Assembly (NCBI GenBank): GCA_016787525.1
Contig: JAEUUP010000086.1
Coordinates: 24,757 to 88,756 of the forward strand
DNA length: 64,000 nt
Source of the DNA: Saprospiraceae bacterium
GTDB lineage: Bacteria > Bacteroidota > Bacteroidia > Chitinophagales > Saprospiraceae
Direction: 5' to 3'
A model generated the notes under the pieces. It saw only the letters and a list, made by a program, of their open reading frames with translations, did not search any database and had not been told where the DNA came from. Below are positions 1 to 64,000 of this stretch, piece by piece; position 1 is the first letter of the stretch, and the number at the start of each line of letters is the position of its first letter. The position numbers were made by a program, and so were the translations under genes.

Positions 1-136
1 AACACTCTTGCAACCTGCGGGGAAAGTTGAAAATGGCTTGCGTATTTCATAAAAATAAATGGCAACACACGCATGTGCGATGTTTCAAGTATTTGGCGCA
101 TGCGTTTTCATTTCACAATGGTTTAAGAAACAATGG

Positions 137-167
137 TTTGTACAATTTTTGAGTCTTAATATTTTTG
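137..167 (+). promoter_or_regulatory. Bacteroidota-type promoter for the esterase gene
   Basis: TTTG at 137-140 is followed after 19 bases by TATTTTTG at 160-167. This fits the -33/-7 consensus (TTTG, about 19-21 bases, TAnnTTTG) known from Bacteroides and Flavobacterium. It lies inside the longest possible reading frame and so argues for the ATG at 215. Confidence 0.6.
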
Positions 168-214
168 GCTTTTTTTATCATTCAGTAACCGATATTATTT
201 TTAAAAACAATCAC

Positions 215-1618
215 ATGAAAAAAACGGCTTTAGTTCTTTCTTTGTTTTTATGTCACATTCCTCTTTTTGCTCAACTGACGGTGCGTCTGACTGCCGTTCC
301 GAGCAATACACCGATTTCTGACACAATCTTTATTGCGGGCAATTTCAATAATTGGAACCCGAAGGATTTGAGTAAAATTTTGATACGCCAAAGTGATGGC
401 ACTTACAAAATTACATTCTCCACAACCGTAACCAATATTGAATACAAATTCACAAGAGGTGCTTGGGCTTCTGTGGAAGGCAACGCAAGCGGTGGCGAAA
501 TCAGTAATCGAACGCTGACCTATAACGGCGGCATACAATCTATTGACAATCAAGTGCTTAGTTGGAAGGATTTGGTTCGTAATAGCAACACATCGGCAGC
601 CTCGAATGTGCGTATTGTGAGTCATAATTTTTATATGCCACAGTTCAATCGTACGCGCCGCGTCTTGATTTATCTACCCCCTCAGTATGCCGATACCTCG
701 AAACGTTTCCCTGTGATGTATATGCAAGATGGGCAAAATCTATTTGATAAATATACGTCTTTTTCAGGTGAGTGGGAAGTAGATGAAACGCTGAATAGGC
801 TGGCGGCGGCCGGCGACAAAGGCTGTATCGTTGTCGGTATTGAAAATGGTGGAGCGGATAGAATGGGTGAATACACGCCGTGGCGTAATGCGCGATATGG
901 CGGCGGTGATGGTGCAAAATATGCCCGTTTTTTAGTTGAAACTTTGAAACCTTATATTGATGCCAATTTTAGAACCAAATCTGATAGGTTGAATACGGCG
1001 ATTGGAGGCAGTTCGTTGGGTGGTTTGATTTCGATGTATGCAGCAGCTGAATATCAAAGTGTTTTTTCCAAAGCTCTGGTCTTTTCGCCCTCGTTTTGGT
1101 TCAATGATTCCTGTTTCACACAGGCTCGTTTGCGTGGCAAGCAGTTTGCAATGCGTTACTATTTTATGTCAGGTGGCGCGAACGAAGACCCAGATATGTT
1201 GCCAGATATTCAACAAATGGTGTCTATACTGAGGGGTGTCGGTTACACTGACGATGAATTTAAAGTTGTGACAAAAACCGATGGACAACACACCGAATGG
1301 TTCTGGGCGCGCGAGTTTGGTGATGGTTATAAATGGCTGTTTAGGGAAGCCACAACCAAGACGGATGTGGGGAATATTGATACAAAAGTTAAACTCTTTC
1401 CAAACCCTACAGATTCGCTTTTGACGATAGAAACGAGTGAAAATTTGAGCTTTACGAATATCGAAATTTATGACTATTTGGGTCGTTTGATGCGTAAAGA
1501 GCCTTTGGCATCGAATCGGACGGTCGTGGTTTCTTATTTGAAAGCGGGAAATTATATCCTTCGTTTGACCAAAGGAAATACAGTTTTGGCGACAAAACCT
1601 TTTGTAAAAGCGCATTAA
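215..1618 (+). CDS. Secreted esterase with N-terminal starch-binding-like domain and T9SS sorting domain
   Basis: 467 aa from ATG 215. An in-frame ATG at 59 exists, but the signal peptide (MKKTALVLSLFL..., ending LFAQ) and the promoter place the start at 215. Residues about 20-125 look like a CBM20/48-type beta-sandwich (FIAGNFNNWNP). They are followed by a putative esterase domain (PF00756 type) with the nucleophile motif GGSSLGG near residue 266. The last ~75 residues, from KLFPNPTDSLL, are a T9SS type A sorting domain. The family hydrolyses esters, for example feruloyl or siderophore esters; the substrate here is unknown. The protein is expected to be surface-attached or released. It contains two copies of the iterated motif, read as PPQY and LRG. 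Confidence 0.8.
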   Translation: MKKTALVLSLFLCHIPLFAQLTVRLTAVPSNTPISDTIFIAGNFNNWNPKDLSKILIRQSDGTYKITFSTTVTNIEYKFTRGAWASVEGNASGGEISNRTLTYNGGIQSIDNQVLSWKDLVRNSNTSAASNVRIVSHNFYMPQFNRTRRVLIYLPPQYADTSKRFPVMYMQDGQNLFDKYTSFSGEWEVDETLNRLAAAGDKGCIVVGIENGGADRMGEYTPWRNARYGGGDGAKYARFLVETLKPYIDANFRTKSDRLNTAIGGSSLGGLISMYAAAEYQSVFSKALVFSPSFWFNDSCFTQARLRGKQFAMRYYFMSGGANEDPDMLPDIQQMVSILRGVGYTDDEFKVVTKTDGQHTEWFWAREFGDGYKWLFREATTKTDVGNIDTKVKLFPNPTDSLLTIETSENLSFTNIEIYDYLGRLMRKEPLASNRTVVVSYLKAGNYILRLTKGNTVLATKPFVKAH

Positions 1619-1625
1619 AAACATG

Positions 1626-1661
1626 AAACTGCCACCGAAATGTGTGTTTCGGTGGCAGTTT
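1626..1661. terminator. Bidirectional hairpin between convergent genes
   Basis: The 15-bp arms AAACTGCCACCGAAA and TTTCGGTGGCAGTTT are separated by 6 bases and flanked by A/T runs. The hairpin sits between the converging esterase gene and the gene ending at 1665, so it can serve both. Confidence 0.85.
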
Positions 1662-1664
1662 TAA

Positions 1665-2249
1665 TCAAAATGCAATTCCAGCTTTAATATCAAATTTTGG
1701 CACAAAACCGCTTGAAATCAAAGAAGGGATAATGCGACCTTTATCACTGAATTTACCCGAATAGTCTGCAATATGGTAACCGCTGCCCAACGAAACATCA
1801 ATAAAAAAACGATTGAAAAACCCTTGTTGATAACCAATCAATAAACCCGCTATGCGGCTATTGCCATCTAAAAATACCGCCTCACCTTCGGGTAACATCA
1901 TCGAAATTTTATTTTGTAAATACTTGGCAAACACACCATTATAGATACCACTTATGGTTTTTCGTTTTGTATTGGCGAAATAATAACGCCCTTGCAACTC
2001 GCCACCAAAACCAAAAAGTGTGGGTTGGAGGTTCTCCCAAATAGTCACTTTCCGATTGGTTAATGAACCATAAGCTTGCACAGAAAACTTCGTGTCGCCA
2101 ATAAATCGCTCAAAAGCTACACCCATACCCGAATAGAATGGTTCTATGAGTCCTAACTTTATGATGTTTTCATGCTGTTGAGCTTGTAATTGAAAATGAA
2201 TTGCGCTGCCAAAAAAGAAAAATAGAAAAGAGTAAAATTTATATTTCAT
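1665..2249 (-). CDS. Putative outer-membrane beta-barrel protein of unknown function
   Basis: 194 aa. It begins with a hydrophobic signal peptide (FYSFLFFFFGSAIHFQLQAQ) and then shows alternating polar/hydrophobic segments such as IKLGLIEPFYSGMGVAFERF. It ends in ...IKAGIAF. A terminal Phe and short amphipathic strands are typical of small outer-membrane barrels in Bacteroidota. No catalytic motif is visible. The lipoprotein gene at 2292-3425 lies just upstream on the same strand, about 40 bp away, so the two are probably co-transcribed. The barrel call is inferred from composition, not from a recognised family. Confidence 0.55.
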   Translation of the reverse strand: MKYKFYSFLFFFFGSAIHFQLQAQQHENIIKLGLIEPFYSGMGVAFERFIGDTKFSVQAYGSLTNRKVTIWENLQPTLFGFGGELQGRYYFANTKRKTISGIYNGVFAKYLQNKISMMLPEGEAVFLDGNSRIAGLLIGYQQGFFNRFFIDVSLGSGYHIADYSGKFSDKGRIIPSLISSGFVPKFDIKAGIAF

Positions 2250-2291
2250 TGATTTTGACTTGTTTTTTGAGTAAAAACTACGGTTTATGAA

Positions 2292-3425
2292 CTATTGAAT
2301 CTTTTGTATTTCGACATCAAAAGACTTTAGATTGAGTGAGATTTTAGTACGACTGCCTGCTTCATCCCCCTCAGTATCTCCTACCACGATGGCTCTACCC
2401 ACAACTGTCTCCATCGTATAATCTTCAACACTGTTATCAACGTAATCTAAGTTGTTGACTTTCAGTATGTTGAGATAGTCCGTAGGGTCTTTAATTTTAT
2501 TGATGCGATAGCCATCTTTGACGGTGTAAATCTCAATCCAGTTCGATGTTCCCATCGCTGTTGTCCAATCCGACTTGGTTTCTTGGGCATAGAGATAAAC
2601 CGAGGCATAGACCTTCCGACCATCCTGCTTGAGATAAACGTGGGAAATCATGCGTGGTCCATCACCGTCAAAATCTTTATTACCGTTGGTGTGCGGCGGA
2701 ATCCAAATAATGTTGCGAATTTGTGTGGATGCGATTTCGATGACAGGCGGCTCTGGCAGTTTTTTGTCAATCGCAATAGACGAAATCACATCTTTATTGT
2801 ACATCAGTTGTAGATGTGTAAAATTCGACAACAAGGCATCCGAATAGTCGGTTAACGACAATGTAAAATTAGAAATATCAGGAAAGCCTAATTTGCTCTT
2901 CGGAATCTCTAATTGCACAGAGTCGTTCACCAAAACAGCGTGCAAACTGTCTTTGGTGTGCAAATAATAGCCTGTGTAGATGATTTGATTGCGGATACTT
3001 CGTGGCGCATTAAGGTCAAGGGTGAGCAATGAAGTCGCACAAATTTTTGTATGTGGCAAAGGCGGTAATTTGCCCGTAACCAATTCAGCACGAACTACTT
3101 GCAGATAATATACAACTTCATCTTTGACTGATTCTTTGACACACAACACCGACGACAAAGCACGCTGCGAAGCCAAATTGGTGATGTAAGGAATGTTGTA
3201 GGTCAACACATCTTGCACTCGTTTATCAATCTTGGTTTCAAGGTCTTTTAGTACCGATTTCCAATCTGTTGACTCATTTTGTAGGGCATTGATGCCATTG
3301 TTGAGTGCAGCCACAGCCTGTTCGCGCAAGACTGTCAATTCGCTTTCGATGTTTTCAGTAATATCACAAGACGTTGGTAAAAGGGCAAAAAAGAGGCAAA
3401 AAGAGAGTAGCTTAATGACTTTCAT
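2292..3425 (-). CDS. Lipoprotein of unknown function
   Basis: 377 aa. The N-terminus MKVIKLLSFCLFFALLPTSC carries a lipobox (LPTSC), which predicts a lipid-anchored cell-envelope protein. Residues about 22-90 (ENIESELTVLREQAVAAL...) look helical and possibly coiled-coil. The rest is a beta-rich domain with no motif I recognise. An iterated-motif copy at 2366 is read as TEG. It precedes the small barrel-like gene at 1665-2249 and may form a two-gene unit with it. No function can be assigned. Confidence 0.65.
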   Translation of the reverse strand: MKVIKLLSFCLFFALLPTSCDITENIESELTVLREQAVAALNNGINALQNESTDWKSVLKDLETKIDKRVQDVLTYNIPYITNLASQRALSSVLCVKESVKDEVVYYLQVVRAELVTGKLPPLPHTKICATSLLTLDLNAPRSIRNQIIYTGYYLHTKDSLHAVLVNDSVQLEIPKSKLGFPDISNFTLSLTDYSDALLSNFTHLQLMYNKDVISSIAIDKKLPEPPVIEIASTQIRNIIWIPPHTNGNKDFDGDGPRMISHVYLKQDGRKVYASVYLYAQETKSDWTTAMGTSNWIEIYTVKDGYRINKIKDPTDYLNILKVNNLDYVDNSVEDYTMETVVGRAIVVGDTEGDEAGSRTKISLNLKSFDVEIQKIQ

Positions 3426-3548
3426 AGTTTCGTTTTCAAAAAAAATGAATAAAATGCTTTAAATATTTTGTTGAGACAAATATATAAAAAACAAACCATT
3501 TTTTCTGTGTCCATTAACGCATCATTAACTTATTGTCTAATCTACTTT

Positions 3549-5153
3549 TTAATCTTTGATAACAAGCTTTTTAGTCAGTACACCTTTGTCTGATTCCAAA
3601 TATAAAGTGTAAAAACCATCGTTTAAGCCAAGAACTGAGAAAGTCTGGACGGAATCGCCTTCGTCAAAATACCTTCTTTCCGAAAATACCAATTGTCCTG
3701 TTAGATTGTATAATTTTATTTGTGCCTCAAATGCTTTTTCTGTTGTGATTGCGAGTTGCAAATTCTGTGTTTTACTGAGGGGGTTGGGTGCAATTATGAA
3801 ATGTGATACTTCTGTTAGTTCTTTCACATCACTGACCAATCCTGTTACAAAATTCTGACGTACTGAGGGGGTCGCACAAGCCGCATAACCGTTGTAGGGT
3901 TTTACACGCCAATAATAAGTTGTGTTAGCAGCTGTAAAATAATTGGCGACCATGGACTTATTGATATTGAGGGCATTGGTGTTGGCAATAAAAACGCGAG
4001 AATCGAAAAATGACGTAGATTTACTGATTTCGACGACATAAGCGGTTGCGTTAGGTACAGCTTGCCAAGTTAAGGTAAAATTGTTGAAATATTGCGTTTT
4101 TGCACCATTTATAGGGGCAAGTAAAGTAGGTGTACTCAATGTGAATACGGTTGCCGCAGGTTGCACATTTCCTGTCCGCAAAGCCGCACGTTTTGCATGA
4201 TTGAGATAATTATTGGTCATTGCCGCTTTCTGCATCGTCGAAAGCGTTGTTGCACAATTTGTAAAATAGCCCATCATATTTTTTTCATCGGGGTCAATTT
4301 TTATGCCTTTAGGGTCACAAGCCAAACCAATATACGTGCATGAGGTTGCCCCATAGCCTAAATTATAGTCGGGTGGCGTATCGCAAAAGCCATCGCCCGC
4401 CGTTGCACAATTGGCGGAAGAACCTGTTCGAGCAGCATTTTCGACATTGTAAACAACACCATCGAAACAATCAATTGTTGTTGGGGCGCAGGGTTTTGCC
4501 GAAGTAGGTTGAAATGGACAGGCTTCCCAACCTTGAAAAGTATGTGGTAATCCGAAGTAATGCCCTGCTTCATGGGCAATTGTTACTGCACCTGCTGTTG
4601 ATACTTGGGCGTTGATAATGACCAACCAATCGGCATCGTAAGGAACGCCTGAGACAGAATTGAGATAATAGCCCAAAATTGTCCCATCTGGAACGGCACT
4701 GTCATTGGCATTATTCACCATAAAGACATTGATACCGTCGGCTTTTTTTTGGCTTTTCAATAAATTTTCACCTTCGTAAGAGCGTGGTGCATCGTATAGC
4801 GTGGAATTGTTGATGTTGTTGACACCTTTGATGTAAAACTGCATTTCAACGCCATTAACTGAGTAAAGGCGATTCCATTCGCACAACATATCCAACACTT
4901 TCATCATCGAAACACGACCTGTTCCATCTGCTTTAGCAACCAAATGGAACCAAACAGGAATATAAACGACGGCACGAAGTGAAGTTACTGAGGGGTGTCG
5001 TTCTCGTAGTTCGAGCATGTCGTCGAAAATGATACGCGAATCATGTGCAGAAAGTCCACAAACTTGTGGTTGTGTTTGTGCTTGACTTTTTTGAAAAAAC
5101 GTGAAAATACTGAGGGGGAGGAAAAATAGAAAGTTCAATGTTGATTTCGTCAT
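3549..5153 (-). CDS. Secreted M43-family (pappalysin-type) metalloprotease with T9SS sorting domain
   Basis: 534 aa. The signal peptide ends near SQAQ. The zinc motif HEAGHYFGLPH (HExxHxxGxxH), near residue 193, and a downstream Met-turn (NMMGYF) identify a metzincin protease of family M43. Cysteines around the active site probably form disulfides. A fibronectin-III-like stretch (LLAPINGAKTQYFNNFTLTW...) follows, and a T9SS type A domain starts at about FIIAPNPLSKTQ. It should be exported through type IX secretion and degrade extracellular protein. The neighbouring gene at 5301-6917 is a close paralogue, so this is a tandem duplication. Four iterated-motif copies lie in it: two at positions shared with the paralogue and two that are private. 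Confidence 0.85.
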   Translation of the reverse strand: MTKSTLNFLFFLPLSIFTFFQKSQAQTQPQVCGLSAHDSRIIFDDMLELRERHPSVTSLRAVVYIPVWFHLVAKADGTGRVSMMKVLDMLCEWNRLYSVNGVEMQFYIKGVNNINNSTLYDAPRSYEGENLLKSQKKADGINVFMVNNANDSAVPDGTILGYYLNSVSGVPYDADWLVIINAQVSTAGAVTIAHEAGHYFGLPHTFQGWEACPFQPTSAKPCAPTTIDCFDGVVYNVENAARTGSSANCATAGDGFCDTPPDYNLGYGATSCTYIGLACDPKGIKIDPDEKNMMGYFTNCATTLSTMQKAAMTNNYLNHAKRAALRTGNVQPAATVFTLSTPTLLAPINGAKTQYFNNFTLTWQAVPNATAYVVEISKSTSFFDSRVFIANTNALNINKSMVANYFTAANTTYYWRVKPYNGYAACATPSVRQNFVTGLVSDVKELTEVSHFIIAPNPLSKTQNLQLAITTEKAFEAQIKLYNLTGQLVFSERRYFDEGDSVQTFSVLGLNDGFYTLYLESDKGVLTKKLVIKD

Positions 5154-5191
5154 AGTTCAAATATTTGACTCAAAATGAGTTTTCAGAAAAG

Positions 5192-5234
5192 AAACACCCC
5201 AAAGTTGCACTATTTCGAGCAACTTTGGGGTGTT
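5192..5234. terminator. Hairpin terminator between the two M43 protease genes
   Basis: The 16-bp arms AACACCCCAAAGTTGC and GCAACTTTGGGGTGTT are separated by about 11 bases. The hairpin lies downstream of the gene ending at 5301 and upstream of the one starting at 5153, so the two proteases probably have separate transcripts. Confidence 0.75.
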
Positions 5235-5300
5235 CCTGAGAAATTTAACTAATTTTTACACCAAAAAGTATATTTTTTGATTTACAAATAACTACCTCTA

Positions 5301-6917
5301 CTATGGATTTATTACCACTTTTTTATTCAAAACCCCTTTTTCAGATTCGATGGATAAGATATAGAGTCCAGCTGCAATATCTGAAATAGATAAACTTTGA
5401 CTTGAAAAACCTTGGTCAAAATGTCTTTTTTCAGACAAAATTTGCTTTCCTGCTACATTAAAGAGTTTTACTTGCGCATCGAAAGCCTTTTCTGTTGTCA
5501 AATGCAATTGCAAAGGTTGTGTTTTACTGAGGGGGTTCGGCGCAACCTCAAAACTTGTGACTTCTGCAATCTCTTGAGTTGCATTCACCAATCCAGCCAC
5601 AAAAGCTTGACGAGCAGACACAGCGGCACAAGACACATAATTATTATACGGTTTGACACGCCAGAAGTAGTTCTGACCAGCTGTTAGAAAATAATTAGGC
5701 GCCATCGCATTGTTAATGTTGATAGAATTTGTCGTAGCGACAAAGATACGCGAATCTAAAAATGTTGCTGTTTTACTGATTTCTACAACATAACCCGTTG
5801 CACCTGTTACAGCATCCCAAGTCAGCGTAAAATTGTTGTAATATTGTGTCGTCGCACCCAAAATAGGCGAAGTTGGATTGACTGCGTCCAGAGTAGTGAC
5901 AGTTGGGGCAATATTACCAACACGCAAATAGCCTCGATTCGTATGTGTCAAATAATTGTTCTGAATCGCTGTTTTTTGCATCGCAGAGAAAGAAGTTTCA
6001 CAACCTGTGAAATAACTCATAATATTTTTCTCTTCAGGGTCAATTTTGACACATTTTGGGTCAGAAGCAAGACCATTATAGGTGCAACTTGTGGCATAAA
6101 AACCTAAGTTATAATCTGGCGGCGTGTCGCAAAAGCCATCGCCTGCTGTTGAGCAATTGGCATCTGTTCCTGTTCTGGCTGCATTTTCGACCGTATAGAC
6201 ACCGCCACCAAAGCAACTAATCGTCGCTGGCGCGCAAGGATTGGCAGAAGTTGGTTGAAATGGGCAGGATTCCCAACCCAAAAATGTATGTGGCAAACTG
6301 AAAAAATGCCCTAATTCATGTGCCAAGGTGACTGCGCCGCCGATAGAAGCTTGTGAATTGATAACAACCAACCAATCGGCCTCATATGGCAAACCATTGC
6401 CCGTATTGAGATAATAACCCAAAACAGTAGCGTTGGGTTGAGCAGGGTCATTCGCATTGCTAACCATATAGATATTGACACCGTCATTCTTTTTGTTGGC
6501 ACGAATGGCATTGTCGCCACCAAAACTGCGCGGACTGGTATAAAGAGAAGAGTTATTGAGATTGTTGATACCTTTGATATAAAATTGTAATTCAATACTA
6601 TTGGATGAATACAGGCGATTGAGTTCGCAGAGCATATCCAAAATTTTATTCATAGGCACACGTCCTGTTCCATCCGAATTGGCAACCAAATGAAACCAGA
6701 CAGGGACATAAGCTACGGCACGCATCGGCGCAGGATTGGGATTGCGTTGGCGCGCTTCCATCATGCTGTTGTAAATAATTCGAGAATCTTGCTCCGAAAT
6801 GCCGCAAACATGGTGCGCTGGCGTTTGCTGTGCCAATACATCGTCAATAGAGAAAAAACGACTGAGGGGGGCAAGAAAGAATGTGATTAATAAGAGAAGA
6901 AATGGTTTCTTTTGCAT
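5301..6917 (-). CDS. Secreted M43-family metalloprotease (paralogue) with T9SS sorting domain
   Basis: 538 aa, colinear with the protease at 3549-5153 along its whole length. The zinc motif reads HELGHFFSLPH near residue 197: all three histidines and the Glu are kept, but the usual Gly of HExxHxxGxxH is Ser. The Met-turn is NIMSYF. A T9SS domain follows FEVAPNPLSKTQ and ends KKVVINP. It is exported and probably proteolytic; the Gly-to-Ser change may alter activity. Two iterated-motif copies occur, in the signal peptide (APLS) and at the start of the sorting domain (NPLS), at the same places as in the paralogue. Confidence 0.85.
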   Translation of the reverse strand: MQKKPFLLLLITFFLAPLSRFFSIDDVLAQQTPAHHVCGISEQDSRIIYNSMMEARQRNPNPAPMRAVAYVPVWFHLVANSDGTGRVPMNKILDMLCELNRLYSSNSIELQFYIKGINNLNNSSLYTSPRSFGGDNAIRANKKNDGVNIYMVSNANDPAQPNATVLGYYLNTGNGLPYEADWLVVINSQASIGGAVTLAHELGHFFSLPHTFLGWESCPFQPTSANPCAPATISCFGGGVYTVENAARTGTDANCSTAGDGFCDTPPDYNLGFYATSCTYNGLASDPKCVKIDPEEKNIMSYFTGCETSFSAMQKTAIQNNYLTHTNRGYLRVGNIAPTVTTLDAVNPTSPILGATTQYYNNFTLTWDAVTGATGYVVEISKTATFLDSRIFVATTNSININNAMAPNYFLTAGQNYFWRVKPYNNYVSCAAVSARQAFVAGLVNATQEIAEVTSFEVAPNPLSKTQPLQLHLTTEKAFDAQVKLFNVAGKQILSEKRHFDQGFSSQSLSISDIAAGLYILSIESEKGVLNKKVVINP

Positions 6918-7085
6918 GAAAGTCGAAAAATTTTAAAAGTGAAGCTGTAAAATAGTCGTTTCTGAAAGTGTAAATCAGCCGACACAATATTGCCCAAAGT
7001 TAAAATAAAAATCAGTCACCCACCTTTTTTTTATGTAAAATCATTTTTATTCTCAAATATGGTTACTGTTTTTGATAAAACGCTT

Positions 7086-7093
7086 TATTTTTG
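7086..7093 (+). promoter_or_regulatory. Possible -7 box for mdh
   Basis: TATTTTTG matches TAnnTTTG about 80 bases before the mdh ATG. A short inverted repeat (CACATATAG and CTATATGTG, 7102-7123) lies just downstream in the predicted leader. No clear -33 box at standard spacing was found. Confidence 0.35.
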
Positions 7094-7173
7094 CGCCACT
7101 TCACATATAGAAGTCTATATGTGTTTAACACTTTTTAAAGTTCATTTTTTCATACAATAAATTCTTTCCAGAA

Positions 7174-8106
7174 ATGACAAAAGTAACCGTCGTCGGAGCT
7201 GGTAACGTGGGTGCAACCTGCGCAAATGTACTCGCTCATATGGACATCCTCAAACACGTCCACCTTCTCGATATTCAAGGCTCAATGGCTCAAGGCAAAG
7301 CACTTGATACATGGCAACAAGCCCCCATTGACTCTTATTCAACGTATTTGACAGGCTCGGACAACTATGCAGACACTGCGGGTTCTGATATTGTCGTCAT
7401 CACGGCGGGCATTCCTCGCAAACCGGGCATGAGCCGCGACGACCTTGTTTCAACCAATGCTAAAATTGTAGCAAGCGTTACTGAAAACATTTTAAAGTAT
7501 TCTGAAAATCCCATCATCATCATCGTTTCAAATCCTTTGGACGTAATGACGTATGCGGCTTACAAAAAATCAGGTTTGGACAGCACACGTGTCATCGGTA
7601 TGGCAGGTGTCTTGGACACAGCGCGCTACCGTGCGTTCTTAGCGACTGAAATTGGTGTGTCTCCTAAAGACATTCAAGCTGTTTTGATGGGTGGTCACGG
7701 CGATACGATGGTACCACTTCCGCGCTATACCACTGTTTCGGGCATTCCAGTGACAGAATTGGTCGAAAAAGACAAATTAGAGGCTATTATTGATAGAACA
7801 ACCAACGGTGGTGGCGAACTTGTCAAATTGATGGGTACTTCTGCTTGGTATGCGCCCGGTGCAGCGGCTGCTCAAATGGTAGAAGCCATTGTGAAAGATG
7901 AAAAACGCATTTTCCCTTGCTGCGCTTATCTGACTGGTCAATATGGCATTGATGACTTGTGCGTGGGTGTTCCTGTTGTTTTAGGCAAAGGCGGTATCGA
8001 GCGCATCATCGAATTGCAATTGCAAGACGACGAAAAAGCAGGTTTGGCTAAATCTGCTGCTGCTGTGAAAGAAATCGTTGATGCTTACAACGCAATGGGT
8101 CTTTAA
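7174..8106 (+). CDS. mdh: Malate dehydrogenase
   Basis: 310 aa, the usual length for the LDH-like malate dehydrogenases of Bacteroidota. It interconverts malate and oxaloacetate with NAD in the TCA cycle, in the cytoplasm. A Rossmann NAD site GAGNVG lies at residues 8-13. The active-site loop GIPRKPGMSRDDL carries the substrate-binding arginines (Arg at the first position favours malate over lactate). The catalytic His is in GGHGDTMVPL, near residue 174. It is monocistronic, with a terminator just downstream. It contains no copy of the iterated motif. Confidence 0.95.
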   Translation: MTKVTVVGAGNVGATCANVLAHMDILKHVHLLDIQGSMAQGKALDTWQQAPIDSYSTYLTGSDNYADTAGSDIVVITAGIPRKPGMSRDDLVSTNAKIVASVTENILKYSENPIIIIVSNPLDVMTYAAYKKSGLDSTRVIGMAGVLDTARYRAFLATEIGVSPKDIQAVLMGGHGDTMVPLPRYTTVSGIPVTELVEKDKLEAIIDRTTNGGGELVKLMGTSAWYAPGAAAAQMVEAIVKDEKRIFPCCAYLTGQYGIDDLCVGVPVVLGKGGIERIIELQLQDDEKAGLAKSAAAVKEIVDAYNAMGL

Positions 8107-8128
8107 TAGGACTTTTTCGATATAAACG

Positions 8129-8156
8129 ATAGGCGATGATTCATCTCATCGCCTAT
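8129..8156 (+). terminator. Intrinsic terminator of mdh
   Basis: Arms ATAGGCGATGA and TCATCGCCTAT with a 6-base loop are followed by a run of T's, 23 bases after the mdh stop codon. Confidence 0.9.
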
Positions 8157-8202
8157 TTTTTTGCCCAATTTCTTCCTTTATACTGGTTCAAAAACAGTCA
8201 AT

Positions 8203-8541
8203 TCAGATTTTTTCCTCGAAAAGTAGTTTTTCTAACTTTTTATACTCTGCCATAAGCGACTGATTTTCAGCCTCCAGGCGTGTGACTGTACCCCTCAGTA
8301 TTTTGTTTTCTTCGGTCAAATGATTGAGATGCGTTTGTTGAGAAGCATTGTCTGAAAACATATTCTCGGACTTCACAATCAAACTTGCTCGCTCCTCTTG
8401 CAGTTGAGTCAAGGCTGTATTATAGGTTTTCAATTTCTTTTGCAAATCAAATGCGAGGTTGTGTGCATAAAAATACATCGCCACGAAAGACAAAAATGCT
8501 GCACCACACATCAGTGTAAAAACGACTGTTGAACAGTTCAT
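8203..8541 (-). CDS. Small membrane-anchored coiled-coil protein, unknown
   Basis: 112 aa. One N-terminal transmembrane segment (about residues 5-25, VVFTLMCGAAFLSFVAMYFY) precedes a long predicted coiled coil (DLQKKLKTYNTALTQLQEER... to the C-terminus), rich in Leu, Glu and Lys heptads. Its start is 13 bases from the end of the OmpA-like gene at 8554, so the two are probably one operon. It could be an envelope scaffold partner of that OmpA-like protein; this rests on position only. Confidence 0.6.
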   Translation of the reverse strand: MNCSTVVFTLMCGAAFLSFVAMYFYAHNLAFDLQKKLKTYNTALTQLQEERASLIVKSENMFSDNASQQTHLNHLTEENKILRGTVTRLEAENQSLMAEYKKLEKLLFEEKI

Positions 8542-8553
8542 TGGACCAAAAAG

Positions 8554-9351
8554 TTAAGGTATAATTAATCGGATTTCAATACGACGATTTTTCAGTTTTC
8601 CTGTTTTCGAGAAAGGTTGTGTGTCTTTTAAGTCTTCAAATGCAAAATACTGAGGCAAAAAATCGTAGTTTTTCAAAAATTGTCGCATAAACGCTAATCG
8701 TTTCCGCGACACTTGCCCCCCCTCAGTATTGTCGTGATGAGCCGTAATTTTCAAACGAACATTTGGATGAGAACTCAAATAATGATGGAGTGCATTAAAA
8801 TACCCTTTCAGTTCGTCGCTATCAGCAAATTGGTACTTATTGGATTTAAAAAACAGATTGAGTGCTTGGAAACGCCCTTCAACAGTCTCCTCAACTTTAA
8901 ATTCAACACCATCAAAAAGTTGCTGATTCACAAAAAACAGATTGTTGCGTTGGGTGGATTGTGTCTCGATACTTTTGGGCAAAGTACCTATGTCCACCAA
9001 AGCTTTTTTAATAGACTCAGCCCGTTCTAAACCCAAGCGGCTGTTGGCAGTTCGTGCTTCTTTAGATGAAAATAAGCCATTGACAATCAATTTTTTGCCA
9101 CGATTGTCATTCAAAAAGTCAGCTGTTTCTTTGAAAAAGCTGAAACTTTCAGGCATAAAAACGGGCTTAGAATCGCCCATAGGAAAGTAAAAAGGCAAAT
9201 GGTTAGTCGTATTTTGAGCAGCAACAAGTGGTGCAGTCGTTGAAGTCGTATCACAAAAATGTACTTGAAACCAATATGTGCCGCCGACAATCCACGCCAA
9301 CGTTGCAACACCTAAAAGCGGTGGTAAGTATTTCTTGGATAGTATGCTCAT
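8554..9351 (-). CDS. OmpA-like domain protein, inner-membrane anchored
   Basis: 265 aa. A single hydrophobic segment near the N-terminus (YLPPLLGVATLAWIVGGTYWF) is followed by two OmpA-type peptidoglycan-binding-like regions. The first contains LIVNGLFSSKEARTANSRLG, with the helix GLERAESIKKAL. The second contains LKITAHHDNTEGGQVSRKRL and ends in KLKNRRIEIRLIIP, whose NRRIEI is the usual OmpA C-terminal signature. The family binds diaminopimelate in peptidoglycan; here it would tether the cytoplasmic membrane or periplasm to the wall. Iterated motif at 8716 (NTEGG). Confidence 0.75.
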   Translation of the reverse strand: MSILSKKYLPPLLGVATLAWIVGGTYWFQVHFCDTTSTTAPLVAAQNTTNHLPFYFPMGDSKPVFMPESFSFFKETADFLNDNRGKKLIVNGLFSSKEARTANSRLGLERAESIKKALVDIGTLPKSIETQSTQRNNLFFVNQQLFDGVEFKVEETVEGRFQALNLFFKSNKYQFADSDELKGYFNALHHYLSSHPNVRLKITAHHDNTEGGQVSRKRLAFMRQFLKNYDFLPQYFAFEDLKDTQPFSKTGKLKNRRIEIRLIIP

Positions 9352-9448
9352 TGTGTAGTCGCTGTTTACCTAATTTTCCTTCAGCAGCGAATTTATAACA
9401 ATCATTCCAACTATCCAAGAATACGGTATCTTTTTTAAAGAAAACGGT

Positions 9449-9976
9449 TTATTGGCTACTGAATTGAACGACTAAAGTGGCTTTATCTTCACTCACTATT
9501 TTATCTATACGCACTTGTGTTTTGCCTTCCACTTCGATGGGTTCTGATAGTTTGAGTTTATCTTTGACGGACTCGATGGCATCTGCCCACCCATTGAAAG
9601 CTGTCAATGTGGACGATATTTGAGCCAAATCTCTAAAATGTTTGATGGCAAGTTGTTTCCAAACATCATCATTTTCGATATTTTTAAATTTGCCGAACAT
9701 GACGAAAGAAAACTGTTGATGAATGTCGTTGCAACCCGATTGTTCTATCTCAAGCAATAGTTTATTGTTAAATACGACCATTTCAATACCCACATTATCC
9801 TTTATTTGGAAAAAATGTTTGGCGACAGTTTGCATCGTGTCGTGAAAGATGGCTGTGGGTTTGCCATACTTACACTTTGTCGGTTGGCTCGAATCCGATT
9901 GGCAAGCCCCTAAAGACCAAAAAATAAGGGCAATGACTGAGGGGTACAAAAAAGTCGGCGAAAAGCGTTTCAGCAT
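9449..9976 (-). CDS. Lipoprotein of unknown function
   Basis: 175 aa. The N-terminal stretch FLYPSVIALIFWSLGAC ends in a lipobox (SLGAC), so it is predicted to be lipid-anchored. The mature part is a mixed alpha/beta domain with two further cysteines and no recognised motif. The iterated-motif copy at 9936 codes for YPSV inside the signal peptide. It stands alone, with about 97 bp to the OmpA-like gene downstream. Confidence 0.55.
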   Translation of the reverse strand: MLKRFSPTFLYPSVIALIFWSLGACQSDSSQPTKCKYGKPTAIFHDTMQTVAKHFFQIKDNVGIEMVVFNNKLLLEIEQSGCNDIHQQFSFVMFGKFKNIENDDVWKQLAIKHFRDLAQISSTLTAFNGWADAIESVKDKLKLSEPIEVEGKTQVRIDKIVSEDKATLVVQFSSQ

Positions 9977-10130
9977 GATTTTATTGAATAATAATACGAT
10001 TGGTAATCAATGGATTATGTAAAACAGTATCTCTATTAGGTAATTGCTGTATAGAACGACAAAATTAAAATTTTCGTCAGCACAAGCAGATAAATTTTCT
10101 GATTCTTTCAAAAAAGGCTTAGTGAATGGA

Positions 10131-10158
10131 TTGTTTTGAGGGTCTTTTTGTAGCTTTG
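10131..10158 (+). promoter_or_regulatory. Promoter-like TTG-N17-TAGCTTTG before the LD-carboxypeptidase gene
   Basis: TTG at 10131-10133 and TAGCTTTG at 10151-10158 match the Bacteroidota consensus. They lie inside the longest reading frame, upstream of ATG 10189, and support that later start. Confidence 0.5.
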
Positions 10159-10188
10159 GGCTTATCATCAAACTTTAATCTGCAAGTC

Positions 10189-11232
10189 ATGGAAAGACGC
10201 GACATACTGAGGGGGGCCGCTACCCTACCTTTTTTGCCTCTAAATTCATCTAACAACGTGGAAAATCTATCAATTAAACAAAAAAAAATCATCAAACCCA
10301 AGCGGCTTAAACAAGGCGATACACTGGGCGTGATTGCGCCTTCGAGTGCCTTGCCTCCTCATGTGATTGAGCGCGCTATCAACAATTTGGAGGGTCTGGG
10401 CTTCAAACTCAAATTGGGTAAAAACTGTCGCAATCAAAATGGCTATTTGGCAGGCACAGATGCCGAACGACTCGAAGACTTGCACTGGGCTTTCAGCGAC
10501 CCCGAAGTAGATGCCATTTGGTGCATCCGTGGTGGCTATGGTGCGACGCGTTTGCTGCCTCATATTGACTATAAATTGATAAAAAAGAACCCTAAAATCT
10601 TTATTGGTTATTCAGATATTACGGCTTTGCATATCGCTATTTTTCAACAAACTGGTTTGGTGACTTTTCATGGCCCTGTGGGTACTTCCGAATACACGGA
10701 TTATACCAAACAGCATACGCTCAATGTTTTGATGAATCCGACCCCTCAGTATAAAATAGAATTATCGGCAGAAAACCTCGCTAAAGAGTCCAATTTATTC
10801 AAACCAGAAGTGATTTCAGCAGGAAAATGTCGTGGTAAACTCATCGGTGGCAATCTTTCGCTGCTTTCTGCAATGGACGGCACACCTTATGCCATGCAAA
10901 ATTTAAAAGGCAAAATCCTTTTTATCGAAGATATTGATGAGCGGCCTTATCGTGTTGACCGCATGTTGGTACAACTCCTTCAAAGTCACAATTTAAAAGA
11001 ATTGGCAGGCATTGCTTTGGGCGTTTTTGAAGGTTGTAATCCTAAAAAAGATGAAAACTCGCTGTCGTTGATGGCCTGTTTCAAAGACCTTTTGGGCCAT
11101 TTGGGCATACCTATCTACTATGGTTTGTCTTTTGGGCATATTGCCCATCAATTCACTTTGCCCGTGGGCATCGAAGCTGAGTTGAATACTGAGGGGGGCA
11201 CTTTGACTTTATTGGAGTCGTGTGTTCTGTGA
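10189..11232 (+). CDS. ldcA: LD-carboxypeptidase (peptidase family S66)
   Basis: 347 aa from ATG 10189. An in-frame ATG at 10126 precedes the promoter box and is unlikely to be used. The N-terminus ERRDILRGAATLPFLPL resembles a twin-arginine signal. The catalytic domain begins KQGDTLGVIAPSS. It has CIRGGYGATRLLP, the nucleophile region GYSDITALH, FHGPVG, the acidic segment EDIDERPYRVDRML and the His segment FGHIAHQFTLPVG, which make up the Ser-Glu-His machinery of S66. The family removes the terminal D-Ala from murein tetrapeptides during cell-wall recycling. The RlpA-like gene follows 31 bp on. Three iterated-motif copies (LRG, TPQY, TEGG). Confidence 0.85.
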   Translation: MERRDILRGAATLPFLPLNSSNNVENLSIKQKKIIKPKRLKQGDTLGVIAPSSALPPHVIERAINNLEGLGFKLKLGKNCRNQNGYLAGTDAERLEDLHWAFSDPEVDAIWCIRGGYGATRLLPHIDYKLIKKNPKIFIGYSDITALHIAIFQQTGLVTFHGPVGTSEYTDYTKQHTLNVLMNPTPQYKIELSAENLAKESNLFKPEVISAGKCRGKLIGGNLSLLSAMDGTPYAMQNLKGKILFIEDIDERPYRVDRMLVQLLQSHNLKELAGIALGVFEGCNPKKDENSLSLMACFKDLLGHLGIPIYYGLSFGHIAHQFTLPVGIEAELNTEGGTLTLLESCVL

Positions 11233-11263
11233 AAAAATAACAACATAAACGTAAAAAACAATT

Positions 11264-11623
11264 ATGAGAAATTTAAACGTCATTATTCTCTTAGTATTTT
11301 TTTTGTCCACACATCGAATCCATGCACAAGAGGTTGGTTATGCGTGTATTTATTCGGAAAGTTTATGCGGTGGTATGGTGGCCAATGGCAGTCGGCTCAA
11401 TTGTGATAAATTGACCGCTGCACACCGTTCGTTCAAGTTTGGTGCGCAAGTGCGTGTGACCAATATGGACAATGACAAAAGCGTGATTGTCATTATCAAC
11501 GATAGAGGTCCTTACAACCACAAAGACATCATTGATTTGACTCCTGCGGCGGCTGCTAAAATCGGTCTGACTCACGGCAAGGGTCGAGTGAAAGTCAAAA
11601 TTGAGAAAATAATTGATGATTGA
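11264..11623 (+). CDS. RlpA-like double-psi beta-barrel protein
   Basis: 119 aa with a signal peptide ending IHAQ. The single domain is the RlpA-type double-psi barrel: MVANGSRLNCDKLTAAHRS, FGAQVRVTNMDNDKSVIV, then INDRGPYNHKDIIDLTPAAA. The conserved Asp of INDRGP and the LTAAH His are the catalytic residues of RlpA lytic transglycosylases, which cleave glycan strands lacking stem peptides. It has no SPOR domain, unlike E. coli RlpA. Being next to ldcA suggests a small peptidoglycan-turnover unit. Confidence 0.8.
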   Translation: MRNLNVIILLVFFLSTHRIHAQEVGYACIYSESLCGGMVANGSRLNCDKLTAAHRSFKFGAQVRVTNMDNDKSVIVIINDRGPYNHKDIIDLTPAAAAKIGLTHGKGRVKVKIEKIIDD

Positions 11624-11633
11624 CCGTTGGATG

Positions 11634-12686
11634 CTATATAGCCATACGCGGTAACGGTGCTATATCTTGACCCACAAAATCGCCTGCCCAAAACTTAAAA
11701 AATGCAGCCGTAGCAATCATACCTGCATTGTCTGTACAAAACTGGAAGCTTGGAATATATGTTTGCCACCCCTCAGTAATGCCTGTTTGGGTCAAGGCTT
11801 CGCGCAAACCAGAATTGGCTGATACGCCTCCAGCGATGGCAATATGGTTGATACCTGTTTCTTTTGCTGCTTTTTTCAGTTTTTTCATCAAAATAGAGAT
11901 GATGCGGGCTTGAATAGAAGCACAAATATCGTTGAGGTTTTCTTCAACAAAATGCGGATTTTCCTTTTGTTTCTTTTGTAAAAAATATAAAATAGCTGTT
12001 TTTAAACCACTAAAACTGAAATTATAACCTTCGATATGAGGTTCTGTAAATTCAAAGCGGGGTATTCCTTGTTTTGCCAATTTATCAATAATAGGCCCTG
12101 CTGGATACCCTAAACCTAAGATTTTACCTGATTTATCGAAAGCTTCGCCCGCAGCATCGTCTATGGTTTCACCCAACACTTCCATACTGAGGGGGTCGTT
12201 GACACGCACAATCTGCGTATGACCACCTGATACTGTCAAACACAAAAAGGGAAATGTAGGATGAGGCAGTTCTGAGAAATGTGCCAAAACATGTGCGCTC
12301 ATGTGATTGACTTCTATCATAGGCACATTCATCGCCAACGACATGGCTTTGGCAAAGGAAACACCTACTAAAAGTGACCCCATTAATCCAGGTCCGCGTG
12401 TGAATGCGATGGCATCTATCTCTTGTTTTGTTACATTTGCCCTTTTAAAAGCTAAATCAACGGTCGGAACAATATTGGCTTGGTGCGCACGTGAAGCCAA
12501 TTCTGGGACCACGCCGCCATATTGCTCATGCACACTTTGATTGGCAATACAATTGCTCAAAACTTGTATGTCTAAAGTATTGTCTGCTTTAATACACCCC
12601 CTCAGTATGGCGGCAGATGTGTCGTCGCAAGAGGATTCGATGGCGAGTATTGTTACGTATTGTGGATTTTTAGTCTTAATTTTCAC
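11634..12686 (-). CDS. tsaD: tRNA N6-adenosine threonylcarbamoyltransferase TsaD
   Basis: 350 aa from a GTG at 12686. The longer frame to 12758 would run into a MITE-like element at 12712-12900, and the family normally starts about 10 residues before LAIESSCDDTSAA, so the GTG fits best. TsaD transfers the threonylcarbamoyl group to A37 of ANN-decoding tRNAs. Visible motifs: SSCDDTSAAIL (ATP/ASKHA fold), NHMSAH (metal-binding His pair), SGGHTQIV, GGVSANSGLR and TDNAGMIA (metal Asp). Essential in most bacteria. Iterated motif at 11769, 12185 and 12597. Confidence 0.9.
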   Translation of the reverse strand: MKIKTKNPQYVTILAIESSCDDTSAAILRGCIKADNTLDIQVLSNCIANQSVHEQYGGVVPELASRAHQANIVPTVDLAFKRANVTKQEIDAIAFTRGPGLMGSLLVGVSFAKAMSLAMNVPMIEVNHMSAHVLAHFSELPHPTFPFLCLTVSGGHTQIVRVNDPLSMEVLGETIDDAAGEAFDKSGKILGLGYPAGPIIDKLAKQGIPRFEFTEPHIEGYNFSFSGLKTAILYFLQKKQKENPHFVEENLNDICASIQARIISILMKKLKKAAKETGINHIAIAGGVSANSGLREALTQTGITEGWQTYIPSFQFCTDNAGMIATAAFFKFWAGDFVGQDIAPLPRMAI

Positions 12687-12711
12687 TATTGTCAACCTAT
12701 TGGTGTTAATG

Positions 12712-12900
12712 ACTGATGTTACGCACGATACCATTACAGACTGTTTTTTGCTACACAAAAAAGACGTGCTAAGAAATTATTTTTTTAGACCGAAGTTCAT
12801 TTTTCAATCGCAAGCGATTGAAAAATGAACTTCGGTCTATTGTACGCTTTTTTTGCACAGCAAAAAACAGTGCATAAACTGTACCCTGCGTAACATCAGT
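12712..12900. mobile_element. MITE-like element with 14-bp terminal inverted repeats and 5-bp target duplication
   Basis: The ends ACTGATGTTACGCA (12712-12725) and TGCGTAACATCAGT (12887-12900) are perfect inverted repeats. They are flanked on both sides by TAATG (12707-12711 and 12901-12905), as expected for a target-site duplication. The interior carries further imperfect inverted homology (ACTGTTTTTTGCT) and a central 26-bp-arm hairpin at 12786-12839. No transposase gene is present. It ends about 25 bp from the tsaD start, so it probably forms part of the tsaD leader or supplies its promoter. Confidence 0.7.
12786..12839. repeat. Long perfect hairpin inside the MITE-like element
   Basis: The arms are 26 bp (beginning TAGACCGAAGTTCATTTTTC) with a 2-base AA loop. 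Similar architecture, but different arm sequence, is seen at 17809-17882. Confidence 0.85.
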
Positions 12901-12989
12901 TAATGATTTAATCAGTGCGGCAAAAGTAAAAAGTCTTTATGACAATCTGTCGTTTGCTCAATTCAACAAATATTTAAAATATAGCGAGA

Positions 12990-13553
12990 ATGAAAAACAG
13001 TTTTTTTGTCCTTATTGTTTTGTCCATTCTGAGTGTATCGTGTTCAAAAAAACAAATCACTAAAATATCAGCTCCTGCGGTCGTTGTCACAGAGATTCCT
13101 TCTACACCTGCGCCTAAAACGGCTGAAGCATCGAATCAACCACCACAGAAAGAAGCAGAAAAAACAACCCGCCCTGTCTTAGTGGCAAAAATAAACCGAA
13201 CACCTTGTTTTGGCAAATGCCCCGTGTTTACTATTGAGTTGTTTCAAAACGGTGATGTGGTGTATAATGGTTTTGCGCACGTCGCGAGAAAAGGCCGCTT
13301 CGTTGCCAAAGTCAGTCCCGAGTTTATCAAAGGAATAGAAAACAAAGCCTTATCAATCAAATACTTATCTTTTGCGAACAAATATCCGAACTCGCCCATC
13401 GTTCTGGCTGATTTGCCCGTTACCATCACATTTATTCGCATTGGGGATGCGCAAAAACAAATCATCAATAATTTCGACGCACCACGTGATTTGATTGAGT
13501 TTGAACAATGGCTCGAACAGGTTTTTGATAAATTGGAATGGCGGGCGGAATGA
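12990..13553 (+). CDS. Lipoprotein with DUF6438-like domain
   Basis: 187 aa. The signal peptide ends in the lipobox LSVSC. A Pro/Thr/Ala-rich linker (residues about 25-60) leads to a compact domain, ISRTPCFGKCP-like: KINRTPCFGKCPVFTIELF, then GDVVYNGFAHV. The CxxxCP cluster followed by a beta hairpin resembles the Bacteroidota DUF6438 family of unknown role. It should be anchored in the envelope, facing the periplasm. A bidirectional terminator separates it from leuA. Confidence 0.65.
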   Translation: MKNSFFVLIVLSILSVSCSKKQITKISAPAVVVTEIPSTPAPKTAEASNQPPQKEAEKTTRPVLVAKINRTPCFGKCPVFTIELFQNGDVVYNGFAHVARKGRFVAKVSPEFIKGIENKALSIKYLSFANKYPNSPIVLADLPVTITFIRIGDAQKQIINNFDAPRDLIEFEQWLEQVFDKLEWRAE

Positions 13554-13575
13554 GTTTAAGGCTTTGGAGATTCAT

Positions 13576-13617
13576 AAGAAATGCCAAGACGCAATGGACT
13601 GCGCTTGGCATTTCTTG
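13576..13617. terminator. Bidirectional terminator between the DUF6438 gene and leuA
   Basis: Arms AAGAAATGCCAAG and CTTGGCATTTCTT, with extra GC pairs inside, form a strong hairpin between converging genes. Confidence 0.85.
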
Positions 13618-13636
13618 TATCCAACACATCGAGATG

Positions 13637-14800
13637 TTAAGCCACGGCTGAAAGTGCCAAATCTGACATCATCTGTTGAAGGTGTGCGTTCTGAACTTCT
13701 TTTTCACGGTCTGCAATTTCGATAAATTGCTCGTAAAGATGGTTCAAATCGAACTTTTCGACAGGATAACCCAACATTTGAAGGCGATAGCGCAAAGCCG
13801 CACGTCCACTACGAGCTGTCAGAACAATACTTGACTCTGACACACCTACATCGGCAGGATTGATGATTTCGTAGTTTTCGCGGCATTTGATAACGCCATC
13901 TTGGTGGATACCCGATGAGTGAGCAAATGCGTTCGACCCGACTATGGCTTTGTTCGGTTGCACTATCATGCGCATCTTTTCGCTGACAAGTCGGCTGAGT
14001 GGGTACAATTGTTGCGTTTGTATGTCGGTATAGACGCCCAGTTCCTTATGTTGACGCATCACCATCACGACTTCTTCGAGGCTTGTGTTGCCTGCTCGTT
14101 CGCCTATGCCATTGATGGTACATTCTATTTGTCTTGCGCCATTTGCAACAGCAGAAATGGAGTTTGCTGTTGCCAAACCTAAATCATTGTGGCAATGTGC
14201 CGAAATGGTTGCTTTATGAATATTGGGGACATTGTCCACCAAATGCTTAATCAAGCGACCATACTGCTCGGGTAGGCAATAGCCCGTTGTATCAGGAATA
14301 TTGACGACGGTTGCCCCAGCTTTGATCACAGCCTCGACAAGGCGTGCCAAAAACTCTGGGTCGGAGCGTCCCGCATCTTCGCAGAAAAACTCGACATCTT
14401 CCACATATTTTTTGGCGTGTTTGGTCGCCCAAATCGCTCTTTCAACGATTTCGTCTCTTGTAGAATTGAATTTATGGATGATATGAAAATCGCTCGCACC
14501 GATACCTGTGTGTATGCGGGGTCTTTTGGCATATTTCAACGCGCCTGCTGCGGCATCAATATCTTTTTGAACCGAGCGACTCAAAGCGCAAACAGTCGCA
14601 TTTTTTATCAATTTAGAAATCTGAGTAACAGATTCAAAATCACCAGGACTTGAAATCGGAAAACCCGCTTCAATAACGTCAACACCCAATTCTTCAAGTG
14701 CGCGCGCGATGTCCAATTTCTCAGGAAGGTTCAATTTGCAGCCCGGCACTTGTTCGCCGTCTCGTAAGGTTGTGTCAAAAATCTGAACTTTTTCAGCCAT
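13637..14800 (-). CDS. leuA: 2-isopropylmalate synthase, catalytic-domain form
   Basis: 387 aa. The TIM-barrel HMGL-like catalytic domain condenses acetyl-CoA with 2-oxoisovalerate, the first committed step of leucine synthesis. The start [12 protein letters not shown] and the metal motif [15 protein letters not shown] (near residue 198) are diagnostic. [13 protein letters not shown] and SSGIHQDG lie downstream. It stops near residue 387, whereas E. coli LeuA has about 520 residues; the C-terminal regulatory domain that binds leucine is missing. Short forms like this are common in Bacteroidota. No other leu gene lies in the window, but the ilv cluster at 40.8-47.8 kb supplies its substrate. 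No iterated motif inside. Confidence 0.9.
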
Positions 14801-14921
14801 TATTTATTATTTTTTTGATTCGTTGTCAATACATGTAACTTTGCAAACATAAATTTACGGCGAACGTTCGCTGCGACATAAGAAAGTTTGAATTACCCTT
14901 ACGGTTTTCAAGTTTCAAAAC

Positions 14922-14929
14922 TATCTTTG
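14922..14929 (+). promoter_or_regulatory. TATCTTTG -7 box for the TPR-like gene
   Basis: The box matches TAnnTTTG 43 bases before ATG 14972. It lies inside the longer reading frame that starts at 14888, favouring the later start. Confidence 0.5.
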
Positions 14930-14971
14930 CAAGAGATTGACTATCAAATACTTATTATTCAATTTAATACG

Positions 14972-16555
14972 ATGCCTACTCCTATTCAAGACAACTTGTT
15001 TCAACTGATAAAGACGCTCGAAAAAGCCGAAAAACGCAACTTTCGTCTCTACGTCACGCGCAATCAATCGAACGAAAATCTCAAGTTTTTGCACCTTTTT
15101 GATATTCTTGACAAGTCAAAAGAGTATGACGAAGCACTTATTTTCAAAAAAGTTCCCGAAATCAAGAAAGAGCAACTTTCTAACCTCAAAGCGCACCTTT
15201 ATAAACAGCTTCTGACCTCTTTGCGGCTTTTGCACAAAAATAAAAATGCCGATATTGATATTCGTGAACATCTCGACTATGCCAAAGTGCTCTATAACAA
15301 AGGCTTGTATATCCAATCGCTACGCATTTTGAGCAAAGCCAAAGAGATGGCCAATGTCAACCATCAAAACTTTTTGAAACTCGAAATCATTGAGTTTGAA
15401 AAATTGATTGAAAGTCGGCACATCACTCGCGCACATGATGGCAGAGCCGACGAGTTGGCGGACGAATCACGGGCAACTATGCAACGCTTGATGAATACCA
15501 GCCGTTTGTCCAACCTTTCGTTGCAATTGTACGGCATTTATCTGCAAATGGGTCACGCCAAAAACGAAGAAGATTGGCAACGTGTCAACGATTTTTTAGT
15601 TGTCAACACGGCCGATTTGCCCCCCCTCAGTATGATGGGCTTTTTTGAGAAAGTCTATTTCTTCCAATGCCATGTATGGCAAAGCTATATTGCTCAAAAT
15701 TGGAAAAACTATTACCGCTATGCCTACAAATGGGTCGAACTCTTTGAAAATGAATCCATTATGAAAGTCAATGACACCTCGCTCTATCTCAAAGGTGTCC
15801 ACAACCTGCTCAATGCGCTCTATATGGCACTCGACCACACGCGCCTTTCGACCATTTTGGACAATACTGAAAAATATCTGTCCAAACATGCCGATGTGTT
15901 GGATGAAAATACGCGTACTTTGGCTTTTCATCACCTCTATTCTGCCAAAATCAACAAACACTTCCTCGAAGGCTCTTTTACTGAGGGGGTCAAACTCGTG
16001 CCTGAAATCGAAGCTCAACTCAAAGAGTTTTCCAAAACTTTGGATGAACACCGCATTTTGATTTTTTATTACAAAATTGCTTGTCTGTACTTTGGCAGCG
16101 GCAATTTCGACAAAGCCATAGATTATCTGAACAAAATCATCAACCTCAAAACGGGCAATTTGCGCACCGATATTCAGTGTTTTGCCCGCATGTTGCATCT
16201 CATTTGTCACTACGAAAAAGGGCATTTTGCACTTTTGGAGTATCTCATCAAGTCTGTCTATCGCTTTTTGTCAAAAAATGGCGATATGTCGGGCGTGATG
16301 CAAGAGGTTTTGAAGTTTTTGAAACGGGCTTTGTTTATGAAGCAAAAAGATTTGAAAAATGAATTCGCCGATTTGAAACTCAAACTCGAACAATTGGCAC
16401 AAAGCCCCTATGAGCGTCGCTCATTTGTCTATCTCGACATCATTTCTTGGCTCGAATCCAAAGTAAATGGCAAAACGGTCGAAGCAGTAAGTAAGAAGAA
16501 GTTTTTAGGACGCGAATTACAACATGTGCGGTTGGCAGAGATTCACAAAAATTAA
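14972..16555 (+). CDS. Large helical (TPR-like) protein of unknown function
   Basis: 527 aa from ATG 14972. An ATG at 14888 precedes the promoter box. It has no signal peptide or membrane segment. It is nearly all alpha-helical, with degenerate TPR-like pairs, for example AKVLYNKGLYIQSLRILSKA and YYKIACLYFGSGNFDKAIDY. It resembles the product of 37817-39328 in size, an N-terminal basic helical region and repeat organisation. Both look like the cytoplasmic TPR-like proteins frequent in Bacteroidota, with no known role. Iterated motif at 15620 (PPLS) and 15979 (TEGV). Confidence 0.6.
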   Translation: MPTPIQDNLFQLIKTLEKAEKRNFRLYVTRNQSNENLKFLHLFDILDKSKEYDEALIFKKVPEIKKEQLSNLKAHLYKQLLTSLRLLHKNKNADIDIREHLDYAKVLYNKGLYIQSLRILSKAKEMANVNHQNFLKLEIIEFEKLIESRHITRAHDGRADELADESRATMQRLMNTSRLSNLSLQLYGIYLQMGHAKNEEDWQRVNDFLVVNTADLPPLSMMGFFEKVYFFQCHVWQSYIAQNWKNYYRYAYKWVELFENESIMKVNDTSLYLKGVHNLLNALYMALDHTRLSTILDNTEKYLSKHADVLDENTRTLAFHHLYSAKINKHFLEGSFTEGVKLVPEIEAQLKEFSKTLDEHRILIFYYKIACLYFGSGNFDKAIDYLNKIINLKTGNLRTDIQCFARMLHLICHYEKGHFALLEYLIKSVYRFLSKNGDMSGVMQEVLKFLKRALFMKQKDLKNEFADLKLKLEQLAQSPYERRSFVYLDIISWLESKVNGKTVEAVSKKKFLGRELQHVRLAEIHKN

Positions 16556-16735
16556 CAGGTTATTTATCCGCTCAAGCAGGAGACATTTTATGAGTATCGA
16601 GTGTTGATAACCTATTTTTCATTTTGTAGGCATCTCTATAGACTGAATTTTTAGTTTTCACACACTCCTGAATAATAAGTTCGTAGTTGTTTTTTGAATA
16701 TTGGACTCAAACACATTTAAAAAAGAGGGTCAATT

Positions 16736-16789
16736 GTGTGAGTTTCACTTTATATTCCAATTGTTGCAGAATAAAAGTGAAACTCACAC
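16736..16789. repeat. Nested inverted repeat between converging genes
   Basis: Inner arms are GTGTGAGTTTCACTT and AAGTGAAACTCACAC. An outer pair, GAGGGTCA (about 16726) and TGACCCTC (about 16823), encloses them. The structure fills most of the 310-bp gap between the TPR-like gene and the gene ending at 16866. It may be a bidirectional terminator or a small repeat element. Confidence 0.6.
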
Positions 16790-16865
16790 CCAAAAACCTG
16801 CTCATAAATGCAAAAAAAGCAATGACCCTCATTGCCCAATTGCCCAAATAGCTTGTTGGTGATGC

Positions 16866-17294
16866 TCATTCATCTATTTCAGTATCGTCTTCGTCTGGAT
16901 ACCCGTCGAAATAATAACCAAGTGGGACACGCGGTGGCTTAACAGGCTTCCGTTCACGAGGTGTCAGTAGTTTGTTTTTTCCAGTTTGTATGACCCAAAA
17001 ATTACGCCAATGGTCGTAATGTCTTTCCCAATATTGTGTTTCCATCAAGGCAGACTCTTTAGAAATGAATCGCTTACGTTTGTAAATTTTGAGTATCATG
17101 ATTTTATCTTCTTGCAAGTCCCAATGAGCCAATTCTGGAACTCCATATAAATCTGATCTACTACCCAGCCATTTCGGTCTCGTCATCGAAACGCCAAAAT
17201 AGACTTCTTCTTTTGTTTGATTGAAACACTTGAACACAAGCCATTTCGGTGGTGCTGGCTCTTTTTTAACGCGTTTTTTTCTTCTTTTTGCCAT
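16866..17294 (-). CDS. Small basic protein of unknown function
   Basis: 142 aa. The N-terminus is strongly basic (MAKRRKKRVKKEPAPPKW) and the C-terminus acidic (YPDEDDTEIDE). The middle, rich in Trp, Tyr and Lys, includes EEVYFGVSMTRP and RFISKESALMETQYWERHY. The order Y-F-G-V followed later by an Ala-Leu-x-x-E helix faintly recalls GIY-YIG-like folds, but the key Arg/Glu pattern cannot be confirmed. Probably cytoplasmic, perhaps nucleic-acid binding through the basic tail; that is a guess from composition. Confidence 0.5.
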   Translation of the reverse strand: MAKRRKKRVKKEPAPPKWLVFKCFNQTKEEVYFGVSMTRPKWLGSRSDLYGVPELAHWDLQEDKIMILKIYKRKRFISKESALMETQYWERHYDHWRNFWVIQTGKNKLLTPRERKPVKPPRVPLGYYFDGYPDEDDTEIDE

Positions 17295-17460
17295 AAAATC
17301 GGATAAATTAATCGTAAAAATGAATATTTATGATGTATGAATTGCTTTATACAACACTGAATAGGATAAAGTGGGATTTTTATATCGCTTATTTTAGAAC
17401 AAATATAGTAAAAAAACTTATAATAGTCAACTCTATCAGGTGATAAAAGTACGCAGCTGA

Positions 17461-17664
17461 ACTTTTTTTTATTTCAATATTAAAACTCAATCGTTTTCTA
17501 TTTACAACACCATGGGCGTACGTATGAAAACAGGGTCGGCAAATATCAGTAAGGGCGATAATTTACAGGCTATTGATGTATTTGACTTGCCACAAGGTAT
17601 TTATTACCTCTCTATTGACGGGACACAAAGCAAAAACCTAACTGCTAAGTTTGTAAAAATGTAA
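17461..17664 (+). pseudogene. Orphan T9SS C-terminal sorting domain (gene remnant)
   Basis: An open frame from a TGA at 17458 to TAA 17664 encodes ...FSIYNTMGVRMKT, ...IDVFDLPQGIYYLSI and ends KFVKM, a textbook T9SS type A sorting domain of about 65 residues. No signal peptide or cargo precedes it, and only an internal ATG at 17512 (50 aa) could start it. The simplest reading is the 3' end of a secreted-protein gene whose upstream part was deleted. The upstream gene at 16866-17294 is on the other strand. Confidence 0.75.
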
Positions 17665-17696
17665 AATAAAAACGGACTTATACGTCATCAAATACC

Positions 17697-17734
17697 AAAA
17701 GAGCGACCAATCTCTAACGATTGTCGCTCTTTTG
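17697..17734 (+). terminator. Terminator of the T9SS-domain remnant
   Basis: Arms AAAAGAGCGAC and GTCGCTCTTTT, extended by AATC/GATT, start 33 bases after the remnant's stop and end in T's. Its survival fits the remnant being the tail of a former gene. Confidence 0.8.
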
Positions 17735-17808
17735 TATCTGAATTTGATAATGACATAGATGAATGCTAAGAATATACACAACATTGGTCGCAAGCTCCCT
17801 CGTTACAA

Positions 17809-17882
17809 AAATAATTTTTATAGAGCGAAGTCAATTTTGAGCTTTTCAAGCTCAAAATTGACTTGGCTCTGAAAAAATTATT
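17809..17882. repeat. Long inverted repeat downstream of the remnant
   Basis: AATAATTTTTATAGAGC and GGCTCTGAAAAAATTATT flank a near-perfect hairpin (AAGTCAATTTTGAGCTT, loop TTC, AAGCTCAAAATTGACTT). The stretch 17665-18016 holds this, the terminator and a second short palindromic segment (CAAAGGACTCC and GGAGTCCTTTG-like, 17919-17935), and no credible gene. Confidence 0.7.
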
Positions 17883-18016
17883 CCAAAGCACGCATTTTGT
17901 CCAAAGGACTCCTTCGTCCGCGAGGACTCCTTTGGAGGAGAGCGAAGCGAAAAACAGTGAATGTTTAGAACTTTTAAATATCGCTATCAAAATAAATCTA
18001 TCGTATTCCTATTGAA

Positions 18017-19360
18017 TTATCGTATCAATTCTTCTTTCTCATGGAAAACGACACCATAATCTTTCAATTCTTCAAGAACAGGTTCATACACTTCTTTCAT
18101 AACAGGAATATTGACACCGATAGAGTTGATATTACCCAACATAACGTGCTTGACAAAGATACCGATAGGCAAACCTACCAGTTTAGACATAGCCGTTGAG
18201 TGTGCATCATCGCCTTTCATCACCATGGTAGAAGTCATCTTGTAGTTTTTACGCGCCAACTCGTATTCAAATTCGTGCTGCATGATGACCATATCGCGCT
18301 CATCTTCTTGCAGTTTCCACTTTTCGAGGAGCAAATTCTCCAATATGAGCGACGGTGTCGCACTACGCATCCGAATCTTTTTCTTACTGAACAGACCCAA
18401 CCAGTCTAACTTTTTCAATGTTTCGCCTTCTACGGACTCTCCGATGAGATTGGCGACTTTTTCTTTGACACTGCTGCCGGGTGCGGCATTAGCGACATAA
18501 GCATCCAATAGTTCGTGGTAAGTGATTTCTTCGGAGTCCAAAATAGGGAACGAAGCATCCGTTAAACCTATTTTTACCAAAGCATCCCAAGCTTTACAGA
18601 AACCTTTGTGCCGAATCGTACCCCTCAGTAAATTAGGAATAGGACCCAAATCATACAGTTCGCGATACAAGAGTGAATCTCGGTTCACATACACTTCGTA
18701 TTCACCCATGCCAGGCACATCTATCGTTCGGGTTTGGGCAAAAATGCGGTTATAAGGTACATAGCGAAGTTTACCGTCTTCCAAAAACTGCGCTGTACCT
18801 TGTCCTGCTAAGACCACATTGCGCGGATTCCATGAAAACTTATAGTGCCAAGGATTGTTGTCGCTCTCTGGTGCGACCAAACCGCCTGTATAAGACCGAA
18901 AAGACTTCAAACGACCACCTTTAGCTTTGATTTGATCTATCTTCTGCTTACCACTCATGTGGTCAATGCCCGGATCGAGACCCATTTCGCCCATAAATAT
19001 GAGCGCGCGTTCGCGTGCTTCGTCGCCCAAAGCATACATTTGTTTGGAAATATAAGACGCAGTAATGAGATGCTTTTTCAACTTTAGACAATCTTGTGCA
19101 ACCTCAAGATGCAAATGGGCAGGCAAAAGCGACACAACAACATCTGCTCTTTGTATTAACTCACGACGGTCGTTGACTTTGGTAGCATCTAACCATGTTG
19201 CTCGACCATTGGTGCTGCCTGCTACTTTTCTGGCAGCCGCTTCGTGGTCTGCATCGGCAATAGTGACAAACCAGTTATAGTTTTTGGCTTGTTCTAAAAC
19301 ATAATTAATTAAAGCCGTTGATGAGCGTCCAGCTCCAATAATTAAAATATTATTCATCAT
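18017..19360 (-). CDS. Saccharopine dehydrogenase family protein
   Basis: 447 aa. An N-terminal Rossmann fold with IIGAGRSSTALINYVL binds NAD(P). LDATKVNDRREL, VVVSLLPAHLH and the signature MGEMGLDPGIDHM are typical of saccharopine dehydrogenases of the LYS9 / spermidine-synthase-associated type. These enzymes interconvert saccharopine with glutamate and aminoadipate semialdehyde; in Bacteroidota the true substrate is often uncertain. Cytoplasmic, full length. Probably transcribed alone; divergent from the dedA gene, with a 300-bp intergenic region between. Iterated motif at 18621 (LLRG). Confidence 0.85.
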   Translation of the reverse strand: MMNNILIIGAGRSSTALINYVLEQAKNYNWFVTIADADHEAAARKVAGSTNGRATWLDATKVNDRRELIQRADVVVSLLPAHLHLEVAQDCLKLKKHLITASYISKQMYALGDEARERALIFMGEMGLDPGIDHMSGKQKIDQIKAKGGRLKSFRSYTGGLVAPESDNNPWHYKFSWNPRNVVLAGQGTAQFLEDGKLRYVPYNRIFAQTRTIDVPGMGEYEVYVNRDSLLYRELYDLGPIPNLLRGTIRHKGFCKAWDALVKIGLTDASFPILDSEEITYHELLDAYVANAAPGSSVKEKVANLIGESVEGETLKKLDWLGLFSKKKIRMRSATPSLILENLLLEKWKLQEDERDMVIMQHEFEYELARKNYKMTSTMVMKGDDAHSTAMSKLVGLPIGIFVKHVMLGNINSIGVNIPVMKEVYEPVLEELKDYGVVFHEKEELIR

Positions 19361-19604
19361 AAACTCAGCTTTTATTTATCTTCCCATTCATTCAAAAAAC
19401 TTGAACTATAAAGTGGAAAGGTGATTGCGCTTCGGGGGCAAATGTACGAAATTCCCTTATTCACAATATTGAAGTTGAAAAGTTTCCTTTTTTTTATTTT
19501 ATAATTTATTGATTCTCAAAATGCACTTGAAACCTCAATTGGCTCAAAGATACTGAGGGGGCCGAAATAAAATTCTAAAAAGGTTTCACAGTTTCGTTTT
19601 TTTC

Positions 19605-19612
19605 TACCTTTG
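19605..19612 (+). promoter_or_regulatory. TACCTTTG -7 box for the DedA gene
   Basis: It matches TAnnTTTG 48 bases before ATG 19661, with a TTTC at about 17 bases upstream as a weak -33. An iterated-motif copy (19551-19561) lies about 45 bp further upstream. Confidence 0.45.
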
Positions 19613-19660
19613 CGAAGTTTTTGAGAGAACTTTATTTTTGAATCCAATTTCTTATTATCT

Positions 19661-20305
19661 ATGACTGAATTTATTGACTTTTTCCTTCATCTCGATAAAC
19701 ATGTCGAAGACTTTTTCATTAATTATCAAACACTCTCCTATTTTCTCATCTGTTTGGTGCTTTTTTGTGAAACGGGCTTGGTGGTTACGCCATTTTTGCC
19801 GGGCGATTCGCTTCTTTTTGCCGTTGGAGCGACCATCGCTAAAATAGGTATCCTTCGTCTCGAAATAATGATTCCTTTGATGTTGATTGCTGTCATTTTG
19901 GGCGACAATGTCAACTATTTCATGGGTAACAAAATTGGTAAAAAACTGTTTGAAACCAATAACCCTATTTTAAAAAAGCTCCTTAAACCCGAATATTTAC
20001 AGAAAACGGAAGCCTTTTATGAAAAATATGGCGGCAGAACGGTGATTATGGCGCGTTTTGTTCCCATTGTCCGCACGTTTGCACCCTTTGTGGCGGGCAT
20101 AGGCGCGATGAATTTCAGCAAATACATCGGCTATTGCATCGGCGGTGCGTTGCTCTGGGTGTTGTCTATGACTTTGGCGGGTTATTTCTTGGGACAAATT
20201 CCTATTGTTAAAAACAATTTTGAAATCGTTGTCTTGGGTATCATCTTCGTGTCTGTCATGCCAGCCGTCGTTCAAGTCCTGAAAGAACGTTCTAAAAACC
20301 AATAA
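19661..20305 (+). CDS. DedA/VTT-domain membrane protein
   Basis: 214 aa. About four to five hydrophobic segments with the DedA hallmarks: the re-entrant TPFLPGDSLLF, then GGRTVIMARFVPIVRTFAPFVAGIGAM, whose Arg residues are essential in E. coli YqjA/YghB. The family (SNARE-associated/VTT) flips phospholipids or undecaprenyl phosphate at the inner membrane and supports envelope homeostasis. ATG 19661 follows a promoter box closely. It stands upstream of the tandem-repeat array. Confidence 0.85.
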   Translation: MTEFIDFFLHLDKHVEDFFINYQTLSYFLICLVLFCETGLVVTPFLPGDSLLFAVGATIAKIGILRLEIMIPLMLIAVILGDNVNYFMGNKIGKKLFETNNPILKKLLKPEYLQKTEAFYEKYGGRTVIMARFVPIVRTFAPFVAGIGAMNFSKYIGYCIGGALLWVLSMTLAGYFLGQIPIVKNNFEIVVLGIIFVSVMPAVVQVLKERSKNQ

Positions 20306-20370
20306 AAGGCAAAAATATTACTTTTGACCTTTTAGAAACACCTTCACCTCTTGATTATGCGCTCTCAGTG

Positions 20371-20640
20371 GACGGTTATGTAACCTCTGACTGACGGTTA
20401 TGTACTCTCAGCGGACGGTTATGTACTCTCAGCGGACGGTTATCTACTTTTCGCGGACGGTTATGTACCTACTTGTTGACGGTTATGTACTTTTCGCGGA
20501 CGGTTATGTACCTACTTGTTGACGGTTATGTACTTTTCGCGGACGGTTATGTACCTACCTGTTGACGGTTATGTACTTTTCGCGGACGGTTATGTACCTA
20601 CCTGTTGACGGTTATGTACTTTTCGCGGACGGTTATGCAA
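20371..20640 (+). repeat. Tandem array, 13 copies of a 21-22 bp unit
   Basis: GACGGTTATGTAC-type units start at 20371, 20393, 20414, 20435, 20456, 20478, 20499, 20521, 20542, 20564, 20585, 20607 and 20628. From 20456 the units alternate in tail sequence (TTTTCGCG, then CTACTTGTT or CTACCTGTT) and in length (22, 21, ...), giving a 43-bp higher-order unit. The intergenic array starts 66 bp after the DedA gene. Units are contiguous without spacers, so it is not CRISPR. Confidence 0.95.
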
Positions 20641-20719
20641 CTTTTGACCACCATAGACCACCCCCTCAGTATAACGGCATTTTGGTCGTGATTCAAAATA
20701 TATGCTGTGTTAAAAACAT

Positions 20720-20875
20720 AGCCCCATCGAGGCGACATATTGGTAGGTTAAAATGGTAAAAAACAACGTTTAGCCCCATCGGGACGCAACCATTGGTGCA
20801 AAATGTACCGCCCCGATGGGGCTAATGGGAAATTTTATGCTCTATCACCTACCAATATCTCGCCACGATGAGGCT
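20720..20875. repeat. Nested inverted repeat (AGCCCCATCG family)
   Basis: Outer arms begin AGCCCCATCGAGGCGACATA (20720-20748) and pair with 20847-20875. Inner arms TAGCCCCATCGGGACG (20771) and CCGCCCCGATGGGGCTA (20808) pair with each other. Similar GCCCCATCG palindromes are familiar intergenic elements in Bacteroidota genomes. No ORF. It occupies the gap up to the M24-like gene. Confidence 0.8.
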
Positions 20876-21023
20876 TTTTTATAGTCATTTTGCCCGTCAT
20901 TGAAAGATTTTAACCCTTAATGCACACAACATATATTTTAACTCGCCACCCAGCACTTTTTGACGACTGATAAAGGACAACAAGGTTATCTGAAAATGTG
21001 GTGACAGCCTCTTTGTGTTCAGA

Positions 21024-22412
21024 CTAACGCACAACAACTGCAACTCTCTTCGGATTTAAAAAGTAAGGCGCATAGTAAGCAGGGATATTGCTCAAAGGCA
21101 AAACCTCGTCTTTGAGCTGAATGCCTAAGTGTTGAATCATAAATTGCCTTCTGGCGACGATTCTTTGCCACGAAGCGGGAAATTTTTCTGCCCATTCTGT
21201 CCGCAAAGCGGCATCAGCCAACACAATACCGTCTTCCATATTGGCACAAACAGCCCCTTTTTTACTGAGGGGTATGATGTCCATTTGCAAAGCCATGCCC
21301 GAATAGAGTTTTGTTTTCGATTTTTTGGTAAAAGGCGAATTGACCCATTCTTCAAGGTGAATGGTATGACCTGTGTTGACCGCAAAATCGAAAAGAGACT
21401 TGTCTCTGGCGCGTTCAACCTGTGCGCAAACGTCCGAAGCGGACACGCCGATACCGACATTTTCGTACCAAGTGACCACTGTTTCAAAATAATTGCGCCA
21501 AAAAGGGTCGAAAATTTGTCTCAATTCCTCCGTTAGTGTCCCTTCATCGGTTGCGACGAACCCCGCTCGACAGGTCAAAGCCCCTTGAATGCCAAAAGCC
21601 GACGTAAAAGCATCACCCAATTGCACTTGTCGCGCCGAAGGACTGCTCAAACCGATTTTCGCCTTTTCACCAGTCGAAACCATCGGATGACAGGTGTACA
21701 CCAAGCCGTCACTTTTGTAAAAAGCCGCCAATTCATACTCCCGCACACCGACAGCCACGTGGTTCACGATGTTTTTAATGCTTTCGGATGTCCGACAAGA
21801 AGCCCACTCCATCCGCACCAATTCCTCCAAGCCATTGTGGTGACGCAGCCCCGTGTCGTTGTGCATAAAAATAGCGTTGGCATTCAGCACCGTTCCCCAC
21901 CGTCCGACCATTTTCCGCAACATATCTGCCAGATAAGCAGGGATTTCAAGCTCTTTGCGGTTCTTTTCATTCATGGTTTTGTAGTAAGCAACGCCCACAC
22001 GACTTGTTTTTTGGATACCAAAATCTGCCAAAATAGTCGTCAAAGGACGCGATAAAGACCTATCTTGCCCCATCAAACTAAAGGGTTGATACAATTCATA
22101 GTCCATCGGAATAGGCACAATGCCCGTGTAGCCCATACATTCGTTGCCCAGCAGCATTTTTCGATGACCTTGAGCATCGAGAAGCAACAAAGCCTCCTCG
22201 AAACGCGGGTCAAGATTGGTCAAAAAAGCTAAATTTGCATTGTGTTCGCGGTCTGCAAAGACCAAAAGGAAGTCTAAATTATCTTTTTTCATAGCTTCAA
22301 GAGCCAAGGCAAACCGTTTTTCATACTCAGAAGCGGGTATTTCGGGCATTTCAGCACATTGCCCAAACTCTGGTAGCTCGATTTCTTTCAATACAATCTT
22401 TGATTTTTTCAT
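21024..22412 (-). CDS. M24-family (creatinase/aminopeptidase P-like) peptidase
   Basis: 462 aa from ATG 22412 (MKKSKIVLKEIELPEFG). The frame stays open to 22463, but that part carries an intergenic iterated-motif copy. An N-terminal creatinase-like domain (FALALEAMKKDNLDFLLVFADREHN) is followed by a pita-bread domain with NTGHTIHLEEW and MEDGIVLAD. Some M24 metal ligands are hard to place: the usual Asp pair is only partly visible in GDAFTSAFG. It may be a divergent or non-hydrolytic member. The product is cytoplasmic. Confidence 0.7.
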   Translation of the reverse strand: MKKSKIVLKEIELPEFGQCAEMPEIPASEYEKRFALALEAMKKDNLDFLLVFADREHNANLAFLTNLDPRFEEALLLLDAQGHRKMLLGNECMGYTGIVPIPMDYELYQPFSLMGQDRSLSRPLTTILADFGIQKTSRVGVAYYKTMNEKNRKELEIPAYLADMLRKMVGRWGTVLNANAIFMHNDTGLRHHNGLEELVRMEWASCRTSESIKNIVNHVAVGVREYELAAFYKSDGLVYTCHPMVSTGEKAKIGLSSPSARQVQLGDAFTSAFGIQGALTCRAGFVATDEGTLTEELRQIFDPFWRNYFETVVTWYENVGIGVSASDVCAQVERARDKSLFDFAVNTGHTIHLEEWVNSPFTKKSKTKLYSGMALQMDIIPLSKKGAVCANMEDGIVLADAALRTEWAEKFPASWQRIVARRQFMIQHLGIQLKDEVLPLSNIPAYYAPYFLNPKRVAVVVR

Positions 22413-22490
22413 CTTTAATTTGTTATTCGTTGATTTATTATTGGCCCCCTCAGTAAAAAGCATTACAAAACCAGTAAATAATTGAAGCGC

Positions 22491-22576
22491 AGGTATCCGA
22501 TACAGAAATTTGAATCGTTTTCTACTTTTTTTTCAAAAAAAGTAGAAAACGATTCAAATTTCTGTATCGGATACCT
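22491..22576. repeat. 86-bp perfect hairpin, copy 1 of 2
   Basis: The arms are 42 bp (starting AGGTATCCGATACAGAAATT) with a 2-base loop. The second copy is at 31191-31276. They differ at one arm position, and the partner base differs to match. The 9-bp flank TTGAAGCGC on one side is also shared (inverted in copy 2). Confidence 0.95.
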
Positions 22577-22618
22577 ATGGCTTTAATCATTCATCATTAA
22601 TTCTTAATCCACTAAGGT

Positions 22619-23434
22619 ATGAATCTAAACCATTTCACATTAAAAATTGAGAACAAAATAGCGCATTTAGCCATTAATCGCCCCGAAAAAGCCAATTCAT
22701 TGCATCTCGAAGCGTGGTTGGAGTTGCGCGAAGCTCTGTTGTACTGCGACCAAACGCCCGAAGTACGCGCCATCATACTGAGTGGCAATGGCGAAAAACT
22801 GTTTTGCGCAGGCATAGACCTCGCCATGTTGATGTCCACGAACGAATTGCTCAACGATGATTGCGACGGGCGCAAAAGAGAGAAGTTCAGACGCTTTTTA
22901 CTCGATTTTCAAGACATGCTGACCACTTCAGAGAAAATATCGAAGCCCATTTTATCAGCCGTTCATGGCGGTTGCATCGGTGGCGGGTTGGATATTATTT
23001 GCGCAACAGACATGCGCTACTGCACAGCCGATGCTTATTTTGTCATCAAAGAGATTGATTTGGGCATGGTTGCCGATTTAGGAACGCTGCAACGGCTGCC
23101 CAAACTCATGCCAGACGGCTTAGTACGCGAATTGGCTTACACAGGCAGACCTCTTTCGGCGCAAGAAGCCCTCGGATGTGGTTTGGTCAATCGCCTATTC
23201 GCCACCAAAGCCGATATGTTGACCGAAGTGACAAAGATTGCAGAACGCATTGCGTCAAAATCGCCCCTTTCTATCAGAGGTACGAAGCGCAATCTGCTTT
23301 ATAGCCGCGACCATTCCGTTGCAGAGAGTTTGGAATATATGGCCAACTGGAATGCAGCCATGTTTTATTCACAAGATTTGATGGAAGCCTTTAAGGCGAG
23401 TATGACAAAAGAGCAACCAGAGTTTAGAGATTGA
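22619..23434 (+). CDS. Enoyl-CoA hydratase/isomerase family, likely dienoyl-CoA isomerase
   Basis: 271 aa, crotonase fold. CAGIDLAML and VHGGCIGGGLDIICATD form the oxyanion hole and CoA site. EIDLGMVADLGTLQRLP is very like the ECH1-type delta(3,5)-delta(2,4)-dienoyl-CoA isomerase motif, including the Glu and Asp pair used for proton shuttling. The predicted role is reshuffling double bonds during unsaturated fatty acid beta-oxidation. It would fit with the acyl-CoA dehydrogenase at 55862-57661, though they are not linked. The isomerase assignment over a plain hydratase is from motif memory. Confidence 0.8.
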   Translation: MNLNHFTLKIENKIAHLAINRPEKANSLHLEAWLELREALLYCDQTPEVRAIILSGNGEKLFCAGIDLAMLMSTNELLNDDCDGRKREKFRRFLLDFQDMLTTSEKISKPILSAVHGGCIGGGLDIICATDMRYCTADAYFVIKEIDLGMVADLGTLQRLPKLMPDGLVRELAYTGRPLSAQEALGCGLVNRLFATKADMLTEVTKIAERIASKSPLSIRGTKRNLLYSRDHSVAESLEYMANWNAAMFYSQDLMEAFKASMTKEQPEFRD

Positions 23435-23510
23435 TGGGGCGAGGTGATTAAGGGTTTTTACTGAGGGGTATAAAGTCCATGACCTTAATAGGCGGCGCCG
23501 ACTGTTTCAA

Positions 23511-23719
23511 AATAAGGTTTTCTTATAAAAACAGTTTCGCCCCTACAAGGCTAAAGAGTTGTTGTTTTAACCCTTTTCTACCAATGTTCTGCACCTAACG
23601 GCGCAATTTTGGCAGTAACAGATGCGCCGTTAGGTGCAGAACGTTGGTAGTTTCATGTCAAATGTCGTTTTTTTTCGCCTTGTAAGGGCAAAACAGTTTT
23701 TATAGGAAAGCCTTGTTAT
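23511..23719. repeat. Two-layer inverted repeat between the crotonase gene and dnaG
   Basis: Inner arms begin CTACCAATGTTCTGCACC (23578-23605) and pair with 23623-23650, with one mismatch over 28 bp. Outer arms (AAGGTTTTCTTATAAAAACAG from about 23514, and 23676-23719) pair imperfectly. No ORF. An iterated-motif copy lies just outside, at 23459. It probably also works as a bidirectional terminator. Confidence 0.8.
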
Positions 23720-23767
23720 AGTTTATAATACTCCACCAAAGATATTTTAATTGATGTTATTTGCCTT

Positions 23768-25744
23768 TTAAACAGATTTTAAGACTACAGTACCTAATTC
23801 TTTAGTTAAAATGGAGTGCATGGCTTTATATTTCATGTATATTTTTAGCCATTTAGTCTCTTGTTCAACGTTCTTATCTGCAATAGCTTTACCTATCTCA
23901 CTATGTGATATTTTCATGAATTTGTCTATATGAACTAATTTGAATCGCTTTAAAGCGTAAATCGCATCTTTTTCAAAATTACTATCAGGCATTTTTTGCG
24001 TTTCAAGAGGTCTGCTTAATTTGTTTTCCCAGTTTTCCGAATAAATAAAAGGTGAACTAAAAACATTTGTTGCAAAATCCCTAATTTCTTTACTCGGATT
24101 CTGCAAGAAAAATTGTTGAGTTACCTTTTCGTTATTCTTCAACAAATTTAATGCTTCTGAAAGTATCTTCTTTGCCAATTTATCCTCGATATTGTTTATT
24201 AGTTCCTCAATATCTAATAAGATAAAATCAGCAACTGTAATATTCCTGTCTGCAATAAATAGTGCTTCTCCGTGCATGACAATAATTCTTGCTATATCTA
24301 AATCTTGATAGTCTGTTCCGCTTTTCTCTAACTCTTGAGGCTTCTTCTCACCAAACGTTTCTTCAATCACTTTTTGATTGTCGGTAGGTTGTCCAGCCTC
24401 GTCGGATACTGAGGGGGTCGGTGCAGCACGTCCAGCTTTCTTATCTTCAAGATTTTTGCGCACTATTTTACCCGTTTCACCTATCAAAACAGCCTCTTCA
24501 ACCCGCATCAAAGCCGAACATTCTCTGATATACAACTGCCGCTTGACAGGGTCGGGAATCTTAGCAATGCTCGAAACGATGTCTTTCACCAGTTTAGCCT
24601 TCTTGATGGGGTCGCCAGCTGCTTCTTCGAGCAATGTTTGGGTTTTAAAAAAGATAAAATCCTTCGCTTCCTTCTCGATATACTCTTGAAAAGCCGTTGC
24701 ACCGATGCGTTGCACATAGCTATCAGGGTCTTCTTTATTGGGTAAAAGCACGACTTTAACGTTCATATCCTCCTCCAAAACCATGTCTAAGCCTCGCACA
24801 GCGGCTTTAATGCCCGCCGCATCGCCATCGTAGATGATTTTGATATTAGGAGTGAATCGTTTTATCAAACGAATTTGGTCTGTCGTGAGTGAAGTACCCG
24901 AACTGGCCACTACATTTTCGATACCCGCTTGATGCAATGAAATCACATCGGTATAACCTTCGCACAAAATGCACTCATCTTTCTGTTGAATCGCCTTGCG
25001 TGCGTGAACCAAACCATAGAGAATACGGCTTTTGGTATAAATTTCTGTCTCTGGCGAGTTGATATATTTTGCCACTTTGGCATCAGACTGCATGATACGC
25101 CCTGCAAAAGCCACAGGCTTACCCGACAAGCCTTGAATGGTGAACATGACACGCCCTCTGAAAAAATCGTTGTCGTATTGGCTCGTCAAACCGACCTTTC
25201 GCAAGTTTTCAATAGAGTACCCCTCAGTAGTGAGTGTCTTTGTCAACACATCGCGATGCTCAGGTGCATAGCCCAAACCCCATTTTCGGATGGTTTCTTC
25301 GCGAAAGCCCCGTTGTTTGAAGTATTGTAAACCGATGCTTTTGCCTTTGTCAGTATCAAAAAGTTGTGATTGATAAAACTTCAAAGCACGTTCATTGACA
25401 ATAAAAAGGGTATCAGCCAATTGTTTTTCTTGCAATACCTCTTTGGTCACCTCTGTCTCCTCAACAGCAATGTTGTACTTTTTAGCGATATAGCGCAAAG
25501 CTTCTGGATAACTGATGTTTTCGTGCTTCATCAAGAACGTCACCGCATCGCCGCCTTCACCACAGCCAAAACATTTGAAGATATTGCGGACAGGATTGAC
25601 ATTGAATGAAGGCGTTTTTTCGTTGTGGAAAGGACACAAACCACCCAAGTTCGCGCCTTTACGCTTGAGCGTGACAAAATCACCGACAATATCTTCGATG
25701 CGCACAACAGACAGTATTTCTTGAACCGACCTTTGAGTAATCAT
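23768..25744 (-). CDS. dnaG: DNA primase
   Basis: 658 aa, the usual length. It lays the RNA primers for replication. A CHC2 zinc finger (CPFHNEKTPSFNV...FKCFGCGEGGDAVTF) lies at residues about 37-70. The primase core is followed by the TOPRIM domain, with CEGYTDVISLHQAGIENVVASS giving the metal Glu and IYDGDAAGIKAA the DxD-type acidic residues. The C-terminal ~150 residues form the helicase-binding domain. A linker with PTPSVSDEAGQP holds the motif copy at 24407, and another lies at 25220. The ATG at 25744 fits family N-termini (ITQRSVQEILSVVRIEDIVGD). Confidence 0.95.
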   Translation of the reverse strand: MITQRSVQEILSVVRIEDIVGDFVTLKRKGANLGGLCPFHNEKTPSFNVNPVRNIFKCFGCGEGGDAVTFLMKHENISYPEALRYIAKKYNIAVEETEVTKEVLQEKQLADTLFIVNERALKFYQSQLFDTDKGKSIGLQYFKQRGFREETIRKWGLGYAPEHRDVLTKTLTTEGYSIENLRKVGLTSQYDNDFFRGRVMFTIQGLSGKPVAFAGRIMQSDAKVAKYINSPETEIYTKSRILYGLVHARKAIQQKDECILCEGYTDVISLHQAGIENVVASSGTSLTTDQIRLIKRFTPNIKIIYDGDAAGIKAAVRGLDMVLEEDMNVKVVLLPNKEDPDSYVQRIGATAFQEYIEKEAKDFIFFKTQTLLEEAAGDPIKKAKLVKDIVSSIAKIPDPVKRQLYIRECSALMRVEEAVLIGETGKIVRKNLEDKKAGRAAPTPSVSDEAGQPTDNQKVIEETFGEKKPQELEKSGTDYQDLDIARIIVMHGEALFIADRNITVADFILLDIEELINNIEDKLAKKILSEALNLLKNNEKVTQQFFLQNPSKEIRDFATNVFSSPFIYSENWENKLSRPLETQKMPDSNFEKDAIYALKRFKLVHIDKFMKISHSEIGKAIADKNVEQETKWLKIYMKYKAMHSILTKELGTVVLKSV

Positions 25745-25802
25745 GTGGCGAAGTTAATAGAGTTAAATCTGTTTTTAGTACCCCTCAGTAAAAATAAAAA
25801 AA

Positions 25803-25826
25803 CCTGTTCCGATTTGTCGGAACAGG
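25803..25826 (-). terminator. Terminator hairpin upstream of dnaG
   Basis: CCTGTTCCGA, loop TTTG, TCGGAACAGG, with an A-rich run to its left (T-run on the minus strand). Probably a second terminator for the gene ending at 25948. Confidence 0.75.
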
Positions 25827-25902
25827 CTCATACTTCATTCATCTAAAATCAAATTACATTTTAACTAAACTCTTTCTTTCTTGGTTTATTTTTTTGAGTT
25901 GA

Positions 25903-25935
25903 AACTTGCGCCAAATCTGATATTTGGCGCAAGTT
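25903..25935. terminator. Hairpin terminator after the secreted protein gene
   Basis: Arms AACTTGCGCCAAAT and ATTTGGCGCAAGTT lie 12 bases beyond the stop of the minus-strand gene ending at 25948. Confidence 0.8.
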
Positions 25936-25947
25936 ATTTTACGTCGC

Positions 25948-26568
25948 TTAAAGCGTGATTGTGAAATACTGTGTTTCGTCGCCAGCAATCACTTCTACAA
26001 CATACGCACCAGAAGTCAATTTTGACAAATCGTAACGTTTGTGCAAAGACAAAACAACATAGTTGATGTCGTCATATACCTTGCGACCTTCGTTGTTGTA
26101 GATATTAACTTTGATGTTAGAGTAGTTACCCAATAACACGTTGACATCTACTTTTGAACCAACTTGATTGATAGAAGGCAAAAACTTCTCTTTGCGTTCG
26201 CTTTCAAACAAGACAACAGTTTTGTTTGTCAAAGAAAAAGGTTGAACTGTTTTAGTTGCTTTTTTAGTCACAACAACGTTGTAGTTACCAGCTTCGAGGT
26301 TCGTCAAATTGTACTTTTTTGAGAAGTTCGCTTGACCTTTGACTGTTTCAGTCAAGAGAGTTGCATCTTCGTTTTCGAGTACAATAGTGACTTCTTCGTT
26401 TGACACATTTGTTAAGCTGACGATAACAGCTTTAGTATTTTCGATGGCGGAAATTCTAACATTTGTGCCACCACCAAGGTCGTAGCTGAATGAGCCATTA
26501 TTGGCTTTAATTGAGTTTGTGAATAGCGTAATCGCTAAAGTCAAAACAAAAAATAATCTAGTTTTCAT
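25948..26568 (-). CDS. Secreted protein of unknown function with T9SS-like C-terminal repeats
   Basis: 206 aa. The signal peptide MKTRLFFVLTLAITLFTNSIKAN is followed by what look like two related beta-sandwich repeats, for example NLEAGNYNVVVTKKAT and KLTSGAYVVEVIAGDETQYFTITL, each with the L-x-x-G-x-Y pattern of sorting domains. The end resembles a T9SS domain but lacks the canonical PNP start and Lys-rich tail. It may be a small surface or matrix protein. Alone between terminators, with 800 bp of non-coding DNA upstream. Confidence 0.55.
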   Translation of the reverse strand: MKTRLFFVLTLAITLFTNSIKANNGSFSYDLGGGTNVRISAIENTKAVIVSLTNVSNEEVTIVLENEDATLLTETVKGQANFSKKYNLTNLEAGNYNVVVTKKATKTVQPFSLTNKTVVLFESERKEKFLPSINQVGSKVDVNVLLGNYSNIKVNIYNNEGRKVYDDINYVVLSLHKRYDLSKLTSGAYVVEVIAGDETQYFTITL

Positions 26569-27310
26569 TTTTAAAAAATTTAAAATCGTTAAACAATCGG
26601 ATGACTTATTGAATTTATAACACTAACTGATGTTTTTAGTATTTTATTTTGTTTGATGCTAAATTTTAACACTTTCAATTCAAATTCGGTGCAAATTTAA
26701 ACACATATAAAGAACATTTCAAAATAAAATTTGGTTCACGCCGCAAAATTATTTTTTCAATATTACTTAAAAATGGTACTGAGGTTAATCTAAAGTTAAG
26801 TTTTTCAGGCTTTTTGCGCTGCGTTTTTCAAACAACTTTATGACACAAAATTGAGGAAAAATGTTACAGCTTTGAGAACTGTCTCGACCAATAGACGCAA
26901 AGGGAAGATGAAAAGCCTTTTTTATTCGTCTGAATGATGTAAACTTTAAAAATTTGTCGGGTGATTTTGCTTTTCATCTATTGCGCTTTTTATAAGTCGA
27001 ATTATAACATATTGATTTAAAGGAACTTACTGTGTTTGAGCGTGATGTTCGATTCTTTTCATCGTTCGTATTGTCGCTCTCAATAACAGACACCTAATAG
27101 ACTGCAAACCCCCATAAAAAGTTGCACGAAATTTTTCGTAGCTCGACGTACAGTTGTATTTAACCGACTAATCGCTCTTTTACTCGACAAAAGTTTGTGC
27201 AGAATTTTTATTTCACAATGAAGCTAAAAGATAGGCTTTTTACTGAGGGGGTAGAATTGAAGAATTTTGGAGAAAAAAAAATGATTTTTTTTTTGAAAAA
27301 AAAGAAAAAA
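26569..27310. other. Long non-coding stretch
   Basis: About 740 bp with no credible coding frame and no repeats found, apart from an iterated-motif copy at 27241. Base composition is A/T-rich near 26570-26780. An RNA gene cannot be excluded by eye. Confidence 0.4.
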
Positions 27311-27359
27311 AAAGTGGCTTGCGTTGAGTTGTCGTTCAAAACTCGACGCAAGCCACTTT
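27311..27359. terminator. Terminator of the secreted nuclease gene
   Basis: AAAGTGGCTTGCGT...GAGTT pairs with AACTCGACGCAAGCCACTTT. On the minus strand it is followed by a long T-run (A/T-rich 27278-27310), 6 bases after the stop codon. Confidence 0.85.
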
Positions 27360-27365
27360 GAAAAA

Positions 27366-29525
27366 TTAGTTCGCTTTGACAAATTGTTCTACTGTTTTGT
27401 ACGTGCCATTGTCGAAAGTGAAAAAATATAGACCTGCGGGCAATGTCGAAATATTGATGTGTTCTTCAACAATACCGCTTTCGATAGGATAATTTCTTTG
27501 CATCAATACACGACCTGTAACATCTGTTATTTTGATGTCGAAAGCTTGTTTGTCTGCGGTGGTCGCTCTGAATGTTACGTAATCTTTCGATGGATTTGGG
27601 AACATTTTGAGAGAGAATGCTTTTTTGACGTTCTCGATTGTTATCATTTTTGAATACAATTCTTTGCCGTCGGCATCTACTGTGCGCAAGCGATAAATAC
27701 TGAGGGGGTTGGGTTTAAGGTCGTCGAAGCTGTATTTATGTTTTTCAACGGTGTTGCCATGTGCTTTTACGCGACCGATTTCACCCCATTTTTCATTGTC
27801 TTTTCTTTCGATTGAGAAGTAGTCTGCATTTTTCTCTGTGGCTGTTTCCCATGTCAAGGCATTATAAGTACCTTGATTTTTACCTTCAAATACGGTCATC
27901 TCTACAGGAATAATGATGCCGCAACCAAAGGCTTGTGCCACCCACTCAGGATGATCAATATAAGGATTACCATTGCCTTGATAGGTCTTAATACAATTGT
28001 TTCTGTCAATATCTGCTTGCGTCACAGGGTCTTGAATGTGCCAATTGTACAAAGTTTGTACGTCCGCAACATCACCAATCGGGTGACTGTACGTAGTATT
28101 CATCTGAGTTTCATAAACAGTATAGAAATAGAATATCGCTCTTGCGGTGTTCCCTTTTTGTATTTCACGAGGTTCGTAGCTACCTGATGTGTATTCTGAA
28201 TACTCATTGATATTGCTGGAAGGGATGCTCGTCAATGGCGCATCTAAAAGGCGTTCCCATTTAGTTGTTTGTGCATCGGGGATTTCAGCGAATGGGCTGT
28301 TGCCTCTATCACTGTTCCATGTCTCATAAGTTGGGAACAAGTGGCACATATCACTCACCATAGGCGCATCTCCTCCGCCGAAGAAGCTTTGAGGTACGGT
28401 GTGTTCGGCATTGATGATACGACCGTTGGGTAATGAAATGCTGGTTGCCACACTTCCATACGGATGTGCTTGTGTGTATCCACCATAAATGCAAGTTACT
28501 GAGTTGTTGATATTATCACAATTGCCGTACATTCTGGAACGTGCGGTGTTGTAGCCTAAATCCGTATGCGTCGGCAAACCTGCTTTTACACTGGTTCTGA
28601 AAGTCGCACAATCCATGGCGGCACTTGTTGTGAAGCTACCCGAAAGTGGCGAACTCGTCACATAATCTATGGGCGATGAGCAAGTTTGGAAGTTATAGAC
28701 TTGAACATAATACGTTGTCGAAGCGGATAATCCTGTGACTGTGACACTTGTGCTTGTGTTCGTATAAACGACTTGTTGGCCGCCAGCATAGACTGTATTA
28801 GCGGTGTATGTTGTTCCGTCAACGGGTGCAGTGAAGCTGTTTGTCGTGTTGATGAGTACGAGCGTGTTTGAACCATCTCCTTTGACCCACGAAATATTTA
28901 CAGAACTGTTGGAAGCAGATGCGCTCAAGCTCGTGGCTTGTGTGGTCGGTGCGGTACAAGCGACCGCTCCTGCGATTTCAATATCATCAATTTGCCATTC
29001 TTTTGAGGCAGCAGCTGTGCCGTAGTAGCGGAAAGCAAAACGCACATTCGTACCTGCAATACTACTGATGTCGAAAGGCGCATGAGTCGTTTGCGCGCTC
29101 AAAGTTGTTGTCGTGTTGTTGCTCGAAGCGACGGTGGCGGGCAATGTAATGTTTGTCCAAGTGGTAGTGGATGGGTCGCCTGTGTAGTTTGTTGTGTATT
29201 TCAACTCCAAATTGATGGTGGGCGCAGGACCTGATGCCGCACCAGCATAACGATTCTTTGTTTTGAATGTGAACGTTTCGTTGGTCGAGTTATCCATGTT
29301 GATGGCGGGCGAAATGAGCCAGTCTAAATCATCTTCGTCTCCGAAACCGTTGATTTGAGCATAGCCTGCTGTGAAACGCCAAATGTCTGTTGCACTGGCG
29401 ACATCCACGGCTGTCCAAGTGCCTGCGGTGTTGGTGTTAAAATTTTCGGAATGAATGACGGTTTGAGCCGTTGTTGTGCTTACGATAGCAGTGAGAACTA
29501 AGAATAGTGAGACAATTCTTTTCAT
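27366..29525 (-). CDS. Secreted endonuclease I (EndA/NucM type) with adhesin-like, FN3 and T9SS domains
   Basis: 719 aa. A signal peptide is followed by a choice-of-anchor/jelly-roll domain (HSENFNTNTAGTWTAVDVA... to about residue 185) and a fibronectin-III-like domain (about 190-300). The endonuclease I domain comes next: YGNCDNINNSVTCIYGG, INAEHTVPQSFF, SDMCHLFPTYETWNSDRGN, EPREIQKGNTARAIFYF. AEHTVPQS and N-x-x-RGN match the metal/catalytic core of the family, which cuts DNA and RNA non-specifically. A T9SS domain begins MFPNPSKDYV. It is predicted to be released and to degrade extracellular DNA for nutrients. Promoter box at 29574. Iterated motif at 27698. Confidence 0.85.
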   Translation of the reverse strand: MKRIVSLFLVLTAIVSTTTAQTVIHSENFNTNTAGTWTAVDVASATDIWRFTAGYAQINGFGDEDDLDWLISPAINMDNSTNETFTFKTKNRYAGAASGPAPTINLELKYTTNYTGDPSTTTWTNITLPATVASSNNTTTTLSAQTTHAPFDISSIAGTNVRFAFRYYGTAAASKEWQIDDIEIAGAVACTAPTTQATSLSASASNSSVNISWVKGDGSNTLVLINTTNSFTAPVDGTTYTANTVYAGGQQVVYTNTSTSVTVTGLSASTTYYVQVYNFQTCSSPIDYVTSSPLSGSFTTSAAMDCATFRTSVKAGLPTHTDLGYNTARSRMYGNCDNINNSVTCIYGGYTQAHPYGSVATSISLPNGRIINAEHTVPQSFFGGGDAPMVSDMCHLFPTYETWNSDRGNSPFAEIPDAQTTKWERLLDAPLTSIPSSNINEYSEYTSGSYEPREIQKGNTARAIFYFYTVYETQMNTTYSHPIGDVADVQTLYNWHIQDPVTQADIDRNNCIKTYQGNGNPYIDHPEWVAQAFGCGIIIPVEMTVFEGKNQGTYNALTWETATEKNADYFSIERKDNEKWGEIGRVKAHGNTVEKHKYSFDDLKPNPLSIYRLRTVDADGKELYSKMITIENVKKAFSLKMFPNPSKDYVTFRATTADKQAFDIKITDVTGRVLMQRNYPIESGIVEEHINISTLPAGLYFFTFDNGTYKTVEQFVKAN

Positions 29526-29573
29526 AATGTCAACTTTTGTGTGTGAATGGAGAAGTTTTAATAAAAGCGGGCA

Positions 29574-29581
29574 AAGATAGA
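29574..29581 (-). promoter_or_regulatory. TATCTTTG -7 box for the secreted nuclease gene
   Basis: On the minus strand TATCTTTG lies about 50 bases before the ATG at 29525. No clear -33 box was found. Confidence 0.45.
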
Positions 29582-29684
29582 ACTAAATAGATTCACTCAG
29601 TTGAATGTCATGTAAAATTTTAGAAAAGCAAAATAGCCTTTTACTGAGGGGGTGTTTGAACGGATTATATTTTAGTTTTTTGAT

Positions 29685-29692
29685 TAGCTTTG
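29685..29692 (+). promoter_or_regulatory. TAGCTTTG -7 box for murD
   Basis: It lies 24-36 bases before the candidate murD starts (29716, 29728). An iterated-motif copy (29642-29652) lies just upstream in the promoter region. Confidence 0.4.
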
Positions 29693-29715
29693 TGCATTCG
29701 TTTTTTTTTGACTAA

Positions 29716-31026
29716 ATGATACAGCAAATGAAAAAGATTGTCATTCTCGGTGCAGGTGAAAGTGGTGTGGGCGCAGCCCTTCTCGCTAAAAAACAAGGTT
29801 TTGATGTTTTCGTCAGTGATAAAAGTCCGATTAAGGAAAACTTCAAGGCTGAACTCGATGAGGCTCAGATTGCTTACGAAAGTGGTGTGCATACTGAGGG
29901 GGTCATTTTGACGGCGGATGAAGTCATTAAGAGTCCAGGCATACCTGAAAAGATTGCGTTGATTCATACTATTCAACGCCACCATATTCCTATCGTTTCG
30001 GAAATTGAATTTGCCAGCCGTTTCACAAATGCTAAAATTGTGGGCATAACGGGTTCGAATGGCAAGACAACAACTACGAGTTTGACCTATCATATTTTCA
30101 AAACGGGCGGCTTAGATGTGGCTGTGGGTGGCAATATTGGCAGAAGTTTCGCAAGATTGTTGGCAGAAGAGCCAGAACATGAGTTCTATGTGTTGGAGCT
30201 TTCGAGCTTTCAGTTGGATGGTATCCACACGTTCCGACCTTTTATTTCGATTCTCTTGAACATTACGCCCGATCATCTCGACCGTTACGACTATAAGATG
30301 GCGAATTATGTCGCTTCTAAGTTTCGCATTACGATGAATCAGACTGAAGACGATATTTTCATTACCAATAAAGAAGACCTTGAAATTAAAAAATTCAGAG
30401 AGACAAATATTATACAACCCAACGAATGGGTTATCTCGACGCATTTTGATTCTGATTTACTGAGGGGACGTTTTGACATGACGAAGTCGAATCTTAGAGG
30501 GCCGCACAATTATTTCAATGCTTCGTGCGCGATTGCTGCGGCGATTGTCTGCGGCGTTAGCGACGCGAAGATTCAATTGGGGCTTGAAACCTTTGTGAAT
30601 GCGCCGCATCGTTTGGAATTTGTGGCGAATGTGAAAGGAACGGACTATATCAACGACTCGAAAGCGACGAACGTGGATTCTGTCTATTGGGCTTTGTCGG
30701 CTATGAAACGACCGACTGTCCTCATTTTGGGTGGTCAAGATAAAGGCAACGACTACACGCCTTTGGATAAATTGGTGCGCGAAAAGGTGAAAGCCATCGT
30801 GTGCATGGGTGTGGACAACAAAAAACTACTCGAACACTTCACGCCGATTGTCAAAAACATCGAAGAAACACATTCGATGGCGGATGCGGTGCGTGTGGCG
30901 GCCACATATACTGAGGGGGGGGATACGGTATTGTTAGCACCTGCTTGCGCAAGTTTTGATTTGTTCAAAAACTATGAAGATAGAGGCGAACAGTTCAGAA
31001 AAGTGGTGTCGGCATTGGAATTGTGA
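29716..31026 (+). CDS. murD: UDP-N-acetylmuramoylalanine--D-glutamate ligase
   Basis: 436 aa. It adds D-Glu to UDP-MurNAc-L-Ala in the cytoplasm. An N-terminal Rossmann-like ILGAGESGVGAALLAKK is followed by the ATP loop GITGSNGKTTTTSL near residue 112. ELSSFQLDGI and ITPDHLDRY are Mur-ligase signatures, then YINDSKATNVDSVYWAL and VLLAPACASFDLF. Either ATG 29716 or 29728 may be used; the second gives MKKIVILGAG. No other mur or division genes are adjacent, unlike the usual dcw cluster. Three iterated-motif copies in plus orientation (TEGV, LLRG, TEGG), the last with an 8-G run. Confidence 0.95.
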   Translation: MIQQMKKIVILGAGESGVGAALLAKKQGFDVFVSDKSPIKENFKAELDEAQIAYESGVHTEGVILTADEVIKSPGIPEKIALIHTIQRHHIPIVSEIEFASRFTNAKIVGITGSNGKTTTTSLTYHIFKTGGLDVAVGGNIGRSFARLLAEEPEHEFYVLELSSFQLDGIHTFRPFISILLNITPDHLDRYDYKMANYVASKFRITMNQTEDDIFITNKEDLEIKKFRETNIIQPNEWVISTHFDSDLLRGRFDMTKSNLRGPHNYFNASCAIAAAIVCGVSDAKIQLGLETFVNAPHRLEFVANVKGTDYINDSKATNVDSVYWALSAMKRPTVLILGGQDKGNDYTPLDKLVREKVKAIVCMGVDNKKLLEHFTPIVKNIEETHSMADAVRVAATYTEGGDTVLLAPACASFDLFKNYEDRGEQFRKVVSALEL

Positions 31027-31190
31027 GTCATGCAGGGGATTGTGAGACGGTCTTTTCTCAAGGTGGGGCTTGACTCCTCTCATTAGGCGGTGGTCCTCGA
31101 AGATGTGGTAGAAGCGGTGTTTGTTTTTGCTTCTACCACATTTATTTATGCACTAAGTAACGAGTAAATAATAATGTGGTTAACGCTACA

Positions 31191-31276
31191 AGGTATCCGA
31201 TACAGAAATTTGAATCGTTTTTTACTTTTTTTTCAAAAAAAGTAAAAAACGATTCAAATTTCTGTATCGGATACCT
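31191..31276. repeat. 86-bp perfect hairpin, copy 2 of 2
   Basis: Same element as 22491-22576, with 42-bp arms. The T/A pair at 31222/31245 replaces the C/G pair at 22522/22545. The shared GCGCTTCAA flank is on its right side, so the copies are in opposite orientation. Confidence 0.95.
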
Positions 31277-31325
31277 GCGCTTCAAAAGACAGTTTGACCA
31301 AGTTATTATTTACTGGTTACTTATC

Positions 31326-31567
31326 ACATTTGTTTTTGCTTCAACGACATTTGTTTTTGCACTTATCACATTTGTTTTCGCTTCAACGACATTTGTTTTT
31401 GCTTTAACGACATTTGTTTTTATTGAAGCAAAAACAAATGTCGTTAAAGCAAAAACAAATGTCGTTGAAGCATAATTAAATGTCGTTGAAGCATAATTAA
31501 ATGTCGTTGAAGCGTAATTAAATGTCGTTGAAGCATAATTAAATGTCATTGAAGCGTAATTAAATGT
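31326..31567. repeat. Two mirrored 21-bp tandem arrays
   Basis: Five units beginning ACATTTG start at 31326, 31347, 31368, 31389 and 31410, exactly 21 bp apart. From about 31421 the same unit runs in the opposite orientation, with AAATGT at 31436, 31457, 31478, 31499, 31520, 31541 and 31562. Later units diverge from CAAAAACAAATG to CATAATTAAATG. Because 21 is a multiple of 3, both strands stay open by chance. Another unit appears at 31793 beyond the palindromic element. Confidence 0.95.
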
Positions 31568-31593
31568 CATTGAAGCATAATCAACATGAGTTT

Positions 31594-31779
31594 GGAGATT
31601 TAAATGTGCGACCTCTCTGAGGTCGTTTAGAGGTTTCTTTCTATCTTTTCTACAAATATGCGATGCTTAACAGCATCGTTTATGCACAGAATGATGCCGT
31701 TAGGCATCACATATTTGTAAAAAAACAACCACTATTCGCTTTTCCGACCTCGTTAGAGGTCGCACATTTAAATCTCCGA
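31594..31779. mobile_element. Palindromic MITE-like element inside the 21-bp array
   Basis: Terminal arms GGAGATTTAAATGTGCGACC (31594) and its complement (ending about 31777) are near-perfect over ~20 bp. Weaker similarity continues outwards (CATGAxTT). Inner inverted repeats (GATGCTTAACAGCATC and GATGCCGTTAGGCATC hairpins) lie between. Tandem units occur on both sides, so it probably inserted into the array. No coding capacity. Confidence 0.65.
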
Positions 31780-31978
31780 ATCATGCATCATTAAATGTCA
31801 TTGAAGCAGAAACAAAAGATGTGAAATGCACCTTAAAAGGTGTTCGCACGTAAAAGATTTCTTGACAGCATCCATTTTTAGCAAACGCCATAGGGTTTCG
31901 TTTTTTTGGAGGCGAGGCTCTATTTTCTATTTTACTCAAGCAAAATGTACTAATTTTGAGGCTCAATCAAAGCGTCTT

Positions 31979-32536
31979 ATGATGAAATCAATGACAATAA
32001 TCAAACAAACGACAATCCTATTGGGATTTATGGTGCTGATGATTCGTTGCAAGGACGATTATACACCTAATGTTAATTTCTTCGTTGATGATACAGGCTG
32101 TGAATATCCCAACAAGTATAGAGATTGTTATGATTTTTCTCAAGTTATTAAATCCACAGGTAAGTCAGTTGATTCAACGGTTTATTTAAATGAAGTTGTT
32201 GGCAATTGGCGCATACATTGCTATAGACAAGCTGTTTATCCGGGTCCAACAGGTAATCCTGGTTGTAGTGAACATTTTTTTATAGATGACCCAAATAGGA
32301 AGATAAACTTGGTATTTAAACCCGATTTTTCGTTTAGTTTTTTAATGAAAGATTCAGCTTCACCAACGGGTTATCGCAATGCAGAAGGTAAATTGTCATA
32401 TTCGAATAATCGTTTTTATTATACTAATACAGTTTCTCTTTGGGCTTATTTTCATTTATCAATCAGTAAAGTGTCGAAAGATAAATTGAGTACTCAGTTC
32501 TATTGGGGCGGTGATTATTATTTTATCAAAGAGTGA
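31979..32536 (+). CDS. Lipoprotein of unknown function
   Basis: 185 aa from ATG 31979 (MMKSMTIIKQ...). The longer frame from 31826 lacks a signal peptide at its start. The signal sequence TTILLGFMVLMIRC ends in a lipobox-like cysteine, then KDDYTPNVNFFVDD. The mature domain has paired cysteines (CEYPNKYRDC, HCYRQ, NPGC) and looks beta-rich with aromatic residues. It resembles lipocalin-like lipoproteins of Bacteroidota only in general shape. It lies between the repeat-dense region and the dipeptidase gene. Confidence 0.55.
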   Translation: MMKSMTIIKQTTILLGFMVLMIRCKDDYTPNVNFFVDDTGCEYPNKYRDCYDFSQVIKSTGKSVDSTVYLNEVVGNWRIHCYRQAVYPGPTGNPGCSEHFFIDDPNRKINLVFKPDFSFSFLMKDSASPTGYRNAEGKLSYSNNRFYYTNTVSLWAYFHLSISKVSKDKLSTQFYWGGDYYFIKE

Positions 32537-32653
32537 GAGAGGCGTATTTAATGTGTCTTCAAACTAAGTTTTTAAGCAATAAAGCTCAAATCAATAGAGG
32601 CGTTCAGAAAGAAAATTAACAAATGTGTTATAGCTAAATGATGTTTGGGATGC

Positions 32654-32692
32654 ACGATGTATCGGATGCCTTAAAGGCATCCGATACATCGT
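32654..32692. repeat. Near-perfect 39-bp palindrome
   Basis: ACGATGTATCGGATGCCTT, one A, then its exact complement. It lies between the lipoprotein gene and the dipeptidase gene. Little T-run follows, so it may be a protein-binding or cruciform site rather than a terminator. Confidence 0.8.
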
Positions 32693-32792
32693 ACGAAGAT
32701 CTGAATTCAACTTATTTATTCTGCTTCTCTATTTGTTAAATTGATTTCTGAATAACTCTAATCTATAAAACCTATAAAAATCCGTAACTGTT

Positions 32793-34181
32793 ATGGAAAA
32801 AGTTCAGTCATTTATCAACGACAACAAAGAACGATTCTTAAATGAATTGCTCGATATGTTGCGTATCCCCTCAGTATCCGCAGACCCTAAACACGCAGAA
32901 GATATGCACCGCATGGCAGAGAATGTTCGTGCAGGACTTGTGGCAGCAGGCGTGACTCATGCGGAAGTGTTGCAAACAGAAGGCTATCCTGTTGTGTATG
33001 GAGAGAAAATAATTGATGCCGCATTGCCCACTGTTTTGGTCTATGGCCACTACGATGTGCAACCTGCCGACCCTATTGACTTGTGGCACACACCTGCTTT
33101 TGAACCTGTTATCAAAAAAACGGACATTCATCCAGACGGTGCGATATTCGCGAGAGGTTCTTGCGACGACAAAGGACAATTCTACATGCACGTGAAAGCC
33201 GTGGAGGCGATGATTAAAAACGATGCGCTGCCGTGCAATGTTAAATTCATGATTGAAGGAGAAGAAGAGGTCGGTTCGGCACATTTGGGAGACTTTTGTA
33301 AACAAAACAAAGAGAAACTGGCATGTGATGTGATTCTGATTTCGGATACTTCCATCATCGCCAATGATACGCCGAGCATCACGACAGGTTTGCGCGGATT
33401 GACCTATCTCGAAGTGGAAGTGACGGGCCCGAATCGCGACTTACACTCAGGCGTTTATGGCGGTGCGGTGGCGAATCCCATCAATACTTTGTGCGCTATG
33501 ATTGCTTCGATGCAAGATGCGGCAGGTCGCATTACGATTCCACACTTCTACGATGATGTTGTGGCAGTGAGCTTGGCAGAACGTGCCGAAATGGATAAAG
33601 CTCCGTTCAATCTGGATGCTTACAAAAAAGACTTGGAAATTGACGACATCAAAGGCGAACATGGTTTTACGACGATGGAACGCACTTCGATTCGTCCGAC
33701 ATTGGATGTGAACGGCATTTGGGGCGGCTACACAGGAGAAGGAGCAAAAACGGTGCTGCCTTCAAAGGCTTTTGCTAAAATCTCGATGCGTCTCGTACCG
33801 AATCAAAACGATGAGACGATTTACAAACTCTTTGAAGACCATTTCCAAAAAATTGCACCCCCCTCAGTAAAAGTGAAGGTCAGACCGCATCATGGTGGCT
33901 TACCTGCGGTAACACCTACGGACACCGTCGAATACAAAGCGGCTCATCTGGCAATGGAAACCACGTTTGGCAAAGCCCCTATTCCAAAACGCGAAGGTGG
34001 TTCGATTCCAATCGTCGCTTTGTTTGAAGAAGTGTTGGAAGTCAAGACGATTTTGATGGGTTTTGGCTTAGATTCCGATGCCCTTCACTCGCCAAACGAA
34101 CATTATGGCCTGTTCAATTTTTATAAAGGCATCGAAACCATACCGTATTTTTTCAAATACTACGCAGAATTGAAAGCCTAA
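32793..34181 (+). CDS. M20-family dipeptidase
   Basis: 462 aa, the normal length of M20 dipeptidases (CNDP/PepV-like). Metal ligands are visible: YGHYDVQPAD (His, Asp), ARGSCDDKGQ (bridging Asp), EGEEEVGS (catalytic and metal Glu pair) and a C-terminal LHSPNEHYG (His). It probably hydrolyses dipeptides or carnosine-like substrates in the cytoplasm, using a two-zinc site. No signal peptide. Terminator at 34186. Iterated motif at 32867 (IPSVSAD) and 33858 (PPSVKV). Confidence 0.85.
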   Translation: MEKVQSFINDNKERFLNELLDMLRIPSVSADPKHAEDMHRMAENVRAGLVAAGVTHAEVLQTEGYPVVYGEKIIDAALPTVLVYGHYDVQPADPIDLWHTPAFEPVIKKTDIHPDGAIFARGSCDDKGQFYMHVKAVEAMIKNDALPCNVKFMIEGEEEVGSAHLGDFCKQNKEKLACDVILISDTSIIANDTPSITTGLRGLTYLEVEVTGPNRDLHSGVYGGAVANPINTLCAMIASMQDAAGRITIPHFYDDVVAVSLAERAEMDKAPFNLDAYKKDLEIDDIKGEHGFTTMERTSIRPTLDVNGIWGGYTGEGAKTVLPSKAFAKISMRLVPNQNDETIYKLFEDHFQKIAPPSVKVKVRPHHGGLPAVTPTDTVEYKAAHLAMETTFGKAPIPKREGGSIPIVALFEEVLEVKTILMGFGLDSDALHSPNEHYGLFNFYKGIETIPYFFKYYAELKA

Positions 34182-34185
34182 ATAA

Positions 34186-34221
34186 AAAGGCTGCCTCATC
34201 CCGAAACAAGAGGCAGCCTTT
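34186..34221 (+). terminator. Terminator of the dipeptidase gene
   Basis: Arms AAAGGCTGCCTC and GAGGCAGCCTTT, then T-rich sequence. A second hairpin (34261-34292, GTTAGGGAAATTT and AAATTTCCTTAAC) follows before the converging gene. Confidence 0.85.
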
Positions 34222-34336
34222 CTTATTTTATCCTGAGAGAAAGTCATTTTGGTACACACGACGTTAGGGAAATTTTGCAAATTTCCTTAACGTTTTAAGA
34301 CATGCCCCCATCATTCAAGAACCCTTGCCAACCGAC

Positions 34337-35095
34337 TCAACGCCTTTGCGTCAAAGTTGCGGCGATGATGCCCGTAGAAACAGCTGCGTTGAGAGATTCT
34401 GCACCACCGCCACCGGGAATTGTGATTTTGTATTGCGCTTGTTCGATGACAGCTTCAGAAATCCCGTTGCCTTCGTTACCAATAATGATGAGACCTTTGG
34501 GCGGAAAGCCTTGCATCTCAAAAATATTTTGCCCCCTCAGTACCGCCGCGAAAGTAGGCAAATGCGGAAAACGCGCCACCAAATCAGCAAAATCAACCGT
34601 CAAAGTCTTGACACGCAAAAACGCACCCATACTGGCTTGCACCACTTTAGGTTGCCAAACATCCACACAAGTTTTGGCACAAAACACATAAGGCATGGAG
34701 AACCAATCAGCAATACGCAGGATAGTCCCCATATTTCCAGGGTCTTGAATACCGTCGAGATAAAGAGAAAAAGAATGTTGAATCAGAGCCTCATCATACT
34801 GAGGGGGTATGACATGCGCCACAATCAGCACCTTATTGGGTGTGGTGAGGTTAGAAATCTGTTTGAGTTCGGCCTCCGAGACTGTGATGACGGTGTGAAG
34901 ATTGGGCTTGAGCAAAAAATGATATTGCTGAATCCACGATTCTAAACCGCATATCACATCAATTTGGATACCTTTATGCGTCAAAACTTCTTGTGCCATT
35001 TTATCACCTTCAACGACGAAAACGCCGTACTTTTGCCGAATCTTGTTCGTTTTTAAAGAAAGAAGGTATTTGAGTTTTGCCTTAGAAAGAGTCAT
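34337..35095 (-). CDS. SpoU/TrmH-family RNA 2'-O-methyltransferase
   Basis: 252 aa from ATG 35095 (MTLSKAKLKYLLSLK); the upstream frame to 35134 adds an unlikely hydrophobic leader. An N-terminal substrate-binding domain (RQKYGVFVVEGDKMAQEVL) precedes the SPOUT knot: DGIQDPGNMGTILRIADWF, LIIGNEGNGIS and ITIPGGGGAESLNAAVS, the three SpoU motifs with the knot-forming SAM site. It methylates the ribose of rRNA or tRNA; the exact target is unknown. It is divergent from tamL, a pairing also familiar elsewhere in Bacteroidota. Iterated motif twice (LRG, PPQY). Confidence 0.85.
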   Translation of the reverse strand: MTLSKAKLKYLLSLKTNKIRQKYGVFVVEGDKMAQEVLTHKGIQIDVICGLESWIQQYHFLLKPNLHTVITVSEAELKQISNLTTPNKVLIVAHVIPPQYDEALIQHSFSLYLDGIQDPGNMGTILRIADWFSMPYVFCAKTCVDVWQPKVVQASMGAFLRVKTLTVDFADLVARFPHLPTFAAVLRGQNIFEMQGFPPKGLIIIGNEGNGISEAVIEQAQYKITIPGGGGAESLNAAVSTGIIAATLTQRR

Positions 35096-35216
35096 TTTAA
35101 ATATGAAGTATGAAATGCGAAAAAAAATAAGCATCTACGGAATATTGCTAATGGCATAGATGCGACCATAAAAAATATATGTCAGCAACTAACAACTGAT
35201 ATTCAATGCCTCGAAA

Positions 35217-37727
35217 GTGTTTGTACAAGACATGAAAAACAAGTTGATGTTAAAGAATTACAAAAAACGGATGGTTTTAGATTACAAAACAGTGCATAAA
35301 AACGTGGTGAACAGTGAGAGGCATAATAAAGGGACGTTTTTACTACCCCTCAGTATCATTTTGTTTTTGAGCCTGTTTTCATCGTGCAAGGTTGATAAAT
35401 TTTTGCAAAAAGACCAATACATAGTTGGTACAAATAAAATAAATCTAAAAAATGTGTCCAGCAATCGCACTCGGACGAGTTTGCAAACCGATTTGGCCAC
35501 ACTGTATAAGCAACGTGATTTGCCCGATATTTTAGTCGGCAAATCCACATTTGGTGTGTGGGTTTGGTACAAAAAGAAAGAAAATCCGAATCCAAAACGC
35601 TTTCAACGCTGGCTTTATAACACATTTGCCAATGAACCTGCCATTTATGACCCAAAACAACGCGAAGCGACACAAAGCTTAATGGTTCAATACTTACGCA
35701 ATATCGGCTATCCCTACCCCTCCGTACAAAGCGACCACGATTATAAGAGCAAAGATAAAGGATTGGCGACACTGACCTATACAGTTAACCCTGGCGTGTT
35801 GTATGTGATTGATTCTCTGAATTTTATCTGCAATGATACAGAAGTATCCTACCTTCTGAACGATACAAAAGACAAAACCCTGCTTTCAAAAGGACAGCCG
35901 ATTGATATTCGTCTGTTCGAGCAAGAAAAACAGCGCATCACGACCGAATTAAATAACTTCGGTTACGCCCGTTTTAATGCCAACTATATCACACAATTTG
36001 AAGGTGATACAACCGACCTACGTTTCAATGCCAAAGGCGAACGACTCGTCAATTTGTCCATAACGGTTCAGACACCCAATAATAGACCCAATCATCAACG
36101 ATACAAGACGGGTCAAGTCACTATTTTCCCGAACTACGATGCTCGTCTGGGCGAACCCACTCAATTTGACACAACCATACAGGATAAAAAGATTTTCCGA
36201 ACTTATGATGGTCGTTTGGGTATCAAATTAGACCCCCTCAGTAATGCCATCCCTTTGACCGAAAATCAATTATTCAGCAAAGAAAAGACTGAACAATCCA
36301 TCCGATTGCTTACAAACTTGGGCATGTATAAGTTCGTGAACATCAAACCAGACATTGATAAAAGCGATACTTCGTCCATTTCTTACAAAATATACCTCAC
36401 CCCTGCTCAAAAAATGAGTTTTGACGGCGGTGTTGAGTTGAATTATTCAAACATCAATGCAGCGAACAACAACAATCGCTTAGGTCGTATCGGTTTAGCC
36501 ACAGATTTGGGCTTCATTCATCGCAACTTGTTTGGTGGAGCCGAACGTTTCAACTCACGTTTTTCATTTGGTCTCGACCGTCAGTTGGCTTTCAGTGCAG
36601 AAGCAAGTGGCGGTTTGTCGTATGATTTGCGGTTTGAGAACGCCCTTTCCATTCCCAAATTCATCAATTTATCGAAATCATGGTTGTTTTTCAATCAAAT
36701 CGGACTTGTAAAATCGGCTTTCTACAAAGATTTGAAAGAAAACTCAAGTTCTGATTTGACCTTGAGCTATGTGTTGAGTGACCGACTGAGTTTGGCACTT
36801 TATCGCATACAGCAATTCAACTTAGGCACAAGGTATGTCTTGAAAAGGAAAAACGGCTCTGAGCAATACAGCATCAATCCAACAGGTGTCGAATTGCAAC
36901 TTGCCAAGCTCGATATAGAATTTGAAGCCAAAGCAGATGAAAGATTGAAGCGCAGCTTAACCCCTCAGTTGATGACAGGTTTAGCCGCTCGTTCGTTGCG
37001 TTTTGAACGCAGCAGCGCAACGAATAAATTGGGCGAGCGTTGGCAATTCATTGGTCAAATAGAGCAATCGGGTTTGGAAATCTTACTTTTAGAAAAGTTC
37101 TTCAATAGTGGCAACGACTTCAAAGTTGGTGAAAACTTGCCCTTTTCAAAGTTTCTGCGTGGCGAAATAGACTTACGTTACAACCGACAATTGGCAGCCA
37201 AGCGCACATTTGCTGCACGCTTGTCGTTAGGCATTGCAGAGAGTTTGGGCAGTGAGCCAGTCCCTTATTTGAAGCAGTTTTTCGTTGGCGGCCCCAATAG
37301 TATTCGCGGCTGGGTGATTCGAGACATCGGTCCCGGCGGTTTTTTTGACATCACAAGAGAGACCGTAAAGACCAAAACATTTCCATTCCAAGCGGGCGAT
37401 GCTAAATTTGAGTTCAATTCAGAGTTTCGCTTCCCTCTGTTTTGGCGATTCAACAGTGCCGTTTTGTTCGATGCAGGCAATATTTGGAATTTGAAAAAGG
37501 ATGAGAAATTGCCCAATGGCAATATTGATAAGTTTTGGTTCGACCAGATTGCGATAAGTTCAGGTATCGGTTTGCGTTTGGATGTGACTTATGCGACGAT
37601 TCGATTTGATTTTGGCTTCAAACTGCGCGAGCCTTATGAGCGTGATGGTGTGAATTGGATTCCTTTGAAGGATTACTCGTGGCGAAAGAATGTTACGCCT
37701 AACTTTGCTTTAGGGTTTCCTTTTTAG
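35217..37727 (+). CDS. TamL-like Omp85 outer-membrane lipoprotein
   Basis: 836 aa as drawn. The lipobox LFSSC follows a hydrophobic stretch about 55 residues from ATG 35217, an overlong leader. A GTG at 35307 would give a normal signal peptide (NSERHNKGTFLLPLSIILF) and may be the true start. POTRA-like domains (residues about 90-400) are followed by a 16-strand barrel of the Omp85 type, with FFVGGPNSIRGW, the lid-lock motif RGW, and a C-terminal RFDFGFKLREP...FALGFPF. TamL is the Bacteroidota BamA/TamA relative that inserts outer-membrane and surface proteins, normally with TamB. No tamB neighbours it here. Three iterated-motif copies. Confidence 0.85.
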   Translation: MFVQDMKNKLMLKNYKKRMVLDYKTVHKNVVNSERHNKGTFLLPLSIILFLSLFSSCKVDKFLQKDQYIVGTNKINLKNVSSNRTRTSLQTDLATLYKQRDLPDILVGKSTFGVWVWYKKKENPNPKRFQRWLYNTFANEPAIYDPKQREATQSLMVQYLRNIGYPYPSVQSDHDYKSKDKGLATLTYTVNPGVLYVIDSLNFICNDTEVSYLLNDTKDKTLLSKGQPIDIRLFEQEKQRITTELNNFGYARFNANYITQFEGDTTDLRFNAKGERLVNLSITVQTPNNRPNHQRYKTGQVTIFPNYDARLGEPTQFDTTIQDKKIFRTYDGRLGIKLDPLSNAIPLTENQLFSKEKTEQSIRLLTNLGMYKFVNIKPDIDKSDTSSISYKIYLTPAQKMSFDGGVELNYSNINAANNNNRLGRIGLATDLGFIHRNLFGGAERFNSRFSFGLDRQLAFSAEASGGLSYDLRFENALSIPKFINLSKSWLFFNQIGLVKSAFYKDLKENSSSDLTLSYVLSDRLSLALYRIQQFNLGTRYVLKRKNGSEQYSINPTGVELQLAKLDIEFEAKADERLKRSLTPQLMTGLAARSLRFERSSATNKLGERWQFIGQIEQSGLEILLLEKFFNSGNDFKVGENLPFSKFLRGEIDLRYNRQLAAKRTFAARLSLGIAESLGSEPVPYLKQFFVGGPNSIRGWVIRDIGPGGFFDITRETVKTKTFPFQAGDAKFEFNSEFRFPLFWRFNSAVLFDAGNIWNLKKDEKLPNGNIDKFWFDQIAISSGIGLRLDVTYATIRFDFGFKLREPYERDGVNWIPLKDYSWRKNVTPNFALGFPF

Positions 37728-37804
37728 TCATTGGTCAATAAGTTGTAGCTGATTTATACTGAGGGGTGTCTTTGCAACCACCTACAACTCTATGACCAAT
37801 GACT
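37726..37804. terminator. Inverted repeat between convergent genes, with the iterated motif in its loop
   Basis: AGTCATTGGTCA...TTGTAG pairs with CTACAA...TGACCAATGACT. The loop holds TACTGAGGGG at 37757. It is probably a shared terminator for tamL and the gene ending at 37817. Confidence 0.6.
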
Positions 37805-37816
37805 TATGGCTTCTTT

Positions 37817-39328
37817 TTATTTTGTTCTTCTCAATATGATTTGCCACAACTGCTCGTAAGGAATGACTTCTAACTCTGAAATCAAACCACGATAGCAGAA
37901 AGGCGATTCGTGCAAGCGCGCCATGTATTTTTCCGTTCCTGTCAATTCACTGTATTTGAAATCCGCCTTAGACAACTGTTGCAACAAACGAATGAATGCA
38001 ATCAGACGATAGTAGTCTTCTTTTTTCAACTGACGATTGGCGTAGTTTTTCAAACGATCAATCAATTCAGAGGCTTGTGAATGCTGTTTTTGTTCCAAAA
38101 GGAAAAGCACTTGTGCAATGATGAGGAAAATAGTGAAAATCCGCATCTCTTTCGGATACATAATAGGGTCGTTCAAAAACTTTGACACTTTGAAAATTCG
38201 GCGATTCTGACGACGTAAAATCGGGTTTTCTTCGCCAAATACTTCGATGACGTAGTTTGTATAAACTTCATAAATCTTCCATTTTTCACGCTCCTCGTGA
38301 CTCAATTTTTTGAATTTCGTATTGCCCAAAGCGCGCGTCAAAATAGCGATGGCATTGATAAAATTATCGGTGTGCATCGCCAAAAGGAAAAAATACTCCA
38401 TAAAAGTGTACCACAACTCCGAACCTTCTTCAAAAGACTGCAAACATTTTTCTGCATTGACTTTGCCCCGTTTGTAATCTTTAAGATGTAAGAAAGCCGA
38501 CATTTTTTTCAATTGGAAAGTCGCCATTTTTTCCTCTTGATAGTAGGTCGGATTGTCCTTCATGTATTGTTCAGCCCGTGAACACACTTCAATCATCGCT
38601 TCATAATCCTGCAACATTTCGTAGCGATACGTCCAAACCAAGTACATATTGTAGAAAATAACTGGCGAATCGTACATTTCGGACAAACCAATCAGCGCAT
38701 CGCAATAGGTATCAATGCGCTCTTTGAGGTCAAAATTCTCCGTTACAGGTCTAAAATAATTCATCATCACGCGCTGATTCAACTCTTCTGAGCGAATTTC
38801 TGCGTCCAAAATATCTTTGTATTGTTTGATATAGCCATCGTATTCTTCGTATTCTTTTTCACTTTCTGTCTGAGCAGCATAAGTTCTCAAAATACGCGAG
38901 CAATTGACAATCAAATCCGCAAATTTATACTTCAAAGAAGTTGTCAAAATCTGACGTGCAAGTGAAGCGGCCGTCGAATTAGCCTCATTTGCAAGTAAAA
39001 TTTTGACCAAAGTCCATTCTTTGTTGCACGTAAAATAAGCACGGTCATAGCCCGACGTATCGGGTAGATTGACATCCAAGAAAAAGAGAGTATTGAGTAG
39101 CCTTTTGCGAAATCGAGATTTAAGCTGACGATATTTATCGTCGGTTGGGCTACAATCTTGAAGATAAGTTGCAGCATCGCGGTCATTCCGAAACTTGCCC
39201 GCCATGAGTGCTTCATAAAACTCGTTGAATTTCGAGTTTTTATTTTTCAGTGAATAATCGTCAAAGATTTCAATCTTTTTTACTTTCTTTTTCGTAACGA
39301 TTTTCGCGATTTCGATGAGGTTCTTCAT
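37817..39328 (-). CDS. Helical TPR-like cytoplasmic protein, unknown
   Basis: 503 aa, no signal peptide. The basic N-terminus MKNLIEIAKIVTKKKVKKIEIFDD is followed by helical repeats, for example IEVCSRAEQYMKDNPTYYQEE and FLHLKDYKRGKVNAEKCLQSF. It ends in a basic helix (LWQIILRRTK). Size, helix spacing and the segment DYKRG...EKCL parallel the protein at 14972-16555, suggesting distant paralogues. No copy of the iterated motif lies in the whole 1.5-kb gene, an unusually long gap. Function unknown; possibly a scaffold. Confidence 0.6.
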   Translation of the reverse strand: MKNLIEIAKIVTKKKVKKIEIFDDYSLKNKNSKFNEFYEALMAGKFRNDRDAATYLQDCSPTDDKYRQLKSRFRKRLLNTLFFLDVNLPDTSGYDRAYFTCNKEWTLVKILLANEANSTAASLARQILTTSLKYKFADLIVNCSRILRTYAAQTESEKEYEEYDGYIKQYKDILDAEIRSEELNQRVMMNYFRPVTENFDLKERIDTYCDALIGLSEMYDSPVIFYNMYLVWTYRYEMLQDYEAMIEVCSRAEQYMKDNPTYYQEEKMATFQLKKMSAFLHLKDYKRGKVNAEKCLQSFEEGSELWYTFMEYFFLLAMHTDNFINAIAILTRALGNTKFKKLSHEEREKWKIYEVYTNYVIEVFGEENPILRRQNRRIFKVSKFLNDPIMYPKEMRIFTIFLIIAQVLFLLEQKQHSQASELIDRLKNYANRQLKKEDYYRLIAFIRLLQQLSKADFKYSELTGTEKYMARLHESPFCYRGLISELEVIPYEQLWQIILRRTK

Positions 39329-39751
39329 TCTACATGATTTTGTGACTTAAAGTTATGCTTTTTTTTTCGATTTTTTCAATTTCTAAGTCACAGATTTAAT
39401 AATTGTTTTTTAGTACGTTTTTTTATAACAAAAAATTATTAGTAATATTTAATAGGTTTCAATTCATAATAAACTGAAAATGAGTTAAAATTTGAGGCAA
39501 AAATCAGCTTAACAATACCAATCTAATCAAACGCGACTGCATAATTATTCTGCCACGATGAATATACAAAAAACAAACCACACTTTTAATAGTGCTATAT
39601 TTGTGACGCAAATTTTTAAAGAATGTTTCACTTTTGAAACTAAATTTGCATTTTTCTTTGAAGAAAAATCATATTTAAAAACTAAAATTATTCATAAAAA
39701 GACAAGAAAAAAAACAGGTTTGCGTTTACAAATAAAATCAAACCATAAAAA
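39329..39751. other. A/T-rich intergenic region
   Basis: About 420 bp of very A/T-rich sequence between divergent genes. A 65-codon frame (39558-39755) has no start context or recognisable features. It probably holds the two divergent promoters; no clear TAnnTTTG box could be fixed. Confidence 0.4.
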
Positions 39752-40549
39752 ATGAAACATTCATTCATCTTCATCCTTTCTTTCATATCGTTCAATCTAT
39801 CCAGTTTTTCGCAACAACCGTCACTTATGCCTCAGACGAAAGGGTCATTGGGTATTTCAGATGCCAATTCTTTCGATAAGTTTTTGACAGTCGTTGCAGG
39901 TATTGGAAGCTCTGCAAAAGATTTACTTAACGAACAAAGCATTAAATCCTATATGATGCCCCCTCGTTTGGCAGGCAAAAAGAGTAATTCTGTCACTTAT
40001 GCCTTATCAAGTGCATTGGAGTATTATCTCAATCTCAACAACAATTATAAAGACAATTTATCTCCCGATTTTATACGTTTGCAATTGCCACAAGGTTCAG
40101 TTGAAGACAATTTAACTTTTTTATCTACCACAGGCACCGTTTCAGCAGCTATTTTGCCCTTCGATTCACCCAATTTGACCCCCTCAGTATATTCTGCTGT
40201 AAAGTATAAAATCAAGAACTACATCAAGCTTTTTCAGCCGACCACACGACCACAACAAAAACTTTATGACCTCCGAAAAGCCATCATGCGTGGCAACCCT
40301 GTCATAGTCGAATTGCAAATCACAAATGAATTCAAAAACCTCAAACAAAGCCGCTTTTGGCATGCCAATACAGGCGATACAACAGCTGCAGGCACACAAT
40401 TCCTTGTCGTTGTTGGCTATGACGAAGAGCGAAAAGCCGTCGAATTACTCAACAGTTGGGGACGCGAATGGGGCAATGGCGGCTATATATGGGTCAGTTA
40501 CGAAGACTTTGGCAACTTGGCACAAAGTGGATATGTATTGATATTGTGA
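39752..40549 (+). CDS. Papain-fold (C1A-like) secreted protein lacking catalytic Cys and His
   Basis: 265 aa with a signal peptide ending LSSFSQ. The C-terminal half follows the papain fold: GTQFLVVVGYDEERKAVELLNSWGREWGNGGYIWVSYEDFG matches the family's HAxxVVGYD...NSWGxxWGxxGY pattern (shown here in pieces: AGTQFLVVVGYDE, then LLNSWGREWGNGGYIWV). The catalytic His position holds Thr/Gln, and the expected Cys-Trp-Ala helix reads SVTYALSSALEYY, so the Cys is also gone; only the Asn of NSWG remains. It is predicted to be a non-peptidase that kept the fold, perhaps for binding. Iterated motif at 40189 (TPSVY). Confidence 0.75.
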   Translation: MKHSFIFILSFISFNLSSFSQQPSLMPQTKGSLGISDANSFDKFLTVVAGIGSSAKDLLNEQSIKSYMMPPRLAGKKSNSVTYALSSALEYYLNLNNNYKDNLSPDFIRLQLPQGSVEDNLTFLSTTGTVSAAILPFDSPNLTPSVYSAVKYKIKNYIKLFQPTTRPQQKLYDLRKAIMRGNPVIVELQITNEFKNLKQSRFWHANTGDTTAAGTQFLVVVGYDEERKAVELLNSWGREWGNGGYIWVSYEDFGNLAQSGYVLIL

Positions 40550-40599
40550 CCAATATGTTGAGAAATTTTATAAAAAAAAATAAAACTCAAATCAATAAC

Positions 40600-40632
40600 A
40601 AAAGCCGTTTTGCACACGACAAAACGGCTTTT
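40600..40632 (+). terminator. Terminator of the papain-fold gene
   Basis: Arms AAAAGCCGTTTT and AAAACGGCTTTT are followed by T's; an iterated-motif copy follows at 40648. Confidence 0.85.
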
Positions 40633-40779
40633 TCCTTTAAAAAACGTCCCCCTCAGTATTTGAACTTATAAATACAGAAACCACAAACAATTGACTATCA
40701 ATAACTTGAAACCTCAACTTAAAAACTGGCTATCGTAACCATTTTTTTAATTAGCCGTTAAAATACAAGACATTCGTCC

Positions 40780-40787
40780 TACATTTG
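40780..40787 (+). promoter_or_regulatory. TACATTTG -7 box for ilvD
   Basis: It lies about 40 bases before the GTG start at 40828; it matches TAnnTTTG. No leader peptide or T-box-like attenuator was recognised in the short leader. Confidence 0.5.
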
Positions 40788-40827
40788 ACCATTATTTTAG
40801 GTAAAATCATAACTAAAACTCACAATT

Positions 40828-42507
40828 GTGGATAAAATAAATAAATACAGCCAAGCTGTTACGCAAGACCCGACACAACCTGCTGCTCAAGCCATGTTGC
40901 ATGGCATTGGTTTGACTGACGATGATTTCAAAAAAGCCCAAGTCGGCATTGCTTCGACGGGCTGGGAGGGGAATCCATGCAATATGCACCTCAATTCGCT
41001 TGCAGCCGACATCAAAGTGGGTGTCAACAATGCAGATTTAGTCGGTTTGGTATTTCATACGATTGGCGTGTCAGACGGTATTTCGATGGGAACGGATGGT
41101 ATGCGCTATTCTCTCGTCAGTCGCGATATTATTGCAGATTCTATTGAAACAGTGGCGGGTGCTATGTGGTACGATGCCATTGTAGCGGTTGTCGGTTGCG
41201 ACAAAAATATGCCAGGTGCTATGATGGGCATGGCTCGCTTGAATCGTCCTTCGATTTTGGTTTACGGTGGTACGATTGCACCAGGTTATTATAAAGGTGA
41301 AAAATTGGATGTTGTCTCAGCTTTCGAGGCTCTGGGTAAAAAAGTAGCGGGTACGATTACAGATGAAGATTTCAGTGGTGTTGTGCATAATGCCATCCCA
41401 GGCGCAGGTGCTTGTGGCGGTATGTACACAGCTAATACGATGGCTTCTGCAATTGAGGCTTTGGGCATGGCTCTACCGGGCAATGCCTCAAACCCTGCTG
41501 TGAGTCAAGACAAACGCGATGAATGCGACCGTATTGGCGCAGCTATTCGCAATTTGTTGGAGAAAAACATTTGTCCACGCGACATTATGACCCGCAAAGC
41601 TTTTGAAAATGCTTTCGTAACCTTGACGGTTTTGGGTGGCTCAACCAATGCTGTGATGCACTTAATCGCCATGGCAAAAGCCGCAGGCGTGGAATGGACG
41701 ATTGACGATTGCCAACGCATCAGCGACAAAACGCCATTCTTAGCGGATTTGAAACCATCGGGCAAATATGTGATGGAAGACCTTTGGCGCATCGGTGGCA
41801 TTCCAGCTGTGATGAAGTTTTTGTTGAAAAACAATATGTTACACGGTGATTGTCTGACAGTTACAGGCAAAACAATTGCCGAAAACTATGCCGACGCACC
41901 TGATTTTCCTGCGTACCAACAAATCATCAGACCCCTCAGTAATCCGATAAAACCACAGGGTCATATCCAAATTTTGTACGGCAACCTCGCTACTGGAGGG
42001 TCTGTTGCAAAAATTACGGGCAAAGAGGGCGAAGTTTTTGAAGGCAAAGCCAAAGTTTTCAATTCTGAACAAGAAGCCAACGATGCCATCCGTGGCAATA
42101 AAATAGAAATGGGCGATGTGGTCGTCATTCGCTATATCGGACCACAAGGCGGACCAGGTATGCCCGAAATGTTGAAACCGACTTCGCTCATCATGGGTGC
42201 CAATTTGGGCAATTCTGTCGCTTTGATTACAGACGGACGTTTCAGTGGTGGTACGCACGGCTTTGTCGTGGGTCATATCACGCCCGAAGCACAAGCAGGC
42301 GGCAATATTGCTTTGGTCAAAGACGGCGACACGATTCGCATTGATGCCGTTACAAATCGCTTAGACGTGGTGATTTCAGATGAAGAATTGGCAGCTCGTC
42401 GTGCAGCTTATGTGCCACGTCCTTTGGTTGCAAAAAATGGCATTTTGTATAAATATGCCAAAACCGTAGCAACTGCCAGCAATGGCTGTGTGACTGATGA
42501 GTTTTGA
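40828..42507 (+). CDS. ilvD: Dihydroxy-acid dehydratase
   Basis: 559 aa with a GTG start. It dehydrates 2,3-dihydroxy-isovalerate and -methylvalerate to the keto acids of the valine and isoleucine routes. Iron-sulfur cysteines are seen in [12 protein letters not shown] and [25 protein letters not shown] and [21 protein letters not shown] are family signatures. Full length. First gene of the ilv cluster, with a promoter box 40 bp upstream. A 94-bp inverted repeat overlaps its stop codon and separates it from ilvB. Iterated motif at 41932 (RPLSNP). Confidence 0.95.
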
Positions 42508-42599
42508 GCTACGAATTTTACGAATTGACGAATTAAACGAATCGTGTTCTATAAAAATCGTGATTTGTGTAATTCGTCAATTCGTAAAATTCGTAGCTC
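42506..42599. repeat. 94-bp inverted repeat overlapping the ilvD stop codon
   Basis: Perfect 29-bp arms begin GAGCTACGAATTTTACGAAT (42506-42534) and pair with 42571-42599. The outer bases overlap the TGA of ilvD. A related half (GAGCTACGAATATATACGAT) stands at 63703 and fragments at about 54640, suggesting a dispersed element family. It may attenuate read-through into ilvB. Confidence 0.9.
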
Positions 42600-42646
42600 C
42601 ATTAATCTTAACTAAATCAAACCAAATCATTTTAAAAATATAAAAC

Positions 42647-44404
42647 ATGAGCAGTACAACAGTAACTCATTCAAACAACGGAACAACAGTGATGGAGGAA
42701 GCACCGACCAAACGTATGGTCTCAGGAGCAGAGGCGATTTGTATGTGTCTTTTAGAAGAAGGCGTTGACCTCGTTTTCGGCTATCCAGGAGGTGCGATTA
42801 TGCCTTTTTATGATGCCCTTTACGGTTATATGGATAGAATTCAGCACATTCTACCCCGCCACGAACAAGGTGGCATCCATGCCGCCGAAGGTTACTCACG
42901 CGTGACACGCAAAACAGGCGTGGCCATTGCAACGTCAGGACCCGGTGCAACAAACTTGATTACAGGTTTGGGTGATGCCATGCTCGACTCGACTCCTTTG
43001 GTCTGCATCACAGGTCAAGTACGTGGCAATCTCTTGGGTACAGATGCTTTTCAAGAAACAGATATTGTAGGTTGCACGTTTCCTGTGACAAAATGGAGTA
43101 TTCAAATCACAAAAGCGGAAGATATTCCTGCGGCTTTTGCGAAGGCATTTTATATTGCCAACTCAGGTCGTCCGGGTCCCTGTTTGATTGATGTGACACG
43201 TACGGCTCAAGTTGAAAAATTTGAATGGAAAGGTTATCAGCGCAACCCCTCAGTACGCAGCTACTATCCGAACCCCAAACCGCGTCAAGAAGATGTACAA
43301 GCCGCTGCCAAACTGATAAATGAAGCCAAAAAACCGTACATATTGGCAGGACATGGCATTCAAATCGCTGATGCACAAGACCTTTTCCGTGAATTTGTCC
43401 ACAAAACAGGTATCCCAGTAGGTCACACCCTGCATGGCTTAGGCTGTTTATCTTATGATGACGAGTACAATGTCGGTATGTTGGGTATGCACGGCAATTA
43501 TGGTGCGAATATCAAATGCAACGAATGCGATGTGATGATTGCCATCGGTATGCGCTTCGATGACCGTGTGACAGGTGACATTGACCGTTTTGCAAAGCAA
43601 GCCAAAGTCATTCACATAGAAATTGACCCCGCTGAAATAGATAAAAATGTCAAAACAGATGTTGCCGTCAATTCTGATGCAAAAAAAGCGTTAGAAATGC
43701 TTTTGCCATTGGTCGAAAAAAGAAAACATCCTGAGTGGTTGGCTGAGTTCCGCGCTTGTGACCAAACTGAATACGATAAAGTTATCAATCATGCCTTAAA
43801 TACTGAGGGGGGCGAAACGCTTCGCATGGGGCAAGTAGTACGCGAGGTCAGCAACCAAACCCATCAAAACGCACTCGTAGTCGCCGATGTGGGTCAACAC
43901 CAAATGTATGCCGCACGTTATTACCAGTTCAAAAACATCAATCAATGGGTTAATTCAGGCGGTGCTGGTACGATGGGATTTGCCTTGCCTGCCGCTTTAG
44001 GTACAAAATTGGCGCATTCAGACAAGGAAGTTGTGGCATTCATCGGTGACGGTGGTTTCCAAATGACCATCCAAGAGTTGGGTTGTTTTGCTCAATGGGA
44101 CGTGCGTGCAAAAATTGTTATTTTAGACAATGAGTTCCTCGGCATGGTGCGTCAATGGCAACAACTTTTCTTCGAAAAACGCTATTCATCGGTCGAATTG
44201 CAAAACCCTAATTTCTGTATGATTGCTGAAGGTTTTGGTGTCAAAGCTAAAAAAATCACCAAAACATCAGAACTCAGTGGCGCTGTTGCCGAAATGTTGG
44301 CTTATGAAGGGCCTTATTTGCTGCACTGCATGGTTGAGAAAGAAGAAAACTGTTTCCCAATGGTGCCTGCGGGCGCGAGTGTGAGCGAGATTGTTTTGGA
44401 GTAA
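42647..44404 (+). CDS. ilvB: Acetolactate synthase large (catalytic) subunit
   Basis: 585 aa. ThDP- and FAD-dependent; it condenses pyruvate with pyruvate or 2-oxobutyrate. Seen: [20 protein letters not shown], the catalytic Glu in [34 protein letters not shown], and the ThDP-binding [13 protein letters not shown]...[14 protein letters not shown]. The stop codon TAA is followed directly by an iterated-motif copy, then ilvN 32 bp on. Two motif copies inside (NPSV at 43246, NTEGG at 43801). Confidence 0.95.
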
Positions 44405-44436
44405 CCCCCTCAGTATTTTAACTTTATAATAACTCA

Positions 44437-44985
44437 TTGATTATGAACGAAATAAAACAATACACGCTCAGTGTATTCACAGAAAATAAAGCAGGTCTTT
44501 TGATGCGTGTTGTCATGGTTTTCACACGCCGCCACATCAATATCGAATCATTGACGACATCCCAATCGTCTATCAACGGCATTTTCCGTTTTACGATTGT
44601 TGTCAATGTGACAGAAGACCAAGTTAAAAAATTGGTACAACAGCTTGATAAACAAGTAGATGTGTTAAAAGCCTTTTATTATGAAGACCACGACATCATC
44701 AACCAAGAAATTGCACTTTACAAAGTGCCAATCGAAGCCTACCAAGACCCTGGCAAGATGATTTTGCTCATGCGCAAACACGCTGCACGCATCTTGACTG
44801 TCGAAAAAGAATTTGTCGTCATTGAAAAAACGGGTTTAGAATCTGAAACAGAAGCTTTACTCGATGAGTTGAGAGAATATGGCATCTACCAATTTGTCCG
44901 CTCTGGTCGTGTGGCGATTGCCAAACCGATGGAGCAACTCAGCACTTATATGAAAGCTATGGCTGAGGCAAATGATTTGAATTGA
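44437..44985 (+). CDS. ilvN: Acetolactate synthase small (regulatory) subunit
   Basis: 182 aa. An N-terminal ACT domain, YTLSVFTENKAGLLMRVVMVFTRR, HINIESLTTS, is the valine-binding regulatory module. A C-terminal domain (KVPIEAYQDPGKMILLMRKHAARIL) activates the large subunit. It gives valine feedback inhibition to IlvB. Translationally close to ilvB. The TGA stop is directly followed by an iterated-motif copy (44986). Confidence 0.95.
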   Translation: MIMNEIKQYTLSVFTENKAGLLMRVVMVFTRRHINIESLTTSQSSINGIFRFTIVVNVTEDQVKKLVQQLDKQVDVLKAFYYEDHDIINQEIALYKVPIEAYQDPGKMILLMRKHAARILTVEKEFVVIEKTGLESETEALLDELREYGIYQFVRSGRVAIAKPMEQLSTYMKAMAEANDLN

Positions 44986-45024
44986 CCCCCTCAGTATTTC
45001 ATTGATTCAACGAATTTGGCAGCA

Positions 45025-45672
45025 TTAACAAAAACGGTAAACAACGCTCATAATCCAACGTTTCGTATTCAAAACCAAGCCTTTGTAAGTTTTTGTAATA
45101 GTCATTGAGGTTTGGTAATAGTATTTTTCGGAAGGAATAAACCACGCTTGTTCGCCCAGTTTTTCGGCTAAAAACCATTTTTCGATTAAACGGGCTGTTC
45201 GACCATTGCCGTCATTAAAAGGATGAATTTTTAGTAAAAGCAAGTGTATAACAGCAGCATAATAGAATTTTTCGATAGTGCTGAGTTGTTCCGATAATAA
45301 AAACGAGATGTCGTTTATCTGTATGTTTTTAGTCAATAGAGCATGTACTTTTAATAAATTGGTTTCGTTTAAAGGTTTTTTTTTGAGCAAAAGTATAGAC
45401 TTTAAAAAGGTCATCAGTCTTTTTGGTGTAATTGGGTTGAAATTTTACACCCATAAATTTGTGCTTCATATAACTATCTGCTTCGATAGGCTCTCCTTCA
45501 ATTTTTGAAGAATAAACCGAAGCAACCGAAGTATAAAAACTAAAGCTATCATTTGTAAAGCGCGGGTTTCGCCTTTGGGTATAGAACGAGCTAAATCAAA
45601 GTCTATTAAACTTTCAAAATCAGGTAAGTATTTGTCAAAAACAATTTTAAACATAAATTGATTTTTTTGCAA
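45025..45672 (-). pseudogene. Fic-family protein gene broken by two frameshifts
   Basis: Three frames together spell a Fic protein. The N-terminus is MQKNQFMFKIVFDKYLPDF (start 45672). A second frame continues FSFYTSVASVYSSKIEGE and KHKFMGVKFQPNY, to YTFAQKK. The third (45025-45414) carries PLNETNLLKVH and the Fic core HPFNDGNGRTARLIEKW. The first shift lies near 45560-45590. The second sits in a run of nine T's on the plus strand (45376-45384), where losing one base restores the frame. The SIEGE-like inhibitory segment is recognisable. Fic enzymes transfer AMP to proteins. It is broken or, less likely, phase-variable, and it lies opposite to and inside the ilv cluster. Confidence 0.8.
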
Positions 45673-45708
45673 AAAAAAACTTTCTGATAAAAAACATTCT
45701 GTAAAAGC

Positions 45709-46662
45709 ATGGTAATGCAGAAAAAATTGAAAAAAAGGCTTGGGTTAAGTTTAATAAGTCTTTTTGTCTTGCTCAATATAATATCGTTTTTTCATGCTTA
45801 CAAATTCACTCATTTTACAAAGGAACGAGTTGAAAAAATAAGAGATGGACAGAAAATTCCTTTGAGTAAAAAAATAAGCATGTTGCTTTTTGGCATCAAT
45901 AATCCGAGACCACAAAACGGATTCATGCCAGAGCGACCTTTTGAAACTGTGACCATCGAAAGCGATGTCAAATTAGAAGGTTGGTATTTGAAAACCAATG
46001 AGTTAGCTAAAGGAACAGTTGTGTTGTTCCACGGCTATGGCGGTGTCAAATCGTCCTATTTGAAAAATGCTTATCATTATTTGGACTTAGGATACAACGC
46101 TTTACTCGTTGATTTTCGAGGTTCCGGCGGTTCAGAGGGTTTGGAAACGACAATAGGCTATCACGAAGGCGATGATGTCAAAGCAGCTTTTGATTTTTTA
46201 CAAAAAAAAGGTGAAAAAAATATCATATTGAATGGTAGTTCGATGGGGGCAGCAGCTATTTTATGCGCCATGAACACTCATCATTTGACACCTAAAGCCC
46301 TTGTTTTGCAATGTCCGTTCGGTACAATGTACGATGCTGTAAGTGGTCGTTTTCGAGGTTTAGGCGTGCCAAGTGTGCCTTTTGCTCATTTTTTGATGTT
46401 TTGGGGTGGTGTTCAAAATGGTTTTTGGGCATTTGACCACAATCCCGAAGAGTACGCTCAATCAGTGCAATGCCCGACTCTTTTGATGTGGGGCGAAAAA
46501 GATGACAGAGTGACAAAGCGTGAAACGCAAGCTATTTTTGCTCACCTTAAAGGGCAAAAGGTATTAAAAATTTTTGCCGATGCAGGGCACGAAAATTACG
46601 CCTTTCGATTTGGCGATGAGTGGAAACAAAGTGTCAATCAATTTTTAGAGACTACAAAATAA
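45709..46662 (+). CDS. Alpha/beta hydrolase, membrane-anchored
   Basis: 317 aa. An N-terminal membrane anchor (LGLSLISLFVLLNIISFF) is followed by the hydrolase domain: VLFHGYGGVKSSYL (oxyanion His-Gly), DFRGSGGSEG, nucleophile LNGSSMGAAA (near residue 176), Asp in LMWGEKDDRVTK and His in DAGHENYAF. The catalytic triad is complete. Substrate unknown. It lies between ilvN and ilvC; an amino-acid pathway role has no support beyond position. The TAA stop is directly followed by an iterated-motif copy. Either ATG (MVM) may be used. Confidence 0.75.
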   Translation: MVMQKKLKKRLGLSLISLFVLLNIISFFHAYKFTHFTKERVEKIRDGQKIPLSKKISMLLFGINNPRPQNGFMPERPFETVTIESDVKLEGWYLKTNELAKGTVVLFHGYGGVKSSYLKNAYHYLDLGYNALLVDFRGSGGSEGLETTIGYHEGDDVKAAFDFLQKKGEKNIILNGSSMGAAAILCAMNTHHLTPKALVLQCPFGTMYDAVSGRFRGLGVPSVPFAHFLMFWGGVQNGFWAFDHNPEEYAQSVQCPTLLMWGEKDDRVTKRETQAIFAHLKGQKVLKIFADAGHENYAFRFGDEWKQSVNQFLETTK

Positions 46663-46698
46663 CCCCTCAGTAAAATGCTCAATTCAAGCAAATAATGT

Positions 46699-46706
46699 TA
46701 ATTTTG
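46699..46706 (+). promoter_or_regulatory. TAATTTTG -7-like box upstream of ilvC
   Basis: It lies about 70 bases before the ilvC ATG and suggests a separate promoter for ilvC after the interruption by the fic remnant and hydrolase gene. Confidence 0.35.
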
Positions 46707-46778
46707 CGCCGCAAAAAGCAAAATAATAGAACGAAAAATCGGATTTTTTATAAAAAAACTATAAATCAATAAATTATC

Positions 46779-47849
46779 ATGGCAAAATTAAATTTCGGCG
46801 GAACTATTGAGAACGTCGTTACGCGCGAAGAATTTCCATTGGAACGTGCGCAAGAGGTATTGGCAAACGAAACCATCGCCATCATCGGTTATGGCGTACA
46901 AGGTCCGGGTCAGGCATTGAATATGCGCGATAATGGTTTGAACGTCATCGTTGGTCAACGTTCACCTTCTAAATCTTGGGACAAAGCTATTGCAGACGGT
47001 TTCACACCCGGTGTTGACCTTTTCAGCATCGAAGAAGCCTGCGAAAAAGGTACAATCATCATGTATTTGTTGTCAGATGCAGCTCAAATTGCGACTTGGC
47101 CTGTTATCAAACCTTATTTGACAGCTGGTAAAGCTTTGTATTTCTCTCATGGTTTTGGTATCACTTACAAAGAGCGTACAGGCATCATCCCACCTGCTGA
47201 TGTTGACGTTATCTTGACTGCACCAAAAGGTTCTGGTACGTCTTTGCGTCGTATGTTCGTCGCAGGTCGTGGTTTGAACTCGTCTTATGCGATTTTCCAA
47301 GATGCGACAGGTCGTGCTTTTGACCGCACTATTGCTTTGGGTATCGGCATCGGTTCGGGCTATTTGTTCGAGACAAACTTCCAAAAAGAAGTTTACTCCG
47401 ACTTGACAGGCGAGCGTGGTACATTGATGGGTTGTATTCAAGGTATTTTTGCAGCACAATACGACGAATTGCGCCAACGCGGACACTCTCCATCTGAAGC
47501 ATTCAACGAAACAGTTGAGGAATTGACTCAATCTTTGATGCCTTTGGTCGCTGAAAATGGCATGGATTGGATGTACGCTAACTGCTCAACTACTGCTCAA
47601 CGTGGTGCATTGGATTGGTGGAAAAAATTCCGCGATGCAACAGCTCCTGTTTTCAAAGAATTGTACGACGAAGTAGCAGCTGGCAACGAAGCACAACGTT
47701 CAATTGACTCAAACTCACAACCAGACTACCGCGAAAAACTCGAAGCTGAATTGGCTGAGTTGCGTGAGTCTGAAATGTGGCAAGCAGGCAAAACAGTACG
47801 TTCATTACGTCCTGAAAACCAACCTTCTGCGGTTGAGCCAGCACTTTAA
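46779..47849 (+). CDS. ilvC: Ketol-acid reductoisomerase
   Basis: 356 aa, class I length. It converts acetolactate and acetohydroxybutyrate with NADPH and Mg2+. It carries the Rossmann motif IIGYGVQGPGQALNMRDNG and the basic NADPH loop VGQRSPSKSWDK. HGFGITYKE, APKGSGTSLRRMF, and the metal/active-site SDLTGERGTLMG and helix domain residues are in order. Gly-x-Gly-x-x-Gly is intact. Terminator at 47880. Contains no iterated motif; a copy follows 13 bases after the stop. Confidence 0.95.
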   Translation: MAKLNFGGTIENVVTREEFPLERAQEVLANETIAIIGYGVQGPGQALNMRDNGLNVIVGQRSPSKSWDKAIADGFTPGVDLFSIEEACEKGTIIMYLLSDAAQIATWPVIKPYLTAGKALYFSHGFGITYKERTGIIPPADVDVILTAPKGSGTSLRRMFVAGRGLNSSYAIFQDATGRAFDRTIALGIGIGSGYLFETNFQKEVYSDLTGERGTLMGCIQGIFAAQYDELRQRGHSPSEAFNETVEELTQSLMPLVAENGMDWMYANCSTTAQRGALDWWKKFRDATAPVFKELYDEVAAGNEAQRSIDSNSQPDYREKLEAELAELRESEMWQAGKTVRSLRPENQPSAVEPAL

Positions 47850-47879
47850 TAGAGCAAATCCACCCCTCAGTAAAATATC

Positions 47880-47912
47880 AAAGTCGGTAAAGTGTAACGC
47901 TTTACCGACTTT
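47880..47912 (+). terminator. Terminator of ilvC
   Basis: Arms AAAGTCGGTAAAG and CTTTACCGACTTT are followed by seven T's. It overlaps the region before the end of rlmH on the other strand. Confidence 0.9.
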
Positions 47913-47914
47913 TT

Positions 47915-48388
47915 TTATCCTTCATTGTGGTATTTTTCGCCCTTGATGATTGTAAATGCTCGGTACAATTGCTCTACAAAAAACAAACGAATCATCTGAT
48001 GCGAAAAGGTCATTTTTGACAATGATAATTTTTGATTCGCTCTTGCATAGACGGCTTCAGAAAAACCATAAGCTCCGCCAATTTGAAAAACCATTCGTTT
48101 GGTTGCATTAACTTGTTGATTATCAATAAATTTTGAAAAATCAACCGAAGTTTGTTGCTTGCCATTTTCATCCAACAAAATCAAAAAATCTTCTTTATTC
48201 AGTTTGTTCAAAATCGATTCACCTTCTTTGATTTTCAGAGCCTCGCTACTGAGGGGGGGATTTTTGACATCTGGAATCACGACCAATTCAAAATTTGTAT
48301 AGTGTTTCAGCCGTTTTTCATACAGACCGATGCCTTCGTCGAGGTATTTGAAAGTCGTTTTGCCAATGACCCAGAGTTCTATTTTCAT
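47915..48388 (-). CDS. rlmH: 23S rRNA pseudouridine-1915 N3-methyltransferase RlmH
   Basis: 157 aa. A small SPOUT methyltransferase acting on the assembled 70S ribosome, at Psi1915 in helix 69. Seen: MKIELWVIGKTT, the SAM-knot motifs FQIGGAYGFSEAVY and KLSLSKMTFSHQMIRLFFVEQLYRAF, and a C-terminal YHNEG, which is near-invariant YH in the family. Overlaps maf by 4 bp, so translationally coupled. Iterated motif at 48247 (PPLSSE), with a 7-G run. Confidence 0.95.
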   Translation of the reverse strand: MKIELWVIGKTTFKYLDEGIGLYEKRLKHYTNFELVVIPDVKNPPLSSEALKIKEGESILNKLNKEDFLILLDENGKQQTSVDFSKFIDNQQVNATKRMVFQIGGAYGFSEAVYARANQKLSLSKMTFSHQMIRLFFVEQLYRAFTIIKGEKYHNEG

Positions 48389-48960
48389 ACAAATTTCTTC
48401 AAGTGTTTAAAAATCTTGTTTGTTGGCAAACCCATGATGTTTTCGTAGCTGCCTTCGATGCGTCGAATTTTGCAATGTCCAATCCAATCTTGCACCGCAT
48501 ACGAACCTGCTTTGTCGAAAGGTTGATAGTTTTCGATGTAAAAATCAATTTCTGCATCGCTCAATTCATCAAAATACACCTTGGCTGTATCCGAAAATAC
48601 GACTTTCCGTTTTTTAGAAATCATGCAAACGCCAGTGATGACTCGGTGCATTCTGCCCGATAAATTGCGCAAAATACGTTGTGCATCGGCTTTGTCTTCG
48701 GGTTTATTGTAAATCGTGCCGTCCAGTACCACAGTCGTGTCCGCAGCAATGATAAGTAATTCATTATCAAGCCATTGTCGTGCAAATTCAGCTTTTTTTT
48801 CTGCCAAAAAAGCTGCTACTTTTTCGACCTGATACTGAGGGGGTATGCTTTCGTCCACATCCGTTGGTTTCACGGTGATATTTGTAAAACCCGACTCACG
48901 CAGGAGTTGGCTGCGGCGAGGCGACTGAGAGGCTAAGATGATTTTAATATCTAAATTCAT
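48385..48960 (-). CDS. maf: Maf-family nucleoside triphosphate pyrophosphatase
   Basis: 191 aa. ILASQSPRRSQLLRESGF is the family start, followed by DVDESIP and AADTTVV with the catalytic Asp/Thr. SGRMHRVITGVCM and YAVQDWIGHCKIRRIEGSYENIMGLP complete the signature. It hydrolyses non-canonical or methylated dNTPs (dTTP/UTP type when the motif is IQ/VQD-W), limiting their use in DNA, and delays septation when abundant. First gene of the maf-rlmH pair. Iterated motif at 48833 (IPPQY). Confidence 0.9.
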   Translation of the reverse strand: MNLDIKIILASQSPRRSQLLRESGFTNITVKPTDVDESIPPQYQVEKVAAFLAEKKAEFARQWLDNELLIIAADTTVVLDGTIYNKPEDKADAQRILRNLSGRMHRVITGVCMISKKRKVVFSDTAKVYFDELSDAEIDFYIENYQPFDKAGSYAVQDWIGHCKIRRIEGSYENIMGLPTNKIFKHLKKFV

Positions 48961-49168
48961 AGTTCAAAAAAGCTCATTTTTGCCACAAAGCTAATTTCAT
49001 TGCCCTAAAGTTTTATTTCTAAATTGAAAGGCAATAATGAATTATTGTTTGAAGAAAAGCAACCAAGAGGTGTTATTTATGTATAAAGTTTTCAGAAACA
49101 ATGTATTGTGGCAACATGATAAATTGGTAAAAGTTTGAGAGGGCTTATAAAATAACTTTCTGAACAGC

Positions 49169-49176
49169 TATCTTTG
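49169..49176 (+). promoter_or_regulatory. TATCTTTG -7 box for the MBL hydrolase gene
   Basis: It lies 16 bases before ATG 49193, giving a very short leader. It matches TAnnTTTG; no consensus -33 was found. It may serve purB too. Confidence 0.45.
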
Positions 49177-49192
49177 CGGCAAAAATGAAAAG

Positions 49193-50086
49193 ATGAAACC
49201 AATTATCCAAACACTCGACTTAAATTTCCAAGGTCACTCAGAAACAGTTGCTGCATTTTTAGTTGTATCGAATGACGAAGTAGCTCTTGTGGAAACGGGG
49301 CCACACTCCACTTTCGAGACCTTGAAAACGGCTTGCCAAGCAGCAGGTCATCCACTCGAAACCATTAAAAAAGTATTTTTGAGCCATATTCACTTCGACC
49401 ATGCGGGTGCAGCTTGGACTTTAGCAGCGATGGGTGCAACCATTTATGTGCATCCTTTTGGTGAAAAACATTTGATTGACCCATCAAAACTCTACAATTC
49501 GGCTCGCCAGATTTATAAAGATGAAATGGATACTTTGTGGGGAAAAATGGAAGGCATCGCGCCCGAACGCCTTCATGCTACCCAACATGGCGAAAAAATA
49601 CCTTTGGGCAATTCAGAAATGATTGCATGGCACACGCCTGGACATGCTGTACACCACATTGCCTGGCAGTTTGAACAAGACCTTTTTGTGGGTGATGTAG
49701 GCGGTTGTAAAATCGGAACGGGTATCGTCGTGCCGCCTTGTCCACCGCCAGATGTTGATGTAGAGGCTTGGGTTGAGTCCATTCTTCTGATGAAAAATTT
49801 GCCTGTCAAACGACTACACCTGACACATTTTGGGCAAGTGACACAAATCAAAAAACATCTCAACCAATTAGAACGCCGCTTGAAACGTTGGGCAAATTGG
49901 ATGAAACCCCGTTATGAGAAAGGGCTGACAGCAAATGAAATAACCCCTCAGTTTCAAGCCTTTACAGATAGAGAATTGACACGTTACGGCATCGTTGGCG
50001 AACATAAAGCACAATATGATTCGGCGAATCCAGCTTGGATGTCGGTAATGGGCTTGATGCGTTATTGGCATAAAAAGAAAATCTGA
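49193..50086 (+). CDS. MBL-fold metallo-hydrolase
   Basis: 297 aa. The metal motif LSHIHFDHAGAAW (HxHxDH) and later HTPGHAVHH, GDVGGCK and HLTHFG supply the ligands of a two-metal metallo-beta-lactamase site. An upstream ATG (49184) runs straight into a stop, so ATG 49193 is the start. C-terminal helices (KRLHLTHFGQVTQIKKHL...) follow. No signal peptide. It may be a hydroxyacylglutathione hydrolase-like or other thioesterase; substrate unknown. purB begins 26 bp downstream. Iterated motif at 49944 (TPQF, a CAGTTT variant). Confidence 0.8.
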   Translation: MKPIIQTLDLNFQGHSETVAAFLVVSNDEVALVETGPHSTFETLKTACQAAGHPLETIKKVFLSHIHFDHAGAAWTLAAMGATIYVHPFGEKHLIDPSKLYNSARQIYKDEMDTLWGKMEGIAPERLHATQHGEKIPLGNSEMIAWHTPGHAVHHIAWQFEQDLFVGDVGGCKIGTGIVVPPCPPPDVDVEAWVESILLMKNLPVKRLHLTHFGQVTQIKKHLNQLERRLKRWANWMKPRYEKGLTANEITPQFQAFTDRELTRYGIVGEHKAQYDSANPAWMSVMGLMRYWHKKKI

Positions 50087-50112
50087 AATATTTCTAAAAA
50101 GAAAAAAATATT

Positions 50113-51450
50113 ATGTTAGAAGCCATTTCACCTATTGACGGACGGTATGCTCGTCAGACCAAAGAATTATCAAACTATTTTTCGGAGTTTGCTTTGATTC
50201 GCTATCGCGTATTCGTTGAAATTCAATACTTTATAGCTTTGGCGAATTTTCCGTTACCACAATTAGAAGGATTTGAAGAAGATAAAATCGAAGCGTTAGA
50301 TAAGATTTTTGAATCATTCAGCTTGGAAGACGCACAAGCCATCAAAGACATCGAAAAGGTCACAAATCATGATGTCAAAGCAGTTGAATATTTTTTGAGA
50401 GATAAATTTGATGCTTTGGGTCTCGAAAAATATAAAGAATTTATCCATTTTGGCTTGACTTCGCAAGATGTGAACAATACAGCGACCCCCCTCAGTATCA
50501 AACATGCTGTGGAGCGCATTTATTTGCCGATGATTCAAAAAATTAGAAATGAATTGAATATCAAAGCTCAAGAATGGCGCGATATTGCTTTGCTTGCACG
50601 CACTCATGGGCAACCTGCCAGTCCGACAACACTCGGTAAAGAAATTCGCGTTTTCGTTGAACGAATTGATAATCAACTTGTTTTATTTAAGCAAATACCT
50701 CTTAGTGCCAAATTTGGCGGCGCAACAGGCAATTTCAATGCGCATACAGTCGCTTATCCACTCATTGACTGGCGTGTTTTTGCGGATGATTTTGTGAAAG
50801 AATATTTAGGGCTGGAACGCCAACAAGCGACGACTCAAATTGAGCATTATGACAATATGGCTGCTTTGTTTCAAGCTATGAGTCGTATCAACACAATTTT
50901 AATTGATTTGTGCCGCGATATTTGGTCATACGTCTCAGTTGATTATTTCAAACAAAAAACCAAGGCGGGCGAAGTTGGTTCATCGGCTATGCCACACAAA
51001 GTGAATCCTATTGATTTTGAAAATGCAGAAGGAAATTTAGGTCTTGCCAATGCTATTTTTGAACACTTGGCAGCGAAATTGCCCGTTTCACGTTTGCAAA
51101 GGGACTTGACAGATTCTACTGTTTTGCGTAATATCGGTGTACCAATTTCACATACACATATTGCTTTTACGTCAATACTGAGGGGTCTCGACAAGTTACT
51201 CTTGAATGAACAAAAACTCTACGATGATTTAGAAGCCAATTGGATGATTGTTGCAGAAGGTATTCAGACAATTTTAAGACGTGAAAATTACCCTCATCCT
51301 TACGAAGCACTCAAACAACTGACCAGAGGAAAAACGGCTATCGGGAAAAAAGATATGGTTGATTTTATTGACACTTTAGATGTCAACGAAGATGTAAAAG
51401 AAGAGTTGCGTACCTTATCACCACATACATATATTGGAGTTAAACTATAA
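50113..51450 (+). CDS. purB: Adenylosuccinate lyase
   Basis: 445 aa. It cleaves adenylosuccinate and SAICAR in purine synthesis. ISPIDGRYARQTKEL is the typical start; LTSQDVNNTA, ARTHGQPASPTTLGKE (catalytic His) and the fumarase-superfamily signature GSSAMPHKVNPIDFENAEGN (catalytic Ser loop) are all present. Full length. Follows the MBL gene closely; an operon is likely. Two iterated-motif copies (ATPLS at 50486, SILRG at 51176). Confidence 0.95.
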   Translation: MLEAISPIDGRYARQTKELSNYFSEFALIRYRVFVEIQYFIALANFPLPQLEGFEEDKIEALDKIFESFSLEDAQAIKDIEKVTNHDVKAVEYFLRDKFDALGLEKYKEFIHFGLTSQDVNNTATPLSIKHAVERIYLPMIQKIRNELNIKAQEWRDIALLARTHGQPASPTTLGKEIRVFVERIDNQLVLFKQIPLSAKFGGATGNFNAHTVAYPLIDWRVFADDFVKEYLGLERQQATTQIEHYDNMAALFQAMSRINTILIDLCRDIWSYVSVDYFKQKTKAGEVGSSAMPHKVNPIDFENAEGNLGLANAIFEHLAAKLPVSRLQRDLTDSTVLRNIGVPISHTHIAFTSILRGLDKLLLNEQKLYDDLEANWMIVAEGIQTILRRENYPHPYEALKQLTRGKTAIGKKDMVDFIDTLDVNEDVKEELRTLSPHTYIGVKL

Positions 51451-51626
51451 ATAAACGATTAATTAACATTTTACTTTCGCTACAATTCAAATATTTGTTG
51501 TTTCTTTGCCAGTGCCATTCACTTGTTTTTAATTCAACTTTAAATGATTGGTTGTGCTTCGTTTGAACTTACTTTTACAGATAGAAATCACATTTTTTCA
51601 TTGAAAATCATTAAATCCTAACGTTT

Positions 51627-52892
51627 ATGAAAAAGTTATTTACACTTTGTTCTTTATTATTTTTAGTATTTAGCTCAACAAATGCTCAGTTATTGAGTGA
51701 AAACTTCAACTTTACAGGCGCACTAACGTCAAATGGTTGGACAGCACATAGTGCTGGGGGTACAAACACAATCAATACAAGTGCATCAGGTCTTTCCTAC
51801 ACAGGGTATGCTAATTCAGGTATTGGCAACGCCGCTGATTTGGTTGCAAGCGGCGAAGATATTAATAAATCACTTTCATCCTCAGTAACTACTGGCAGTG
51901 TCTATCTTTCTTTTTTAATCCAAGTCAAAACTGTTACAACTACCACTGGTAATTATGTTATTGGCTTGTATGAGTCAGCAACTGTATTTCCATTGCGTAT
52001 CTTTGTCAAAAGTGATGGCGCGTCAGGTTGCAATTTTGGTGTAAGTCGTGGGAGTTCGGCTGCTACATACGCTGCTACAAGCTACTCCTTAAACACCACT
52101 TATCTTATTACAGCTAAATACACCTATGATGCCAGTGCTACACTCAACGATATAGTAAGTATCTACATTCATCCCGTAGGTGGTGCAACTTTAACGGAGC
52201 CTTCGTCTTATTCAGCTACTAATGCAGGAGCAGGTACGGGTGCTGATGCCAGTGCAGCAGGAATGGGTGCTGTTTATTTACGCCAAGGTACTGCTGCTGA
52301 TGCTATAACTGTAACAATTGATGGTATTCGCGTAGCAACTGATTGGGGTACTGCTATCCCTGTCGAACTCGTCTCTTTCAAAGCTCAAAAGCAAAATCAA
52401 ACAACTAAATTGGAGTGGCAAACAGCGACAGAGTTGAATAACAACTACTATGACATCGAACGTAGTATGGATGGTAAAGCATTTGAAAAAATTGGCGACA
52501 TTTCTGGTTATGGCAACAGTTCGCTCATGCGCACTTATTCTTTTGTAGATGAAAAACCGAATAATGGTATCAACTACTACCGTTTGCGCCAAGTGGATTT
52601 CGACGGCACTGCAACTTTGTCGAAAACAGTTTCTGTTGATTTCAGCAAAAACTTAGATGTTAAAGTGTATCCAAATATTGTCAAAGAACAGCTCACTTTT
52701 GAAATCAATGGCGATGGCAGTGCAGCAGATTTATCAATTGTCAACATGCTAGGTCAAGTTGTAAAGCAACAAAATCTCAAAAGTACTGAGGGGGTTATCT
52801 CTTTGAATGTCAACAACTTAGCTAATGGACAATACATCCTCAAAGTGACTACAAAATCAGGTCAAATGTCACAACGTTTTGAAAAACAATAA
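51627..52892 (+). CDS. Secreted protein with T9SS sorting domain
   Basis: 421 aa. Signal peptide MKKLFTLCSLLFLVFSSTNAQ. Residues about 25-240 form a jelly-roll/concanavalin-like domain rich in Ser, Thr, Ala and Tyr, found in Bacteroidota surface proteins. A stretch VELVSFKAQKQNQTTKLEWQ begins the common FN3-like pre-domain, and the T9SS domain ends GQYILKVTTKSGQMSQRFEKQ. Cargo role unknown; probably adhesive. It has its own terminator. Iterated motif at 52784 (STEGV). Confidence 0.75.
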   Translation: MKKLFTLCSLLFLVFSSTNAQLLSENFNFTGALTSNGWTAHSAGGTNTINTSASGLSYTGYANSGIGNAADLVASGEDINKSLSSSVTTGSVYLSFLIQVKTVTTTTGNYVIGLYESATVFPLRIFVKSDGASGCNFGVSRGSSAATYAATSYSLNTTYLITAKYTYDASATLNDIVSIYIHPVGGATLTEPSSYSATNAGAGTGADASAAGMGAVYLRQGTAADAITVTIDGIRVATDWGTAIPVELVSFKAQKQNQTTKLEWQTATELNNNYYDIERSMDGKAFEKIGDISGYGNSSLMRTYSFVDEKPNNGINYYRLRQVDFDGTATLSKTVSVDFSKNLDVKVYPNIVKEQLTFEINGDGSAADLSIVNMLGQVVKQQNLKSTEGVISLNVNNLANGQYILKVTTKSGQMSQRFEKQ

Positions 52893-52922
52893 TTTTACGT
52901 TTCTCATATTTTCGTAAAAACT

Positions 52923-52959
52923 AAAGACTCATAGAGCCAAACAGCTTTATGAGTCTTTT
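52923..52959 (+). terminator. Terminator of the T9SS protein gene
   Basis: AAAGACTCATA pairs with TATGAGTCTTT, followed by T's, 30 bases after the stop codon. Confidence 0.85.
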
Positions 52960-52972
52960 TTGTGACCAATAG

Positions 52973-53000
52973 TTTGGAATCTCAAATTTTCCTACATTTG
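52973..53000 (+). promoter_or_regulatory. Promoter TTTG-N16-TACATTTG for the beta-helix gene
   Basis: TTTG at 52973 and TACATTTG at 52993-53000, 37 bases before ATG 53037. The spacing is a little short of the consensus 19-21. Confidence 0.5.
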
Positions 53001-53036
53001 ACTTTTCATTTCATTTAAAAACGAACCAATCGCATC

Positions 53037-54218
53037 ATGTTAAAAATCAAGCTCTTCGCACTTCTGACGCTCATTTCTTCTCTCGCTTTTGGACAAGCTG
53101 ATATTGAGAAAAAAATTCAAACCCAAATGATAATGGCTAAAGATGGCTCTACCATTGATATTACTGAGGGGTCATTTAGCATAACAAAAAGCCTTTCGAT
53201 TGAAGGCAAAAAAAACATCACGATTCGCGGCAAAGGTATGGATAAAACCATATTAAGCTTTAAAAATCAAGTAGCAGGTGCAGAAGGAATCCGTGTGACA
53301 GACTGCGAAAATATCACTATTGAGGATATGACTGTACAAGATTCTAAGGGTGATTTGATTAAAACCTTGCATGTCAAGGGTATCACCTTCCGCCGTGTCA
53401 AAGCAGAATGGACAGGAACACCTAAAAAAACAAATGGTGCTTACGCTTTGTATCCTGTGCAATGCGAGAATGTACTGATTGAGGGTTGTACGGCACGAGG
53501 TGCGAGTGATGCAGGGATTTATGTAGGACAATCAAAGCAAATTGTGGTCAAAAACTGCTTGGCAACAGAAAATGTCGCTGGCATTGAAATTGAAAATTCG
53601 CTTCATGCCGAAGTTTTTGACAATGTGGCTCAAGGCAATGTAGGGGGTATTTTGGTATTCGATTTGCCAGATTTGGTTCTAAAAAGAGGTGGTTATGTGA
53701 AAGTATATCGCAATAAAATTATTGAAAACAATCTGTCCAATTTTGCGCCCAAAGGCAATATTGTTGCAAAAGTACCAAAAGGAACAGGCGTACTTATTTT
53801 AGCGACAAATAATGTCGAAGTATTTGATAATCAAATCATTAATAACCGTTCTTGTGGTATGGGCATCATCAGTTACTATATGACCGAAAACCCCATCAAG
53901 GATAAGGATTACTACCCCTACCCGACTGCTATTTATGTACACGACAATACGTTTGAACGTCGCCACGAACGCGCTACAGGCGAGGGTCGTTTTGGTCAAA
54001 TTTTCCGTTTCAAATTGCGTTTTGGTAAAAATGTGCCGCACATTTTGTACGATGGTATCGTTGATCCAAAAACCAAAGATGCTTCTGGCAAAATAAAACC
54101 AGAGAGTCGCGTTTGTATAAAAAACAACAAAAATCAAACGGTTGCCAATATGGATGCCAAAAATGATTTTAAAAATATATCGAAAGACCCCTCAGTATTT
54201 GATTGTGAATTGAAGTAA
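53037..54218 (+). CDS. Secreted right-handed parallel beta-helix protein
   Basis: 393 aa with a signal peptide ending LAFGQ. The bulk is a pectate-lyase/NosD-like beta-helix: repeated rungs such as NITIRGKGMDKTILSF, NITIEDMTVQDSKG, QIVVKNCLATENVAGIEIEN and NVEVFDNQIINNRSCG. No catalytic Asp/Lys set could be fixed. It may bind or process polysaccharide, or be a parallel beta-helix protein of the Bacteroidota 'DUF1565-like' kind. Periplasmic or surface. A VOC gene follows after 14 bp, likely in one operon. Iterated motif at 53162 (ITEG) and 54188 (DPSV). Confidence 0.75.
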   Translation: MLKIKLFALLTLISSLAFGQADIEKKIQTQMIMAKDGSTIDITEGSFSITKSLSIEGKKNITIRGKGMDKTILSFKNQVAGAEGIRVTDCENITIEDMTVQDSKGDLIKTLHVKGITFRRVKAEWTGTPKKTNGAYALYPVQCENVLIEGCTARGASDAGIYVGQSKQIVVKNCLATENVAGIEIENSLHAEVFDNVAQGNVGGILVFDLPDLVLKRGGYVKVYRNKIIENNLSNFAPKGNIVAKVPKGTGVLILATNNVEVFDNQIINNRSCGMGIISYYMTENPIKDKDYYPYPTAIYVHDNTFERRHERATGEGRFGQIFRFKLRFGKNVPHILYDGIVDPKTKDASGKIKPESRVCIKNNKNQTVANMDAKNDFKNISKDPSVFDCELK

Positions 54219-54232
54219 AAATACACCCAATA

Positions 54233-54631
54233 ATGAAGCAAAATCTTGGACAAATCGCCATCGTTGTTGGCGATTATGACGAAGCAATTGACTTTTATAC
54301 TCAAAAATTAGGCTTTGACCTACTGGAAGATACGCATATGAGTGAAACCAAACGCTGGGTACGTGTCGCACCTAAAGGTTCAGCGTGTGGTTTGCTATTG
54401 GCAAAAGCTGTTGGCGAAGAACAACAAAGCCGCATTGGCAATCAAACAGGCGGGCGGGTTTTTCTATTTCTTTATACCGATGATTTTTGGCGGGATTATC
54501 GCAACTATACGGCCAAAAACATACGTTTTATACGTGAACCTTCCATTGAAATTTACGGAACGGTTGCTGTTTTTGAAGATTTATATGGCAATCTATGGGA
54601 TTTGATAGAAAAAAGAGAAGATTTATCGTGA
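54233..54631 (+). CDS. VOC-family (glyoxalase-like) protein
   Basis: 132 aa. One glyoxalase/bleomycin-resistance-type unit pair: IAIVVGDYDEAIDFYTQKLGFDLLED, WVRVAPKGSACGLLL, and the second metal side FEDLYGNLWDLIE. The Glu and Asp of EDLYGNLWDL fit a metal-binding VOC fold. Members detoxify methylglyoxal, cleave aromatics or resist antibiotics; the substrate here is unknown. 14 bp after the beta-helix gene. Confidence 0.8.
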   Translation: MKQNLGQIAIVVGDYDEAIDFYTQKLGFDLLEDTHMSETKRWVRVAPKGSACGLLLAKAVGEEQQSRIGNQTGGRVFLFLYTDDFWRDYRNYTAKNIRFIREPSIEIYGTVAVFEDLYGNLWDLIEKREDLS

Positions 54632-54693
54632 ATCAGATTGGCTATTCGTAAAATTCTACGCCTAAGCAATCCATTACTCAAAAATTTTTAATT

Positions 54694-55494
54694 ATGAATA
54701 AAACGGTCATTATTGCTTTAATCAGTTGTTTTTCAACGCTTTGTCAGGCGCAAAACCTACAACCTATCGAAAGACAGCGTGCTTTTACTTTTGGCTTGGG
54801 CGGCACTTGGCAAATACGACGCGACGATTTGTTCAGCCCCTTGCGCTATGAGGGCATTGGCGGCGAGATGCACATGGGCGCAGAAAGCCAGAGCGAACGT
54901 TGGTTTAAGCAATTCGACGCTTGGGGCAGTTACAACTCAGTCCGCACTTACGTGACAAAAGGATATAACTATCCAGCCCATGCCTTTCGAGGAGGTCTAA
55001 ATTATTCATTATTGCATAGAATAAAGCCTGATAATCAACAATTTAGGTGGTATGTCGGTGGTTCAGTTTTCAGTAACGGGAATGGGCAATACTATTTGGC
55101 AAATGTAAACAACGAACTGAGCTACGATGTGCCAACAGGTTTGGCAGCCAGTACATTTTTGCAAAAAAACATCCGATTTTGGCGCAAAAACTTAATCGTT
55201 TCAACTCAAATGACGTTGCCACTAATCGCTTATAATTTGCGCCCGACTTATATTGGCTTCTCTAATGAGGATTTTTATAAAGCGCAAACTGGCTTTACTT
55301 ATTTCCCTCAGCACCTTCAATTTGACTGGCGTTGGTCAATCGAACTACCCCTCAGTAATCAAAATAAAATTCGGCTGACTTATCGTTGGGAGTACCTCGA
55401 CGACAGACAAATCGGGCGTTTACAGTTAGGCACACAGACTGTTCTGTTTCAAACTTTATTCAATATTCCATTCAAAACTTCAAGCAAAAATTAG
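54694..55494 (+). CDS. Secreted or outer-membrane beta-barrel protein, unknown
   Basis: 266 aa. Signal peptide ends LCQAQ. The mature protein has alternating aromatic/polar strands (AFTFGLGGTWQIRRDD, FRWYVGGSVFSNG, LQFDWRWSIELPLS), typical of an outer-membrane barrel. It ends ...FNIPFKTSSKN rather than in a terminal Phe. No enzyme motif. Perhaps an operon with the two genes before it. Iterated motif at 55348 (LPLSN). Confidence 0.55.
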   Translation: MNKTVIIALISCFSTLCQAQNLQPIERQRAFTFGLGGTWQIRRDDLFSPLRYEGIGGEMHMGAESQSERWFKQFDAWGSYNSVRTYVTKGYNYPAHAFRGGLNYSLLHRIKPDNQQFRWYVGGSVFSNGNGQYYLANVNNELSYDVPTGLAASTFLQKNIRFWRKNLIVSTQMTLPLIAYNLRPTYIGFSNEDFYKAQTGFTYFPQHLQFDWRWSIELPLSNQNKIRLTYRWEYLDDRQIGRLQLGTQTVLFQTLFNIPFKTSSKN

Positions 55495-55543
55495 GTGGTT
55501 AACAGTCTCTAAATCATCACTTTAGATATTCTTAAAAAGTATA

Positions 55544-55609
55544 AGGGCAACTGAAACAGCCGTACCCTATCTCCAAATTGGATACGGAATACGTCCCCTC
55601 AGTTGCCCT
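55544..55609 (+). terminator. Hairpin terminator-like structure containing an iterated-motif copy
   Basis: AGGGCAACTGA pairs with TCAGTTGCCCT, with an inner CCGTA...TACGG. The right arm is the CCCCTCAGTT motif variant at 55595. It ends the 54694-55494 transcript unit. Confidence 0.65.
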
Positions 55610-55617
55610 CATTTTTA

Positions 55618-55858
55618 GGGTCTTCCTGAAACTTCTGAATTTTCAAAAAAAGCAAATAAAATTAGCTTTTGGGTCAGAAAGATTGACTGATTCAGAATAT
55701 GCTTCGTTTATTTAATAAAGTTTCAGAACAAAAAATGGGGACAATATTTGAATAGCACCCAATAATTGAGAGTTTATACGTTTTTCGGGTCTTTTTTTAC
55801 CCAAAAAACCTTTGTAAATAATTGACTATAAATTACTTGTAAACTTTCAGGAAGACCC
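55618..55858. mobile_element. MITE-like element, 14-bp TIRs and 6-bp target duplication, abutting an acyl-CoA dehydrogenase gene
   Basis: Ends GGGTCTTCCTGAAA (55618-55631) and TTTCAGGAAGACCC (55845-55858) are perfect inverted repeats. TTTTTA flanks both sides (55612-55617, 55859-55864). The right copy of TTTTTA supplies the TAA stop codon of the dehydrogenase gene (55862-55864). The interior (about 213 bp) is A/T-rich, with no coding frame. Confidence 0.7.
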
Positions 55859-55861
55859 TTT

Positions 55862-57661
55862 TTAAACCAAAACAGTGCTGTCTAAGCTGACTGTTAATTT
55901 ATCAAAATTCAATAATTGACCATTCAGCGCATTTGTTTTGGGCAATTCATATTCAAAGAAATAGCGCATCGCAACAATTTTACTTTCATAAAACTGTTTT
56001 TCGTCTTCAATATCCACATTTTGAGCCAACGCTTTTTCTGCTGCGATGCCTTGCTTCAACCATTGCCAAGCGATGACGACCAATCCGAAATAATCCAAAT
56101 ACAAAGTCGCATCTGCCAACATCACTTCTGCACCTTTTTCACGACCATTCACAAGAATTTTCTGTGTCAAAGTGGTTAATTCAGTCATTTTTTCACCCAA
56201 TTGCTGTGCAAATACGGCTGTTCTATCCGATTTCGCCCCCTCAGTAATGGCGGCATTTACTTCATTTGTGAACAAGATAAAAGCTTTTCCATTGAGCATT
56301 GACACTTTTCGTCCTAAAATATCTAAGCCATGAATACCTGTTGTACCTTCATAAATGGCATTGACGCGAATGTCGCGATAAAGCAATTCAAGCGGATAAT
56401 CGTCGCAATAGCCTGCACCGCCTAAAGTCTGAATCGCTGTCGAAACAGACTGAATACCCAATTCCGAAGGATAAGATTTAGCAATTGGAGTCAATAATTC
56501 GAGCAACAAATGAGCATTAGCCGCCTCTTCTTCATTGCCAACATGTGCTAAATCGGCATAAAAACTACATTGCATCAAAAGAGCAATGCCCCCCTCAGTA
56601 GTCGCCTTCTGAAACAACAACATGCGGCGTACATCGGCATGTTCAACAATCAAAACAGGTGGGTCGAGTGGGTTTTTACTGCTTGGCATACGCCCTTGAG
56701 GTCGCTCTTTGGCATATTTCAACGATGTATAGTAAGCTGCCGAGGCTTGTCCAGCAGCCACCAAACCCGTACCGATACGCGCCTCATTCATCATTTGGAA
56801 CATATAAGGTAAGCCTTTGTGAGGCTCGCCCACCAAATAACCCAAGCAATCACCCTGTTCACCGAACATCAAATGCGCTGCGATATAGCCTTTTTGACCC
56901 ATTTTGCCATAAATACCAGCACAAGTGACATTGTTTTGCACCAAATCACCATTTTCGGGACGGAATTTTGGCACTACAAAAAGCGAAATACCCTTTGTGC
57001 CAGCAGGCGCACCTTTGATGCGAGCGAGGCAAAGATGCACCACATTGTCCACTGCATCGTGGTCGCCACCTGAGATAAAAATCTTTTGCCCTTCAATTTT
57101 ATACACCCCCTCAGTATCGGTTGGCTCTGCGGAGGTCAAAATATCGGTCAACGACGAGCCAGCTTGTGGTTCAGTCAAAGCCATTGTGCCTTGCCACGAA
57201 CCATCGAACATAGCAGGCAGATAAGTATCTTTCAAAGCTTGCGAACCAAAACTTGAGATGAGGTTGGCTGCGCCTTTGGTCAGAAACGGGTAACACGCAT
57301 TGACATTGGCTGCATAGAATGTGAGCAGTGCCGCGTTACACAAAACGTGAGGCATTTGCAAACCACCCACTTCGGTGGGCAAAGCCGCTGCAATCCAACC
57401 ACCTTCGGCGATGCTTTGTATCAAAACTTTCAGTTGCGGGTGCGTTGTGACTTTCCCATTGTCAAAAATGGCTTTTTTTCTATCCATTTCGACATAAAAG
57501 GGAAAAAGTTGCGTATCAGAAATCTGTTTTGCGGCATCCAAAGCCATATCAAAAGCCTCGTGATTATAGTCTGCATAAGCATCGTGTTGGCACAATTTAT
57601 CTGTACCTAAAACCTCGTAAAGTAAAAATCGCAAGTTGCGATGGCTGATGTATTGATTCAT
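55862..57661 (-). CDS. Acyl-CoA dehydrogenase
   Basis: 599 aa, the larger C-terminally extended family (ACAD with extra C-terminal domain). FAD-dependent; it introduces the first double bond in fatty acyl-CoA beta-oxidation. Seen: GTMALTEPQAGSSLTD, IEGQKIFISGGDHD, LGYLVGEPHKGLPYMFQMMNEARIGTGL, and the catalytic Glu region RDIRVNAIYEGTTGIHGLDILGRK. Full length; the C-terminus (LDSTVLV) ends at the MITE-like element. Three iterated-motif copies in minus orientation (TEGA, TEGG, TEGV). Confidence 0.9.
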   Translation of the reverse strand: MNQYISHRNLRFLLYEVLGTDKLCQHDAYADYNHEAFDMALDAAKQISDTQLFPFYVEMDRKKAIFDNGKVTTHPQLKVLIQSIAEGGWIAAALPTEVGGLQMPHVLCNAALLTFYAANVNACYPFLTKGAANLISSFGSQALKDTYLPAMFDGSWQGTMALTEPQAGSSLTDILTSAEPTDTEGVYKIEGQKIFISGGDHDAVDNVVHLCLARIKGAPAGTKGISLFVVPKFRPENGDLVQNNVTCAGIYGKMGQKGYIAAHLMFGEQGDCLGYLVGEPHKGLPYMFQMMNEARIGTGLVAAGQASAAYYTSLKYAKERPQGRMPSSKNPLDPPVLIVEHADVRRMLLFQKATTEGGIALLMQCSFYADLAHVGNEEEAANAHLLLELLTPIAKSYPSELGIQSVSTAIQTLGGAGYCDDYPLELLYRDIRVNAIYEGTTGIHGLDILGRKVSMLNGKAFILFTNEVNAAITEGAKSDRTAVFAQQLGEKMTELTTLTQKILVNGREKGAEVMLADATLYLDYFGLVVIAWQWLKQGIAAEKALAQNVDIEDEKQFYESKIVAMRYFFEYELPKTNALNGQLLNFDKLTVSLDSTVLV

Positions 57662-57804
57662 ATATGGTAAATATTTGCTGAAAAATTTAGAAAAATGTCA
57701 TTCTGAAAAGAAACCTTTTGTGTGCGTAACAATCTTTTATTAAAATTGATTAAAAAGCGGGGCAAGTTCTCATTTTTGTTTTAATTTGCGAAAAAAGAAT
57801 AACT

Positions 57805-58308
57805 ATGATTTATACTTTAATTTTTCTATTAAATACGATTGTGCCTCAAAAAATGCCTAAAACAAAGGTAGCAAGGGCTGTGAACACTGAAATCTCAACC
57901 AAATCAACGGATAAAACAGATATTTCAGGTTTTTGGGAAGGAACTATCTCGCGCGACGAGGGTTATGGCAAACGCGTGATGTTTGATATAGAAGTGATTT
58001 TTACTCAAAAAGGAAAAGACATCACGGGTATCAGTATCGTGCGGGCAACTGAAGACAAAAAAACATACAGTGCCAAGATGGAATTTGTGGGCAAACTGAA
58101 GGGTACGTACCTAAAATATGAAGAAACAAAAATTGTGTCTGCTGATAAAATCCCCGATGCCGATTGGTGCATCAAAAAAGTAGAGCTTATTTTAAAAATG
58201 ACGCACAATGTCCCAACACTCGAAGGCATGTGGGAAGGCGTGACAGGTGATAAAAAAAGCTGTATTCCGGGTCGTGTGACTTTGAAGCGTAAGCCACCAC
58301 GTGTTTAG
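57805..58308 (+). CDS. Small protein of unknown function, possibly exported
   Basis: 167 aa. A short hydrophobic N-terminus MIYTLIFLLNTIVPQK may be a signal or membrane anchor. The domain, DISGFWEGTISRDEGYGKRVMFDIEVIFTQ then GTYLKYEETKIV, is beta-rich. It repeats a W-E-G-x(2-3)-D/S pattern twice (FWEGTIS and MWEGVTGD), which may be two short beta-sheet modules. No known family was recognised. Upstream of the VF530 gene on the opposite strand. Confidence 0.5.
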   Translation: MIYTLIFLLNTIVPQKMPKTKVARAVNTEISTKSTDKTDISGFWEGTISRDEGYGKRVMFDIEVIFTQKGKDITGISIVRATEDKKTYSAKMEFVGKLKGTYLKYEETKIVSADKIPDADWCIKKVELILKMTHNVPTLEGMWEGVTGDKKSCIPGRVTLKRKPPRV

Positions 58309-58398
58309 GACTAAAAAATGAGATCGTATTGATAGCTTGTTTTATGTTGCCGTTTGCAAACATCGTAACAATCTATCAACACGACCGCGAAAGTGTTT

Positions 58399-58638
58399 TC
58401 ACTTTTTTTTCTTAAAAATTTCTCTTAAATACAGAGTTTCAACTTTTGACCTTGCCCAAGGTGTTTTTCTAAGAAAAATCAAACTGGATTTGATACTCGG
58501 TGCGTCGTTGAAACATCGGATTTTGACTTTTTGTCCCATTTTTTCCCAGCCAATGGTTTCCACCAATTCTTTGAGCATGTTTTCTAAAGTCTTTCCATGT
58601 AAAGGGTCTTTTGAAGTGTTTTCGTCCATAAGTTGCAA
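58399..58638 (-). CDS. VF530-family DNA-binding protein
   Basis: 79 aa. DPLHGKTLENMLKELVETIGW, IRCFNDAPSIKSSLIFLRKTPWAR and KVETLYL match the VF530/DUF2132 family very closely. The family is a small helical fold proposed from structure to bind DNA; its role is unproven. Length is normal for the family. It lies alone just beyond the T9SS nuclease gene's end. Confidence 0.85.
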   Translation of the reverse strand: MQLMDENTSKDPLHGKTLENMLKELVETIGWEKMGQKVKIRCFNDAPSIKSSLIFLRKTPWARSKVETLYLREIFKKKK

Positions 58639-58657
58639 TTGTTTAAAAGACTGATAA

Positions 58658-61588
58658 TCAATTTTTTACAAATTTTGTTCGCACCTTAACCCCCTCAGTA
58701 TTTTCAACTTCTAAGATATAGATGCCGTTGGTCAAATTTTGTGTAGTCATTGAATATTGTGTTGTTTCGCTAACCAAAACACCCTGCAAATTATAAATTT
58801 TTGCAACTTTCATATCTGTCAAGTCCTCAATTGTTAAAATATTTTTCACAGGATTGGGCGAGATGTGAATACTGAGGGGGTGCTTCGCACGAGATACAGA
58901 AACGACTGGAGAATATTTATAAGCCCCATCGTAGTCCACTTGTTTAAGCCGATAATACATAATTTTACTGTCGGCTGGATTATTGTCCAAAAAGTGATAG
59001 TTGTTTTTTTCTTTCGAGAATCCCTGAGCTACTGTTTGTCCAATGCTTTGGAAAAATTGCCCATCTATACTACGTTCAATATCAAAATAATGTGCATTGA
59101 GTTCTGATGCCGTTGTCCAAGATACGTCAACCGTTTTTTCGTTTTGCCATTTCGCCGAAAAAGAAAGCAGCTCAACAGGGACAACTGTGATATTTGCCAA
59201 ATTAAATTTTGCCATCACAGGATAGTGGTCTGTTGTTCTCGTGCCATAACTGGTAATATACGTCTGTGGTGAACCCACACGAACAGAAACTAAGGCATTG
59301 TTCATCTCATTCGACCCAATGATGTGGTCAATCATATCCGTAAATCCTGTTGTACTTTTTGCCCCTGCTTTACTGAGGGGTAGTGTAAAAAGTTGGTAAC
59401 GGCTCGCATCGTTTATGTAGGTGTTGTAGGTGCTGATTGTGGTAGAAACGTTTGACACTGTCTCGTCGAGGTCGTCGTTAAAGTCGCCTGACATGATGAA
59501 TGGTAAATTGGGATACGTTGCATCTAAGACAGTTTTCAGTTTTTCAACATCGTATTTTCGCATATCATAGACTTCTTGCGCTTCATTGGTACTTGTGTTG
59601 GCTCGTGCATGGATGCCTAAAAAACCTAAATATCGGGTTGTTCCATTGATGGTGACATTGGCTGTCAATAGATAAGGCAAACGACCCGATGCCCAAAATC
59701 GTGTGCGTGTGTTCGGATAATCGGGCAATAGAGTTGTATCGTTTTTATAGGCAGTCAACAATGGCACTGCCGAAACATTGCTAAAAACTGCATCTTTATA
59801 GACAAAACACAAACGTTGACCATAACCATCAGCCAAAGAAGTGTTGCTGTAACTGTACTCTGGTGAACATTTGCAAGAATAACCCGCCATGGTCGAAACC
59901 ATTGATTTAAAGCCAATTGAGTCCGACACCTCTTCCACTTGGTACAAATCAGCGTTGATAGTCGTCATCACCGTTTTAACATTTGCCAATTGCAATGCGT
60001 CGTCAGTTGGGCCTTGGCTTGGGTGTCCGAACCATTCCAAATTCCAAGCGACGACATCAAGTGTGGTTTCTTCTTGAAAATTGGCATCGGTCACACCTGT
60101 ACCCGTCGTAACAAAATCCGCCGTTGAGCGTGGATACAATTGCAAATTTGAGCCATAAACTCCTGCTATACCCGTGACATGCCCTGTAGCGGATTGGACA
60201 GCAGAGCCGACAATATTGTTGGAATAGGGCGCAGCACTACTCAATATCCGAACAGGGACGTAGCCGAATGCATAATTGGTATTGGCAGAGTAAGTACCCC
60301 CTGTACCAGGAAATTGGATATTTTGAATGGTCACAAGCTCGCCTTCATAAGTTGCCAAATCAGCCAGTGTAATGACTCTCGGCGTGGGTATTGACTGAGG
60401 GGTAGTGATTTTTTCAAATGACAACATAGTAATTTGGTCTAAACTATTAAAGTTTGATTTGTAACCAAATACTTCGACAGAGTCGCCAATTTGCAAACCA
60501 TAATCTACTCCAAAATTGGTCGAACCGCTGTAAACAGAAATACCACCTGAATTATCTTGTATGAATATTTGATTAGTGCCAAACTCCGTTGCAACTGTCA
60601 CTCGCCCGCCTGTGAAGACATTTGTACCAGTCGTTCTACTTCTCACAGTGGCAATGTTTGTGCGAGTGGGTTGAGTAATGACAGAGCCGCTGAGGGCAAT
60701 ATTTTTGGTGGTTATGCCTGTACTCGTCAATGCCAAATTGCCACTGAATGTACCTGTTGTGACACCCGATAAGCGCACATAAACGGTCTTGACAGATACA
60801 CGTCCCCCTGTTTGTGGAAAAGCCAAACTATTGGTATAACCTGTTGATTCTGAAAGGCTTATTTCATATCCTGTTGGTGTTGTTAACACCAAATCGCTTG
60901 TCAAACCAAATCCAGAGGCTAAAAAACTCTTTGCTACTGAGGGGGTACCTTGCAGAATGGTTGTGAAAGAAATAGAAGATTTTGAAGATAAAATAGTCGG
61001 ATTGGTCACATCTGACATAGTTCCTTCGACGCTCAAATCGTCAATACGCCAAGTGCCTGCTGAACTTGATGCACCATAGGCGTAAATACGAAAGGTGACA
61101 CTTGTTGTAATATATTGAAAATCAATGCCTAAATTAACACTCTGTGGTGTAGTACCGAATGTCGTTGAGGTTGTGGAAGGTGATGGCGCGTTTAAATCGT
61201 TGGCATATCCATCCAAACTGGAGCGTAAGACCCACGAAGTTGGACCTGTGCCTGAACGTTGTTCGTAAAATGAGATACTACCCAATGACATTGCGTAGTT
61301 ATTGTTTGGTGAGATGGTGAATTGCAAATATTTATTTGCATTCAATGATGGGGTATTGAATCCCGTTGTCGAGATGGCTTTGTCAGTCGCCACACTCGAA
61401 TTACCAGCAGGGTATGTGATTGTCCCAGCTGACCAAGTAGCATCTGACACTGTCCCGTTTGTTGGTGTGGTAGTCGCACTCGTTTGAGAATCAAACTCCC
61501 AAAGTGCTAGTGTTTGTGATAATATACTAGAGTCAATACACAAGATTGAAAATAGCGTAGCAAGACAAAATTTGTAAAATTGATTCAT
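58658..61588 (-). CDS. Large secreted endonuclease/exonuclease/phosphatase-family protein with T9SS domain
   Basis: 976 aa from ATG 61588 (MNQFYKFCLATLFSILCIDSS); the frame opens to 61672 but lacks a signal peptide there. Order: signal peptide; jelly-roll domain (about 25-200); Ig-like (about 205-310); OB-fold, YhcR/DUF5689-like (VRSRTTGTNVFTGGRVTV..., about 310-480); EEP nuclease domain (LDVVAWNLEWFGHPSQG, YQVEEVSD, FIMSGDFNDDLDE, TTDHYPVMAKF) with the metal-binding Asn, Glu, Asp and His. Then FN3-like and T9SS domains (ISPNPVKNILTIEDL, ending KFVKN). It probably degrades extracellular DNA. Six iterated-motif copies. Confidence 0.8.
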   Translation of the reverse strand: MNQFYKFCLATLFSILCIDSSILSQTLALWEFDSQTSATTTPTNGTVSDATWSAGTITYPAGNSSVATDKAISTTGFNTPSLNANKYLQFTISPNNNYAMSLGSISFYEQRSGTGPTSWVLRSSLDGYANDLNAPSPSTTSTTFGTTPQSVNLGIDFQYITTSVTFRIYAYGASSSAGTWRIDDLSVEGTMSDVTNPTILSSKSSISFTTILQGTPSVAKSFLASGFGLTSDLVLTTPTGYEISLSESTGYTNSLAFPQTGGRVSVKTVYVRLSGVTTGTFSGNLALTSTGITTKNIALSGSVITQPTRTNIATVRSRTTGTNVFTGGRVTVATEFGTNQIFIQDNSGGISVYSGSTNFGVDYGLQIGDSVEVFGYKSNFNSLDQITMLSFEKITTPQSIPTPRVITLADLATYEGELVTIQNIQFPGTGGTYSANTNYAFGYVPVRILSSAAPYSNNIVGSAVQSATGHVTGIAGVYGSNLQLYPRSTADFVTTGTGVTDANFQEETTLDVVAWNLEWFGHPSQGPTDDALQLANVKTVMTTINADLYQVEEVSDSIGFKSMVSTMAGYSCKCSPEYSYSNTSLADGYGQRLCFVYKDAVFSNVSAVPLLTAYKNDTTLLPDYPNTRTRFWASGRLPYLLTANVTINGTTRYLGFLGIHARANTSTNEAQEVYDMRKYDVEKLKTVLDATYPNLPFIMSGDFNDDLDETVSNVSTTISTYNTYINDASRYQLFTLPLSKAGAKSTTGFTDMIDHIIGSNEMNNALVSVRVGSPQTYITSYGTRTTDHYPVMAKFNLANITVVPVELLSFSAKWQNEKTVDVSWTTASELNAHYFDIERSIDGQFFQSIGQTVAQGFSKEKNNYHFLDNNPADSKIMYYRLKQVDYDGAYKYSPVVSVSRAKHPLSIHISPNPVKNILTIEDLTDMKVAKIYNLQGVLVSETTQYSMTTQNLTNGIYILEVENTEGVKVRTKFVKN

Positions 61589-61826
61589 GCTGAGTGATTG
61601 GTTTAATAAATTCAATTCATAAAATACTGAGGGGGCGATTTGACACAACAAAAAATGGGCTATCAAAAGCACGTGCCATGCAATGATTCCATTTTTCGTT
61701 TTGAGAATGTATTTTTGGAAATTGACTAACGTGATTGAGTCAAATTGAGTAGAGGCTGCAAAAATATAAGTTTAGGTGTATAGCGATTTGTTTTTAGTTT
61801 CTATTCACAATAAGTTAACATGTGCA

Positions 61827-62921
61827 TCATAGTAGGCTGCGCCGTTCGTTCACATACTCGCGCCACATATCTAAGCCTGTTTGAAAATCTGCTGGTAAAT
61901 CTGCTTCAAATTGCATCCATTTACCTGTTGTTGGATGTTCAAAACCCAATGAACGGGCATGTAAGGCTTGTCGCGGCAAAATATCCATGGTTTTCAGAAC
62001 AAATTGCTTGTATTTGGTAAAAATAGTGCCTTTCAAAATGCGATGCCCACCGTATTTGGCATCCATAAAAAGCGGATGACCGAGATATTTCATGTGGACA
62101 CGGATTTGGTGCGTACGCCCAGTTTCCAATTTACATTCCACCAAACTAACGTAGTACATAGGCTCGACGGTTTTGTAATGCGTTACAGCATATTTGCCTT
62201 GCTCACCTTCTGGAAACGGAATAATAACCGAATGTTCGTTAGGGCTTCGTCCGATATGCACATTTATCGTACCTTCCAACTCATCGGGTTGACCCCAAAC
62301 CAACGCCCAATAGCGACGTTCGATGGTGTGGTAAAAAAACTGTCTTGCCAAGTGCGTCATGGCAAATTGGTTTTTTGCAACCACCAACAAACCACTTGTG
62401 TCTTTATCAATCCGATGCACCAAGCCAGGTCTATCGTCACCGCCCACTTCCGAATAGTCTGGCATTTTATCTTTCAAATAGTAAGCTAAACCATTGACCA
62501 ATGTTCCTCGATAATTGCCAACCCCTGGATGACAAACCAAGCCAGGTTGTTTATTTATCACAATCACATCATCATCTTCATACACAACATTGAGCGGCAC
62601 ATAGTCAGGTTCGACACGACCATGCTCAGGCATCTCAGGAAAAACAATACTGATATGTTGAAGTGGTTTTATTTTATAGTTGGGTTTGACAGGCTTATCG
62701 TCCACCAAAACAGAGCCAGCACGGATGGCATTTTGAATCTTGTTGCGGCTAACTTTTGCTAATTTATCGCTCAAAAACTTGTCAATACGCGTAATAGTCT
62801 GACCTTTATCAGCCATAAAACGGTGATGCTCATATAGTTCATCGTCTGTCTGACCGACTTGTTCCTCTTGTTCTAATTCAGAATCATCAGGTGTCGGCAT
62901 GAAGTCTTCGTTGGGTGTCAT
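61827..62921 (-). CDS. RluD-type large-subunit rRNA pseudouridine synthase
   Basis: 364 aa. An N-terminal S4 domain (QTITRIDKFLSDKLAKVSRNKIQNAI..., residues about 40-110) precedes the RluA-type catalytic domain with PGLVHRIDKDTSGLLVVAKN, carrying the catalytic Asp near residue 170, and QIRVHMKYLGHPLFMDAKYGG. It isomerises uridines in 23S rRNA helix 69 or relatives (the RluD/RluC group). Full length. 18 bp from the trmN6-type gene upstream, so probably co-transcribed. Confidence 0.85.
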   Translation of the reverse strand: MTPNEDFMPTPDDSELEQEEQVGQTDDELYEHHRFMADKGQTITRIDKFLSDKLAKVSRNKIQNAIRAGSVLVDDKPVKPNYKIKPLQHISIVFPEMPEHGRVEPDYVPLNVVYEDDDVIVINKQPGLVCHPGVGNYRGTLVNGLAYYLKDKMPDYSEVGGDDRPGLVHRIDKDTSGLLVVAKNQFAMTHLARQFFYHTIERRYWALVWGQPDELEGTINVHIGRSPNEHSVIIPFPEGEQGKYAVTHYKTVEPMYYVSLVECKLETGRTHQIRVHMKYLGHPLFMDAKYGGHRILKGTIFTKYKQFVLKTMDILPRQALHARSLGFEHPTTGKWMQFEADLPADFQTGLDMWREYVNERRSLL

Positions 62922-62939
62922 ATTTGAATATCGAATGTT

Positions 62940-63686
62940 TTAGAAAATTGTGTAAAAATCTTTAGTCAACTCGCGATACCCCTCAGTATAGTCGCGTTCA
63001 TCACGGCTGTTTTGAATGATGAGTTCGTCATGCGAGAAAGTGCGATTTGTCAATTCAAATTGCAGCAATAATCTCTCGATGCCTTTGTCTTGTTTTGGTC
63101 GGACATCTGAGCGATGAGTGAGGTAAAAACCATAGGTACGGGCAATTTCGATAAATCTTAAACCTTCTATCAAAGGTAAAATGACGCAAAAGCGACCATT
63201 TTTATTTAATAACTCTCTCGTTGCATTGAGTAAATCGCCATGAGGTAACTTAACTGTATGTCGAACATTGGTTTTGTCTCCATTACTCGACAATGTACCT
63301 CCCGTAAAAAATGGCGGATTACTGACCACTAAATCGTATTTATGTATATGATTTTTCGCAAAATTTTGAATAGAATCGTGATAAACAGTCAGTTTTGAGG
63401 CGAAGGGAGAATCTGCCATATTTTCTTTGGCTTGCTCTACGGCCATTTCATCAATTTCAACGGCATGAACCAATGCCCCCTCAGTATTTCCAACTTTTTG
63501 AGCCAACATGATGGCAATAACACCTGTTCCTGTACCAACATCAAGTATAGATTGAGCATTGGATACATCAGACCATGCACCTAAAAGAACACCGTCTGTG
63601 CCAACTTTCATAGCACAACGGTCTTGATGAATTTTAAATTGCTTGAATGTAAAAGGCTTGTTTAACGTACTTTTCTCTTTTAACAT
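62940..63686 (-). CDS. tRNA1(Val) (adenine-37-N6)-methyltransferase-like protein
   Basis: 248 aa. FKQFKIHQDRCAMKVGTDGVLLGAWSD, then the SAM site SILDVGTGTGVIAIMLAQK, and the catalytic DLVVSNPPFFTGG (NPPF, near residue 125), of the TrmN6/YfiC family that methylates N6 of A37 in tRNA-Val. Class I Rossmann methyltransferase, cytoplasmic. The substrate is inferred from family. Upstream of the RluD-type gene. Iterated motif at 62979 and 63476. Confidence 0.85.
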   Translation of the reverse strand: MLKEKSTLNKPFTFKQFKIHQDRCAMKVGTDGVLLGAWSDVSNAQSILDVGTGTGVIAIMLAQKVGNTEGALVHAVEIDEMAVEQAKENMADSPFASKLTVYHDSIQNFAKNHIHKYDLVVSNPPFFTGGTLSSNGDKTNVRHTVKLPHGDLLNATRELLNKNGRFCVILPLIEGLRFIEIARTYGFYLTHRSDVRPKQDKGIERLLLQFELTNRTFSHDELIIQNSRDERDYTEGYRELTKDFYTIF

Positions 63687-64000
63687 ACATTTTAGTTGTA
63701 AATTGAGCTACGAATATATACGATGCAACGAATCAATTTTATTAAGCCACCCCTCAGTAATTTTCGCAAAAATCGCATTAATTAACGAAAATTAATGTTT
63801 TTTGTTCATTTTTATAAAATGCTCTTTTGTATGAGTAAACTATTATTGATTGATGATTAACAATACTTCGGTAGTTTTTTAAGCGTAAATAACGCCGCCT
63901 GTGGCGGCGGAGTGGACTTTTTGGAGGGAAGGTTTAATTTTTTTCAAGTTCGGGCTGCGCCCGAACTTGAAAAAAATTAAACCTTCCCTCCATTCCCCCT
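63687..64000. other. Intergenic end with half repeat and motif copy
   Basis: It holds GAGCTACGAATATATACGAT (63703), related to the ilvD-stop inverted repeat, an iterated-motif copy at 63750, a short GC hairpin (CGCCGCC, TGT, GGCGGCG; 63893-63909) and the long hairpin at 63923-63991. No gene seen. Confidence 0.6.
63923..63991. repeat. Long perfect hairpin at the window end
   Basis: Perfect 33-bp arms begin GGAGGGAAGGTTTAATTTTT (63923-63955) with loop TGC and pair with 63959-63991. The build (long perfect arms, 1-3 base loop) is the same as the twin 86-bp hairpins and 12786-12839, but the sequence differs. Confidence 0.9.

Follow-up and report, generated by a model that had tools for sequence, protein, structure and literature searches.

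A dispersed exact word in a Saprospiraceae genome

The window analysed here is a 64-kb stretch from the genome (G000; 7.27 Mb, 98% complete) of a Saprospiraceae bacterium (Bacteroidota). An exact word search detected an array of 74 copies of ACTGAGGGG on both strands of this window, from position 678 to position 63758 (35 in plus and 39 in minus orientation), against about 0.15 copies expected under a second-order Markov model. A preliminary description of the window had reported the same counts, with an expectation of about 0.2; its figure of about 68 copies preceded by T also agrees with our recount (68 of 74), and it had not remarked on the G or T that directly follows the word in 71 of the 74 copies. 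The plus copies have their first base at positions 1228, 3774, 3862, 4987, 5109, 5526, 6861, 9936, 10206, 11188, 12186, 15980, 19552, 21264, 23460, 24408, 27242, 27699, 29643, 29893, 30459, 30910, 34798, 37758, 43802, 48248, 48834, 51177, 52785, 53163, 58871, 59372, 60394, 60936 and 61626. The minus copies, which read CCCCTCAGT on the plus strand, have their lowest base at positions 678, 2367, 8291, 8719, 10742, 11769, 12598, 15623, 18621, 20662, 22446, 25220, 25781, 32867, 33860, 34533, 35346, 36234, 36961, 40180, 40649, 41932, 43246, 44406, 44987, 46663, 47863, 49944, 50488, 54188, 55348, 55595, 56237, 56591, 57107, 58691, 62979, 63477 and 63750.

An example copy with its flanks (positions 51137–51220, plus strand, roughly the stretch of A/T phasing in pooled copies described below) has the word at 51177–51185, with T at −1 and T at +9, within an open reading frame (50113–51450) that resembles adenylosuccinate lyase by eye. 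This word aligns without gaps to the orthologue in G001, a genome of the same genus, indicating that it was made by substitution. The gene for an acyl-CoA dehydrogenase (55862–57661, minus strand) contains three copies, at 56237, 56591 and 57107, all of which are translated as Thr-Glu-Gly in the reading frame of the gene. Two further genes on the minus strand encode proteins with a T9SS sorting tail in Pfam: a predicted secreted DNase (27366–29525) with DUF5017 and Endonuclease_1 domains, and a predicted secreted nuclease (58658–61672) with DUF5689 and Exo_endo_phos domains, the latter match scoring 24.1 bits, under the cut-off of 24.5. We regard both as leads only for a protein tied to the word.

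Genome-wide, ACTGAGGGG is present in 7,346 exact copies (3,680 plus and 3,666 minus), or one per 0.99 kb, for 7 copies of the reversed word used as control, so that the overrepresentation first noted in the window extends to the whole genome and occurrence at the expected frequency is excluded. The genome-wide signal is TACTGAGGGGK, of which ACTGAGGGG is the core; in full, WTACTGAGGGGK is set inside A/T tracts phased on both sides.

The rarity of near-misses, suspected in the preliminary description, is borne out by the counts. Allowing up to one mismatch, 8,299 copies were found in the genome (control, 540), which leaves 953 one-mismatch copies for 533 in the control, only about twice chance; in 1.09 Mb of the genome, 151 were counted for 67 expected under the Markov model. 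The window contains four (22777, 35717, 48924 and 58095). Among the near-misses listed previously, the one at 22777 is a true one-mismatch copy and 35706 lies near that at 35717, while none is present at 26777 or 51879. The copy at 22777–22785 (plus strand) reads ACTGAGTGG with a leading T and is possibly a decayed word. From zero to one mismatch, overrepresentation drops 1,482-fold under a composition model, compared with 92-fold in Haemophilus influenzae and 82-fold in Neisseria gonorrhoeae (PMC1939737, in excerpt). For the kingDUS, with 5,918 copies in 2.4 Mb, one divergent base adds 21% (PMC3630211, in excerpt).

The word is asymmetric and not palindromic, as can be read from its letters. 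This weakens the likeness to the cyanobacterial HIP1 (GCGATCGC) raised in the preliminary description. HIP1 is likewise highly iterated, to a comparable degree, and its function is unsettled; unlike our word, it is palindromic, and an excerpt of PMC4390886 describes cognate orphan methyltransferases. That ACTGAGGGG is similarly maintained by a DNA methyltransferase, or by a modification or defence system recognizing it, appears improbable.

Phased flanks, even spacing and absence of strand bias

The flank profile was pooled from 1,100 copies in 1.09 Mb of the genome. A/T tracts, unremarked in the preliminary description, are phased with a period of 10.5 bp upstream and 10.9 bp downstream of the word, values that none of 500 random sets reached on either side. 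The phasing is carried by AA/TT steps and not by TA, and base composition is the sole pattern around the copies beyond about 12 bp. Coding (n = 814) and intergenic (n = 259) copies are phased alike; an origin of the 10.5-bp period in the 3.6-residue periodicity of alpha helices was therefore rejected. As a yardstick, 38 non-redundant sites of the Pasteurellaceae uptake signal sequence (USS) from three phages of this family show two A/T tracts beside the core, at +13 and +24, about one helical turn apart, with a best-fitting period in this small set of 13.0 bp, not 10.5. In the present genome, the tracts are phased on both sides of the word and over more turns.

The spacing of the copies (mean 971 bp) is under-dispersed, with a variance/mean ratio of 0.51, a value that 1,000 random sets did not reach (lowest, 0.55), and 45 gaps shorter than 150 bp were observed where random sets contain at least 125. 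Only 3 of 1,071 neighbour distances fall below 25 bp; by this test, ACTGAGGGG differs from the DNA uptake sequence (DUS) of Neisseria, whose frequent close inverted pairs act as terminators. No gap exceeds 6 kb in 1.09 Mb. Motif deserts marking recently acquired islands were consequently not found, and the surroundings of integrase matches (seven regions) carry from 2 copies in 4.1 kb to 22 copies in 20 kb. Excerpts of the literature give a spacing of about 1,000 bp for the USS (PMC7811141) and relate DUS spacing to the length of conversion fragments (PMC2397512).

Helical phasing over several turns, based on AA/TT rather than TA steps, points to DNA bent around a protein. Together with the even spacing and the lack of long gaps, it would suit sites for a DNA-bending or DNA-wrapping nucleoid protein required about every kilobase of chromosome. 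Nucleoid proteins, however, seldom require an exact 9-mer, and the distribution of the word among relatives and phages (see below) further argues against this explanation, which we consider rather improbable.

Across 101 windows, the strand of the word and GC skew gave a correlation of 0.12 (t = 1.18), and a long run of plus copies suspected on contig C6 was dismissed by direct count (11 plus and 12 minus at locus L083). Neither the strand counts nor the GC skew shows a sign of the orientation bias along the direction of replication that characterizes Chi and KOPS sites. This bears on the possibility that the word is a Chi-like self-mark that stops an exonuclease/helicase or a defence nuclease, or turns it to repair, so that host and phages would be driven to carry it densely. 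The short, asymmetric and G-rich character of the word recalls Chi; known Chi words, however, are strand-biased and much sparser, without long phased A/T flanks. Even if the absence of the word from the relatives searched would fit a recently acquired nuclease, we consider this possibility unlikely, yet the foremost of the alternatives.

The word is at background in the relatives searched and present in phage records

Conservation in relatives, a check proposed in the preliminary description, was not observed: ACTGAGGGG exceeds background in none of the 708 other Bacteroidota genomes searched, including G001. No other dispersed word, and hence no sister dialect, was detected in 92 genome samples of at least 6 kb, most of about 20 kb (71 of 80 loci, the genomes G001, G002 and G003, and 18 of 20 stretches, shorter ones being left out). 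The same test recovered ACTGAGGGG from single 20-kb pieces of G000 (n = 2). The top words of L080, L001, L006, L078, L023 and G001 were rejected as dispersed words, as they form local tandem or clustered arrays.

By contrast with these genomes, eight separate IMG/VR virus records from public metagenomes carry the word, which excludes an artefact of a single assembly. In three records counted whole, the density is one copy per 1.16 kb, possibly biased upwards since they were found through two-copy patterns; this is 1.6 times the USS density of phages HP1 and HP2. The flank profile of the phage records correlates with that of the genome (r = 0.66; 0 of 1,000 random sets). Pasteurellaceae phages likewise carry the USS, and a search for this signal together with "phage HP1" returned no match in the open-licence literature.

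Dense carriage by phages would also be explained by a mark helping DNA inside the cell, and about one copy per 1.2 kb in three records is what a protective, Chi-like word predicts. It counts against sites organizing the nucleoid, as phages have no chromosome to organize, and so does the same-genus genome without the word. It also speaks against a word kept by a modification or defence system, since restriction sites are usually avoided in phages rather than enriched.

Origin of the copies and effect on proteins

Nine window sites could be compared with G001: five align without gaps, showing that the word arose by substitution at these sites; in the other four, gaps fall within the site or close to it. 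For 92 of 835 coding sites, loci of other genomes gave a match of at least 35% identity covering the site together with its flanks; where several qualified, the first was taken. Gaps stand opposite 11 of 236 motif residues, compared with 39 of 1,656 flank residues, and the remaining 225 motif residues face a residue. Insertion of a short mobile element is disfavoured by these alignments and by flanks in which only composition is patterned beyond about 12 bp. A mobile insertion, or an artefact of assembly or contamination, would account for the high copy number and for the four gapped sites and for nothing else; given also the eight separate virus records, we judge it very improbable.

The evidence that the word is imposed on proteins is mixed. 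At the 92 coding sites, identity is lower for motif residues (74/236, 31%) than for flanking residues (814/1,656, 49%). For the acyl-CoA dehydrogenase, many homologues among the 39 matches listed also read TEG at the place of each of the three copies, as do nearly all of the 12 closest ones (80–85% identity).

Candidate uptake machinery

The preliminary description had suggested looking for com and pilus genes. In G000, no protein matches PF00437 (pilus/type II secretion ATPase) above the cut-off, with four weak matches below it, and no secretin (PF00263) was found; the machinery serving known uptake sequences was therefore not detected. A comEC gene (C7:137935–139845) adjoins a gene encoding a ComEA-like protein with four HhH repeats (C7:136723–137931). 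In one search comEC was present in 33 of 36 genomes, and among 10 relatives examined, six, including G001, have the HhH gene next to it. All of these relatives are without the word, so that possession of the two genes is not enough to predict it.

A pilus-independent transformation machinery is known in another member of the Bacteroidota, Riemerella anatipestifer; it involves ComEC, DprA, ComF, RecA and four novel proteins with DUF5689, outer-membrane, HhH and DUF1343 features (PMC8459023). ComEC and an HhH protein are encoded in G000 too. The surface protein essential for transformation carries both DUF5689 and DUF5017, and the term "uptake sequence" is absent from the text of that article. 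In our window, these two domains occur on the two predicted secreted nucleases described above, a difference from Riemerella; phmmer detected no further DUF5689 or DUF5017 relatives in 1.44 Mb.

A putative DNA uptake label

The preliminary description likened the word to the uptake sequences of Neisseria and Pasteurellaceae. The density and exactness of the copies and their even spacing without strand bias support this likeness, as do the helically phased A/T tracts and the occurrence of the word in phages. Like the USS, the word has an exact 9-bp core at about one copy per kb; it differs in its unrelated letters, in the phylum, in being sharper against mismatches and in the pilus-type components, which were not found here. 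It resembles the DUS in being a dense exact word and in giving a UGA stop codon when read in one of its frames, a property of every DUS dialect except one according to an excerpt of that literature; phased flanks set it apart, and neither a sister dialect nor pilus machinery was found.

We infer that the word likely serves as a self-label of the DNA-uptake type, read at the cell surface by a proposed sequence-specific receptor that bends DNA, with a probability of roughly one half. The receptor would read the word before DNA intake, so that word-bearing DNA from kin would be taken up more often and then recombined. Through this preferential uptake and recombination, word-bearing alleles would displace word-less ones (molecular drive). 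The benefit would saturate within one imported fragment, which may explain why the copies are evenly spaced at about 1 kb. The machinery is best read as pilus-independent and Riemerella-like: DNA would cross the outer membrane by an apparatus of this kind, not by a type IV pilus, with a surface DUF5689 protein, an outer-membrane protein, a periplasmic HhH protein and ComEC as proposed components. Receptor prediction for the USS is the subject of PMC12616744 (in excerpt).

Among the matches listed from the open-licence literature, no title dealt with an uptake word in Bacteroidota, a search for Saprospiraceae returned none, and the articles containing the word as letters were unrelated by title. 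To our knowledge, labels that mark self DNA for transformation have been established in just two families of proteobacteria, both using type IV pili. We put forward, more tentatively than the uptake role itself, that WTACTGAGGGGK may be a DNA uptake sequence, the first to be described beyond Pasteurellaceae and Neisseriaceae, read in bent, wrapped DNA by a Bacteroidota species without type IV pili through a new kind of receptor, and adopted by the phages of this species. If so, such labels would have evolved again, on different hardware, and the word could be used as bait for fishing out the proposed receptor. Should uptake prove wrong, a word recurring about once per kb in bent DNA, common to host and phages, would remain, and we know of no system that accounts for it. 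Since a genome of the same genus lacks the word, the rise of such a label would be open to comparative study.

An exact nine-base word, probably maintained

The word ACTGAGGGG occurs in 74 exact copies in the 64-kb window, 35 on the plus and 39 on the minus strand, where ~0.15 would be expected; T precedes 68 of them and G or T follows 71. An exact search thus reproduced the counts made by eye in the preliminary description (74 copies, 35 and 39 by orientation, about 68 with a leading T), and its random expectation of ~0.2 is borne out. The excess extends to the whole genome (7,267,541 bases in 169 contigs): 7,346 copies, 3,680 and 3,666 by strand, against 7 copies of the backward word, i.e., the same letters reversed.

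One-mismatch copies add 953 sites for the word and 533 for the backward word; in 1.09 Mb there are 151, with 67 expected from a fourth-order Markov model. The rarity of near-misses noted previously therefore holds in that exact copies vastly dominate, at hundreds of times chance, but near-misses still lie at about twice chance. Under the composition model applied to uptake sequences, going from exact to one-mismatch copies lowers overrepresentation from 281 to 0.19, a 1,482-fold drop; the corresponding drops given in PMC1939737 are 92-fold for Haemophilus influenzae and 82-fold for Neisseria gonorrhoeae. Among 187 one-mismatch copies in 1.44 Mb, 87 retain both the preceding T and the following G or T, against ~15% predicted from base composition alone, and a G-to-A change likewise accounts for 87. 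By a rough reckoning, ~80 of the 187 are decayed words, about one per eighteen intact copies (1,456). These figures point to maintenance of the exact word.

The window also contains other repeats. An array between ORFs at 20355-20637 consists of tandem GGACGGTTATGTAC-type units (period 43, 6.3 copies, half-unit ~21 bp) and is unrelated to the word, a copy of which lies just past it at 20662. Two adjacent arrays of 21-bp units occupy 31319-31581, where no ORF reaches 100 residues. Elsewhere, a small Fic-domain ORF (45025-45414) has, by eye, an ilvN-like gene and a hydrolase gene as neighbours.

Placement and origin of the copies

Using our own ORF predictions, which cover 81% of 1.09 Mb, 835 of 1,105 copies fall within genes, 265 between genes and 5 on edges; no coding copy lies in the reading frame that gives a stop. 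Copies are spaced more evenly than random, with a mean distance of 971 bp: the variance/mean ratio of sites per 10 kb is 0.51 (minimum of 1,000 random sets, 0.55), and there are 45 gaps below 150 bp and 27 above 3 kb (lowest values in 1,000 random sets, 125 and 31). Word strand is unlinked to GC skew (r = 0.12, 101 windows), and copies against gene direction are weakly in excess (449 vs 386, p = 0.03).

Alignment to the same-genus genome G001 was possible for only nine of the 74 sites in the window, five without gaps throughout and four with gaps in or near the site. For 92 coding sites with a homologue, identity is 31% at motif residues versus 49% in the flanks, and gaps stand opposite 11 of 236 motif residues and 39 of 1,656 flank residues. 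We take it from these alignments that the word was probably created by substitutions, at some cost to the proteins.

Flanking DNA

Alignment of 1,100 copies revealed T at position -1 in 95%, A or T at -2 in 84% and G or T at +9 in 95%, and no strongly conserved base beyond these immediate flanks. A/T content is periodic, with a repeat length of 10.5 bp on the upstream side and 10.9 bp on the downstream side; among 500 sets of random positions, not one came near. In the profiles, tracts centre at about -13, -24 and -34 and at +14, +25 and +35. Coding copies (814) and intergenic ones (259) show the same phasing, which is due to AA/TT steps without a contribution of TA, a pattern as in rigid, bent A-tract DNA. 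AT tracts adjoining the core of the Pasteurellaceae uptake signal sequence (USS) are described in PMC7811141. Our own profile of phage USS sites (HP1, HP2 and Aaphi23; 38 non-redundant of 46) showed A/T tracts at +13 and +24, with a best-fitting period of 13.0 bp in this small set. The architecture is alike, but the phased tracts of the word span more turns and both sides. Binding sites of a nucleoid protein are the third choice among the readings of the word.

Distribution among genomes

Across the 80 loci kept, the host IlvC has matches at 80-87% in Saprospiraceae, in further Bacteroidota and in one Ignavibacteria MAG, and T9SS sorting tails are present in host proteins; the organism is therefore a Bacteroidota. 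In 708 distinct other genomes, counted without overlaps between sets, the word stays at the level of the backward word, so the conservation in relatives that had been proposed for comparison was not found. The 9-mer has 0 to 32 copies in 59 relatives (backward word, 0 to 40), and 8 in G001 (backward word, 3). The 11-mer TACTGAGGGGK, with 6,552 copies in the host, does not exceed 7 in 297 family and 394 phylum genomes (backward, at most 11). A test for dispersed words of any kind, which recovers ACTGAGGGG from single 20-kb pieces of the host genome, detected nothing similar when applied to 92 genome samples, each 6 kb or longer.

Other short repeats were seen in these genomes: arrays of a CCTATGTG-like unit in G001 (L160, L162, L166 and L107), an array of a similar unit in a Phaeodactylibacter MAG (L001), and AGTATCAAG / AGATATGAG repeats clustered in both orientations in Mucilaginibacter and Carboxylicivirga (L006, L078 and L023).

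Phages carrying the word

Eight pattern scans of IMG/VR, three of which had no match, yielded eight records, each with its own dataset number, a biased sample since the patterns demand two copies; one phage is present in two of the records (99.96% over 7.4 kb). Three records counted over their full length have 26, 19 and 29 copies in 26.5, 22.8 and 36.8 kb, respectively, and no backward word; a further match, L269, has only 2 in the 6.8 kb read. Domain searches of five records identified portal, terminase, tape-measure, head-protease, MuB-like and integrase genes (in L260 a weak portal match alone, E 3e-5), and several phage genes with identified domains contain copies. A total of 67.5 kb of phage-record DNA has 59 exact copies and 15 with one mismatch, and the flanks track the profile seen in the host (r = 0.66, a value reached by 0 of 1,000 random sets). 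Among 20 genomes searched, only the host encodes a relative of the terminase of one such record (38% identity), on the 3.2-kb contig C129 (L268) with 4 copies, which is probably a prophage or a fragment of a phage of this host.

USS are likewise present in phages whose hosts bear them, at roughly one per 2 kb or fewer: HP1 (32.4 kb), HP2 (31.5 kb) and Aaphi23 (43.0 kb) have 17 each, and PHL101 (34.5 kb) has 6 of the other dialect. That phages carry the word so densely could also reflect our second choice, a reader inside the cell, as for a Chi-like nuclease mark.

A likely label for DNA uptake

Our preferred reading is that the word likely works like the uptake sequences of Neisseriaceae (DUS) and Pasteurellaceae, i.e., as a transformation-driven self-label. 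Such a label would produce the combination seen here: an exact and dense word, evenly spaced and indifferent to orientation, with flanks of bent DNA and an origin by substitution. The resemblance suggested in the preliminary description extends to exactness, density, spacing and flanks, but not to pilus machinery or a shared dialect; both were looked for and not found, and the word is thus not assigned to DUS or USS. The host has one comEC match, followed by a gene whose 402-residue product has four HHH_3 stretches; this pair (C7:136723-139845) is present in six of ten family members inspected, including G001. The pilus ATPase domain (PF00437) gave four weak matches, none above cut-off, and no secretin was found in the genome; the apparatus of known uptake-sequence bacteria thus appears absent, which is the main objection to the uptake reading.

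In Riemerella anatipestifer, also a Bacteroidota, transformation is attributed in PMC8459023 to ComEC, DprA, ComF and RecA plus four unusual proteins with predicted locations (DUF5689/DUF5017, outer-membrane, HhH and DUF1343). The DUF5689/DUF5017 domains of its surface protein, which is required for transformation, also occur on two predicted T9SS-secreted nucleases of the window, with DUF5017 at 27366-29525 and DUF5689 at 58658-61672; these are a lead, and no evidence of uptake. The Riemerella genes described there show that DNA uptake in a member of the Bacteroidota is possible with parts other than a pilus.
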